Source: Proteromonas lacertae (taxonomy: Eukaryota; Sar; Bigyra; Opalinata; Proteromonadidae). Taken from it: DNA of 64,000 nt. The DNA is taken from positions 18,179 through 82,178 of the forward strand of contig NGBS01000618.1 in NCBI GenBank assembly GCA_002245135.1, written 5' to 3'. Position numbers and translations under genes: made by a program. Of the stretch, positions 1 to 64,000 are shown in pieces (within the stretch, counting starts at the first letter, position 1; every line of letters starts with the position of its first letter). The notes under the pieces were generated by a model that ran no database searches, was not told the origin of the DNA, and saw only the letters and a list, made by a program, of their open reading frames with translations.

Positions 1-1065
1 ATAGAAAGATTAGTAGAAGCAACAAATCCATCAATAGCTGCATCTGGATTATCCTTTTATTATGCATGTGCATTAGGTAATATAGATATAGTTACTTATT
101 TATTAACAATAACTGAACAACCAATGATTAATATCAGAACAGGTTTTGCAGTATCTTGTAAATTGAAAAGAAAAGCAATATCAGAATTGATATTCAATTA
201 TCATTCAGCTGATTATATAAGAGATAAACATGGTAATAATGCATTACATATTGCTATTAAATATAATTATTATGATATAATTCCTACAATAATTAGTAAA
301 AATATTGATATTTATGAGAAGAACAATGATAATTTAACTCCTTTACAATATGCTATTCAATTAGGAGATGATATAATTATTAATCTTTTAAAAGGTTATG
401 TAAATGAGAATAAAAAGAAGAAATTGGATGAAATAGTAGATAATGATGATGATGTTAATTCTACTAACCCTGTTGAAAATGCTATTACTTGCACTAATAA
501 TAGTAAGGCAAATAATGATAGTAATGTAGAAACAAATACATCTAATAAAAATAATGATACAGAGACAATTCTAACATCTCCAACTCCATCAACTAAAAGA
601 ACAGCAAAATTACCACCAATTGATAATTCACTTTCACCAGTAATGACACAAAAAAATAATCTTTCCAAATTACCACCATTATCATTAAACAAACCAGAAA
701 CTAATAAAACGGTTGAAGAAACAAAACCAATAAAAGAAGAAGAAGAAGAAGAACCAAAATCAATACCACAAATAAACCATCCAATTTATGAAAAACCTGA
801 ACCAATTGAAGAAGAAAAAGAAATAACACAAGAAACTAAACCTATAAATGTGGAACCTCCTCCACCACCTTCACCTGTCAAAGAAGAATCTCATTCAATC
901 CAAGAAGAACAAAATGAGATAATGAATGAAGAAGAAAATGAGCCAATACAAACTGATAGAAAAATGACAGAAGATAATGCACAAGTGAAAGAAGAAGAAT
1001 TAAATACAAGTCAGATTGAAAGTGAACAAATACATGAAGAATCTGAAGCATTGCAGATAGAATAA
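1..1065 (+). CDS. Ankyrin-repeat protein with Glu/Pro-rich tail (5' end cut by window)
   Basis: The frame is open from base 1 with no start seen, so the gene begins outside the window; the first internal ATG is at 124. The first ~130 codons read as ankyrin-type helical repeats: a 'YYACALGNIDIVTYLL' unit, then 'HGNNALHIAIKYNYYDII' and 'DNLTPLQYAIQLGDDIIINLL', which fit the G-TPLH-A--G consensus. The remaining ~220 residues are low complexity, rich in Glu, Lys, Asn, Thr and Pro, and probably disordered, with a run of prolines near codon 290. It ends in TAA. Ankyrin repeats are protein-binding scaffolds; no enzymatic domain is visible, so the partner and role are unknown. It converges on the minus-strand HECT-like gene; the ~535 bp between them hold an inverted duplicate fragment. 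Confidence 0.75.
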   Translation: MERLVEATNPSIAASGLSFYYACALGNIDIVTYLLTITEQPMINIRTGFAVSCKLKRKAISELIFNYHSADYIRDKHGNNALHIAIKYNYYDIIPTIISKNIDIYEKNNDNLTPLQYAIQLGDDIIINLLKGYVNENKKKKLDEIVDNDDDVNSTNPVENAITCTNNSKANNDSNVETNTSNKNNDTETILTSPTPSTKRTAKLPPIDNSLSPVMTQKNNLSKLPPLSLNKPETNKTVEETKPIKEEEEEEPKSIPQINHPIYEKPEPIEEEKEITQETKPINVEPPPPPSPVKEESHSIQEEQNEIMNEEENEPIQTDRKMTEDNAQVKEEELNTSQIESEQIHEESEALQIE

Positions 1066-1200
1066 ATTATTTATATTTTCCTCTTTATTGTCTTTATTTT
1101 GTTTATTAGAAAAATTGTAATATGTAATTGACTGATTTAGAATTTTATTAAAATCCATTTCAAAACAAAATAATTCTAAGAATATATATTAAACCTCCCC

Positions 1201-1369
1201 AAAATACCATTTAGTGAAAGAATAAAGTATTATTTAACAACTACTGCTATCCAGCCGATTATAGTTAGTTATTATTCATATTTTCCAAAGTTGACATTAG
1301 TTACTATAATGTTGAATGATTCAATAAAAGTAAAAGATAGTTCATGTACTTGTGTTTATCATCAATTCT
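1201..1369 (+). repeat. Inverted partial duplicate of the HECT-like gene
   Basis: About 165 bp here match, in opposite orientation, positions 2136-2301 inside the last exon of the HECT-like gene, with only a handful of mismatches. The copied stretch encodes the segment beginning PFSEGIKYYL, but here a stop interrupts it and the copy has no gene context. It lies just beyond the truncated 3' end of that gene, so it looks like the scar of a fold-back rearrangement. The rest of 1066-1600 shows no gene. Confidence 0.85.
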
Positions 1370-1599
1370 ATTTATAAAAAGTTCAAAAAAGCAACTTTCG
1401 ATTTAGTTATTTGTATTTGGAGAAATGAAATCAGATTATTGTTCTACAATTATCTTTATAATTATTATTTCAACATCATATTACTAGTAAATATGTAAAG
1501 AACATATAACTGAAAAATAAAAATTCAGAAGTAGTTGAAACCCCATAACAACATTTGAATATATAATATAATATATAATAATATTTAATATAGTCTTGA

Positions 1600-4500
1600 C
1601 TACATCTTCTGTAAAGAGTGGATGAATTTATATGACAAAAATTTGTACATATCATAAGGTACAACTGCCAATACTCCCTTTCGTATATATTCTATACTAA
1701 CATTATAACAGAAATGATATGAATCAAAATCACCGTTAGATATAAGTTGATCAGTGTATGACTTAAACACTCCACTATTATTCTCATTCATACTATTAGT
1801 TAAAATATCAACATCAATATCTTCAACAGATAAACTATCATTAAACAGTAATTTCCAGAAATAAACAGGAAAATATTGAAGTATATCAAAACTTACTGAT
1901 TCTAGTATTAATCCAATTAATACACCTATTCCATAATAATCCTTTTCCAAATAAACACTCTTTCCGTTTATATTGATCATATATTTACCACTTCTATTAC
2001 TAAATAAGTATTTATGATTCATTGCTACATATAATATATAAGAAATTGATATTTGTTGATAAGATTGATTTAATATTGACAATGAATGAGTTAAAGCAGT
2101 TTTCTTACAGTTTGATATATTCCATATATTATTTAAGAATTGATGATAAACACAATTACATGAACTATCTTTTACTTTTATTGAATCATTCAACATTATA
2201 GTAACTAATGTCAACTTTGGAAAATATGAATAATAACTAACTATAATCGACTGGATAGTAGTAGTTGTTAAATAGTACTTTATTCCTTCACTAAATGGCA
2301 TTTTTGAGATACTTAATACATGCTTATTACTTGTAGATACAATACTTTGGTTTAATCTTGATAAACAGTATATTCTAAAACATAAATGATATAGTAATCT
2401 CTTCTCAATTATTTCTTTCATTATTTCTTTATCATTCTTCAACATATTATTAATTATGGATTGTTTATTTGATGTAATAAAATCAAATTTCATTATACAT
2501 TCATCATATTTGTATTTCCATTCATCCCACTTATATAAGAATGAATATTTATCTTCTTGATCTTCTTTACAACACTCTATATCATCATTAACTACACATT
2601 CATTATCTTTAATCTCTACATTATAACATGAAGATTTATAAACATCATAAAAGAATTCTTTTCTGTTATTCATTTTATCTTTGTATAAGAAATATTGAAT
2701 GGTAGTATATAATTCATTTAATAATTTATTATTATCATCTGATTCATGATGATGATGGTTCAGTTCATATAACAATTTTATACATTCTGATGTATTTACT
2801 AATTTTGAATTTTTACTCGAGGAAACTATACCTTTTGATTCTTCAGTGCAATAATAATAATAAGGATTATTATTATTATTATGTAAAACTGAATATAACT
2901 GTCTCAATTCAATAAATTTATCACCATTTCCTTTCTCTACTTCTATTTCCTTATATTTATTATTAGCTGTTGATAGATTTAAATCATAATTTGATGGTAT
3001 AAAATATAACAATGATGTTAAACAGGATAGTATATTGTTATATTTATATAATGAATCATATTGGTTATTATATTCCTATATAATAATATAAATAATGAAT
3101 AATATTATTTATATACTTTTAATTTATAAACTTTGCTCACTACATTTGATTTCTTATTATGTAAAATGAATGAATTGAAATCATTATCTATCACCAATAT
3201 ATACCAATCATTACAATTCTGGTAAGTTAATGGTATTGAATATAAAATATTAGTTTCTTCTACCAAATCTTTCTTCACTAATGATGTATACTTGCAATTA
3301 ATATCATATAAGTCACCTAATGAGACATATCCTATGTGACTATGTTGTCTTACAAATGGCAATTCATTCATCAACTTGTATGAATTTACACGCGATCTAA
3401 ATATACCGTAAAAAAATAAGAATTAAAGAAACAATAACAGAATGGTTATTAGAATATTCAAAAAAGAAAAAGATATAATATTTGAATCATTTATCATTAC
3501 AGGTGATATACTATTTTGGTTATTTGATAATTCTGATGGAATAATTGATTGATATATCGAATTATCACTCATTTTAGTGAATCTAATATCATTGGTTGAT
3601 TCTAGTAAATCTGACTGTTGATATAATATATTCAGTGGTAATTCATTAATTGAGAATATGTATAAAGTATAACCATACAATGTATCTTTATCTTCTTCAC
3701 AATCACAACTAAAATGAATATTCAATTCTTCAATATTACCTACTGGTATTAGATTCATTGGTTTATATTCATTCTTAAATTCATAAGAATTATCTTCAGT
3801 TTTGAAGGTTAAAACAGCACCTTCAGATAGTTTTAGTGTTGAGATGTATATATATGAATTTGGTTTTGTTATTGCTACATGTTCTTCATAATTACATTTC
3901 TTTGGATGATTATGGAATGACTCTGATAGATAATAATTACATTTATATTTCTTTAATGCTTCTTTCATTTCAATATCATACATTTTATTCAAAGTATCTT
4001 TATATCCATTCATTTCTTCATTGTTAGTTGTAGTTAGCAGTATATTCTTAAGATTCTTGTTTATTGATAATAAATACTTCATTTCAACTGTATCATTTCC
4101 ATCTATTGACTTACAGTAATTCATATAATATTTCGATAATATTTCTGGCTTCATATTATTCAATAATAAACACCTATTCATCAACTGCAACATATCTGAG
4201 TATATCAATTGATATATCTCATTCATATTCACATCGTTAAATGATTTATTATTGAATGACATACATCTCAAATTAGATACTCTTTCATACTTCGGTATTA
4301 TCATATTCAAACTATTATTCTCAATTTTCACTTTAACTGTATTTTCATCTTCGACTTCTATAGCTTTACCAAAGTATAATGAATCTTTATTACTATTTAC
4401 TATCAAAACATTCTCATTAACATCAACAACTTCTTTCTTTTTATTATAATCACTTTCAATGGTTGAGACTTTGATTAAATAGAATAATGATTCTTCTGGT

Positions 4501-7500
4501 TTAGTATAAGATTCTATTTTTTCTTCTATTCACATTTATAATAATAATAATAATAATAATAATATATACCATTATCACTTGAATTGGATTCTAAATAAAC
4601 AGGATGACTTTCACTCAATAATACTGTAGCTAAATAAGTGGAAGTATTTAATGCAACAACCATATAATCAGCTTTATGATCTTCATATAGATATTTCAAA
4701 TGAGTTTTATGTAAATAACAACCATAACATACATTTGAATCTTTCAGATATTCTTTTAAAACAACAGGACAGAATATTTTATCACTAATATTATAATACA
4801 AATCATATGGCAAATCATTGATAATTGTAGGTTTTAACTTTGGTTTTAATGATAATAGTTTATTCTCAAGATGCAATTCATTGATTAAATCATTTGATAT
4901 AATATGGCTAGTAATATTATCAGAATAAACTATTGAACTATCTCTCTTCTTTAGTTCTAATACTTTGGGCTTTGTATATCGTTTTGGTATTTTCTTGTCA
5001 AATAAATCAGAATCATCAGAATCATTATCATCATCTGATGGATCTGAGAGATTATTATGATTGGAACTATTTGAATCAAATACTGTACTGATATTGTGAC
5101 CATCATCATCACCTAGACTATCATCAATATAGAAATCTGAAGCAAACATCCTTAAATTGTTAATAAACGTATCTTCATCTTCATCATCAAATTCTTTACC
5201 ATTATCACTTAATTCTTCATCAAATTCATCATCAAATTTCAATTGAACTGGTTCTTGCATTGTTAAGATTGGAGATGTATATGATCCGTATTTCTCTAAG
5301 ATCTTAGTTTCATCATTTTCATACATCAAACATATAATCTTGGCTTGAGAGTAAGTTTTACAGAATTTTGAATTACTGATTTTAGCACATAAATCAGCTG
5401 AGAGATTTGTACAATCATATGGTCTACTGCCACTACCGTTATTTTCATCATTATCATCATCATTATCATAACTATTATATTCTGGTTTCTTTATTGATAA
5501 TGGAAAACTATCCGTTATTCTGACTTTTGATTGGTTGATCAAATTCAACATATATTCTATTAATTCTTCATTATATTGATTAGGTATAAAATCAATTACA
5601 TTCTCATATTTATTGTAATAATCATAAAGTGTGGTAATACTATTGAATAAATTATTCTTTTTGTTGTTATTATCATAATATTTGATATATCTATTCATAA
5701 ATCTCATGATTAAGTTTTGTATAAAACATTTTGTGACAGTTACTTCATTTATCTTTAATAACTCCATAAATACTTTGTGTATTTCTTCACTATGAATGAT
5801 ATATTCTGTGGGTAAATCATATGTTATTGGTGGTTCTTCGACTATAGTCTCTTTGTTCAAATTCATACTATCAACATTATATTTCATCTTCCATATTGAT
5901 GTATTACTATCTTTAATAATGGTGTTATTACTAAAAGTATATAATTCTAATACTCCAATAACAAATGGTAATGATTTGAGTGTAAATTTCTCTAAGATTA
6001 ACTGTTGTAATTCATCTGAAATTGGTTTAACTTTAAACATTATTCTCAATAACAATATAATGTTGTGAATGAACTTTATATTCACTATTTCATTATCATG
6101 TTTATTATTCAAACTATTACTATAGTAATCTCCAATTGTATTAATAAACAATTCTAACAGAGAAGGTAAAGTATCAACCTTCTTATCCAATATATTCATA
6201 TTCTTATATACTATAGAAACATTCTTTATTACTAACAACTCTATTATATCAAATGATAATTGAGTTAAATAAGGAATGTTAAAATTCCAAACATTATATA
6301 AAAACTGAATCAAATTTACATCTACAATATCTTTCAATACAAGTTGTTGTCTTTTCAATTCATAATATAAATAATCTAAGAAATTGCTTAGATTAATTAT
6401 GACTTTGGTTTTCATATTACTATTTGTTTTTACATCTTTTATACTGTTATATAATATAATCTCTTTCATAATATATTCCTTAATAATCTTATTATTACCA
6501 TTTCCTCTGTTACTACTATTATCATTACATTGTTTCAATAATGAATATATTATATTTACTGATTTACTATATGATTCATAATAATAAAGTGTATCATTAT
6601 TCTCTATCTCATTATCTATTACTAATTTCTTATATTCTGATTCAGATACTTTGGTAGAATAACATAAACTACTTCCAATTGCAGTAATCATCTTCAATGT
6701 AAATATATTATTATCTTTTGCCTTATTGATTTGGTTAATATATTCCAACAGTTTCTCATAACTAATACCACTTAATAATACTTCAGCTGTTCCATTTATG
6801 GTGGATATATTTGTCTCTGGTAAAAAATATGATGGAGTGTTAAATATATATGATAATAACACTGATGGTGGATATAATATTCTGCTTCCTTCTATTAATG
6901 ATAGTGTTGGATTAATATAATAATTAGAATCAGTATAATCTTCTCTGATTTTACCAAAAAAATAATTATCATTTGGTTTTTCATTATTCTTTCCTGAATA
7001 TTTGTGTTGGTAATAACTGTAACTCAATAAATCAGAAATATCTTCATTTATTGATAACTTTCTAAAGTATTTATTATACAATTTTTCTCTTTTATAATCA
7101 ATCATTCCATATATCATCTTAGTCATTTCATCATACTCATTCATTGACAATAAAGGTAATAACTTTGTACTAATATCACTGTTAATATATTTCTTAAAAT
7201 AACTCAATAATTCAATCAATACTTTAATCAACATATAATTATGTTTTTTTACTTCATTTAGTATTAAATCAACTAATATATTTGATATAAAAACAAAACC
7301 TTCTTCTTTCTCTTTATTATATTCATAATAATCATTTGTATTAGATGAATAAACATATTTATAAACACTTTTAATGAAATGATCTAATTCATAATGAGAT
7401 AAGTCTTTCATATAATCATTAATAGATTTAACAAACTCAACTAATTCACCATTTTCTAATAACTTCACACCATAACGGAATGACTGAGCTATTGATTCAG

Positions 7501-10500
7501 TTAAACAATATAAAGATGAGAATATAAATGGTATATCAGCTGTATTGTAATTCTGAATTGAGCATGATTGTACTGAAGCAGAATCACCAACTGTAACTAA
7601 TTCTAATCCAATCATAAAAGGAAATGAATCTTGTGATTCTAATGGTATTGAAGAATTGCTACCAAATAAACATAACTGATGGTATTGGTTCAATTAACAT
7701 ATTGATACTTTTACCTCTCATAATCAATTATTAATGTAATGACAATATCCCGTTTATTATTGTCAGTAATTTCAAATATTTTGTTATTTTTCTTAACTTT
7801 ACCATTTGAATAGATGAACAATTCACCTTTATTACTAATTTGATAGATTTCTTTCTCAGTGAAGAAGTTAATATAGCATCTTCCTACATTATTAGATGGA
7901 ATTGTAATATTATAACAATGTTGATATGATTGAGGCAATATTGATTTTATCTCAACTTGTTCAAAGAATGGAACATTTACATTCTTTGCTATATTCAGAA
8001 TTCTTATTACATGATTCTTCATCTGGTGCTTCAGTATTAGGTTGTACACGATACACTGTTGATTTATCATTTGATAAAATAATATTATAATTATCATTGT
8101 CATGTTCCGCTGACTCATTGATTTGAAATTTCACTGGTAAAATGGATTGAGGTGGATCAACCAATGAATTATTATTATTATTATTATTATTATATGTTAC
8201 ACATTCCAACAATATGAATTTCATTCCACTACCTCTCGTAACTGATATTGATGGAATGATTCCAACTCCTTTATTAATTGGATATGAATCAATAGATGTA
8301 ATGAGGAAATTATTTATGCAAACTTTCAATTCACCTTTTATCCTATTAATATAGAATTCTAATATGTCATTATCACCTAATTCATGTTTATTATATATTG
8401 AAATCATCTTCTTCTTATCATAATAAGATATATTCCATTTTAATTCTTCATTTACTCCAATTACTATATTATTCTCACTATTATCAATACTCTTAAATCC
8501 AAAAATACATTTTCCTTTCAACTCTCTTATACAAATTGTATATTTTATTATATCATCATATGAAGGTTTAGTGTAATTCAATACTGATAGATTATTACTA
8601 ATACATTCATATATAAAACTATTACCATTATAACTATTGTTATTACTGATATTCCAATTATTGCTAAACTCTGTACCTTCACATGTAAAATACCCTATCT
8701 GTTGAATATCACTATCTTCATGATATTTAATATTGATTATTGAATCATAATATTCCTTTGCGATTGGCTCCATCTCTTTATATTCATTCTTACACTCACA
8801 TAGAGTAGTATAGATTGTATGTAAATATTGAATATTGACATTCTCATAAGGTAATGGTAAATTAGTGATAAATGAACATGTGGTATAGTGTAAATAGTTC
8901 TTCATTTTGATTGGATATTCTTTACATTCTTTAATATTTAATGATTGAACTGTACAGAAATTAGATAAACACTCTAAATACTTATCAAGACTTTTAGTTG
9001 GTGGAATTATACTATACTCAAATCTTTGAATAAAGAATAATAAATGGAAGAATAAACTAGACTGTATGTCTCTTATATTACTAATTGATTTTGATTGGAT
9101 GAAATTGTGGTAAATTCCTTCAAAATCAACTTCAATAAACCATTGAGCATTAACTAAATAATCAAATATTATCTCAATAAAATTATATAACAATGTTATT
9201 GTTGATTCATCTTTATCTATACTCATTAACAATTGATTTACTCCATTATAATCTATCCAATGAGATACAAAGGTTAATAACAAGTCGATAGACTTTTTAT
9301 ATTCTTCATTAATATTACCTTCGTTACTTAATACTAATTTCAATGTATGAATACAGAAATTTAACGGATTTTGATTGGATATAAAATCTACACTTCCTTT
9401 AATGCAATCTATTAATTCATTATTGATAAATGGATAGATTTCATTGTTATTATTCAACAATATAAACAATATATTATCTATCTTTAAGAATAATTCATAA
9501 TATTCCTCTTCTTGGAGAGATTGAATTGTTGAATTACTTTTCTTATGATTATTATTGCTGTTGTTACTATTATTGTTAATATTATTTATCATATCAGAAT
9601 AGGATTTATAGAATTGACATATATTCTTAAGTATTGATATAAATCTAGTTTCATTTTTAGATACATCATTTCTTTTATTCTCATTATCATTATTTACCAT
9701 ATTTAACATTTCATATAATATTTTCAAAGTATTTAAATCTGTTTTTAACAAGAATGTATCACTATCATCTACATTTTTACATAATTTTATATGACTAAAC
9801 AAATAGTTTATTAAATCATCACTATTCTGTATTTTACTAAAGAACATATCATTTCTTTCTTGACAAAATGCACAAACTATTGAATCAAATGGATTGATAA
9901 AACTACAGTTAGGACATTTATAATAAAAGTTACCTTCAATTTCATCTTCATCAACGTTTACTTCATATTGTAATTTATCATCATGAAAATATAATATCTT
10001 TTCTAATAGCATATTATTTGGATTTATATCTTCTTTAGTCTTTGCTTCTGTATTTGCTGTTGCTGTTGTTGAAGAAGAAGAAGAAGATGATGATATTGGT
10101 GATGCTAAAGCAACATATCCTTCTAATTTATCATCTTTCCAATAACCATAATAATATTTATTAATTCCTTTCAATTTAGCAACGCCAGCACCATATTTCT
10201 TCTTATTACGTAATTGACCAGTCCAATTTTCTCTTATTTCTTCATTCTTTACATCATAATTCAATGTTGTTATTCCCGTTACTGGTGATTCACATGTTAT
10301 TGATCTTATTTCGATTTTTCTTGTTTTACCATAGAAACAGACTGCTGGATAAACAGTTGGATATAAATCTACAAATCCAATAGCTGGTTCACTATTATTT
10401 ACTGAAAAATATAATTTCTTAGCATCCATATCAAAAGTAACATTTACTACATCATTCGAATGTATTTTACTTATCTTATCTTGATGATTTCTTCCGTATA

Positions 10501-12190
10501 ATGAACCATTATAACTTCTTAACATCATCAATTCTTCACAATCATTATATTTACCATTAGATGGAGGCCATTTAGCACAACCAAAGGCAGTACATTCATC
10601 ACCCATTGTATCTTCTAATAATACGAATTGTACAAGCCATTTACCACTACTGATTGGGAAATCAATTGCTACACATGAACTTTCACTTGAATTAGATGTT
10701 GCTACATGATTATTTTGACTAAACTCTACATCAGCACCAACTACATACCTTTCAGAGAAGCACGCATCTAATATCTTTGGACCATCGATTGGTTCAATAT
10801 CTTCAAGTATCGTTGAACATAATCTCTTAAAATAAGGTTTACATTCACCATATAGATTATCACCATTCTATTTATTATTAATATAATAATATCTATATTT
10901 TATACTTTCATTAATTCCTCAATCAATTGTAACAGTATTGCTGAATTACCACTTACTTGAGCTAATACACATAATGTATTTATTGAATCACATTTCAACT
11001 CATCAAATCCAAGACAATAAATGAGAAATTTACTGATATGACTAAATAAACTGGAAGGATCACAGGAATATTTTGATTTACTGGATTGATATAATAATAA
11101 ACTATCTATTTTATATTCATCTGAACAATCGATTGTTATATCTATTTCACTTACAAAACTATTGATTAATATCTTTTGACAGATATTATTTCTCTTTATT
11201 ATATCACTTTCTGGTTCAATTCGAATTGATTCTTTCTTATTTTTATTATTGGTTATTATGACTATTACTACTTCAGGTATTTTACTCCATTTTATTTCTA
11301 ATGATGAGATTTTCTCTTTTTCATTATAACAGATTCTTAATTTTGTATTTCTGTTGATTATATTTTGTTCTAAATCATTTATACAACTCAATTCTTCGTT
11401 TGTTTCACTTTGATAATGTAATTCATAATCTGATTTTCCTATTAATGTCTCTGAAGGTATTGCTGAGATTTCTAATTCATTTAATAAGGAATAATCTTTG
11501 TATATCTTTAATAAATCCAATAAATGGTTAATTATTGGTTTTAACAACTTTTGATCACAATTCAGATTGTCGATTATTGTTTGAAAACTTCTATAAACAA
11601 TAAATTGATGTAAGTATAGGAAATATACATCAAACAAAGTCGATGAACTGGGAAATTCTGTGAATCTGGAATATGAATATATCTCAAAGCATCATTTTCA
11701 TCCTATTATATTATTAATACATTTAATACATTCATATTCTTAGAATAGCATTTAGCTGCACTACATCTCAACAAAAAACCTAATTCCTCTTTACTTATTG
11801 TTGATATATCATCATCCTATTATAAATTAAATAGACAATATTACGTATATACTTCATATAGAGTATTTCTAACTGCATTACAATAATTGTGGTAGAAATC
11901 GATTGTACTATCCAAATCAAGTTGATACGATTTTATATTCTCTATCTCTTCATAAACTTTCACAGTGGGATGACATATTATGCTCTCTATAATTGAAGTT
12001 GAATTACTGCCATTCAGTATCTATATGCAGATTAGTCATATTAAAAATATACTTCATGTTTCAATTCCGTGGATTCTACATATTCTTTCCATCCACAACC
12101 ATATTTACAGGGAGCTCCACATTTTCTACATAAATCTCCTCCACTATGCAGATATGGTAATAAATTAAGCACAAATGTGCTTTTCTCCAT
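1600..12190 (-). CDS. Giant SPRY / RanBP2-zinc-finger / HECT-like ubiquitin ligase lacking the C-lobe
   Basis: Ten exons join in frame into 3412 aa: 12190-12053, 12020-11853, 11816-11730, 11682-10906, 10867-8011, 7988-7715, 7658-4570, 4525-3433, 3396-3117, 3075-1600; all nine introns are GT...AG and 22-56 nt long. Seen: an N-terminal Cys cluster (CRKCGAPCKYGC); a SPRY domain (~400-590); a MORN-like GYWKDDKLEGY stretch; a RanBP2-type zinc finger (CPNC...CAFC, ~706-728); a second SPRY-like segment (~1120-1280); a long helical middle; acidic low complexity; and a HECT N-lobe-like region (~3120-3412, with GVLIGLILESVSFDILQYFP). The order and size resemble HECTD4-type ligases (family inference). 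HECT enzymes pass ubiquitin through a C-lobe cysteine; this gene stops where the C-lobe should begin and none is found downstream, so ligase activity is doubtful. Splice sites are my reading; the total being divisible by three supports them. Confidence 0.72.
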
Positions 12191-12453
12191 TTATTATATT
12201 CGAATCTAAAAAATAAAAGCAAGAATAAATTAATTAAATTTCAGCGAAAAAAGTGGGTTTATTTTTTGGAATAGATACTTTTTTCTTTATTTTGGACTAT
12301 ATAATCATCAAATAGAATAATTTCCTTGAAAATTCATTTAAACATATAAAATATTATTGATACAAACAAAGAACCAGCAATATACAATAAAATGAAAATA
12401 ATTAAGAAAAATAACAACTCTTTACACTATATATATTCATTATTTTTCATTTT

Positions 12454-14726
12454 TCAAGAGAGTTTAGATAGTCGAGATATTTTATTTTTAATCTGAGATG
12501 AAAGACCATTTAATTCATATCTCTTTACTATTGGAGCAGCTAAATAAAATATAATAATCATTATAATAAATACTTTCAATCATTGAATCGAGAAGATCTT
12601 TCATACTTCGATAATAAGATTGAACTGAAGGATTATTATCTCTTTCAAACTGTAAAGCTGTTTCATACATTCGAATTATATCATCTCGAACTATTTTATT
12701 CTATATACATTTAGAATAACAATTAATATATATCATACATTTATATAATTTAATATTCTTATCACGTTGTCATGATCTATTGATAATCCTATATTTATAT
12801 TAACTATATTTCTTGGTTTTAATGATGGAGATATTATTTTACTAGTTACTCTATCTTCTAATTCTGGATTTGGGATTTTATATTCTTCTTCATCTTCATT
12901 ATTATTATTATTATTATCTTTTGATGATTTTATTTGTTGTTTTATATCATCAGGAACAAATGTTGAATCATAAGATGGAGGGTGTTGTGTAGATAATGGA
13001 TCAGAAAATGGAACTTCGATTGTTGATGAAGCTGACGATGGTAAAAAGATCATATTATCAGAGGAGGAGGATGAATCTTCAGGAATTGGAGGAGGTAATT
13101 TGGAGGATTTATCTGAATGGATTAAAGAAGGAGGAGATGGTTCATCACTTTTTATAGCTTTAGATGCATATAATAATGCTGGAGATTGTGAAGCAAGTGG
13201 ATCAGTTGGGATTTGAAATTCTTCACTATCCTCTAATACAGTTGATGGAATATTCTCTGGTTTATCTAAATTTATATCTGATGGATTATATGTTGATTCA
13301 AATGTTGATGAAGATGATGATTTTATTGGATCTTGAATATCTGAAGGAAGAAATGTTCCATCTTTTATTGTTGAATTTCCACCAGCTAATGGATCTAATA
13401 ATAATGTGTTAGATTTATCACCTTCATTGCTATTACTATTTGATGCTAGTGGATCTAATAATGAATTATCTTCATCATCATCTTCATCTTTTTCTTCTTC
13501 TTCCTTTTTTTCTTTCAAAGGATCTTCTAATGGATCAATCATTAATGGAGAATCAGAATTCATACTACCTACCAATGGATCTATTAGAAAATCAGAATTA
13601 GATGATGTTGTCATTGGAGAACTTTCATCACTTCTCTTTTTATACATTTCTTCTATTGCATTGGGATTGGATATACTTCTAGTTATTGTATTTTTGTTTG
13701 GTTGCAGTTTTAAATGGCTTGGTTCAGTTTTTACTTCAACATCTCTTCCACTTTTAGATCGATTTCTATTCTTACTACTTGATACTATCATATCAGATGT
13801 TGACGATTGTATTTGAGTTGATAATGGATAATTCTTCTTTCGATGATGATGATGATGGTGTTTATCATCACTATCACCACTTCCTACACTTTCACTGTGT
13901 TTTATTTTTAAATCTTCAATTTGTAAACTACTACATCTAATGTGAGGCATTGCACTACTATTATTGTTAGTAGGAGTTGTTTTATTTGAATCATTTGAAT
14001 AAATACTGTCATTACTAGCTGTTATATCTATTCCTGTTAAACTACATGATAATCTTTTATTTTCTATTGTTGCAATTGGCTTCTTACGATCTTCAACAGG
14101 TTCTGGAGTTGATACATTGCTTTTATATTTCATATCCATAACTGATATGTCAAATTTAAAGATTATTGGAGGTAATTGTATTAATGGATCTAATTTACAT
14201 GCTTCTTTTCTTAAAGTTTCTAATCCTTCTTCATAACTTAGCTATAATAATATATACAAATAATCTATACTTTATTTCTTTCATCAAAGTCGATTTGGTA
14301 TAAAACTTCATATAAATGAGATATTTCTACTAGTTTCTTTGCTTTTGACTATTTCTTTATAAGATAATAAATATACCTGTGATGATTTTAAACTAAAAAA
14401 ACTCTTCAAAGATTCAGTAACTGAGTTTATTCCATTCTTTAAACCATCTACACATTCATTATATGGTGGATGGTGTTGTGAAGCATAAAAACACGTTAAT
14501 TCTTGTAAATATCCATCAATCTAAATAAAGAGACAAAAATATACTTTTGGTGATTTAGGAGTGTCTTTTAATATTTTTAATAAATATAACATAATTGAGT
14601 GACTAATTCTTTTATCCTTTTTATATGCCTTTACTAGTTTTATGTAAGGATTAATAAAACTAATCTCACCTGGTGGATTTTCCTATGTTCAATATATACA
14701 ATATAAGATACTAGTGTCTTATTCAT
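12454..14726 (-). CDS. Protein with repeated Asp-Pro-Leu motifs and a MIT-like C-terminal helical region
   Basis: Seven exons give 700 aa: 14726-14700, 14682-14545, 14520-14377, 14348-14271, 14241-12739, 12700-12574, 12539-12454. The first ~190 residues are helical with no family I recognise. A ~400-residue Ser/Asn/Asp-rich disordered middle contains a His run and at least six DPL motifs (IDPLV, IDPLE, EDPLK, LDPLA twice, TDPLA, SDPLS). The last ~70 residues, around YETALQFERDNNPSVQSYYR, look like a MIT-type three-helix bundle, as found in ESCRT/Vps4-linked proteins; this is inference. Recurrent DPL/DPW-type motifs in endocytic adaptors bind clathrin-adaptor ears, so a membrane-traffic role is possible. 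The first intron would be only 17 nt, so the true start may differ; the 24-, 28-, 29-, 34- and 38-nt introns are better supported by frame continuity. Confidence 0.6.
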
Positions 14727-15052
14727 TCCTAAATATTCTCTTTAATAAATTAACACTACTTAAAACAGAATATCGAAAAACAAAAATCAGATTCTCGAAC
14801 TTAAGCTTGACTTAAGTATTTTTTCAATTTCAAAAATATGTTAGTGTTAATGTGGTTGTTTAACTTCATTCTCATCAGCTTAATGACAATTATGTGGTTT
14901 TAAGATGGATTATGATCGTATAACGTAAATGAGTAGATGTAATTGAAATCGTTTAGTATTATCACCACAAACATGGTAGAAAAGAAAATATCAGTATTAT
15001 CAATTAATTTTAACAGAATATATGTATTTCAAATAATAAAAAATATATAAAT
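14727..15052. other. Intergenic gap, no gene seen
   Basis: This AT-rich spacer lies between the 5' end of the DPL-motif gene and the 3' end of IFT80, both on the minus strand. I see no open frame, RNA gene or element end in it. Control sequences of the DPL-motif gene are presumably here but no motif stands out. Confidence 0.5.
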
Positions 15053-17314
15053 TTACTTGGATGATTGTTTCTGAGTTTCTTCTTCATGTATCTTCACTTT
15101 CAAACTCTTGATTTCATCTTCATTCACTGTTACTTTCTTACCTTCTTCAATATACGAAGGAATTGTCTCAGCCATATTAATCTGTTTCAAATATCTATTT
15201 CTATAATACAATACTATATTTGAATATTTTCCAGCTTTCTGAGCTATCTCCATTGCATGTTCCCATCTAAATAATCGAATATTCATCTTAATAGCTCTAT
15301 AAGTCAATGGAGGATAATGTTGTAATAACATAGCTTCAGCTTCTTCTGGTCTTCTTTGATATAAGGATAATTCAGCATTCTTTACTGTATCATTTGGTAA
15401 ATTCATTATATATAATATATAACTCTGTTTAGCTACTTCACCAAGGCAAGCTAAAGCTTGTTCTGCTCTATTTAATTGATTATTACCAATTGCCATTGCA
15501 GCTAAAGTAGCCCATAATGCTTCTGACTCTACAAATCGACATAATCTAATTGCACCATCCCATTTACCTGTTACTATTAAATCATACAATATAGCAGGAT
15601 AAGGTGAAACACTTGTAGATATTAAACCGCCATTTTGATTCTTTATTGTTAATTGATTACCAGTAAATGAATATATTTCAGGTGATTTTCCTAGATATAT
15701 ATCATATCTTGTTTCTATTGTTTTCTCTAATAGATCTTTATCAATATAAATAATCTTTGGATAATAGAAACTTTCTATTTTACCATCACTTAAAGCAATC
15801 AACATATTACTGTTAGTTGCCCAACTTATACTATCAACCATTGATAATAGTTTAAATGGTTTATTCTTACTAATATTAGATATATATAATTCTCTATTTA
15901 CATCTATATAAGCTATCATTCTTTCTTTATCTTTCCATTGACTTAATGCTATTTCTTCTATATTATGAGGATGAAATAAACCATTTCCTAAAGGTTTACC
16001 ACTACTTACATCAAAGAAACGAATAGTTTTATTATCACTTCGATCTATTACACCTAATATATCAGAACTCAAACTGATTGTCTTATTATTTAAGAATTGA
16101 GTTTGTAATCCTTTAAATCTAGGTGAAGATGTTACTCTTCCTTCATAACTCATTATTTGAATACCATTTGTATTATCTACTAACACAAAACTAGTCTCAC
16201 CAGGTATAATTAAACTACAACTGTATCTCAAATCAAATGAATGAGGAGAAGTCCAATTACCACATTCATATATAAAACATTGAGTTGATGTTGCTACAAC
16301 TAAATGATCATAACTCATTGCCATTTCCACTATTCTATCACGATATTCCAATTCTTCTTTACTACCATTATTACTATCAATTATTTGAATTGTTCTACTA
16401 TCTGTTTCTTCTACTGTTAAGGATTTCCATTGTAATTTTCTTCCAATTGCATATGCTACAAGCATTGAACCTGTACCACAAGCACAACCTAATACAGTAC
16501 CATCTGTACTCCAGCACATATCAAAGGGAGATCCATCTTCTATTGCTTGTCTTGCACTACAGAATCCATTATGTTCACATAATCTCAATGAACCAAAACA
16601 ACCAACTACAAATTGATCACCTGATGGTTTCCAAGATACTGATGTGATTACATTGTCTACTAAAGAACTTTGATATAATAATCGACCATATGGATCCCAT
16701 ATCTTATATCTACAATCTTCACCACCTGAGATTATTAGATTATTTACTGAATTCCAGTCAACTTTCATTATTACGCCATCATGAGCTTTCCAACGTAATT
16801 GTCTAGCTGCATTTTGTAAACCTTTGATTAATAAATCTTTTCCTGAAGCAATAACCATTTGATCTCCATCTCCACCCCAAGAGAAGGAATATACTGAATT
16901 GGGTAATTGTGCTATTACTGCTCTTGCCATACCTGTTTTTGACCATGCTTTTACTTGACCATCTTCACCACAAGACACAATTGCTCCTCCATCCATACTC
17001 CACTTTACATTAATAACAGCTCCACGATGTGCATCTACTTTCTTTTCCTCTCTACCACTTTTGTTTACTATTCTGTAAGTACCATCAGTACAACCGACTA
17101 AAAATATGTCTGAAGAGCTAGCTCCATGTGTTGGATACCAATCAATTGATGTGATACAACTATCTAAACTACAAACTGATCCTAAGTTTTGACCATCAAT
17201 ATCCCAACGATATATTGTTTGATCATCAGAACCTGTGTAATATTCATTTGATGGGCTGAAACAGATTGCTGTTGCCATATCTGTATGGCATCTCTTACCT
17301 TTTCTAACATTCAT
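15053..17314 (-). CDS. IFT80: Intraflagellar transport protein IFT80 (IFT-B, WD40 + C-terminal helical)
   Basis: A single uninterrupted frame of 753 aa, close to the ~770 aa usual for IFT80. The N-terminal half carries WD40 repeats; conserved stretches include GEDGQVKAWSKTGM, WKAHDGVIMKVDWNSVN and GGEDCRYKIWDPYGRLLY, which match IFT80 specifically rather than WD proteins in general. The middle holds a second propeller, and the C-terminus has helical repeats starting with the conserved YPAILYDL and RLCRFVESEALWA stretches. IFT80 belongs to the IFT-B train that moves cargo outward along the axoneme, so the organism builds cilia or flagella. It is unusual here in having no intron. The ATG at 17314 follows a non-coding gap of ~270 bp before the LRR gene. 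Confidence 0.95.
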   Translation of the reverse strand: MNVRKGKRCHTDMATAICFSPSNEYYTGSDDQTIYRWDIDGQNLGSVCSLDSCITSIDWYPTHGASSSDIFLVGCTDGTYRIVNKSGREEKKVDAHRGAVINVKWSMDGGAIVSCGEDGQVKAWSKTGMARAVIAQLPNSVYSFSWGGDGDQMVIASGKDLLIKGLQNAARQLRWKAHDGVIMKVDWNSVNNLIISGGEDCRYKIWDPYGRLLYQSSLVDNVITSVSWKPSGDQFVVGCFGSLRLCEHNGFCSARQAIEDGSPFDMCWSTDGTVLGCACGTGSMLVAYAIGRKLQWKSLTVEETDSRTIQIIDSNNGSKEELEYRDRIVEMAMSYDHLVVATSTQCFIYECGNWTSPHSFDLRYSCSLIIPGETSFVLVDNTNGIQIMSYEGRVTSSPRFKGLQTQFLNNKTISLSSDILGVIDRSDNKTIRFFDVSSGKPLGNGLFHPHNIEEIALSQWKDKERMIAYIDVNRELYISNISKNKPFKLLSMVDSISWATNSNMLIALSDGKIESFYYPKIIYIDKDLLEKTIETRYDIYLGKSPEIYSFTGNQLTIKNQNGGLISTSVSPYPAILYDLIVTGKWDGAIRLCRFVESEALWATLAAMAIGNNQLNRAEQALACLGEVAKQSYILYIMNLPNDTVKNAELSLYQRRPEEAEAMLLQHYPPLTYRAIKMNIRLFRWEHAMEIAQKAGKYSNIVLYYRNRYLKQINMAETIPSYIEEGKKVTVNEDEIKSLKVKIHEEETQKQSSK

Positions 17315-17580
17315 TATTACTTTTAAAAAATCAAAATAGATTAGGCTTAAACTAATAAGAATGAATATAAAAATAAGCCTCGAGCGTTTTTTGAATTTTG
17401 AATTTTAAAGCTGTTTTTCTCTTGTTGTAAACCATATTGAACCGTGTTTTATATTTTTATGGACAATATAAGATGAAACAGAGGTATAATTGAGTAAAAA
17501 TTAGTGGAATAAGAAGAAATGTGAGATAGTACAATTACTACCCAAAAAATGTTATTAAGCGATAGAAGCAGTTATTATAA

Positions 17581-18731
17581 TTAAATTTCACTAAAAATGT
17601 TGATGTTATGGTTTGGATGTGACATTTTCATTCCTTGTACTAACTCCAACTTGTTTATTATTCCATTATTACGATTAATCCATAATTTATCAAGTAATGG
17701 ACAACTACATAAAGAAGTTTTCATGAATGCTGACACATTATCTGTAATTTTGTTTTCTTGAAGATTTAGAGTTAATAGATTGGGTATACAGTAGCAATTC
17801 TCACAAAATATTTCAACGTCATCGTCTTCTAAATCACATTCTAGAAAAATATAGGTTATATGTAGTATAATACTTCTCAAATCAAGATACATAAGATTTG
17901 AAATGTTTGAAAGACTAGCGCTTAAATATTTAATACCTCCAGATAAGTTATTATTGCTTAATCCTAACATTTTCAAAGATGGAATATATTTGAAATCTTT
18001 TGACAATTCTCTTAAGCCAAGTGATGTAATCTTATTGTTAGAAAGCCACAGATTTTGTAGATTTGGTAAGTATTGAAATAGACATAATGAATTGAAGCAT
18101 ATTTCATTTGTTAGATTGTTACTTTGTAAGTCTAAATAGGTAAGATTTCTAAAATGAGATAATCTATAACACAAATAATCCACTCCTTTCTTTCCAATTT
18201 TTTCTATTTAAAAAGTAGTTATATATTATACTACCACTAAATATCATTTCGTTACAACAATTATCAATAACATTTACTATATACAAACTATAAAAAATAG
18301 TATTATATACTCTTTTTCTTATTAAAGAATTTACTCTCTAACAATAACTGGAACATTCTTTCATTTTCATAGCAATCCCATTGATGTGGTTCTACATTCT
18401 TTAATATTTCTTCTTCTATAGTATCGTTATTGTCATTTAACATTATTTTTTCTTCATAATCATTATTGATTATTCTGATTACTTCATTCTCTGAAAGATT
18501 GTATAATTGATATAATGTATTTTGATTAATGATATTTCTTTCTTTCTTTTCTAAGGCTATAACGTTTTCATTTTCACTATTAACTGTTATATTAATTCTC
18601 ATTAGCGCCGAGAGATGTAATTTATTCAACAGTTTTACAAATTCGATTAAGCATAGCAATTTACTGTGTTTATTAACTACTCCTTTAATTGAGTTGAAGT
18701 TGATGGTATTAAAATCATTGTTCTGTTGCAT
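17581..18731 (-). CDS. Leucine-rich-repeat (RNI-like) protein
   Basis: Two exons, 18731-18311 and 18203-17581, join in phase across a 107-nt intron to give 347 aa. The first ~140 residues are charged and non-repetitive with an ATG at 18731. The second exon contains RNI-type leucine-rich repeats of ~28 residues (IGKKGVDYLCYRLSHFRNL, then LDLQSNNLT, LWLSNNKIT, LGLSNNNLS, LNLQENKIT), each with the L-x-x-N pattern. Such repeats form a curved binding surface; the family includes RanGAP-like and many protist scaffold proteins, and no enzymatic region is seen. One repeat near 17850 is less regular. The function is unknown. It is divergent from KNTC1, whose start lies ~125 bp away, so the two may share a promoter region (18732-18855). 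Confidence 0.75.
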
Positions 18732-18855
18732 TGTACAGGATAAATAATTTTTTATAAATGATAGTTAATCTTTTCAGCTTTATAATCAAAAAATAAATAT
18801 TCTGAAACGAATAGATTTTTGAAACAAATTTCAAAAATTAATTAGATTAATAAAG

Positions 18856-21631
18856 ATGGAGATAGATGGAGAAACCTATAACAGTAATAATGAGCAAGAG
18901 TATAACGACAAAGTCTACTTTTATTCAATAGATATTCAACTTATCCGTTGATCACACTTGAAAGACCACTTAACCGTATGGGTTATTAGAATATCATTTT
19001 TTTATTTAGAATATGCAATCGTATCTGTTGCAGCAGAAGGAGGTTCAGATGAAATAATCACTTATATACAGAATAATCAACTAAAGCTGTTAGTTATTCC
19101 ATTTACTAAGAATAATGACATATTATTATCAAAGAAATCCTCTTATGCAATTAATTTGTCATCTGAAGTAACAGTATAATCTTGTTTTATTAACTATAAA
19201 TTATAGAAAATAGAATGGGATGAATCAGGTATTTATTGCTTAATTGGTGATAAAAGCGGTTGTTTGACTATAATTGACAAAAATGGAAGAATTATAACTT
19301 CTTATCATATTAAATTGAATTGGTATATAATATATTATTTATAATAATTAGTGAAATAATCGATATAAAACTAGTTAAGGTAAATGAAGAAGTATTAATA
19401 TTTGCAATCCTATCAGATTTGTCATTATATGTACTGAAAGGGTTTAACCAAATAAATAACATGATATCAGGTGAAAAAATCAAATTTGAAGAAGAAAGTT
19501 TTAAAGTATCAGATGAATTTACAACTATTGAAAATATGGTGGTGAGGATAGTGAATAGCGAAATTGTTGTATTAATAAATGGAGAAGGAGAATATAAAAT
19601 AGGATTATATCTATATACTCAAAGTCAACTTTGTTTTTATAATGGAATTAATAGTGAGTTAATAGAATCAAAAGTTTTATCTGTTTCAATCTCAAATAAT
19701 AGTAAATTCATTTATATCCTTGTAAATTCTGGAATATTATATTTATATGATATATATACATTATTGTATATGTATGAATGGAAGTATAATAATTATATAT
19801 CATTTATATTTTCAATTTAGCACTTCATTTACTTCGTTTCATATAATGCCAGATAGTAGTGATGAAAATCTATTTATGGCTAAAGATAAGGTATTATAAA
19901 AGAATAATTATATATATATATATATTATAAATAGTCATCAGTTATAATTGGAACAATAAATGGAATGAAATTAATAACAAAAATATGTTATAATAACTAT
20001 ATAAATTACTTTACACCATCATTTTCGAATAATAATCATTATTATATTTGGAGTATTGATTCATTAGGAGCCTATAACATTAACGTTTGTTATGAAACAA
20101 ATCCATTACAAAGAATAAAAGTAAAATTCATTGTGTTTATGATATAAAATATATATAGATTCTATTACGTCAAGGAAATGAATTACTTTCATTTCAATTA
20201 TCAGAAGAGAATAACATTCCAAAGGAAATAGTGTATAGATGTTATGCTGAAATAACCAAAGAGAAGATAGAAAATAATCAAGAGAGTATAATATTCCAAT
20301 TAATTATAAACTGTTTGTAGAATATGATGATAATAAAGTGAAGAATATATTGAATCAATTAACTGATATTGAATATGTCATAGACTATTGTATTAATGTA
20401 TATATACATATAATATTCTTTATGCTATTATTCTCTTGTATAGATAATACTGCCAGTCAGAAAAGACACTGAAAGTATGTTATATTATGCATCTGAAAGA
20501 TGGACTTCCTTCCAAAACAAAGAAAAAGATATACAATATTATGATATTAAAACAAAGTTAGAAATATCATTTTTATAGCAATGCACTGTGTTTTAGTTTA
20601 ATTAACCGTATATTTTTAATCGACTTTAGTAAGATGGGGAACTTATTATATTCTATCTGATAATGAGATGTTTAGTCCTCAGAATTGGCATATTTTCAAT
20701 AGTCAAGACATTGAAGAGAAACTAATTACATTCATTGAGGAAGGTAATATTAGAAACTCAATACTGATATGGAGAAGACATTTAAAAGAGTTTGAGAATT
20801 GTTCAATTCCTGATAATTTTATTAATTCAATATTATCATTACTACCGCAGAATATTTCACCAAGTAGTTATAGTTCATGGTTAAAACATGAAGTATTACC
20901 TCATATGAATAAAGAAGAAAGATATGTATAAATATATATATATAGATAATATTATATGTATAGAACTTTGCTGAATGGGTAATGAATAAAGCAATAACAT
21001 ATTCACAATCATATGATTTTAATAATGCTTTATTATTAACTGGAATATTCTATAATAACAACAACAGTAATACTGATATTCATTACTATAAAACAGCTGG
21101 TGAAATGATTAGAGATTATAATTTATCAACAAACATATCATTCGTAAATCAAGATAATAATGATGGTATAATGTCATGTTATGTTGTTATAGATATTGAA
21201 CTTCAAATACTCTCACTTCATAACACATTGAATGATTTAAATGAATTGAAAAGAAACTATAATATTGTACTTTCTCCTAATAATATATTATCAATTAATG
21301 ATATTTGTATTGCAATGATTGATAGAGTTACTGCGAATGAATTGTTGGTAGATGAAATATCTATTAATATTAAACCATACTGTGAAAAACATGGTTTAAA
21401 TTATGAAATGATTATGTTAGATTATGTTAAACAAATGATATTGAAATCTTCAACTAATTTCATCGTGGAAAGAGGGATTTTGTTGTGTAAAATGATTGAA
21501 TCTATTGAAATAAAAACTCGTATATATGTTGTAGTTAATTGTATATAGAATGTAGTATAATCTTGATTGATAACTACAGCAAACAATATCCATATCTCAT
21601 TCAACTTCTAATTGAAGATCTTCAAATATAT

Positions 21632-21676
<45 letters not shown>

Positions 21677-24600
21677 CGTTTTATGTAATTGAATAGGATG
21701 TTATTAGTGAAGAAGCCCGTAAACACATAATAGAACAAAGTCATTATATATCATTACATCTCTTACTTTCAAAATATAATATAAACCATTCACAGTATGA
21801 TATTAGTGATAAAACATCTACTTTAATGGTTATTAATTACATTTTATCTCAAGTACAATCTCCAGAAGTTTTAAATGATGCATTGTTGCTTATTCCTATA
21901 TATCCTTCCATTCACATTATTGATGTTTACTCACAATACATATTCAATATTATTAGTATGTTATATATAATTAATTAATATTTAAATGTATATAGATTCA
22001 TCAAATGGAATGTTATTGTTATATATAAATCCAGATAATTTAGAGAATAGAACAAATTTCATTTATCAAACAATTAGATGTTTATCACCATCTTTGATAA
22101 TTGAATTATACAACATACTACATCAGTATTTCATAGAACTAACATCAAATATGAATAATATTACATGCAATACAGGATATATTTTAAATGCAGATGATAT
22201 TGAAGAATATAAGTTATACAATGAAATATTATACAGATTATTATCAATATTATTAAATGATGATAATGTTCAAAAATATATCAATTCAATTCCCAACTAT
22301 AATTCTCATGTAAATATGAAAGCTCAAAATGTATTAAAGTCTCTCTATCAGTTAATTGATAAATATCATATGTATATAATACTATATTATTGTTTAGAGT
22401 AATATCATACTGTGATATATTAAGCTACAAGACAAAGTGTTTGGTACTTTCAAAATATATTGATAGAATAGCAAAAGATAACATAAACATTGTTGAATTA
22501 ATCAATTTGGCTGATATATTGAGTTTATCTACAACAGAATTATATGTTAAACTCTCTCAAATTAATATTATGTATGGATTATTATATACATCTATAATAG
22601 ATCTGGAGAGTATGATCAAGTGTTTGAATATATAAAGAAACTGTCAATTAATGATCCAGATAACGCACATTTCTATAAAGATATCTGCTTATCACTCATT
22701 ATTACAGCGTTTAGTATTTCTTTTATGTTTTATATTTGATATAGAGAATCAAAGGAATTATAGCTATTTACCACTCAGTAAATTCTCTGATTGTGCATTA
22801 TATTTGGTAATAAACTATCTATTAACATGTAAGAATGAGAATATATCTGAAGCAATATTAATATACCAATCAATTACCTATTTCAATTCATTTCTTTCAC
22901 TTTGCGATACTGTTGATGAGAACGAAATAGATTGGGATAAGTATATATGTTATTATTATCTTTCTTATAGTGATGCAATTGATTTATTTACTGAACCACA
23001 GGTAACTACACCATCTAATGCACTTTTATCTCATTCAAATCAATCAGATAATCCATTATATGAAAGTAATTATTATGTTGAAGATACAATGATGTTAAAA
23101 ATCAATGAAGGAATGATGTTAGCAGTAAAATGTTTTGCAACATCAATCAAATCAAATTCTTCAAGTAATAACAATAGTAATAGTAATGACTTGATTGATT
23201 TTGTTAATTATTTGTCAGATAATAGAGCACATCAATTATCAATATCAGTTCTATCTAGTTTTGGTAATTTGAAAGATATTACAACATATTTACCTGATTT
23301 ATTGAGTCTATTATCTCAGAAAGTGTTGAATTGGAGAATTAATGATATTTCATTGACTCTAGCTTATATGTTACCACTGAATAGTGAAAAAGGATATAAA
23401 TTATATGAGAAAAGTATAGAGAATATAGATTTTGATTTTAAGTATATATATATATATATATATTTCTTCTTTTATATCATTTTGATAGTCGATTATTCAA
23501 AATATCTTGTCTTGGAATTGATTTGAGTAGTTATTGGGGATTAGAAGACTTATGTTCATCATGCAATGACATGAGAATCAATTCATTTTGGTGTAAACAT
23601 GTATAAATATACTTAATAATATATATGAATAGTTTATAAATTGGGGAGTTCAATTCAATCTATCAAAGTTTGATGATATACCTTATCTCAATACATTATT
23701 ATTACCACTTCTAGAAAATACAAACTATGATTTGACATTACCTAAGTTGTTTGTGAAGAATAAAGCATTAGAGCTTAATACATTATACTTTGTTTTTATT
23801 AGATCCGTTTTGATAAATCCAACACAACATGATTATATTGAATTATGTGAACCAATAATCAGTATAATGAATGAAAACAGTGTAAATAGTATTCTTTTTT
23901 CTGTTATTACAGAAGTTGATGTATTTAGTAATCTTTTATCACTCTTATAGGGATATGATTATCAAAGATTATTATGGATTGCTGAAAAGTTGAATGAATT
24001 AAATCAGAATAATGAAATAATCGAAAGACATATAGAAATTTTGAATATTCTCTACAATCTATCAACAACAATGGAAAATGGTGAATATAAATACAGAAGA
24101 ATCAATTATCATGAGTTAACTAAAGATCCTTGGCCAATCTTAAAAACTGTTTTAACTCCTCAAACATTTGATGATTTAATGACTTTAGCTTTGTCTTTAG
24201 AAATATCTTTGGATGATATTTATATATTCTTAGTAAATCAATCCACAAATGTTCAGTATATATATATTACATTATTACTATATTATTAGAAATGGAAAAT
24301 TACCTGAAGCAAAGACATTAGTTTCATATATTTCTCAGATTCAAGAGTATATATATATATATATAATGTTTAATTGTTATGATTAATAGTGTGTATAAAT
24401 CAATTGATTTACTTTTGTCTTTATTACAGAAATACCCAATTAATAATGATAAGATAGAATTATATGAGTATTATATTATATATATATGATTAAATATTTA
24501 TTATAGTATGTTAATTAAAACTATTCAACCGATGATAGTAAAAGAATGCAAATGTCCAATAAAACTAGAAGATGTAACAAGAAGTAAAAAGTGTGATTTT

Positions 24601-26278
24601 CTTCAATTATTGCTAAAGAGATTGAATCTACCAGAATATAATGATGTAGTATCAACAAATAATATAAATATTGACAAATTGATATTTGATTTGTATATGA
24701 ATTATTCATCACAAGCAGGGAGAGAACTGATTGAACATGATAGATCGTATATATATATAATATTTTATGTGAATAGTAAATTATGTGATTTGAATGATTC
24801 TAACAGTGTAGGATTAGTATCAATTCACAATATTGTGGATCAAATATCAATTGAATGGTCCAAAGATGCTGAAAATTACAGAAATATCTGTTTAGACAGA
24901 TTTTTATCTTATGACTATGAAACACTAATAGCTAATAAAGGAAACAACATATTAGAATTATCATACTATGAGAATATGAAAATAATAAATGAGAATATTT
25001 GTTATGCTGTTTTATATATTTTATCTCATGATAGAGATAATAGTGATATCTTATATGAAAATGGTAAAATATTAGCAAGAAAAGCTTATAATGAGAATAT
25101 ATGTTATAAAGAGAGAGTAATTGCTTTACAGTGTCTGTTTTTACTCTGTCCTTCAAATGTGATTGAGATATTAATGGACAAACCAATTAATGAAGTTCAT
25201 ATGTATTGGCAGTACTGTAAGTATGATTATTATTATTAATTGTTATTATTGTTTATAGTTATTTATCAGTGTTAGAAGAAAAGAAATTGACATATTCATA
25301 TGATGAAATAACATCAATTGATAAAGAATATCTAATAAGTGGAATATTGAGAGATTATCCAAATGATGCTGAATTGGTAAATATGGTAACACAAATGCTA
25401 TTAGATTTCAACATTAAGAATATATCTTTTTATAATTGTTGTTAATCATTCTTCTAATCTGATTTCTTTAATTAAGAGTTTACCTTAAAATATGGATTAA
25501 TGTGTTTAAGAAATTAGTCAATTTGAGACAATATCGTTTGATAATAAAGATAATGATAGAATTAACCAAAACAGAATTAATAGAATCATATTCTCCTTTA
25601 TCTGATTTGTGGAATCAAATATTACAGAAACTAATACAAGAAATATGTAAACAATACCAAAACAGTATGAATAACATAGAGTATAAGTGTGAAGCAAATC
25701 ATTTACTTAATAAGATAATAATCATCTGTGAATCAAATCCATTCCTATTGAAAATGAATATATTGTCAATGATAAAAACACTCGTTAATATTGGAGATGA
25801 TTTTATCCCAATTGTTGTTAGATTATCATTGTTAATCCCTTCAATTAAAGGAAGAATAGATGTATTAAATCAATTTGTGAATAAAGGATATTATATAGAA
25901 GTATTATATGGATTAAGTAATGGAGTAAGTGAGATATCTTTAACAGAGAATTCAATAGAGTTGAATTTGATTCATAAGATATATGATGAAATAAATAAGC
26001 AGAAACTGTTCTATATGATTCAACCAACTCAGTTTTATTCAGATTTTGTAGATTATTTGATATTCACTAATTCAATAGATTTTATCATTGAAAATTTTGT
26101 ATGTAATGGAAATATTGATGATGCAATTGGATTATTGAATAATTATAATGAGAAGAATGAAAATAAAGAAATGTCAATGACAAATAACAAGAATACAACA
26201 AGACTTCAACTATTGAAAGAGTTTATAACCGAATCTCAACTTTTAAGTAATAATCTATTATCTTTATTACCTTTCTAA
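18856..26278 (+). CDS. KNTC1: Kinetochore-associated protein KNTC1 / Rough deal (ROD)
   Basis: Many short exons on the plus strand, separated by AT-rich introns. The N-terminal part reads as a beta-propeller (LIGDKSGCLTIIDKNGR; DIYTLLYMYEW, as in ROD). Then come helical repeats with ROD-like stretches at 20668-20931 (IWRRHLKEFENC...WLKHEVLPH), 24100-24240 (DPWPILKTVLTPQTFDDLM...SLDDIY) and 25110-25210 (ERVIALQCLFLLCPSNVIE). The last long exon (25502-26278) ends in SLLPF. ROD with ZW10 and Zwilch forms the RZZ complex, which recruits dynein and Mad1/Mad2 to kinetochores. The exact start and several 5' splice sites are unresolved: frames from the ATG at 18856 and from the exon near 18990 do not join simply. 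Bases from 24933 onward are duplicated in the right palindrome arm. A (TA)n tract near 21637-21674 lies in an intron. Confidence 0.82.
21637..21674. repeat. (TA)n microsatellite in a KNTC1 intron
   Basis: About 19 uninterrupted TA units lie just after a GT donor and well before the next coding exon at ~21700. Shorter TA runs mark many other introns of this gene. Confidence 0.9.
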
Positions 26279-26387
26279 CTTGTAATCGATATTTGATATT
26301 GTTATTTTTGTTGTTTATAAAGCTTATTCAAAATAGAAATGAAAAACGCTCATATTTTCATTAATTGTCCAAATCACTTTTTGAAAT

Positions 26388-27245
26388 GAATATAGACGAT
26401 GATGAAGTATATGATGAAATAGAGGATAAATATGAGACAATTTTGAGTAGAATTAATGAATTAATAGATTAGGAAACGAAGAGAAAGACATAGAAGAGTC
26501 AATTGAAAGTTACAAGAGTTTTTGCAAAGTTTACAAAGAATATAACGTTATTTGGTATAATATATATCAAAATTGATATTGTATAGGTTATATTTATCAA
26601 AATACAGAATAATCATGTTGTGTATAAAATTAAGTAGAGTATATCCTATATAATCTTTTAATGTTACATAGAAAGATGAATGTTTAGTATACTTGAGAGA
26701 ATTGATCAATGATTACACGAGAATGTTCTATAGAAGTGAATTTGAAGATAAATTAGTTGAAATACTGAGATTATTATCATCAATTCATAGAGCTGAAACT
26801 ATAAGAAATGATTTTATGTTACTGGAAGATGTATTAGAGAAAATTAGTTTTGATTTTGTATAAATATATATATATATATATATTATAGAGTGTTCCTTGG
26901 TCATTATATATCTCAATGATAGACTATTATATCTCAAATAATGATAGTGATTCAATATACAGAATACGCACAAAGATGAATGGATTATTTGAAACTAGAA
27001 AAGATGAATTGAATTCCAAAACAAAGATGATGATAATCAATACATACATAAGAATATTAGAGTATTTTGGTCGTCCAAAGGAAGGAATATTATTGTTTAG
27101 ACCACTTCATCTACAACCACCAATAGAACCACTATACTTTCAAAATACACTAGAACCTCTATCACCATCTTCATATGAGAGTTTGAATAATATGATAGAA
27201 GAAGATGATGATGAAGTAGAAGATGATGAAGAAGAATGGATATAA
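26388..27245 (+). CDS. Small acidic helical protein, unknown function (left copy)
   Basis: The ATG at 26388 starts an acidic peptide (MNIDDDEVYDEIEDKYETIL). Further coding pieces follow at ~26480-26555, ~26672-26860 and 26889-27245, separated by AT-rich introns with GT...AG ends, including one with a TA run near 26860. Near 26455-26475 the frame must shift, and no clean intron explains this, so the first exon may be misread or damaged. The long last exon is helical (pentatricopeptide/TPR-like spacing is possible but not shown) and ends in an Asp/Glu-rich tail, EEDDDEVEDDEEEWI. I do not recognise the family. It lies ~110 bp downstream of KNTC1 on the same strand. The second copy is at 53352-54209. 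Confidence 0.55.
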
Positions 27246-28697
27246 GAGTGGTTGTGAATATCTAAAACAATTATCATTATAATTATAAAATGATTGTTTC
27301 TTTATTATTGAAAAAATTGCATCAACTGTTTTTTAATTGCACAAACTCATTTCTCTTGTATATATCATCTGATTCACCACTTATCTATTATAACAAATAT
27401 TACTTTCATATCTATTTTTTAAGTAATTTACTCAATTTTTGATCAAATGATAAATGTTTACAACAAATATCAATATATAGATCTAATTCCCTCGCAACTA
27501 TTGTAATTATTGAGTTATTGATGTTGCTATAAAATAGACCTTGGCTTGTATAGCCACGATAAGAATTTTCTAAGTGCTTTTTGTGACTTTAAATAGATTT
27601 TTCTCAATAACTATAAGGAATAAAATAGTAAAAATTTGTCAAACGATGTATCATGCTTTGAGCTTTATCATAGTATACTTAGTTTCATAATTACCTCTTT
27701 CATGTCATTCGTCTGTTTTTGATATGTTACATTATAATTGAATAACAACAAACATAAATAATAACATTGATATATTTTTATTTGATTTATATCATTTATT
27801 AGCTTTAAAAACTATAATACATCTCGAACTGTACTGATTTTAAATACCACGTATTTGGCTAATAGGGACTGAAATATGTTAATAAATTTTATACGTAATC
27901 ACTACCTATATACGATATGTATAGTATAGGAGTATTCCAGAAAGGACGATATTAATTTTGACTAGGTAATTGAATGTAATCATGATATTATGTGATTTTT
28001 GATGTATGTGTGTGTAGTTAAATAGAGCCATATTGCTATTTTTGACTAATTGCTTCTAATTAAGAAGATATCAAAATATTTTTCATATCAGCACTATATG
28101 CTGTATTATTATGTTAATCTGAATAGCTAAACCCCATAAATACACTGTATAACATATATTATAGATAAATTACTGAATCAATATTCTTCTCCCCTGGAAT
28201 TCTGTTGCTATTCTAATAAAATAACTATTAAAATATAAAAATAACTATAATACTTATATAATCATCTATAATATCTATAAACATAATAACAAATTAAAAC
28301 ATACCAGTATAGCTTAACATGCAAGTTGCTGATATTCTCTGCCTTTCATCGATTAGTACAATGCTAAACAGCTATAATAAAATATAATATACTAAAATAG
28401 TTATACTTTTTCTAATTATAAAATATAATATATAAACTGGATGTTTCTACTGTTCTTCACCTGGAATTCTAATGCAATTCATCTAATGATAATATATAAA
28501 TAAGAATATACTTTGAATTATTGAAATTATATTCAATACTCTACTAACAATATATAAATAAGAATAATATACTAATATACTTATAAGAATATATTCATTT
28601 ACCTATTATAAAATAATAAAAATAATACTGGATATACTAACTCAATAATACCACTATATACAAATCCAAATGTTATTTTCATATAATGGAGTAAAAA
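27246..28697. other. Non-coding AT-rich stretch in the left arm
   Basis: No open frame of note on either strand. The same sequence occurs inverted at about 51901-53351 in the right arm, where it is equally empty. Confidence 0.5.
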
Positions 28698-29580
28698 CTA
28701 ATAGAGTAAATAATAGATCAAATACTTCTTAAATATAGGATTATCATTAACTTGATTCAATAAATACAATGATTGAACTGTTTCTAAATCAATTAATCCA
28801 AGAATAACATCAGCTAAATACTCTTGAATTGGAGATGGTTTAGAAGCTTCCAAGTTTTTTAATTACTATGAATAAATAAAATAAAATCAGAATATTCGTA
28901 TCATCATACTTAATTTTCGTGTTCTCATCGAATGAATTGTTGAACTTACGATATATGTCTTTTCTACAGTTACTGTTTTGGCAACACCTGAAATCACACC
29001 AATTGTTGAATAAACATACCTAATAATTCATCCTAACAAAAATAATTATAAAAAATATACTAATTCATCTTAGCTTCTTCATCATCAGACTTTACTATTT
29101 TATATTATAATAACAATTATACTTATTTGTATTTGTTGGATTAATCGTTGATGGTAAACTTGGTTTATATTCTAATTATCCTAGTCTGACACCTAATTTA
29201 GATAATAAAATATATGATAATTGCTATAATACCAATATGCTAAATTAACAGAAATAGTTGAATTTCCTACTACTTATAACTCGAATAATATGTTGTACAT
29301 CAAAAGTGCCAAATGTATTAACAAGGTAAAAGTTTGTATATGTAGTTGATGAGCTTTAGTAAGACAGACTAAATCAAAGATGATAGTTGTATTTTTTTCT
29401 TCAAATGTTCTTAATTCTTCCCTTAGTTATAATATCTTTGATTTTTAATTATTAGAACTATTATCTAATTAACATATATGATAATATTATACTTCCTTCA
29501 ACAATTATAATCAATTCCTGCTCTTTGTATTGTTTTGTATATTTCTTATCTGTAATAACAACACTTGTGCTGCCATTGTT
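28698..29580 (-). pseudogene. Remnant of an unidentified spliced gene (left copy)
   Basis: The minus strand carries several short coding-like stretches that are exactly those on the plus strand at 51018-51900 of the right arm: one starting NNGSTSVVITDKKYTK, one with TFEEKNTTIIFDLVCL, and a final piece with SPIQEYLADVILGLIDLETV ending in a stop. They could be joined partly by short introns, but a frame change near TFGTFDVQHI is not explained by splicing. I do not recognise the protein. The composition looks like real past coding sequence rather than chance. Confidence 0.35.
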
Positions 29581-30550
29581 ATATTCTATATAAAATTATA
29601 TACTATATATACTCATAACACAACAGAAGAAAAAAGAATTAAAGTGTATTTCAAAAATTATATTCGTTTCAGTTTTTAAGTTTTGAGAAATTAAATGAAT
29701 GTATAAGTTTAGATTATTTTTATTATAGTGAATAGATAATAATATATAGTGTACATGTCAATTTGATGTTTGATTCACATAAAGATGCTTAAAATAAATA
29801 TCCAAGTAAAAATGTGAAGTGAAAGGCGGTTAAGAGAAAGTAAATATGCAAATTAATCTATTGGCTATATAAGTTATTGTCTAAAAATCAAATTTCAATA
29901 GATTCAAGGAATTATTTTATATGTGATTGTATTTATACTAATGTTACAACAAATTACTATCATGTGAGTAGAATGAGTTTAGTGAGTAATTTTTCGACTT
30001 GGTTATGCAAATTGTGAATATAGGAAGTGAAGAGAAGAGAGAATATGATAAACCTAAGAGAATATTACAATCTTCCACATGTTTATACTATTAATTCAGT
30101 AGTAAATGTTCGAATTGGATTTGTTTCTTATTTAGGTTGGATATTACAACAACTAAGATAACACCGAATATGTTATATGCAAAAGTATCATTAGCTAATG
30201 ATTATTTGAATTAGTGTTATTATAAACTGATATACAGGTAAAATAAAAGCTTCCTATACATTTGATGTATGGTTTTTATAATAGAAACAGATAATGGTGA
30301 CTAATACTCATCATCCATTATAAATGTAATAATAGATACCTAAGCCACTGACTATTTGTCAGGATGACTTAAGAATACTCTGTAGCAATATAACGGTTAT
30401 TTCCCCCTTTGGCTTATTACTATTGCTATTACTATTACTATTATTATTATTATTATATAGATATATATTATATTACTTTATAATGAAAAAATAAAAAAGA
30501 ATAAAAAAGAATAAAAAAGAATAAAAGAGAATTAATATTTATATATAAAT
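29581..30550. other. Non-coding stretch upstream of the transposase, with simple repeats
   Basis: No gene is seen. Just before the transposase start there is a trinucleotide-like run (30420-30460, TTA/TTAC units) and a tandem repeat of about four 11-bp units (AAAAAAGAATA type) at 30484-30530. Terminal inverted repeats of the transposon would be expected somewhere here, but I could not identify them. Confidence 0.45.
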
Positions 30551-33500
30551 ATGAAATTTTTAGACATTCTAGTTCAATTATACCCTAATATAATACATGA
30601 TGATGTTTATTATAGTAATTCTTACAACGTGTTGGTAGTTGATGATACTATTTATAATTTCAATGAAAATACTCAAAAATATTATGAAGTAGTTTTTTAT
30701 GAAGAATTCACAAATATTGATGAATTAATTAATATATACAATAATAAGAAAGTAAATATATATTTTCAAACAGACAAACCATCCATCATCATTACATTGT
30801 TAAGATTTAATGTTATTATAATTTATAAAAATCAATTCATATCTACAAAAGTGGCTCAATATTACTTAAGACAAAATTTAGATAATAAAAATGAAGATTT
30901 TCTTTTCTATAATAATGAAAAAGATGTAATAATGGATAAAGTTATTGATAACTTTCTATTTCTTGCTTTTATATATTTCAGTAAAGTAATTACTACAAAT
31001 GTAGAAAGAAATATACCATTGTTTTATAAGTTAATTGATTGTTATAAAAGAATTAATAATAAATACAGAGATTTTGGAAAGTGTGTAAAATATGTATTTG
31101 ATGTAATAGGAGAGTTGGATAGAGAAATTATAAAGAAAGCAAATGAAGAGGTTATAATAGAGAAATTATATTATCCTCAATTCTATAAAAGTTTTAATGT
31201 AATAAAGGGAAAAACAATCAATTATAATAAAAAAATGGTAAGTAGTATTAATGATATAGATTATATAAATAATAATTATTGTGTATTAGATTCTATCAAT
31301 CCATTTTTATTCAAAAGAAATTATACTAGTAAAAAATCAGTGGAAGATATGGAATATTTGGTTGGTAAATCAATTAGAATTGATTTTCCTTATTATTTAA
31401 CAAATGTAATAATTGATAGAATATTGTCATATAATTATACAATACAAAGTAAAGGATATGTTACAAGATCAAGTAGAAACAATAAATCAGCTGTATTAGA
31501 TTTTTTGAAAATTAAAGAAACAATTAATGAAGAATATAGAAAAGGTAAGTACATTATTCAATACTCTGTAGAAGATAAAGTTCATTATATTTCACTAGAT
31601 GAAATAAATATTGATAGTGTAATGAATAGAGGAAAAAGAAAAAGAAGAGAAAAAGTAATTAATAGAGAAGATACACACAATAATAAAAGAATAGATGTTG
31701 ATAATAATAATATAAGTAACGAATATGATGATATTGCAGCAGATGGTTATGAAGATGAAACAGATAGTTCTGACAATGATGATAATACTAATGATGAAGA
31801 TTATAATATTCTTAATAATATAACAAAGAATGACATTTCTAATAGAAATAATAATGTATATGATGAAGATAGTAATGATGGAGATGAAATTGAATTAGAA
31901 ATAATGACTGATGAAGAGGAAATAGCTGTAGATGAAAATGGAAGAGATGGTAATGATGATGGATATGTTGGTTTTCGTGATGATGATGATGATAACGATG
32001 AAATATTAGATGATTCAGTATTATATGATGATAGAGATAGTGAATATGAAGGTAGAAATGGCGATAGTGATAAAGAAAAATTATCGGTATACTTATACTA
32101 TTTCTTTCTGAAGAATTCTATATCTCAAGATAAAGTAAATAAGTTATTGAAACAATTAAACTCAATAGAAACAATAAAGAATTTACATTTAAAAGAAACA
32201 TTCAAGCCTTTACGAGATTATGTTGAAAAGGTAGTAGGATTAAAAAAACCAGACAAAAATAATTATATTACAATTGAAAGTGGGATTAGAAAAATGTTGA
32301 AGAAGAAAATAATTAAATTTGATGATTCAATTAATAATAATAAAAGCAAATATAAGAGCATTTATAGTAGTAACAATTACAAAAACATTTATAATTTAGA
32401 TGTAAATAGAGAAAATTTCAGACATATTTTGTTACAGATCAGTAGTGATGGTGTTGAAATAAATCACTTTAGCTTTATTAAAAAAAGTGTAAATGTTTTA
32501 TCATACAAAGTATTAAATAATTATAATGACAGTAAATTACTTCAAGTAATAAATATAAGTGATAATGATGATAATATAAATGATATTACAAAATTAGTAG
32601 TTGATGAATTAAACAATATATTTATTAAAGGTATAGAGGTAGAAGGTGTCAAATATAATATATATTTGGTAAGTATAGTAGGTGATATGATTGGAATAAT
32701 AAAACTAATGAAATTACATAATTTCGTAGGTAGTAATAGTTTCTGTAGAACTTGCACAGCAACTACCAAAATCATTACTATTAATAAAATAATCAATAAT
32801 GTTGTAGTTGAAGAAAAATTAAAAATAAAAGACTCAATGAGAGCTTATAAGAAGAAGTATCAGAATTTATATCCTCAATTTTATCAATATAAAGAAAAAA
32901 GACTATTCCATATATTTAATAACTATTCATATAGTAGATTTTTAAGAACTTTCAATAAAAAGCAACACAAAGAAGATATACAAAGCAGTTTTCGATCATT
33001 AATTTACTATGACATTAACTTAATAACTTTTGATGCGATGCATACAATAAACAACTGTTTTAATAGGTTTTATGATCAAATGAAAGACAATATAATTAAT
33101 TTATACAACAATAATCAATTTAAAATGGTTTATACTCAATCTTCATCATTTTACAATCTTCAGCTAAATAAATTTACAAAGTATAACATGATAGAACAAA
33201 ACCACTTCTTTTTATATATCCTACCTCTAATGATAATAAAATTAAGAAAAGAGAGTGAAATAATGATTTATGATGGATTATTCAACATCATAGATATAGT
33301 AAATAATGCATTAAACTATCAATTCAGTAATATCACTTTAAATAAGATGGAAGACATTTTAGTAACTAATTTAAATATTATGGAATTATATATATTCTTC
33401 ACTCCATCCTGTCATGATTTGGTTCACTTAATTAAATATTTGTCTAATATAGGCCCGCTTATTCACCAGAGTACAAGTGTTTATGAAAGAAGTTATAAAC

Positions 33501-33943
33501 AAATAAAAAACATCTCTATAAGTAATAATCATCAAAAAACATCAATCTTAAATACAATATCATCAATTAACCAAATATATGTTTATAATTATAATGAAAA
33601 AATGAAGATCAATAGAAAATATAATCTAGTTATTAATGATTCTAGATCAATATCTGACCTTTTTAAAACATTTCCATCTATTCATTATTATTCAATTATA
33701 TCCTTCCATAGTGGAGAAAATATTCATTTTGGTATTATAAAGTCAATAAATAATTCGCAAATCCATTATAATGAAATAAATGTTACAAAAATTACATTAA
33801 CAATATACAAATATATAAGCATTACTACATTGGATAAAATTGTTGATATAAATGATATTATTATATTTAATAATATATTCAAATTCAGTGATGTAGAATA
33901 TTATATCTTTATTAGTGAAATAACATTCTATAAAGATTTGTAG
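30551..33943 (+). CDS. tnp2/CACTA-Plavaka-like transposase, intact copy
   Basis: One open frame of 1130 aa. Residues ~365-520 are a lysine/arginine patch followed by a long acidic Asp/Glu/Asn linker. The C-terminal half matches the layout of tnp2-type (CACTA/Plavaka) DDE transposases: SSDGVEINHFS; GDMIG with D712; a CRTC pair (C732, C735) as in the usual Cys motif; FDAMH with D828; and GPLIH followed by YERSYKQIK with E979 and a nearby NNHQ. D712, D828 and E979 are the likely catalytic triad (inference from family pattern). The family cuts and pastes DNA as transposon-borne enzymes. It is very divergent and shows no obvious introns. Its mirror copy at 46656-50047 is frameshifted, so this is the only potentially active copy in the window. 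Element ends were not found. Confidence 0.68.
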   Translation: MKFLDILVQLYPNIIHDDVYYSNSYNVLVVDDTIYNFNENTQKYYEVVFYEEFTNIDELINIYNNKKVNIYFQTDKPSIIITLLRFNVIIIYKNQFISTKVAQYYLRQNLDNKNEDFLFYNNEKDVIMDKVIDNFLFLAFIYFSKVITTNVERNIPLFYKLIDCYKRINNKYRDFGKCVKYVFDVIGELDREIIKKANEEVIIEKLYYPQFYKSFNVIKGKTINYNKKMVSSINDIDYINNNYCVLDSINPFLFKRNYTSKKSVEDMEYLVGKSIRIDFPYYLTNVIIDRILSYNYTIQSKGYVTRSSRNNKSAVLDFLKIKETINEEYRKGKYIIQYSVEDKVHYISLDEINIDSVMNRGKRKRREKVINREDTHNNKRIDVDNNNISNEYDDIAADGYEDETDSSDNDDNTNDEDYNILNNITKNDISNRNNNVYDEDSNDGDEIELEIMTDEEEIAVDENGRDGNDDGYVGFRDDDDDNDEILDDSVLYDDRDSEYEGRNGDSDKEKLSVYLYYFFLKNSISQDKVNKLLKQLNSIETIKNLHLKETFKPLRDYVEKVVGLKKPDKNNYITIESGIRKMLKKKIIKFDDSINNNKSKYKSIYSSNNYKNIYNLDVNRENFRHILLQISSDGVEINHFSFIKKSVNVLSYKVLNNYNDSKLLQVINISDNDDNINDITKLVVDELNNIFIKGIEVEGVKYNIYLVSIVGDMIGIIKLMKLHNFVGSNSFCRTCTATTKIITINKIINNVVVEEKLKIKDSMRAYKKKYQNLYPQFYQYKEKRLFHIFNNYSYSRFLRTFNKKQHKEDIQSSFRSLIYYDINLITFDAMHTINNCFNRFYDQMKDNIINLYNNNQFKMVYTQSSSFYNLQLNKFTKYNMIEQNHFFLYILPLMIIKLRKESEIMIYDGLFNIIDIVNNALNYQFSNITLNKMEDILVTNLNIMELYIFFTPSCHDLVHLIKYLSNIGPLIHQSTSVYERSYKQIKNISISNNHQKTSILNTISSINQIYVYNYNEKMKINRKYNLVINDSRSISDLFKTFPSIHYYSIISFHSGENIHFGIIKSINNSQIHYNEINVTKITLTIYKYISITTLDKIVDINDIIIFNNIFKFSDVEYYIFISEITFYKDL

Positions 33944-34023
33944 TTTAATCAATTAATATTCTAAATGTTTAATAATATTTGTTTGTTAAATATATGATGA
34001 AATCAAATACATTTGTTGTATAA

Positions 34024-34497
34024 CGTTGGGAGATAAATGGATTTTAGATTGCGTTGAAGTTATAAACGTAATCTAAATCCCATAAATATTACAAAAATAC
34101 ACTTATATTTTATTGTTCTGGTTACTCAGTTATATATGTATCACTGCTTGTTTATACTTAATATTAAACATCTGTAGCAATAGTAGAAAACGAAATTAAG
34201 GCTAAAAATGATTAGAATTAGATAACTTTAATTTCTTTATACTTAATATTGAATTTGAAATTATAGGCTTGAAAGAGGTTTGAACTCAATTTTTATTTTT
34301 CCTTTTTTAATTACCTTAACATCTTTTTTTTCACATCTTATTCATCTCAGGTGATGAATTTTTGTCTCCAGAAGCTTTAAATAAAATATATCGCAAATGT
34401 AGCTTATATACCAAAATAAGATTATATTTGAATATAACTCACTACCTAGCCCTCTACTGTCATATTATTTTCTATAAAACCCATTTATCTCCCAACG
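34024..34497. mobile_element. Short non-autonomous inverted-repeat element (left copy, uninterrupted)
   Basis: 474 bp bounded by a 17-bp perfect inverted repeat, CGTTGGGAGATAAATGG at 34024-34040 and its complement at 34481-34497. Just inside the left end is a strong hairpin (34039-34080; GGATTT-AGATT pairing with AATCTAAATCC). It carries no coding sequence. No convincing target duplication is seen. The right-arm copy is split by the foldback element. Confidence 0.6.
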
Positions 34498-35677
34498 GCA
34501 TAAATCTCCTAATGGCTTATAACAACATCGCATAATTCAATCAATTAAAATACTTCTCTTTACTGTCTTCTTCTCTTCTTGTCTTTTTCTAATACCTCTT
34601 CTTATTCCTCAACATTATCTAATCTATTTATTCCTAAATTATCATCTTTGAACTTCTTTATATCACTTTCGTATATTAACAATGTAATTATTTCATCATT
34701 TTCATCACACATTTCTTCTTTATAATTGTTTCTTAATCATCAATGTATAAATCATTTACTTTTTCATTAAATGTATATACACATGATACTATGAATATTA
34801 TTCTATACAATTAGCAAATATATGCATGTTTATATACAAAAATAGTTAAAATAACTAATTACAATCAAAATGATAATATTTTACACAAATAATAAAATTA
34901 CATTAAAAGATGACAATTACATGTATTTTTACTTCTTTTACTTTTTTTATTTTCTCATTTTTCTCTTCATATACTAATGAATATGTATTAATTTCTCTAT
35001 CATGAATCAAATAAATAAATATTCAATCTGAAGTTATATGTAATATAGGTTGCTAATCACTTTTTCTACTATATTACTTTGAAAGTGCATATAACGCAAT
35101 ATAAATTTTATAATTATACAATTAAACATTAGATATAACTATATAACAACTAATTAGAATAGATCCTCTAAATTTGAAATGTCATTTATATACAAGGAGA
35201 TATTTTCTTAGCTTTACTCACATAGATTTACAATTTATATATTATCTTTAAGAATAATTCGAGAATTCTAATAAGTCTTCGGTACAAAGTGATTGCCCAG
35301 TGTTTGATAGTTTACTAATAGCAAGCGAATTTAGTTATGAAATATTACTTAATTTAGAAATATTGTTGGTTCTGTCGAGTTGGAATTTCTATTAAAAGTC
35401 TATCTAAAAAGTATTAAAATTTGATATTTTTAATTTATAGCTAAATACAAACTTCAACATGTAATTAATAGATGTGTAGAGTATTGGCTTTTTATTCAAA
35501 CTTAAAGACAATTAAAAAACGAAAAGAAAATGGTGTTAAAGTCAAAATTCAACGAGCCCAGCTTGGGTCAAGTATATAAGTCCTATTTGCAAAATAGATT
35601 AGAATTCTTATAGTGGCTTGAGTTATTTTTCTTTTTTTAATTGTAAGTGAGCCATCCATTATTTTTTAAAATTGATA
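34498..35677. other. Largely non-coding, with a small degraded ORF
   Basis: The minus strand at 34712-34602 encodes a 36-residue acidic peptide (MCDENDEIITLLIYESDIKK...) ending in a stop, followed in the same frame by a Lys/Arg-rich piece to ~34560. The copy in the right arm (43061-43212) is identical. It looks like a gene fragment. Nothing else is recognisable in this 1.2 kb. Confidence 0.35.
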
Positions 35678-37086
35678 ATGAGTTTTTCAGATAGATCAAA
35701 CGACTCACCATTTTCATCGCAAGGAGATCCATTTGAACATATTTTATCATATTCTGAAGATTATATAGATTTAAAGAAGGTATTCTACTTTAATTTACAT
35801 CACTGTAGATTTCAAGACTAGTTTATATGGCAGATAGAAACAATGAGTATTCTAGACATGCTTTTCTAGAAGCACTTAAGTACAGCAACAGCAAGCACAT
35901 TCCAGCTTTTATTGAAGAAGTATAGAAATAATTAATAACAATTATAGCTTAAACAAATCAATGCAAAACATCAATTTCACTTTGATGACATATTAAAGGA
36001 CACTGTAAAGTCACATAACTTAAAAATCATTGAAACAACTAGAAAGGTATATTTTCAAGATTATTTGAAATTCATAGCTTGATTTAGAAAACAGAGCAGA
36101 ATATTTCGCAAACAAACACGAATACAACAAAGCAGTCGCATCGTTAGTCCAATCCAGACAATATGGCAACACAGACAAAGATCGAGGATTAACTCAATTA
36201 AAGATATGTAGTTTAGTCTCTATCTTCGGTGATGGTAAAAGTCTATTAAATCACAGTCAATATAATAAAGGACTATTAGAATTAAAGAATCAAAGTTTAG
36301 AAATTTATCATGGTTTGAACGTATGTTATGCTTTAAGTAAAATCATCACACCCTGCAAATTAGAAGAATATAAACGAAATTTAAGAGATGCTTCAAGGAT
36401 ATTAAGAGATGTAATATTATCAAGAAGGTATAAAGAAGAAGTTATGCCGTTTAATCATGTGATTATATATTTTGTAATTTCTTTCATTTGTGGTTCAAGC
36501 AGAGATGAATTATTGAGTGAGGTAGTGAATAATTCAACATTAATGAAGATTATTAAAGAATCATATCCAAATTTGAAAGTATTGTTTAATTCTATTACTC
36601 AATGTGATTATAAGTCCTATAGATTATCTTGGATTAAAATGAATGTATATATAATGTATATTCATTTTTATACCCAAATTTTACATATTTTTTTTATTTT
36701 TTTATCTTTATTATTATTGTAATAGAGATTCATTGAAAATGATTATATTCTCAGATTTACGAATGTAGCAATTGTAGGTTTATTCAAGAAAGCATCATTA
36801 GAACAGTACTTCAAACCATATGCTATCATTAAACTATCATTAATGGCAGAAGAATTTGGTGATAATTTAGATAATTTTCAAAAAGAAATGAACAATTTGA
36901 TAATTACAGGAATTATTGACGGTGAAATTGATAAAGAGAATCAATATTTATATTTGAAGAAAGTCAAATGTATATATTTATTTACTAATTTTATTTATTT
37001 ATAAATCTGACTATAGAGCACCTAGTTCTCATGGTCATTTAGTCCAAAGAAATCTGAGCATTTCGATAGAACATATTAGTAATTGA
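35678..37086 (+). CDS. CSN1: COP9 signalosome subunit 1 (CSN1/GPS1), left copy
   Basis: Six exons, 35678-35779, 35809-35919, 35948-36046, 36078-36644, 36726-36969 and 37019-37086, give 396 aa; introns are 28-81 nt with GT...AG ends. The N-terminal part (DLKKISRLVYMADRNNEY) aligns with the start of CSN1 proteins. The middle is a TPR-like helical repeat region. The C-terminal third is a PCI domain (FTNVAIVGLFKKASLEQYFK, then FGDNLDNFQKEMNNLIITG and IDGEIDKENQYLY). CSN1 is the scaffold subunit of the COP9 signalosome, which removes NEDD8 from cullins; Rpn7 of the proteasome lid is the closest alternative, but the middle region favours CSN1. At 396 aa it is shorter than the ~490 aa human protein. 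An identical gene lies at 40687-42095. Confidence 0.8.
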
Positions 37087-37281
37087 AACTGATTAATTAT
37101 ATTGTTTTTATTAATATATGTTTGTATAAATCGGTTATGACCTCTAGTAAGTATTAGTTGACCTCTTTTGTAGTATGTGTTTCTAATCATAAAATCATGT
37201 ATAAACATATTAAGCTATATATATCATTCAACAAAAGATAAATTAACAGACGGTTGATTATTAACATTTGATTATTATCTC

Positions 37282-37289
37282 ATCTAAAC
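37282..37289. repeat. 8-bp target duplication (left) of the hAT element
   Basis: ATCTAAAC here and at 39995-40002 flank the hAT element. The uninterrupted right arm carries the sequence once, which defines the empty site. Confidence 0.9.
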
Positions 37290-39994
37290 CTGGGTTCGAT
37301 AAAGGGCGTCCTTTTCGAATTTTGCCCTATTTTTGCCCCTTTTTTTTCAGCTGAAAAGAAGCCTGCCCCTTACTGCTCGGGCATAGTAATATTACCATGT
37401 GTTATGCTGTAGTATATTTTTTCTGATTTTTTGTTATAACTTTTCCATATTATCATCTAGATATACTAACATATGTTAAAAAGGATATATTATTGTGTAT
37501 TATAGCATAATAGTCATCTACTTTTCTTATGATTATATAATATCATATGTTTATGCATATATACTAATTATATAGAATATACATACTGTATATCATATTC
37601 TGATATGCATATATATACATTATGTACATTTCAAGGTGATTGACGTCACTGAACATAAATGAAATTTATATAATAAATAATTTTGTATATTACACATATA
37701 TCATATAGATAATTAAGAAGTATAGCTATAGAATGGGTATTTTCAGTTAATTGATAATCAATAGTACTTGTTATGATAATAACATAATATATTTCATAAA
37801 CTAATAGAAAAACTATTTCAAAATTACTATTTAGTATATTTTGCATACTACTTAATGTATTTCAAGCAATTATTTCAATACTTAGAAAATGGTTTGAGAA
37901 TTTCGAGCTATCATTTTGCATTTCAATTGTATATGGGTAAAACGAGAGATGCTGTGTATAGATACTTTAATGAAGATGTGGTGTTAAAGAAACCCCTTGA
38001 AAAATACAACAGAATTCAATGCAGAAGGTGCAAGGCAATGATTATTGCTCATTGCACTAATTTGAAACGTCATTACAAAAAGTATAAATATATTTATTAT
38101 ATTTATTAAATTAGATGTAGTGAAAAGCTAATCCAATCAAAACTTACATAATTGAGATATGATGAACGTGCAATAAACTTAATGGTGACCAAATATCTTA
38201 TAGAAAATAACTTAGCTTTCAGAACCATACAATCTAAATCCTTTAAAAATCTAATATATACATTAAATCCAACTACAAAGTCAATAACAATAAACAAAAT
38301 AAAAGCATCAATGAACGAAGAAGCAGAAAGAATAGTAAAGGAAATTGTAGATAACAGTAAAATATGTATAATTGTGGACGCTTGGAAATCAGTAACCAAT
38401 GAAAACGTTATTAATTTGGCAATAAAGAAAAGCAGTGATATTTCGTTTTTGGAATCCATTTATTTACATAAACGAGAAACATCAGAAAATATAGTGGAAT
38501 TAATAATTCAAACATTAGTGAAGTATAAACTAGATATTAAAAACATTGTTGCTGTGAGTAGTGATAACAACTACACCATGAAAAAGATAAGTAGTATTTT
38601 AGAGAAAAAAATAAATAGACCTGTAGTAAAGTTTGGATGTTTAGCACACATCCTAAACTTAATCAGTAAAAAAGTATTCGAAATAGAGAAATACAAAAAA
38701 GTGATAGTCATGTGTAATGACATTATTCATAAGTTAAATAATAATCAAAAGATTAGAGAAACTATATATTCAATTATACAAAAAAATATCCAAATACGCA
38801 AGGGTTGTGATACGAGATGGTCAAGCTATAGCGATGTATTTAGAAAAATATTACTCAATAAAGAAATTTTATTACAGATAAAATTATTAAAGGAAGAAGA
38901 TATACAAGAAATTAAAGAATGCTACAAGATTGCAAAATATATTTCCACAAATATACACTTATTATGCAAAGATTCATCTACATTAAATGATGGTTTCAGA
39001 ATATTGACCAAAATTAAAAGAAAGTTAATGAAAAGGTCATCAAGTGAAAAAGAACTTATTAAAGACATTATAAAAAAAGAGACTAGACATGCAAACTACA
39101 GCATTTTAGCTCTATATGAATTTTTAGACATAAACAGTAAACATAAATTTTCAGACATGGAGAAGGATAATATAAAAAGATATATATTATCTAAATTCAG
39201 CCCTATTTTAAATCAGAAAGCATTAAATGAGATTTATCATTTTGAAAGAAGAAAACCATACTGCAAAAAGTGCCCTTCAGATATATTTTCGAAAAAGATA
39301 TCAACTAATATATGGTACAATATGTATGGAGTTTTTTACCCAAATGTTAAGAAGCTATATGATATTCTTTCAACTATTCCTGTCACAAGCTCATTTATTG
39401 AACGTTCATTTAGTATTGAGGGAATAGTTCATAATCATATTAGAAATAAATTACAGCTTAATACTATAAATAATATTTTAAGAATAAAATATGATTTATT
39501 AAAAGAAAAAAACAAAGAAAAAGATATAAATGAAGATGATAATGATATTAGTGAAGAAGAATATAATTTAGATGTGCTGAATGAAATTGATAACAATATA
39601 GTATATGACACTTTAGATTATCAATGTTCTGGTGATGAAGATGAAAGTTCTGGTAGTTCTAGCGATGAAGGTTTAAGTGATGAAAGTTCTAGTGATGAAG
39701 GTTTTAGTGATGAAGGATCTCAAAGCCCTTACTTTTAAGGCTATTATTATAATGAAATATTATTGTTTGTTATTGTTATAAGATAATAATACATAATTAT
39801 GAAAAGAATAAATATTTTTATAGCGTTTAATATCCCTAAAATCGCACAAAATATAAAAATTCAAATAAAATAATTGAAAAGGGCAAATTGTACCCTTTTC
39901 TATTTTTAGATAGTATAAAGGACGCCCCTTTCAATTTTTGCCCGGGACATGCCCTTGTCCCGCCACTGCCCTGTCCCTTTATTATTCAACCCAG
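37290..39994 (+). mobile_element. hAT transposon, 2705 bp, left arm only
   Basis: Bounded by short imperfect terminal inverted repeats (both ends begin CTGGGTT read inward) and an 8-bp target duplication, ATCTAAAC, as expected for hAT elements. The subterminal regions are rich in GCCC/GGGC tracts (37305-37390 and 39885-39985), very unlike the AT-rich surroundings; these are likely transposase-binding repeats. It encodes one hAT transposase. The right arm preserves the empty site, so insertion came after the arms became separate. Confidence 0.93.
37933..39738 (+). CDS. hAT-family transposase with BED zinc finger
   Basis: Exon 1 (37933-38081) encodes a BED-type zinc finger (CRRC...HCTNLKRHY). 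Exon 2 encodes the catalytic part; counting from the codon at 38152, motifs are IIVDAW (D76), SSDNN (D138), FGCLAHILNL, DTRW (W223) and the C-terminal dimerisation block VTSSFIERSFS with E417. D76, D138 and E417 fit the hAT triad. The tail is an acidic Ser/Asp/Glu repeat. Splicing decides integrity: a 33-nt intron (38082-38114) runs into a TAA at 38149, but a 75-nt intron (38082-38156) joins the exons in frame into 576 aa. I prefer the second. The enzyme would move the 2705-bp element by cut and paste. Confidence 0.85.
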
Positions 39995-40191
39995 ATCTAA
40001 ACTGAAACTCAATACTGGATAATCCACAATATTCATTGTTATTACACTAATTATTAAACAACTTCCTTGACAATTTGTATTGATTTGAGATACTACATCG
40101 TAAGCAGCTGTGCAGCTTATATCTTTCATTTTATAACTTCCTTTATATACTAAATTTCTTTCATTTGTTATAAAGGAAGTGATTATCTCAT

Positions 40192-40512
40192 AACTTTTCA
40201 TTAAGTGGTGATAATTGTAATGGTAATTTATTATACAGTAATGCGATAACATACAGTTTACTTAGTCGTAACTATCAAAACTTAATGAAAAGTTATGAGA
40301 TAATCACTTCCTTTATAACAAATGAAAGAAATTTAGTATATAAAGGAAGTTATAAAATGAAAGATATAAGCTGCACAGCTGCTTACGATGTAGTATCTCA
40401 AATCAATACAAATTGTCAAGGAAGTTGTTTAATAATTAGTGTAATAACAATGAATATTGTGGATTATCCAGTATTGAGTTTCAGTTTAGATGAGATAATA
40501 ATCAAATGTTAA
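40192..40512 (+). pseudogene. 3' fragment of an unknown gene, cut at the palindrome centre
   Basis: A frame open from ~40192 through the unique spacer into the right arm ends at 40512; the ATG at 40285 is internal. The peptide after that ATG (MKSYEIITSFITNERNL..., then DISCTAAYDVVSQINTNCQG) is also encoded inverted at 40201-39986 in the left arm. Because the frame continues uninterrupted across the spacer, the right arm plus spacer looks like the original order, and the gene's 5' part was lost at the centre. It converges on the right CSN1 copy. I do not recognise the protein. Confidence 0.45.
40207..40279. other. Spacer at the centre of the inverted repeat
   Basis: About 73 bp that are not self-complementary; base pairing between the arms stops at 40206 and 40280 and is patchy just inside. 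It is open in the frame of the neighbouring plus-strand fragment. Confidence 0.8.
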
Positions 40513-40686
40513 TAATCAACCGTCTGTTAATTTATCTTTTGTTGAATGATATATATAGCTTAATATGTTTATACATGATTTTATGATTAGAAACACATAC
40601 TACAAAAGAGGTCAACTAATACTTACTAGAGGTCATAACCGATTTATACAAACATATATTAATAAAAACAATATAATTAATCAGTT

Positions 40687-42095
40687 TCAATTACTAATAT
40701 GTTCTATCGAAATGCTCAGATTTCTTTGGACTAAATGACCATGAGAACTAGGTGCTCTATAGTCAGATTTATAAATAAATAAAATTAGTAAATAAATATA
40801 TACATTTGACTTTCTTCAAATATAAATATTGATTCTCTTTATCAATTTCACCGTCAATAATTCCTGTAATTATCAAATTGTTCATTTCTTTTTGAAAATT
40901 ATCTAAATTATCACCAAATTCTTCTGCCATTAATGATAGTTTAATGATAGCATATGGTTTGAAGTACTGTTCTAATGATGCTTTCTTGAATAAACCTACA
41001 ATTGCTACATTCGTAAATCTGAGAATATAATCATTTTCAATGAATCTCTATTACAATAATAATAAAGATAAAAAAATAAAAAAAATATGTAAAATTTGGG
41101 TATAAAAATGAATATACATTATATATACATTCATTTTAATCCAAGATAATCTATAGGACTTATAATCACATTGAGTAATAGAATTAAACAATACTTTCAA
41201 ATTTGGATATGATTCTTTAATAATCTTCATTAATGTTGAATTATTCACTACCTCACTCAATAATTCATCTCTGCTTGAACCACAAATGAAAGAAATTACA
41301 AAATATATAATCACATGATTAAACGGCATAACTTCTTCTTTATACCTTCTTGATAATATTACATCTCTTAATATCCTTGAAGCATCTCTTAAATTTCGTT
41401 TATATTCTTCTAATTTGCAGGGTGTGATGATTTTACTTAAAGCATAACATACGTTCAAACCATGATAAATTTCTAAACTTTGATTCTTTAATTCTAATAG
41501 TCCTTTATTATATTGACTGTGATTTAATAGACTTTTACCATCACCGAAGATAGAGACTAAACTACATATCTTTAATTGAGTTAATCCTCGATCTTTGTCT
41601 GTGTTGCCATATTGTCTGGATTGGACTAACGATGCGACTGCTTTGTTGTATTCGTGTTTGTTTGCGAAATATTCTGCTCTGTTTTCTAAATCAAGCTATG
41701 AATTTCAAATAATCTTGAAAATATACCTTTCTAGTTGTTTCAATGATTTTTAAGTTATGTGACTTTACAGTGTCCTTTAATATGTCATCAAAGTGAAATT
41801 GATGTTTTGCATTGATTTGTTTAAGCTATAATTGTTATTAATTATTTCTATACTTCTTCAATAAAAGCTGGAATGTGCTTGCTGTTGCTGTACTTAAGTG
41901 CTTCTAGAAAAGCATGTCTAGAATACTCATTGTTTCTATCTGCCATATAAACTAGTCTTGAAATCTACAGTGATGTAAATTAAAGTAGAATACCTTCTTT
42001 AAATCTATATAATCTTCAGAATATGATAAAATATGTTCAAATGGATCTCCTTGCGATGAAAATGGTGAGTCGTTTGATCTATCTGAAAAACTCAT
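40687..42095 (-). CDS. CSN1: COP9 signalosome subunit 1 (CSN1/GPS1), right copy
   Basis: Mirror image of the left CSN1 gene, with the same six exons and the same splice sites, and no difference seen in the coding stretches compared. ATG at 42095, TGA ending at 40687. The intact frame shows that duplication is recent or that the two are alleles. See the left copy for domains: N-terminal helical region, TPR-like middle and C-terminal PCI domain. Promoter sequence is duplicated as well, since the match runs far upstream of the start, so both copies should be equally expressed if both are real. Confidence 0.8.
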
Positions 42096-43060
42096 TATCA
42101 ATTTTAAAAAATAATGGATGGCTCACTTACAATTAAAAAAAGAAAAATAACTCAAGCCACTATAAGAATTCTAATCTATTTTGCAAATAGGACTTATATA
42201 CTTGACCCAAGCTGGGCTCGTTGAATTTTGACTTTAACACCATTTTCTTTTCGTTTTTTAATTGTCTTTAAGTTTGAATAAAAAGCCAATACTCTACACA
42301 TCTATTAATTACATGTTGAAGTTTGTATTTAGCTATAAATTAAAAATATCAAATTTTAATACTTTTTAGATAGACTTTTAATAGAAATTCCAACTCGACA
42401 GAACCAACAATATTTCTAAATTAAGTAATATTTCATAACTAAATTCGCTTGCTATTAGTAAACTATCAAACACTGGGCAATCACTTTGTACCGAAGACTT
42501 ATTAGAATTCTCGAATTATTCTTAAAGATAATATATAAATTGTAAATCTATGTGAGTAAAGCTAAGAAAATATCTCCTTGTATATAAATGACATTTCAAA
42601 TTTAGAGGATCTATTCTAATTAGTTGTTATATAGTTATATCTAATGTTTAATTGTATAATTATAAAATTTATATTGCGTTATATGCACTTTCAAAGTAAT
42701 ATAGTAGAAAAAGTGATTAGCAACCTATATTACATATAACTTCAGATTGAATATTTATTTATTTGATTCATGATAGAGAAATTAATACATATTCATTAGT
42801 ATATGAAGAGAAAAATGAGAAAATAAAAAAAGTAAAAGAAGTAAAAATACATGTAATTGTCATCTTTTAATGTAATTTTATTATTTGTGTAAAATATTAT
42901 CATTTTGATTGTAATTAGTTATTTTAACTATTTTTGTATATAAACATGCATATATTTGCTAATTGTATAGAATAATATTCATAGTATCATGTGTATATAC
43001 ATTTAATGAAAAAGTAAATGATTTATACATTGATGATTAAGAAACAATTATAAAGAAGAA

Positions 43061-43212
43061 ATGTGTGATGAAAATGATGAAATAATTACATTGTTAATAT
43101 ACGAAAGTGATATAAAGAAGTTCAAAGATGATAATTTAGGAATAAATAGATTAGATAATGTTGAGGAATAAGAAGAGGTATTAGAAAAAGACAAGAAGAG
43201 AAGAAGACAGTA
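43061..43212 (+). pseudogene. Small degraded ORF (right copy)
   Basis: A 36-residue acidic peptide from the ATG at 43061 to TAA at 43171, followed in frame by a Lys/Arg-rich stretch to the next stop. It is identical to the inverted copy at 34712-34560. It is probably a gene fragment, and its role is unknown. Confidence 0.35.
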
Positions 43213-43522
43213 AAGAGAAGTATTTTAATTGATTGAATTATGCGATGTTGTTATAAGCCATTAGGAGATTTATGCCGTTGGGAGATAAATGGGTTTTATA
43301 GAAAATAATATGACAGTAGAGGGCTAGGTAGTGAGTTATATTCAAATATAATCTTATTTTGGTATATAAGCTACATTTGCGATATATTTTATTTAAAGCT
43401 TCTGGAGACAAAAATTCATCACCTGAGATGAATAAGATGTGAAAAAAAAGATGTTAAGGTAATTAAAAAAGGAAAAATAAAAATTGAGTTCAAACCTCTT
43501 TCAAGCCTATAATTTCAAATTC

Positions 43523-44300
43523 GGGGTATTTTTTTTTGAACAGCTGCTCAAATTTTGAACAGGCTGTTTCTAAAAGCGCCATGAATCTCATATTGAAATT
43601 TGTCTGACTATTATTAATTATTTTAGCTTTTCTGAATTGTGTGTGGTATTTAGACATCATCAATGTTAATCATTAGAAACAATTAGATCGTTCTAGGTAT
43701 CAGTCTATTATAAATAATATCTGTACACTGGACCTCCAGTTTTTTCTATTCTAATCTCTCTATTTAGAGAGAATAATAAAAAACAAATAAAATTGACGCA
43801 AGCCAGGTTTGAACATTTTTTCAAATTTTTATATTTTGAGCACCTGCCTCCTATAGGAAGTAAGGGCGCAATATAATAATATATTATGTGTATATGATGA
43901 TTTTATCAAACATTCATTTAATAATATTAATCAAATTTTCATAATCTAGCTATTTCCTTAATTAGTAACAATTGATTCCTAGCAAAATAAAATAATACTA
44001 GCTAATAACGCTTGTCTATCAGTCTATATATTATAAGACCTATTTGTACTATTATTAAACATATTTGTAAATATTGCGAATTATAACAAACAAAACACTA
44101 ACAAATGTATATTTATTTGTTACTCAGTGATAATTTAACAATTTTCTTAAAAACAAATCATTAAAGTAAATTTTGGCAATCTTACATCTATTCGAGTAAG
44201 TCAACATATTAGCCATTGGATAAGTTAAGAATTTAAAATCATCTACTTCTCGTTTTATAATCATGAATTTTGACAATTTGCTTTCTAAAGCATTTCTTAT
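43523..44300 (+). repeat. Left terminal inverted repeat of the foldback element
   Basis: It pairs base for base with 45563-46340 (coordinates sum to 89863). It begins near a palindromic GAACAGCTGCTC motif and ends at the start of the NALESKLSK coding-like segment. Confidence 0.88.
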
Positions 44301-44360
44301 ACCTACAACGAAGATATCTCTATTGAATTGTAATTGATATACTTCTACTAATCTTTTCAT
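44124..44360 (-). pseudogene. Coding-like segment at the inner edge of the foldback repeat
   Basis: A 78-residue frame whose last 57 residues (RNALESKLSKFMIIKREV...KLLNYH) are repeated exactly at 45563-45739 in the opposite repeat; only the first ~21 residues are unique to this side. I do not recognise it. It could be the C-terminus of a lost element protein. Confidence 0.3.
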
Positions 44361-45562
44361 ATATTATAAAGCTACTTCTTTTATATTCAATTTACCTCTC
44401 ATGATTTAGCTTTCAATATCTCAACTTTTACAACCATTCTTTAAAAATTTTCAGGTGTAAGAAGATCTTTATCATTTGTAATTGTAACCATTTTTATCAT
44501 TTGTAAGTATAAATATCATAAATTACTTCAATTGGTGGAATTCCATTTTCATTTAACTTACTTATTTAGTAATAATCTAATGTCATAGTTTTTTCACCTT
44601 CAAACAATTCAATTAACACATCGGGTTGTTAATTACTGTATGTACTAAATACTTGAGTATTATTAACTAAAATGTTAATAATTCTTTTAATCTACACAAT
44701 TATTACACCACTAACTTTTATAACAACATTTCATTTTATAACAACATTTCATCCAGTTTCTCATCTCTATCAACACTATTGTAAAAGTAACAGATTGTAT
44801 TCCTGCAGTAAAAGCTAAATCTATTTAAATTGAATTATATGCACATATTCTATGCATAAGGTTTCTAACATCATTTTTTGCTTTTGTCTTATTATAAACA
44901 TTCTAATTTGTATTGTTTAATACTCATAATATCTTCAAAATTCAAAAATTGGTTCAAACTTTAGCTTGAAAATCCCATTTATTTTTGTGTTTTTTGGATG
45001 ATATATGTGGATTATGAAATATTTTTTGTATATAATAAATTTATTTACACATCTAGAACAAAATGACAACAATAATTATTTTTAAAAGTAAAGTAGAAGA
45101 AAAAATGGTAGTAGAATATCCACAGATCCCCCATTGCTTGAACAATTTGAGAAAGCTGGATATAAAGTAGAAGCAGATATATATATAATCCAAATATTAT
45201 AATGGTTATTGAAATCACAGTTGATGTTAGTGATTATTTAAAAGAATATTAATATCTTATATTCTGGAGGATGTTTTTCAATTATTTTCAAGTATATATT
45301 ATCCTAAAAGTTGATTATGATTGTCTATTATGTAATTAAATTCTTAATTAGAGATGTTTTTATAAAACAACATTAGAGGATAAGAATGTTATATTTTGTA
45401 AACAGATAGAATAGTAGAAGAATATTGATTGTGTAAATAAACACATAAGCATATATGTCAATTTCAATCAAGTAGTTAAAACATAATATGGCAAATGAAA
45501 AGAAATAGAATCTATTGATAACAAATATAATTCAATTATAGTTAAATGTACATCTATTGTTA

Positions 45563-46340
45563 ATAAGAAATGCTTTAGAAAGCAAATTATCAAAATTCAT
45601 GATTATAAAACGAGAAGTAGATGATTTTAAATTCTTAACTTATCCAATGGCTAATATGTTGACTTACTCGAATAGATGTAAGATTGCCAAAATTTACTTT
45701 AATGATTTGTTTTTAAGAAAATTGTTAAATTATCACTGAGTAACAAATAAATATACATTTGTTAGTGTTTTGTTTGTTATAATTCGCAATATTTACAAAT
45801 ATGTTTAATAATAGTACAAATAGGTCTTATAATATATAGACTGATAGACAAGCGTTATTAGCTAGTATTATTTTATTTTGCTAGGAATCAATTGTTACTA
45901 ATTAAGGAAATAGCTAGATTATGAAAATTTGATTAATATTATTAAATGAATGTTTGATAAAATCATCATATACACATAATATATTATTATATTGCGCCCT
46001 TACTTCCTATAGGAGGCAGGTGCTCAAAATATAAAAATTTGAAAAAATGTTCAAACCTGGCTTGCGTCAATTTTATTTGTTTTTTATTATTCTCTCTAAA
46101 TAGAGAGATTAGAATAGAAAAAACTGGAGGTCCAGTGTACAGATATTATATATAATAGACTGATACCTAGAACGATCTAATTGTTTCTAATGATTAACAT
46201 TGATGATGTCTAAATACCACACACAATTCAGAAAAGCTAAAATAATTAATAATAGTCAGACAAATTTCAATATGAGATTCATGGCGCTTTTAGAAACAGC
46301 CTGTTCAAAATTTGAGCAGCTGTTCAAAATAGAACTTTCC
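45563..46340 (-). repeat. Right terminal inverted repeat of the foldback element
   Basis: Reverse complement of 43523-44300, including the 57-residue coding-like segment at its inner end (45563-45739 on the plus strand). A second short frame at 46200-46397 runs off the repeat into the flank and is probably fortuitous. Confidence 0.88.
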
Positions 46341-46655
46341 TCAAATTCAATATTAAGTATAAAGAAATTAAAGTTATCTAATTCTAATCATTTTTAGCCT
46401 TAATTTCGTTTTCTACTATTGCTACAGATGTTTAATATTAAGTATAAACAAGCAGTGATACATATATAACTGAGTAACCAGAACAATAAAATATAAGTGT
46501 ATTTTTGTAATATTTATGGGATTTAGATTACGTTTATAACTTCAACGCAATCTAAAATCCATTTATCTCCCAACGTTATACAACAAATGTATTTGATTTC
46601 ATCATATATTTAACAAACAAATATTATTAAACATTTAGAATATTAATTGATTAAA

Positions 46656-49600
46656 CTACAAATCTTTATAGAATGTTATTTCACTAATAAAGATATAATA
46701 TTCTACATCACTGAATTTGAATATATTATTAAATATAATAATATCATTTATATCAACAATTTTATCCAATGTAGTAATGCTTATATATTTGTATATTGTT
46801 AATGTAATTTTTGTAACATTTATTTCATTATAATGGATTTGCGAATTATTTATTGACTTTATAATACCAAAATGAATATTTTCTCCACTATGGAAGGATA
46901 TAATTGAATAATAATGAATAGATGGAAATGTTTTAAAAAGGTCAGATATTGATCTAGAATCATTAATAACTAGATTATATTTTCTATTGATCTTCATTTT
47001 TTCATTATAATTATAAACATATATTTGGTTAATTGATGATATTGTATTTAAGATTGATGTTTTTTGATGATTATTACTTATAGAGATGTTTTTTATTTGT
47101 TTATAACTTCTTTCATAAACACTTGTACTCTGGTGAATAAGCGGGCCTATATTAGACAAATATTTAATTAAGTGAACCAAATCATGACAGGATGGAGTGA
47201 AGAATATATATAATTCCATAATATTTAAATTAGTTACTAAAATGTCTTCCATCTTATTTAAAGTGATATTACTGAATTGATAGTTTAATGCATTATTTAC
47301 TATATCTATGATGTTGAATAATCCATCATAAATCATTATTTCACTCTCTTTTCTTAATTTTATTATCATTAGAGGTAGGATATATAAAAAGAAGTGGTTT
47401 TGTTCTATCATGTTATACTTTGTAAATTTATTTAGCTGAAGATTGTAAAATGATGAAGATTGAGTATAAACCATTTTAAATTGATTATTGTTGTATAAAT
47501 TAATTATATTGTCTTTCATTTGATCATAAAACCTATTAAAACAGTTGTTTATTGTATGCATCGCATCAAAAGTTATTAAGTTAATGTCATAGTAAATTAA
47601 TGATCGAAAACTGCTTTGTATATCTTCTTTGTGTTGCTTTTTATTGAAAGTTCTTAAAAATCTACTATATGAATAGTTATTAAATATATGGAATAGTCTT
47701 TTTTCTTTATATTGATAAAATTGAGGATATAAATTCTGATACTTCTTCTTATAAGCTCTCATTGAGTCTTTTATTTTTAATTTTCTTCAACTACAACATT
47801 ATTGATTATTTTATTAATAGTAATGATTTTGGTAGTTGCTGTGCAAGTTCTACAGAAACTATTACTACCTACGAAATTATGTAATTTCATTAGTTTTATT
47901 ATTCCAATCATATCACCTACTATACTTACCAAATATATATTATATTTGACACCTTCTACCTCTATACCTTTAATAAATATATTGTTTAATTCATCAACTA
48001 CTAATTTTGTAATATCATTTATATTATCATCATTATCACTTATATTTATTACTTGAAGTAATTTACTGTCATTATAATTATTTAATACTTTGTATGATAA
48101 AACATTTACACTTTTTTTAATAAAGCTAAAGTGATTTATTTCAACACCATCACTACTGATCTGTAACAAAATATGTCTGAAATTTTCTCTATTTACATCT
48201 AAATTATAAATGTTTTTGTAATTGTTACTACTATAAATGCTCTTATATTTGCTTTTATTATTATTAATTGAATCATCAAATTTAATTATTTTCTTCTTCA
48301 ACATTTTTCTAATCCCACTTTCAATTGTAATATAATTATTTTTGTCTGGTTTTTTTAATCCTACTACCTTTTCAACATAATCTCGTAAAGGCTTGAATGT
48401 TTCTTTTAAATGTAAATTCTTTATTGTTTCTATTGAGTTTAATTGTTTCAATAACTTATTTACTTTATCTTGAGATATAGAATTCTTCAGAAAGAAATAG
48501 TATAAGTATACCGATAATTTTTCTTTATCACTATCGCCATTTCTACCTTCATATTCACTATCTCTATCATCATATAATACTGAATCATCTAATATTTCAT
48601 CGTTATCATCATCATCATCACGAAAACCAACATATCCATCATCATTACCATCTCTTCCATTTTCATCTACAGCTATTTCCTCTTCATCAGTCATTATTTC
48701 TAATTCAATTTCATCTCCATCATTACTATCTTCATCATATACATTATTATTTCTATTAGAAATGTCATTCTTTGTTATATTATTAAGAATATTATAATCT
48801 TCATCATTAGTATTATCATCATTGTCAGAACTATCTGTTTCATCTTCATAACCATCTGCTGCAATATCATCATATTCGTTACTTATATTATTATTATCAA
48901 CATCTATTCTTTTATTATTGTGTGTATCTTCTCTATTAATTACTTTTTCTCTTCTTTTTCTTTTTCCTCTATTCATTACACTATCAATATTTATTTCATC
49001 TAGTGAAATATAATGAACTTTATCTTCTACAGAGTATTGAATAATGTACTTACCTTTTCTATATTCTTCATTAATTGTTTCTTTAATTTTCAAAAAATCT
49101 AATACAGCTGATTTATTGTTTCTACTTGATCTTGTAACATATCCTTTACTTTGTATTGTATAATTATATGACAATATTCTATCAATTATTACATTTGTTA
49201 AATAATAAGGAAAATCAATTCTAATTGATTTACCAACCAAATATTCCATATCTTCCACTGATTTTTTACTAGTATAATTTCTTTTGAATAAAAATGGATT
49301 GATAGAATCTAATACACAATAATTATTATTTATATAATCTATATCATTAATACTACTTACCATTTTTTTATTATAATTGATTGTTTTTCCCTTTATTACA
49401 TTAAAACTTTTATAGAATTGAGGATAATATAATTTCTCTATTATAACCTCTTCATTTGCTTTCTTTATAATTTCTCTATCCAACTCTCCTATTACATCAA
49501 ATACATATTTTACACACTTTCCAAAATCTCTGTATTTATTATTAATTCTTTTATAACAATCAATTAACTTATAAAACAATGGTATATTTCTTTCTACATT

Positions 49601-50047
49601 TGTAGTAATTACTTTACTGAAATATATAAAAGCAAGAAATAGAAAGTTATCAATAACTTTATCCATTATTACATCTTTTTCATTATTATAGAAAAGAAAA
49701 TCTTCATTTTTATTATCTAAATTTTGTCTTAAGTAATATTGAGCCACTTTTGTAGATATGAATTGATTTTTATAAATTATAATAACATTAAATCTTAACA
49801 ATGTAATGATGATGGATGGTTTGTCTGTTTGAAAATATATATTTACTTTCTTATTATTGTATATATTAATTAATTCATCAATATTTGTGAATTCTTCATA
49901 AAAAACTACTTCATAATATTTTTGAGTATTTTCATTGAAATTATAAATAGTATCATCAACTACCAACACGTTGTAAGAATTACTATAATAAACATCATCA
50001 TGTATTATATTAGGGTATAATTGAACTAGAATGTCTAAAAATTTCAT
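46656..50047 (-). pseudogene. tnp2/CACTA-Plavaka-like transposase, frameshifted copy
   Basis: Mirror copy of 30551-33943. The frame from 50047 stops at 47777, just after the CRTC motif, because an A5 run in the left copy is A4 here; the remaining 368 residues continue in another frame (47762-46656) with the DAMH and YERSYKQ motifs intact. Loss of one base in a homopolymer could be a real mutation or a consensus error. If real, the product lacks two of the three probable catalytic residues. Apart from the indel, the two translations match wherever compared. Confidence 0.8.
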
Positions 50048-51017
50048 ATTTATATATAAATATTAATTCTCTTTTATTCTTTTTTATTCTTTTTTATTCT
50101 TTTTTATTTTTTCATTATAAAGTAATATAATATATATCTATATAATAATAATAATAATAGTAATAGTAATAGCAATAGTAATAAGCCAAAGGGGGAAATA
50201 ACCGTTATATTGCTACAGAGTATTCTTAAGTCATCCTGACAAATAGTCAGTGGCTTAGGTATCTATTATTACATTTATAATGGATGATGAGTATTAGTCA
50301 CCATTATCTGTTTCTATTATAAAAACCATACATCAAATGTATAGGAAGCTTTTATTTTACCTGTATATCAGTTTATAATAACACTAATTCAAATAATCAT
50401 TAGCTAATGATACTTTTGCATATAACATATTCGGTGTTATCTTAGTTGTTGTAATATCCAACCTAAATAAGAAACAAATCCAATTCGAACATTTACTACT
50501 GAATTAATAGTATAAACATGTGGAAGATTGTAATATTCTCTTAGGTTTATCATATTCTCTCTTCTCTTCACTTCCTATATTCACAATTTGCATAACCAAG
50601 TCGAAAAATTACTCACTAAACTCATTCTACTCACATGATAGTAATTTGTTGTAACATTAGTATAAATACAATCACATATAAAATAATTCCTTGAATCTAT
50701 TGAAATTTGATTTTTAGACAATAACTTATATAGCCAATAGATTAATTTGCATATTTACTTTCTCTTAACCGCCTTTCACTTCACATTTTTACTTGGATAT
50801 TTATTTTAAGCATCTTTATGTGAATCAAACATCAAATTGACATGTACACTATATATTATTATCTATTCACTATAATAAAAATAATCTAAACTTATACATT
50901 CATTTAATTTCTCAAAACTTAAAAACTGAAACGAATATAATTTTTGAAATACACTTTAATTCTTTTTTCTTCTGTTGTGTTATGAGTATATATAGTATAT
51001 AATTTTATATAGAATAT
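50048..51017. other. Non-coding stretch (right copy)
   Basis: Inverted copy of 29581-30550, with the same tandem 11-bp repeat and trinucleotide run near 50050-50180. No gene is seen. Confidence 0.5.
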
Positions 51018-51900
51018 AACAATGGCAGCACAAGTGTTGTTATTACAGATAAGAAATATACAAAACAATACAAAGAGCAGGAATTGATTATAATTGTTGA
51101 AGGAAGTATAATATTATCATATATGTTAATTAGATAATAGTTCTAATAATTAAAAATCAAAGATATTATAACTAAGGGAAGAATTAAGAACATTTGAAGA
51201 AAAAAATACAACTATCATCTTTGATTTAGTCTGTCTTACTAAAGCTCATCAACTACATATACAAACTTTTACCTTGTTAATACATTTGGCACTTTTGATG
51301 TACAACATATTATTCGAGTTATAAGTAGTAGGAAATTCAACTATTTCTGTTAATTTAGCATATTGGTATTATAGCAATTATCATATATTTTATTATCTAA
51401 ATTAGGTGTCAGACTAGGATAATTAGAATATAAACCAAGTTTACCATCAACGATTAATCCAACAAATACAAATAAGTATAATTGTTATTATAATATAAAA
51501 TAGTAAAGTCTGATGATGAAGAAGCTAAGATGAATTAGTATATTTTTTATAATTATTTTTGTTAGGATGAATTATTAGGTATGTTTATTCAACAATTGGT
51601 GTGATTTCAGGTGTTGCCAAAACAGTAACTGTAGAAAAGACATATATCGTAAGTTCAACAATTCATTCGATGAGAACACGAAAATTAAGTATGATGATAC
51701 GAATATTCTGATTTTATTTTATTTATTCATAGTAATTAAAAAACTTGGAAGCTTCTAAACCATCTCCAATTCAAGAGTATTTAGCTGATGTTATTCTTGG
51801 ATTAATTGATTTAGAAACAGTTCAATCATTGTATTTATTGAATCAAGTTAATGATAATCCTATATTTAAGAAGTATTTGATCTATTATTTACTCTATTAG
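51018..51900 (+). pseudogene. Remnant of an unidentified spliced gene (right copy)
   Basis: Plus-strand coding-like stretches: 51018-51113 (NNGSTSVVITDKKYTK...), ~51177-51290 (REELRTFEEKNTTIIFDL...), a piece with ISGVAKTVTVEKTY near 51605-51650, and a terminal exon 51745-51900 (LEASKPSPIQEYLADVIL...) ending in TAG. The first two can be joined across an intron in phase. A one-frame jump near 51280 is unexplained, so the gene is probably dead or my exon reading is incomplete. The family is not recognised. Confidence 0.35.
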
Positions 51901-53351
51901 TTTTTACTCCATTATATGAAAATAACATTTGGATTTGTATATAGTGGTATTATTGAGTTAGTATATCCAGTATTATTTTTATTATTTTATAATAGGTAAA
52001 TGAATATATTCTTATAAGTATATTAGTATATTATTCTTATTTATATATTGTTAGTAGAGTATTGAATATAATTTCAATAATTCAAAGTATATTCTTATTT
52101 ATATATTATCATTAGATGAATTGCATTAGAATTCCAGGTGAAGAACAGTAGAAACATCCAGTTTATATATTATATTTTATAATTAGAAAAAGTATAACTA
52201 TTTTAGTATATTATATTTTATTATAGCTGTTTAGCATTGTACTAATCGATGAAAGGCAGAGAATATCAGCAACTTGCATGTTAAGCTATACTGGTATGTT
52301 TTAATTTGTTATTATGTTTATAGATATTATAGATGATTATATAAGTATTATAGTTATTTTTATATTTTAATAGTTATTTTATTAGAATAGCAACAGAATT
52401 CCAGGGGAGAAGAATATTGATTCAGTAATTTATCTATAATATATGTTATACAGTGTATTTATGGGGTTTAGCTATTCAGATTAACATAATAATACAGCAT
52501 ATAGTGCTGATATGAAAAATATTTTGATATCTTCTTAATTAGAAGCAATTAGTCAAAAATAGCAATATGGCTCTATTTAACTACACACACATACATCAAA
52601 AATCACATAATATCATGATTACATTCAATTACCTAGTCAAAATTAATATCGTCCTTTCTGGAATACTCCTATACTATACATATCGTATATAGGTAGTGAT
52701 TACGTATAAAATTTATTAACATATTTCAGTCCCTATTAGCCAAATACGTGGTATTTAAAATCAGTACAGTTCGAGATGTATTATAGTTTTTAAAGCTAAT
52801 AAATGATATAAATCAAATAAAATATATCAATGTTATTATTTATGTTTGTTGTTATTCAATTATAATGTAACATATCAAAAACAGACGAATGACATGAAAG
52901 AGGTAATTATGAAACTAAGTATACTATGATAAAGCTCAAAGCATGATACATCGTTTGACAAATTTTTACTATTTTATTCCTTATAGTTATTGAGAAAAAT
53001 CTATTTAAAGTCACAAAAAGCACTTAGAAAATTCTTATCGTGGCTATACAAGCCAAGGTCTATTTTATAGCAACATCAATAACTCAATAATTACAATAGT
53101 TGCGAGGGAATTAGATCTATATATTGATATTTGTTGTAAACATTTATCATTTGATCAAAAATTGAGTAAATTACTTAAAAAATAGATATGAAAGTAATAT
53201 TTGTTATAATAGATAAGTGGTGAATCAGATGATATATACAAGAGAAATGAGTTTGTGCAATTAAAAAACAGTTGATGCAATTTTTTCAATAATAAAGAAA
53301 CAATCATTTTATAATTATAATGATAATTGTTTTAGATATTCACAACCACTC
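51901..53351. other. Non-coding AT-rich stretch (right copy)
   Basis: Inverted copy of 27246-28697; no gene or element boundary is visible. Confidence 0.5.
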
Positions 53352-54209
53352 TTATATCCATTCTTCTTCATCATCTTCTACTTCATCATCATCTTCTTCT
53401 ATCATATTATTCAAACTCTCATATGAAGATGGTGATAGAGGTTCTAGTGTATTTTGAAAGTATAGTGGTTCTATTGGTGGTTGTAGATGAAGTGGTCTAA
53501 ACAATAATATTCCTTCCTTTGGACGACCAAAATACTCTAATATTCTTATGTATGTATTGATTATCATCATCTTTGTTTTGGAATTCAATTCATCTTTTCT
53601 AGTTTCAAATAATCCATTCATCTTTGTGCGTATTCTGTATATTGAATCACTATCATTATTTGAGATATAATAGTCTATCATTGAGATATATAATGACCAA
53701 GGAACACTCTATAATATATATATATATATATATTTATACAAAATCAAAACTAATTTTCTCTAATACATCTTCCAGTAACATAAAATCATTTCTTATAGTT
53801 TCAGCTCTATGAATTGATGATAATAATCTCAGTATTTCAACTAATTTATCTTCAAATTCACTTCTATAGAACATTCTCGTGTAATCATTGATCAATTCTC
53901 TCAAGTATACTAAACATTCATCTTTCTATGTAACATTAAAAGATTATATAGGATATACTCTACTTAATTTTATACACAACATGATTATTCTGTATTTTGA
54001 TAAATATAACCTATACAATATCAATTTTGATATATATTATACCAAATAACGTTATATTCTTTGTAAACTTTGCAAAAACTCTTGTAACTTTCAATTGACT
54101 CTTCTATGTCTTTCTCTTCGTTTCCTAATCTATTAATTCATTAATTCTACTCAAAATTGTCTCATATTTATCCTCTATTTCATCATATACTTCATCATCG
54201 TCTATATTC
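53352..54209 (-). CDS. Small acidic helical protein, unknown function (right copy)
   Basis: Mirror of 26388-27245 with the same exon pieces, the same TA-rich intron and the same unexplained frame change near the first exon end (54120-54145). That both copies share the frame change argues against a random error in one of them. The product is an acidic, helical protein with an Asp/Glu-rich C-terminal tail; no family is recognised. Confidence 0.5.
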
Positions 54210-54318
54210 ATTTCAAAAAGTGATTTGGACAATTAATGAAAATATGAGCGTTTTTCATTTCTATTTTGAATAAGCTTTATAAACAACAAAAATAACAATA
54301 TCAAATATCGATTACAAG

Positions 54319-55664
54319 TTAGAAAGGTAATAAAGATAATAGATTATTACTTAAAAGTTGAGATTCGGTTATAAACTCTTTCAATAGTTGAAGTCTTGTT
54401 GTATTCTTGTTATTTGTCATTGACATTTCTTTATTTTCATTCTTCTCATTATAATTATTCAATAATCCAATTGCATCATCAATATTTCCATTACATACAA
54501 AATTTTCAATGATAAAATCTATTGAATTAGTGAATATCAAATAATCTACAAAATCTGAATAAAACTGAGTTGGTTGAATCATATAGAACAGTTTCTGCTT
54601 ATTTATTTCATCATATATCTTATGAATCAAATTCAACTCTATTGAATTCTCTGTTAAAGATATCTCACTTACTCCATTACTTAATCCATATAATACTTCT
54701 ATATAATATCCTTTATTCACAAATTGATTTAATACATCTATTCTTCCTTTAATTGAAGGGATTAACAATGATAATCTAACAACAATTGGGATAAAATCAT
54801 CTCCAATATTAACGAGTGTTTTTATCATTGACAATATATTCATTTTCAATAGGAATGGATTTGATTCACAGATGATTATTATCTTATTAAGTAAATGATT
54901 TGCTTCACACTTATACTCTATGTTATTCATACTGTTTTGGTATTGTTTACATATTTCTTGTATTAGTTTCTGTAATATTTGATTCCACAAATCAGATAAA
55001 GGAGAATATGATTCTATTAATTCTGTTTTGGTTAATTCTATCATTATCTTTATTATCAAACGATATTGTCTCAAATTGACTAATTTCTTAAACACATTAA
55101 TCCATATTTTAAGGTAAACTCTTAATTAAAGAAATCAGATTAGAAGAATGATTAACAACAATTATAAAAAGATATATTCTTAATGTTGAAATCTAATAGC
55201 ATTTGTGTTACCATATTTACCAATTCAGCATCATTTGGATAATCTCTCAATATTCCACTTATTAGATATTCTTTATCAATTGATGTTATTTCATCATATG
55301 AATATGTCAATTTCTTTTCTTCTAACACTGATAAATAACTATAAACAATAATAACAATTAATAATAATAATCATACTTACAGTACTGCCAATACATATGA
55401 ACTTCATTAATTGGTTTGTCCATTAATATCTCAATCACATTTGAAGGACAGAGTAAAAACAGACACTGTAAAGCAATTACTCTCTCTTTATAACATATAT
55501 TCTCATTATAAGCTTTTCTTGCTAATATTTTACCATTTTCATATAAGATATCACTATTATCTCTATCATGAGATAAAATATATAAAACAGCATAACAAAT
55601 ATTCTCATTTATTATTTTCATATTCTCATAGTATGATAATTCTAATATGTTATTCCCTTTATTA
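54319..55664 (-). pseudogene. KNTC1: Truncated 3' copy of KNTC1
   Basis: Contains the last exons of KNTC1 (the 258-aa final exon at 55095-54319, and the ERVIALQCLFLLCPSNVIE exon at ~55621-55358). The copy breaks off at 55664 in the middle of a coding exon, with Maverick-like DNA beyond. Without the propeller and most of the helical repeats it cannot make ROD. Whether it is a dead duplicate or an allele disrupted by the element depends on how the palindrome arose. Confidence 0.85.
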
Positions 55665-56398
55665 AATGATTATAAGAATCATTCTGTTTTACTTTATTCA
55701 TATTTGAAGTAAATTTTCGCAAGGAAACTAAACCATTAAAATTACTACGCACATCCTCACATATCTGATTTTTCTGTACACTTTTTTCTGACTTTATATT
55801 TACAGAAGATCATTATATTTTCTACACTGTTTGTAAATCATGCACTTTATTTTACAGATTAAAACTGTAGACTTCAGATTTATAATATGATTTACTATCA
55901 GACTGATTAAGTTGCTTCTAAATTTGCTGATCTACTTTCATATAAAATTATACTTTAAGTGAATACTGTAAAATTCATACTGCTCTTTTTTGGCTATCAT
56001 TGTGTTTATTAGATAATTAGCCTTGCAATTACTAAACATCTCTTTTGTTTGATTATCAAAGAATTCATTTTTATAATTCAAAAAATGAGCATTATTAGCA
56101 GACATGTAAAATATAAATATGTAAATCAAATGAGATATATGTATAACCGTAAGAATATCACTGTAGGTGGGTAACCCGTACCAGACTATTCTTAGGTGCC
56201 TTCTACAGGTAAGAATAAGCGATTTGAGTGTAAATTAGTTTTTGGTACGGGTTATACTGGAGGAAGCGGTGAATTTAAATTTCTTTATATATTTTAGTGT
56301 ATGAGTTATTTTATGGGTTAAAATTTTTCTTTTGTTTTTTGTATATAATTTCATTTAACTTTTTCTTATTGTTTTTTATCAATCATAATTTCAAAAGA
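55665..56398. other. Junction region between the KNTC1 fragment and the first element gene
   Basis: No clear gene. A minus-strand frame (ATG at 56105, stop at 55938) would encode ~55 residues (MSANNAHFLNYKNEFFDNQ...) of unknown nature. A nested inverted repeat sits at 56171-56268. The true edge of the element may be at 55665 or at this repeat. Confidence 0.4.
56171..56268. repeat. Nested inverted repeat, candidate element terminus
   Basis: TAACCCGTACCA near 56172 pairs with TGGTACGGGTTA ending near 56265, and inside it TATTCTTA (~56187) pairs with TAAGAATA (~56211). The GC-rich outer arms stand out in this AT-rich DNA. On the minus strand the outer arm reads AGTATAACCCGTACC; Polinton ends commonly start AG, so a terminus is possible but unproven. 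Confidence 0.5.
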
Positions 56399-56740
56399 AT
56401 GTCAAGAATTTGGATCGAGAATGTTAATATAGAAGATAGAAATAAGCGTGAAGATGAAGACTTTGAAAGAATCTATGCAATCATTGAAAGTGAAGTAGCT
56501 AGAATAGTAGCTGAGCCACCTCCAGTAGTAATGTGGTATACTTCTGATACAGCTGATGAGGATGATAGAAAGTATGAAGAATGGCGTGCAATTCATAAAC
56601 CAACCAGAGTAGCACAAGCAACCATACGCCCTAGAAAATGGGTTGATCCTGAAGAAGAGCGCAGAAAAACAAAGATGTTAAAGCGTTATGGTATTGATGA
56701 AAAAAACATCATTGAAGAAAGACTAAGATTTCATAACTAA
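56399..56740 (+). CDS. Unknown 113-aa charged protein
   Basis: I chose the ATG at 56399 (MSRIWIENVNIEDRNKR); an upstream in-frame ATG at 56297 would add 34 very hydrophobic residues that read like translated AT-rich leader. The protein is charged, with a central PPPVVMWYTSD segment and a basic C-terminal half (RPRKWVDPEEERRKTK), probably helical. There is no recognised domain. It is the first of four plus-strand genes in the element, each separated by about 60-180 bp. Confidence 0.6.
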   Translation: MSRIWIENVNIEDRNKREDEDFERIYAIIESEVARIVAEPPPVVMWYTSDTADEDDRKYEEWRAIHKPTRVAQATIRPRKWVDPEEERRKTKMLKRYGIDEKNIIEERLRFHN

Positions 56741-56868
56741 TTCTTAAATCATTGGTTTTAATTGAATTTTTGTTATTTGATTGGCTGAATAGAAATAAAC
56801 ATAATATTACATAATTCTTTTCATTCATAAATTTCTTGCGATTTTTGAAATAATCTACATAAATTAAA

Positions 56869-57456
56869 ATGAGTGATATACAAAACGAATTAGATGCTAA
56901 TATTGAAAAACACTTACAAGAAGGTGAAATGTATGAGAATGATATGTCTGAAGTAAAATCATTAATTATTAAAGTATTCAAGGATATGTTGGATGGTATG
57001 TATTCTGTGATTGAAGAGTATGAAGATGATCCAGAATGGAGTGAACAACCAGGTGATGATATTGATATAACAATGGAAGAAGAAGAAGAAGTGAAGGAAG
57101 AAAAACAAAGCGAATCTAAACCTAAAAAAAGAAAGGATATAACAAAGTTAGATCCAGATTCACAGATATGTAGTACTTGTGGTAAGAAGAAAGCTAATGA
57201 TGAATTTGGTTATAAGAGTGAAGGTGTATTCTATAAATCTTGTACAGAGTGTAGAAATAAGAAGAAGAGAAGATATGAAGAAGTAAAGAAAGGAAGTGAT
57301 AATAGTGGAGAAGATAAGAAGCGTAAAGTAGAGAATAGTTCCACTGCCGAGGGTCGACCAAAGGTAGATATTGCTAAAGTAGATTGTTCTACAAGTCCTA
57401 TCCCGGGGGTAGCTACAGTAGATCTAACTACATCACCTACTTGTATAATTAATTAA
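56869..57456 (+). CDS. Zinc-ribbon protein, 195 aa
   Basis: An acidic helical N-terminal half ends in a Glu run and a basic KPKKRK stretch (a possible nuclear signal). Residues ~103-130 hold a four-cysteine pattern, CSTCGKKKANDEF...CTECRNKKKR, typical of small zinc ribbons found in many viral and mobile-element proteins. The tail is Ser/Thr/Val-rich and carries a local GC-richer patch (57350-57420). DNA or RNA binding is likely but unproven. An inverted CCAAT motif (ATTGG, near 56780) lies upstream. Confidence 0.6.
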   Translation: MSDIQNELDANIEKHLQEGEMYENDMSEVKSLIIKVFKDMLDGMYSVIEEYEDDPEWSEQPGDDIDITMEEEEEVKEEKQSESKPKKRKDITKLDPDSQICSTCGKKKANDEFGYKSEGVFYKSCTECRNKKKRRYEEVKKGSDNSGEDKKRKVENSSTAEGRPKVDIAKVDCSTSPIPGVATVDLTTSPTCIIN

Positions 57457-57520
57457 CTTTTGGTTTAAAATTCATTTTTATATTTCTATGCGTTTTTATA
57501 TATAAATAATTTCACATAAT

Positions 57521-57904
57521 ATGCCATATAATACATCTATAGTTATGTTAGGTGATATGAAAGATACTTTAAATGGTTTGAAACAAGAACTGTATATTTT
57601 ATTAGGTTGTGTAGTTCTATGGGTTCTTTATAAATGCAAGAGAATATGTGCGTGGTGTTATCATAAAGCCTGTCCTCCAGAATTAAGTGAAATATTAGCT
57701 GAGCCAGAACCTGCTGTTCAATTAGCATTAAGAAAATCTACTATTGTTTCTGCTATTCCATTTACTTTAACACCTGAAAATAGTAGAATAAATTCTAGAA
57801 ATGTTAGTGATAACGAAGATGAAGAGCAATTAGAAACAGAAATAGAAATTATTCCTATTAATAAACCTGAGATTGAAATTCAAAAACCAATCATAAATAT
57901 TTAA
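57521..57904 (+). CDS. Single-pass membrane protein, 127 aa
   Basis: A hydrophobic segment at ~residues 24-38 (LYILLGCVVLWVLYK) follows a short polar N-terminus and precedes a Cys-rich basic stretch (CKRICAWCYHKAC); the rest is acidic and Ile/Glu-rich. The layout suggests a membrane-anchored protein with one transmembrane helix. Small membrane proteins are common accessory genes in Polinton-like viruses (family knowledge); homology is not recognised. Confidence 0.6.
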   Translation: MPYNTSIVMLGDMKDTLNGLKQELYILLGCVVLWVLYKCKRICAWCYHKACPPELSEILAEPEPAVQLALRKSTIVSAIPFTLTPENSRINSRNVSDNEDEEQLETEIEIIPINKPEIEIQKPIINI

Positions 57905-58087
57905 TTTTATATATAGTCTTTTTTTTCGTATTTGATTTTTGAAAGTTATTTTTTGTACCCCCTTAAATATTACATAAAGAAAAACCGTTTTTTTTTCATT
58001 CACACTTTTCTTACTCATTTTCAGTATTTTATATTTTTCATTTTTTTACTTTAATAGAAAATTAATTATTCAATCATTCAATCAAAA

Positions 58088-59257
58088 ATGCCAGCAGACA
58101 GAGTCAAACAACCAACCAATTCAGAATTATGCTCCCAGCTCCCATTAAAGGGACAGGCTTATGAGTTCTATCAGAAAGTGAGTCGTAACATCCAGCATTT
58201 AAAGACATTTTGCGACGAAATGTATATTCAAAGTTTGGCTTATGATGACAGCAAAAAATCAAAGAAAAAACAAAGTCCACCACAATTCAACTATATCGAA
58301 TTAGAGAAGTCAGCTACAGCAGTTTATTATTGCTTTTCATGTAAGTTTGATAATCAGAAGTTAATTCCCATTAAACATCTAGAGACATTAGATCAAAATG
58401 AGTATATGAATTTATACTTTAGTGACGATGAGATGAAGAGTATAGTAAAACCAAATGTAAAACCGATTAAACCTTTTATTCAACCTCAGTTAAAACAACA
58501 ACAACCACAACAAGAACCACCACCACCAACTGTACCTCAAAAACCTAAAAGAGTTTATAAAAGAAGAACTGATACTGTAAAGAAACCTAAAACAAAAGCA
58601 GTTATTGATAGTGATGATGAATTAATTCATTTAAAGAAAAGAAAGATTGTTAAGGATTCTGATTTTGTTGATGAACCAATGGGTATAATTGTGAAAGATA
58701 CTGAATCAAGAACATCTGCTGATGATTTATTAAGTAGCCAAAGTCCTACCTTTACACCTCCAATGTCACCAAGGTCTGATACTACACTTCTTGATGTTAC
58801 TGATATTGATATGCTGGATGCTGAATTGAAATATTTTAATGCTGAATTAACTAAAAAAGATGAAGAAAAACAAAAAGAGATAGAAGAGAAAATTAAACAT
58901 CAAGATACAGAGAGAAAGAAACAAGAAGATGAAGAAAAAAAGAAAAAACAACAAGAAGAAGAAAGAGTTAGAAAAGTACAAGAAGAAGCAGAGAGAAAAA
59001 GAAAACAAGAAGAAGCAGAAAAGAAAAGAAAAGAAGAATTAGTGGTTATTAGAATGCTTCAAGAAGAAGAGAATATGAGACAACAAGAAGAGTTAAGAAA
59101 GAAATGGGTATTAGAACAAAAGAGACAAATGGAAGAAAAGATGAAAAAAGAAAACGATGAATTAGAAAAGAAAATGGAAGAAGAGTTTAAGAAGAGAATA
59201 GAAGAAGAGAAAAGAAAGAAAGCTGAAGAGTTTGAGAAGATAATGAAGAACTTATAA
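58088..59257 (+). CDS. Coiled-coil protein, 389 aa
   Basis: The N-terminal ~120 residues look globular (MPADRVKQPTNSELCSQLPL; an FSCKFDNQK stretch). A Gln/Pro-rich linker and a basic PKRVYKRRTD motif (possible nuclear signal) follow, then Ser-Pro sites. The last ~140 residues are an unbroken Glu/Lys/Arg heptad region predicted to be a long coiled coil. The role is unknown; a structural or DNA-packaging protein of the element is one possibility. It converges on the integrase gene with ~140 bp between the stops. Confidence 0.65.
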   Translation: MPADRVKQPTNSELCSQLPLKGQAYEFYQKVSRNIQHLKTFCDEMYIQSLAYDDSKKSKKKQSPPQFNYIELEKSATAVYYCFSCKFDNQKLIPIKHLETLDQNEYMNLYFSDDEMKSIVKPNVKPIKPFIQPQLKQQQPQQEPPPPTVPQKPKRVYKRRTDTVKKPKTKAVIDSDDELIHLKKRKIVKDSDFVDEPMGIIVKDTESRTSADDLLSSQSPTFTPPMSPRSDTTLLDVTDIDMLDAELKYFNAELTKKDEEKQKEIEEKIKHQDTERKKQEDEEKKKKQQEEERVRKVQEEAERKRKQEEAEKKRKEELVVIRMLQEEENMRQQEELRKKWVLEQKRQMEEKMKKENDELEKKMEEEFKKRIEEEKRKKAEEFEKIMKNL

Positions 59258-59397
59258 GTATTAATATATATACTTTAAATTTGTCTGGTTTATGCTTTAA
59301 TCCATATACTTGAAAAAGCACTTTGAATTCAGTACTTTGATAAAAATTGGTGTTTGTTTAATATGTAAAAAAATAACATAAATAAAAAACATAAAAA

Positions 59398-60558
59398 TTA
59401 TACGAAATCATTAAATAGCGAATTTTTCTTATATACTCTACCATATCTACTTTTTCTACCTTCTGGTACTGGTTGAATATCTGGTTCTATAGGTTGTGCT
59501 TCATTGTTTATACTATGAATTTGTCTTAATCTAAACTTGCCATTTGTTGTAATACTATTAACTGGTACTCTTTTTATTTCATGTGATTTGAATCTATATG
59601 AACCTATATCTCTAGGATTGAATTCTTTAGGTATTGTTCCATCCAAGTTCTTAACAGAATATGAAAACGGTCCAACTTTGTGTATTTGGTATACTTTATC
59701 AGTATAATAAGTAGTTTTTTGAAGTTTGTTATCTCTACGTTCTTTTATTCTGACAAAATCATCAGCTTTAAAATGAGTATCACTTTTACGCTTCTTTAAG
59801 TTTCTAGCATGGGATTCTTTATACAATCTATCTTGGACTTCAAAATCATTGAATACTTCATTTGGAGTTAGATTATTGAGTGCAGAATGTGGTTTTGCAT
59901 TGTAATCATCTACAACAGTATATACTATATTACACAATGATTCAATATTGTTAATTTTATCAAATTCTTCATCAGACAATGTATTAATTTTTCTATAAAA
60001 CATATCTTTAATAGTTCTCACACATCGATCCAATATTTTCATTATATTATGTTCATTACGTTCTTTAAGTATAAATCGTATATGATTTTTGTTAAACAAA
60101 TCTAAAAATTTCTTACCATAGATAATACCAGACTCTTCATCTGACAATATACTTCCTACAAAACGAGCGTTTTCATCCTTAGGTTGCATACCCTGATAAA
60201 ACCATTTTTCAAACACTGGATATACATCATTTTCTGATTTAGATTTAACATAATATATCCAACACTTACGACTAACAACTTCTATAATTAACAAAAATGG
60301 AACTTTTGTATTGTTGAAAAACACCAAATCTATTTGATATGACCCAGGTAACTTTTCAATTTCATATTTAATTCTATTCCTTTTAGTTGCAGTGATTTGA
60401 TAATCTGGTTTAGACTCTACAAGTTCACTACTAGCTTTTTTAATGTCAGATTTTTTAAAGTTATTCTCAAGTTCATTTACAGAGAAATTAATAAAGTCTC
60501 GTTTGTTTAAATAACCATATGTTTTGTATAACTCATTTATTTTATCTTGTAGTGACAT
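59398..60558 (-). CDS. Retroviral-type integrase of Maverick/Polinton kind
   Basis: 386 aa in one frame. The catalytic core shows the first Asp in YQIDLVFFNN (D77), the second in ILSDEESGI (D140), and the third acidic position in HNIMKILDRCVRTIK, where an Asp (D177) stands in place of the usual Glu. Downstream, YNAKPHSALNNLTPNEVF is the typical end of the core, followed by an SH3-like C-terminal domain (FKADDFVRIKERRDNK...VGPFSYSVKNLDG). Integrases of this kind insert the linear element DNA with short target duplications. No chromodomain is evident; the tail is basic. Whether the D-D-D triad is active is uncertain, although Asp can sometimes substitute for Glu. Confidence 0.85.
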   Translation of the reverse strand: MSLQDKINELYKTYGYLNKRDFINFSVNELENNFKKSDIKKASSELVESKPDYQITATKRNRIKYEIEKLPGSYQIDLVFFNNTKVPFLLIIEVVSRKCWIYYVKSKSENDVYPVFEKWFYQGMQPKDENARFVGSILSDEESGIIYGKKFLDLFNKNHIRFILKERNEHNIMKILDRCVRTIKDMFYRKINTLSDEEFDKINNIESLCNIVYTVVDDYNAKPHSALNNLTPNEVFNDFEVQDRLYKESHARNLKKRKSDTHFKADDFVRIKERRDNKLQKTTYYTDKVYQIHKVGPFSYSVKNLDGTIPKEFNPRDIGSYRFKSHEIKRVPVNSITTNGKFRLRQIHSINNEAQPIEPDIQPVPEGRKSRYGRVYKKNSLFNDFV

Positions 60559-60627
60559 TCAAACAATATATATAAAAAATATGAATGATATATATTTAAA
60601 GAATTAATGAATTAAAATATAATTAAA

Positions 60628-61395
60628 TCATTCTTCTACCTCTCCCAAATCCTTATCACTTAAAGCGTTACCAAAGTTAATAGACTTAGCAGCACTAATA
60701 AAACCATTACTAATTACTTTCTTAGCAGGGAATGGTCTACGAGTACTAATTAAATCACTATCTTCTATCTTAGTTCTCTTAATTCTTGGAGGTGAAACAA
60801 ATTTGTTTTGATTAGCTTGTTCTTTCTTAATTTTCTTCTCATTACTTCTTCTAATAGTTGTAGCTAAATCAGGATTTTCATCATAACCAACAATATCACT
60901 ACAAACTCTATGATTAACAAAGTTTTGAGTACCATTACTCTTAATAGAGATTTGATTATCAACAACACTTACAGCAATTTTACTACCAACATCAACATCA
61001 GATGGAACTCTATAGTTACTATTATCCCATATCATAATAGAATTGAAATTGTGGAAGTATTTAATACCATGTTGAGGTTCTCTACATCCTACACTAATCA
61101 AATATCCACGAATGATTTTTTCTATAAAGTCATTCTCGTTTCTATCATAAATTTGTTTCAATACATATTTCACTTCATCAGCTGAATATGTTTCAAAATC
61201 TCTTCCATTATTAATTACAACTTTATGATCCAAATCATGAACAAAAGTAATCAATACATATTGACTAGTTTTAGTAGGCTTAACTGTAATACTCTCAACA
61301 GTTCCTTTAATAATCCACTTGTTACATAACTTTGGATTCTTGTAGTAATCACTGAATTCTACATCTGTAGCTTCATAGGGTGTTTCGTTACTCAT
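60628..61395 (-). CDS. Unknown 255-aa element protein, beta-rich
   Basis: The N-terminal ~170 residues alternate short hydrophobic strands (WIIKGTVESITV, QYVLITFVHDL, KIAVSVVDNQISIKS), which could form an OB-like or similar beta fold; the C-terminal ~85 residues are basic and polar (EKKIKKEQANQNK, RIKRTKIEDSD). Single-stranded DNA binding would suit its place beside the polymerase, but this is only inference. It is on the same strand as the integrase, 69 bp upstream of it, and divergent from the polymerase with a shared ~160-bp promoter region. Confidence 0.55.
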   Translation of the reverse strand: MSNETPYEATDVEFSDYYKNPKLCNKWIIKGTVESITVKPTKTSQYVLITFVHDLDHKVVINNGRDFETYSADEVKYVLKQIYDRNENDFIEKIIRGYLISVGCREPQHGIKYFHNFNSIMIWDNSNYRVPSDVDVGSKIAVSVVDNQISIKSNGTQNFVNHRVCSDIVGYDENPDLATTIRRSNEKKIKKEQANQNKFVSPPRIKRTKIEDSDLISTRRPFPAKKVISNGFISAAKSINFGNALSDKDLGEVEE

Positions 61396-61555
61396 TTTAT
61401 ATAAGGGAGAGATGAAAATAAAAAATGATTAAAAAATGTCAAGAAAAATGAAAATGAAAATTTCTTTTTATTTTTAAAGTCGACCAATCAAATCATCCGA
61501 CCAATCAAATTTCATATTTCCATTTTTGATTTATTTCTCGAATTCTGTCTATATA
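61396..61555. promoter_or_regulatory. Divergent promoter region with paired CCAAT motifs
   Basis: Two exact copies of CGACCAATCAAAT lie at 61481-61493 and 61498-61510, each containing CCAAT. A TATATAA sequence sits at 61549-61555, directly before the ATG at 61556. The region separates the minus-strand beta-rich gene from the polymerase, so it likely serves both. Confidence 0.5.
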
Positions 61556-64000
61556 ATGAGCAAACATAAAAAGCTTTTAAAAGCATTTTTTAAAGCTTCT
61601 AGAACAAACTTTTAATAAAAATAAACATCATAAGCATAAGCATCGCCATCATCATAAACATAAACATATAGATGAACTACCACCAGAAGAAGCTCCAAAA
61701 CGAAGATTAGCGCCATTATTTAGTACAGATGCTATTCAAAATAAAAAAAGATATAATAATGATATACCAATAATCAGTGATACATTCTTTGGTGGATTAA
61801 TGCCTTCTTCCCTACCAAAACCTAACCAAAATCAAAGATTTAATGATAGAATACGTGATGCTAGAGAAGTTGATAAATCATCTCAAGGTGTTACCAGGAA
61901 ATGGGTTTTCAATTATAATAATAGAAATTACAGTACACCACAACAATGTTATCATGATTTTGTTAATAATAGTGATATCAAAGATATATTACATGAACTA
62001 GCTGATACTATGAATATGATCAAATTTTTCTTTATTGTACGTTCAATTTATATACCTGATGAGTCTACTGACAGTGATGATGAAGTTTCTATATTTAGTC
62101 GTAGTAGACTATGTGAAATAACAAAAATGTCTACTGTAGGTGAAATACAAACTATACTGGAAAATATATTTACACAAATATCAGAAGATGATTCAAATCA
62201 TCCTCAAAGTGGTCTTACTTTTGCTAGAGTAAATACTATAGAATTATATGTAACAAAATTTAAAGTGATACGTGGAAGTAGTTTTATTGTTTTACCTGCT
62301 AAACTTCAAGGTCTTAGATGTTTAACAAATGTAATAAATGAAGATAATGAATGCTTTAAGTGGAGTGTACTATGCTCTTTATATTCTAATAATCTACAAT
62401 GTAATAAAGATAAACCTGAAAAATACAAAATGTATGAAAAGAAACATGATTGGAGTATGTTAACATTCCCTGTTGATGCTACAGACAATGAATCTATTGA
62501 TAAGTTTGAAACAAAGAATCGACTAAATGTGAATATATTTTATATTGATATTGCTAAAGATAAAGAAGAAATATTCTTACCCATTCATTTATCTAAACAA
62601 AAGAAATCTAAAAAATATAGTGTTGTAAATCTATTGCTAATAAAAAATGAAGATGGAAATTCACACTATGTAACAATAAATACCTTACCTGCTCTATTTA
62701 GAAAAATGATAGATAAAAAGAATAATACTAATAATATATTTGTGTGTCCATATTGTCTCTTCTATACTTACGATGATGGATCCTTTAATAGTCACCAAAT
62801 ATATGACTGTCAAGATAAAGAGAATGTATTAAGATTATTCCCTGATAAAGATGATAAAGAAAAATCATACTTAAAATTTAGACATTGGACTCACCTCCAA
62901 ACATTGCCAGTTGTTATGTATTATGATACTGAAACTTATTTTGTACCATATGATAATGAATTGAATTTAAGTAGATATAAATCTATGGAAGAAATAGATA
63001 ATAATGATACTAGAATAGAATTATCAAAAACTGAGCAATCTATTATGGCTAGGCATAAGCTTTATTCCTACTGTATCTATGTAGATAGTAAAATACCAGA
63101 TATAAATAGTTTTACTGTGATTAAATATAAACAAAATGAGGATCATAATATTGAAAATGATTTTGTATTGGATATATTAAATATATATGATCAAATATGT
63201 ACAGTTTACAGTTATAGACTAGCTAATCCTAAACCTTTTGATGGAGATGAAATAGCTAAGGATATACATAATAAAAAGAGAAAATGTGACTTTTGTGGTA
63301 AACCATTTAATTCTATTGATCATGTAAAGGTACTTCACCATGATCATTTCACAGGTCATTATATTGCTTCAATTGGTAGTAATGAGAATCTAAATATTGA
63401 TATAAAAAAAAATTAAAAGTACCAATAATAGGTCACAATGCTATGAAATATGACCAGCATTTCATAGTAAAGGAATTAGCCAAATTTGCTGCAATAACTA
63501 ATAGTCCACTCAATATTATACCTAATACAGATGAAAACTATAAGTGCATACAATACAAAAATTTGGTGTTTATTGATAGTTATTTATTCTTAGCAGGTTC
63601 TTTAGCAAATTTAACTAATGATCTAAAAATTACAGCAGAATTAAATAATACTAAGAAAGAAAAATTCAAAACAATTTATGAGAATTTTAAAGAATATAAT
63701 GGACATTACCTAGATGATGAAAATATTGAAAAATACTTACTTCAAAAGAATTATTTTCCATATGAGCATATGACATCTCTTGAAGCTTTTGAAGAAAATT
63801 TCAAAGATCTTACTATAGATGATTTTAAGTCTAAATTGAATGATAATGAAACTATTAAACCTGAGAATTTGATTTTGCTATGGAAGTAAATCAAATATTT
63901 GGATTTGATAATATACGTGAATACAATTTATTTTACTTGAAAATTGATGTTTATATTCTTCAGTCTATATTTAATGATTTTAGAGATAATATATTTGATA
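61556..64000 (+). pseudogene. Protein-primed DNA polymerase B, N-terminal part, frameshifted (continues past window)
   Basis: Recognised by GLRCLTNVINEDNECFKWSV, a zinc-like CPYC...H...C segment (~316-337 of the frame from 61800), the exonuclease Exo I motif MYYDTETY (~373-380), an HNH/endonuclease-VII-like CDFCGKPF...HHDHFTGHY block, and then GHNAMKYDQHF (Exo II). The frame breaks at least twice: after an A9 run near 63405, and near 63885, where coding resumes in a third frame with FYLKIDVYIL. The start is also displaced: the ATG at 61556 opens 19 codons in another frame, while the main frame is open from 61581 with a His/Lys-rich leader and its first ATG at 61800. The palm and finger domains lie beyond the window. 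It would copy the element using a protein primer. Confidence 0.85.

Follow-up and report, generated by a model that had tools for sequence, protein, structure and literature searches.

A nearly perfect 31-kb palindrome in Proteromonas lacertae: probable fold-back inversion and copying of a transposon from arm to arm

Introduction

Palindromes that are long and nearly perfect are in many cases unstable, or come under suspicion as assembly errors. A palindrome of this kind in the genome assembly of Proteromonas lacertae (GCA_002245135.1) raises the question of whether it is a real structure and, if so, how it was formed and what has kept its two halves alike. It lies in a stretch of 64,000 nt, here called the window (contig NGBS01000618.1, positions 18,179 to 82,178), the end of which coincides with the end of the contig. 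The initial annotation had offered two explanations, a recent inverted duplication followed by two transposon insertions, or two haplotypes falsely joined head-to-head. In the following, C1016 designates the contig with the window, and C1016L and C1016R its left and right arms. We consider it probable (about 0.65) that the palindrome is a genuine fold-back inverted duplication in which a later transposon was copied from arm to arm.

Results

Comparison of the window with itself by BLAST, together with arm-to-arm alignment, delimited an inverted repeat of 30,732 bp at 24933-55664 (Table 1), the pieces of which align with bit scores of 17,198, 5,613 and 730, ruling out chance. Besides two insertions, the aligned part of the arms (about 12,560 bases) shows two mismatches and two 1-bp indels, the latter at 27775 and 32814. 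Both substitutions, at 24942 and 24945, are found at bases 10 and 13 counted from the outer end, i.e., no more than 13 bases from where homology stops. This bears out the near-perfect palindrome noticed in the initial annotation, as well as its reading of two jumps in the paired coordinates as one element plus an 8-bp duplication each, for which the sizes are exact: the jump of 2713 is a hAT element of 2705 bp with its target site duplication (TSD), and that of 2826 a foldback-like element of 2818 bp with its own. Both duplications are perfect. Assignment of the first element to hAT is based on the two copies of ATCTAAAC, the terminal CTGGGTT/AACCCAG, and an ORF (38152-39738) matching DUF659 and the hAT dimerisation domain (PF05699, 3.8e-7, above cut-off). 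The second element has the long inverted repeats (43534-44300 and 45563-46329; 767 bp, 99.7% identity) and the TSD of a foldback element, with outermost bases that are imperfectly inverted, and a 28-base pattern spanning its left junction has a single match in the assembly.

Table 1. Features of the palindrome and its surroundings (window coordinates).
Feature	Position	Strand	Remarks
KNTC1 (Rod)-like gene	19314..27245	+	putative exon joining; last listed ORF ends at 27245
Left palindrome arm	24933..40206	+	15,274 bp; outer end runs on into KNTC1-like gene
DNA transposon, left-arm copy	27555..35615	+	8061 bp; ends CAC[G/T]ATAAGAATT; 2-bp duplication GC; ORF 30536-33943
Second arm-borne ORF	36078..36722	+	mirrored at 41051-41695; weak RPN7 match, E 0.011, below cut-off
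hAT transposon	37290..39994	+	left arm only; 2705 bp; TSD ATCTAAAC at 37282-37289 / 39995-40002
Dispersed-repeat fragment	40202..40511	+	310 bp; 96-97% identity to internal stretch of repeat family
Spacer	40207..40279	.	73 nt, not palindromic overall; fold-back junction point
Right palindrome arm	40280..55664	-	15,385 bp; copy of left arm in inverted orientation
DNA transposon, right-arm copy	42158..53042	-	at mirrored base; interrupted by foldback-like element
Foldback-like element	43523..46340	.	right arm only; 2818 bp; TSD TCAAATTC; nested in right-arm copy of 8-kb transposon
KNTC1-like 3' part, mirrored copy	53352..55664	-	truncated at outer right end
Right-arm flank	55665..56134	-	5' region of NTPase-like gene; multicopy with same arm junction
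Large dispersed repeat	56135..64000	+	tentatively Maverick/Polinton-like; begins at flank end; cut by contig end

The two outer ends are of different kinds. On the left, an ORF (24490-25239) of the KNTC1-like gene, of which another ORF (19314-19820) matches KNTC1_N (Pfam PF24506, E 2e-6; score 27.7 bits, cut-off 27.1), crosses the end of the palindrome, so that the gene runs on into the left arm but is cut by the outer end of the right one. There its 3' part is joined to the region upstream of an NTPase-like gene (ORF at L034:4760-6244), a join that is found in C1016R and in all eight other copies listed and that differs from the gene in C1016L and in C1093, an apparently allelic contig; no copy of an unrearranged NTPase-like flank was found in the assembly. 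Multiple copies of the arms' outer part and of the flank on the right occur elsewhere in the assembly, and relatives of the second arm-borne ORF are present at 86-88% in C574, C1065, and C1064. The repeat beyond the flank resembles, by eye, a Maverick/Polinton, an element expected to encode an rve integrase and a protein-primed DNA polymerase B. There is an integrase-core (rve) match that is weak and below cut-off (E 0.0056), the integrase-like ORF having one relative (60%) in a homologue search; its polymerase-like ORFs gave no Pfam or PHROG match, and one of them gave no convincing PDB match. The palindrome was also considered as an rDNA minichromosome, which was rejected on the lack of any Rfam match in the window and eight other loci searched. 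Telomere repeats (at least three units of TTAGGG or TTTAGGG on both strands, or of TTGGGG on one) were not found in the window or in the contigs retrieved for comparison. For IFT80, a homologue search gave relatives at 96% and 81%, the next among the 120 matches listed being at 48% or lower.

At the centre, the spacer has a GG/AA mismatch and a 5-bp stem, TGATA (40209-40213) and TATCA (40273-40277), which encloses a loop of 59 nt. This junction sits at the inner edge of the 310-bp fragment, which belongs to a repeat family present in at least 13 contigs. Since the 11 copies aligned continue into common flanks on both sides, the fragment comes from the interior of a longer repeat, and its classification as a stand-alone MITE was rejected. 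The related parent sequence reads TGATAA/TTATC followed by A in 11/11 aligned copies. The locus thus combines an inverted copy, a short non-palindromic spacer, a short inverted repeat derived from the parent sequence, and a secondary rearrangement where the copied arm ends, and its centre looks like a fold-back inversion within a dispersed-repeat fragment.

A search of the 50-Mb assembly for the junction pattern, allowing up to two mismatches, gave four matches (C1016, C870, C1096, and C1097) against none for the same pattern read backwards. No unfolded copy of the centre was found in the assembly. The junction is identical to the nucleotide in these four contigs, whose transposon and SNP states differ, and the spacer is common to them, except that its orientation varies and that C870 has a 1-base indel. 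With respect to the NTPase-like flank, the loop lies in opposite orientations in C870 and in C1096/C1097. Read artefacts from a missing adapter or from joined template and complement were rejected on this shared spacer, which in the window measures 73 nt. It should be noted that C870, C1096, and C1097 are short (10.5-13.8 kb), that they may all represent one other palindrome or allele, and that C1096 and C1097 are rich in indels. The C1097 arms show 11 and 7 indels with respect to the window with only one position in common, and are therefore not one consensus printed twice. None of the three carries the hAT in either arm, while in the window the junction is just 204 bp from the hAT, so that any read through the centre would contain both.

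The occurrence of one exact junction in distinguishable molecules makes it very improbable that an assembler joined two haplotypes or repeat copies head-to-head, since such a join could not yield the same junction across backgrounds of differing transposon state. In its favor, the two insertions separate the arms as they might separate alleles, an apparently allelic contig exists, and assembly palindromes can be doubtful: the palindromes in the 2013 assembly of Adineta vaga had no counterpart in A. ricciae, for which the authors offer a real difference or an artefact as possible explanations (PMC5916493). The outer flanks of the arms, however, resemble different loci rather than alleles, and the arms differ from each other less than C1016 does from C1093 (11 of 5,592 sites, plus nine gaps, in adjoining unique DNA). 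At the C1093 rate about 25 arm differences would be expected against the two observed; the Poisson probability of two or fewer, 6e-9, is only a guide because 8 of the 11 C1093 SNPs fall within 720 bases.

A second palindromic contig, C1109, lacks unique flanks; the assembly may thus produce or retain palindromes, which counts against the fold-back reading of the palindrome in C1016.

That the palindrome is an inverted chimera, arising when the genome was amplified or the library prepared, has the same low probability as a false join. Such chimeras have a short loop with little homology, which the centre fits, and C1109 is palindromic almost end to end. Palindromes were present in 40-50% of reads from amplified Arabidopsis PacBio libraries, and a gorilla Y assembly contained numerous inverted duplications (PMC6218980). 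A single template, however, cannot place the hAT in one arm and the foldback-like element in the other, and two independent events would need to hit identical nucleotides.

The relative age of the junction can be read from the 8-kb transposon. Compared with CACTA (CMC) elements, it has the termini CACTATAAG at one end and CACGATAAG at the other, with a 2-bp duplication; a further copy lies at C573:376647-384707, and the 1135-aa ORF of the transposon gave neither a Pfam match at E<=0.01 nor a homologue at E<=0.001. An exact 16-base pattern at its integration site occurs seven times, all within the four palindromic contigs. Two of the seven sites are filled, both in C1016, and five are empty (both arms of C870, both of C1097, and one of C1096, the other arm of which stops short of the site); C870 offers a clean empty site, TATAGC/TTGAG as against TATAGC-8061 bp-GCTTGAG. 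By palindrome, both arms of C1016 therefore carry the transposon and neither arm of C870 or of C1097 does, though the last two may be one palindrome. Because it occupies the same base in both C1016 arms and no arm of the other three contigs that reaches the site, the centre junction appears to predate it. The inverted duplication with two later insertions proposed in the initial annotation fits much better than a false join, given the exact junction in other contigs, but it is incomplete: with a junction apparently older than the shared transposon, the near-identity of the arms points to later homogenisation or re-copying and not to recency alone.

Arm-to-arm conversion or re-copying is the simplest account of the shared transposon, the presence of which in both arms suggests that the halves overwrite each other. 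In the two palindromes for which either arm was typed at SNPs 25113 and 25244, the two arms have the same state (G,T in each arm of C1016; A,A in each arm of C1097), so that, as expected of gene conversion, arms are concordant where alleles or copies differ, for these SNPs as for the transposon. Seven of the 13 typed copies carry G,T, and five of these seven are tandem units; the agreement in C1016 is weak by itself because its right arm could have acquired G,T from such units. The transposon is the only strong marker of homogenisation.

Instead of conversion, the palindrome may have been made anew: a break at the centre in the transposon-bearing lineage, replication of a hairpin-capped end, and recombination in the KNTC1-like repeat would restore the NTPase-like flank. 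We regard this as unlikely, at roughly one chance in four. It would explain the agreement of transposon and SNPs along the entire arm in one step, with a target at hand in the multicopy KNTC1-like 3' part; it also requires that the palindrome break, refold, and take part in a second exchange, and no sequence feature demands it over conversion.

Discussion

For the fold-back inversion followed by arm-to-arm copying, the following history is proposed. A break within the dispersed-repeat fragment, beside the RPN7-like ORF, would have left a free 3' strand that folded back on the 5-bp stem around the loop of 59 nt and served to copy its own chromosome, presumably outward through the RPN7-like ORF and the KNTC1-like 3' part. 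At 24933 the copy would then have been joined, in whatever manner, to the region upstream of the NTPase-like gene; the order of these outer rearrangements is one that we infer. Later, in one lineage, the 8-kb transposon may have entered one arm and been copied to the other by gene conversion or by re-folding at the centre. The hAT in the left arm and the foldback-like element in the right would have come last, neither being copied across.

The kind of rearrangement is already known. The large palindromes of Tetrahymena are developmentally programmed rDNA, whereas no Rfam match was found here in the stretches searched. Yasuda and Yao are said to have found in 1991 that those palindromes are driven by a short inverted repeat (cited in PMC10622511), and the palindrome here would likewise have started from such a repeat at a free end. 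In the fold-back inversions of yeast, stems go down to 4 bp, loops of at least 15 nt form one class, and secondary rearrangements occur in all (PMC7467729, PMC10622511). They share with our locus the central short stem and loop (59 nt falls into the large-loop class), the inverted copy of one flank, and an extra rearrangement where the copy ends; they differ in that the palindrome here is natural and apparently inherited. As in the palindromes of the willow W and, as cited there, the human Y (PMC7023750), which undergo arm-to-arm gene conversion, arms agree while different copies differ, and insertions occur in single arms. In contrast to those sex-chromosome palindromes, our arms are of about 15 kb, a whole 8-kb transposon would have spread, and markers are few. 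Large inverted duplications have also been described in the assemblies of other non-model eukaryotes, Folsomia candida (PMC5490193) and Adineta vaga, where artefact is debated (PMC5916493). The Folsomia palindromes cover a wide range of Ks, and their authors saw no concerted evolution, unlike the nearly identical arms and the junction common to other contigs described here (PMC5490193).

Comparison within a single assembly has served as a read-free test, one nucleotide-exact junction being found in two backgrounds, and it points to a natural fold-back inversion that was apparently inherited and not lost. An older, copied insertion and two younger, uncopied ones put events in order and would allow conversion between the arms to be measured in relatives. 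More tentatively, and with somewhat less than an even chance of being right, the KNTC1/Rod-like kinetochore-gene locus may hold a stable, self-copying palindrome in which copying between arms can double an 8-kb transposon, so that insertions into a single arm would be either doubled or erased and the two uncopied insertions would act as a natural clock.

Structure of the palindrome

Contig C1016 (82,178 bp) belongs to a 50.2 Mb assembly of 1181 contigs; the window covers its bases 18179-82178 and therefore ends where the contig ends, and has a GC content of 25%. BLAST of the window against itself and alignment of the arms confirmed the near-perfect palindrome described in the initial annotation. 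The inverted repeat consists of three main pieces with 99.96%, 100%, and, at the tip, 93% identity. Outside the spacer the arms differ by two substitutions (24942 and 24945), two 1-bp indels (27775 and 32814), and two large gaps of 2826 bp and 2713 bp. The indel at 32814, which may be a sequencing error, breaks up the long ORF in the right arm. Each large gap is one element plus 8 bp, i.e., the hAT of the left arm or the foldback-like element of the right arm, as the annotated coordinate jumps had correctly indicated. An 8061-bp transposon with ends starting CACTA/CACGA is present in both arms; its 1135-aa ORF (30536-33943) matched no Pfam family (E<=0.01), and a search of 5.8 billion proteins gave no homologue (E<=0.001).

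Coordinates of features in the window
Feature	Position	Strand	Details
IFT80 gene	15053-17404	-	
ORF with KNTC1_N match	19314-19820		E 2e-6, 27.7 bits (cut-off 27.1)
hAT	37290-39994		TSD ATCTAAAC
Foldback-like element	43523-46340		TSD TCAAATTC
Large dispersed repeat	56135-64000		directly after the flank, cut by the contig end

The arms stop at 40206 and 40280, and the 73 bases between them contain a 2-base mismatch, a 5-bp stem (TGATA/TATCA), and a 59-nt loop. This centre lies inside a 310-bp fragment that shares 96-97% identity with part of the interior of a dispersed repeat, found in at least 13 contigs among the matches listed, of which 11 were aligned. The aligned copies continue in both directions beyond the junction point, indicating that in the window the repeat is broken internally and attached to an inverted copy of itself.

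At the outer ends, the left arm runs continuously into the KNTC1-like gene, while the right arm terminates within the mirrored gene and is joined to the upstream region (the flank) of an NTPase-like gene, whose AAA-type matches are weak and below the cut-off. All eight other copies displayed carry this arm-flank junction, and searches of the assembly found no unrearranged copy of the flank. The piece composed of flank and gene end also belongs to tandem units of about 10.5 kb, a period measured in C1179 (1419 recurs at 11932). In these units 4.1 kb are inserted at 27104, and a short stretch (27413-27108) is inverted. The KNTC1-like 3' part and the NTPase-like gene are combined in tandem units in C1179, C1180, C1094, C897, C1178, C1096, and C1093. 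The large repeat after the flank is tentatively Maverick-like; its integrase-like ORF (59398-60558) has one relative (60%), and its polymerase-like ORFs gave no family matches. At C136:7609-9665, 1.6 kb of flank and KNTC1-like gene lie between two inverted ends of this repeat, with inverted arms of 2.4 kb.

Elsewhere in the window, the IFT80 gene has relatives with 96% and 81% identity, then 48% and below, the nearest named ones being less than 50% identical (among the matches listed); its presence means that the organism probably has intraflagellar transport. A 169-bp inverted repeat (1201-1369/2136-2304, 96% identity) lies outside the palindrome, and to the left of the window is a tandem array (C1016:8179-14709) that repeats about every 2.5 kb and contains 282-bp subrepeats.

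Recurrence of the central junction

A 33-base pattern of the centre junction, with up to two mismatches allowed, occurred four times, in C1016, C870, C1096, and C1097; the reversed control did not occur. In C870 and C1097 each arm leads from the centre via the RPN7-like region straight to the 3' end of the KNTC1-like gene and lacks the 8061-bp transposon which separates these two in C1016; in C1096 this holds for one arm, and the second stops before the site. Exact matches to CCTTGGCTTGTATAGC, which adjoins the transposon site, numbered seven, all within these four contigs, with the site filled in two (both C1016) and empty in five. A clean empty site is shown for C870, with the same breakpoints in C1096 and C1097, and the hAT is absent from both arms of all three. 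No unfolded copy was found by exact pattern search or by DNA searches that scored best candidates only and skipped common words.

The transposon sits at the same base in both C1016 arms and in neither arm of C870 or C1097, which places its insertion later than the palindrome; its precise loss from both arms in the other contigs is a less likely alternative. If it did insert later, a single insertion was necessarily transferred to the second arm, or else the arm carrying it served as template for a rebuilt palindrome. The proposal of an inverted duplication followed by two transposon insertions was right in kind but incomplete, as the shared transposon needs such copying or re-making.

The rival proposal was that two haplotypes had been falsely joined head-to-head. 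Only C1016 and C1093 were found to contain the unique DNA on the left side of the palindrome (24401-24932). Across the 5592 bases of 19341-24932, the apparently allelic contig C1093 has 11 mismatches plus 9 gaps; at 27104 it diverges into a different structure, where a 4.1-kb insertion breaks the final ORF listed for the KNTC1-like gene. At the C1093 mismatch rate, allelic arms would differ at about 25 of 12,559 sites; two differences were observed (P 6e-9, a rough guide only, as SNPs are clustered). Together with recurrence of the exact junction, this makes a false join unlikely.

A library or assembly artefact was also considered. Amplified libraries are described as yielding palindromic reads in large numbers (PMC6218980), and palindromes in the Adineta vaga assembly of 2013 are reported to lack a counterpart in A. 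ricciae, the authors naming a real difference or an artefact as possible causes (PMC5916493). The concern is sustained by a second palindromic contig, C1109 (27,149 bp), in which 1-26603 folds on itself (1-13696 against 14836-26603, spacer 1139 bp). Over 604-26000 its arms are distinguished by a single substitution, 15 small indels, and 1934 bp inserted into one of them; each contains a transposon that is a diverged relative of the 8-kb one, and there is no unique flank. However, an accident would need to hit the same nucleotides twice, and the arm-specific insertions and different outer flanks of C1016 also count against it, so that for C1016 an artefact of either kind is unlikely. As the hAT target duplication stops 204 bp from the spacer, any read crossing the centre would contain both hAT and junction.

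Agreement between arms

SNPs at 25113 and 25244 were typed in 13 copies (the C1094 sequence used begins past these sites): seven carry G,T (both C1016 arms, C1178, C1179, C897, and two units of C1180), five A,A (both C1097 arms, C870, C1096, and C136), and one A,T (C1093). The arms are concordant in both palindromes with two typed arms, C1016 and C1097. Since the tandem units are also G,T, the two SNPs do not by themselves establish that one C1016 arm was copied from the other; the shared transposon is the stronger marker. For willow palindromes, arm-to-arm conversion was inferred by the same reasoning, the arms being alike where species differ (PMC7023750). The only two substitutions that separate the arms fall in the outermost 13 bases, the stretch in which copying would lack homology to continue; like 25113, each occupies a third codon position in the reading frame. 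The C1097 arms have 11 and 7 indels with respect to the window, with one position common, and thus were not printed from one consensus; the preponderance of indels over mismatches in them suggests a long-read origin.

Proposed origin

In our model, a break in the dispersed-repeat fragment would leave an end that folds back upon the short stem and copies its own chromosome; the observed structure would then be completed by an additional joining event where the copied arm ends. Yeast fold-back inversions are described with stems as short as 4 bp, one class with loops of at least 15 nt, and secondary rearrangements in every case (PMC7467729); also in yeast, a break near an imperfect 11-bp inverted repeat is reported to have driven inverted duplications (PMC10622511). 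The rearrangement belongs to a known class, and its history is unusually readable here.
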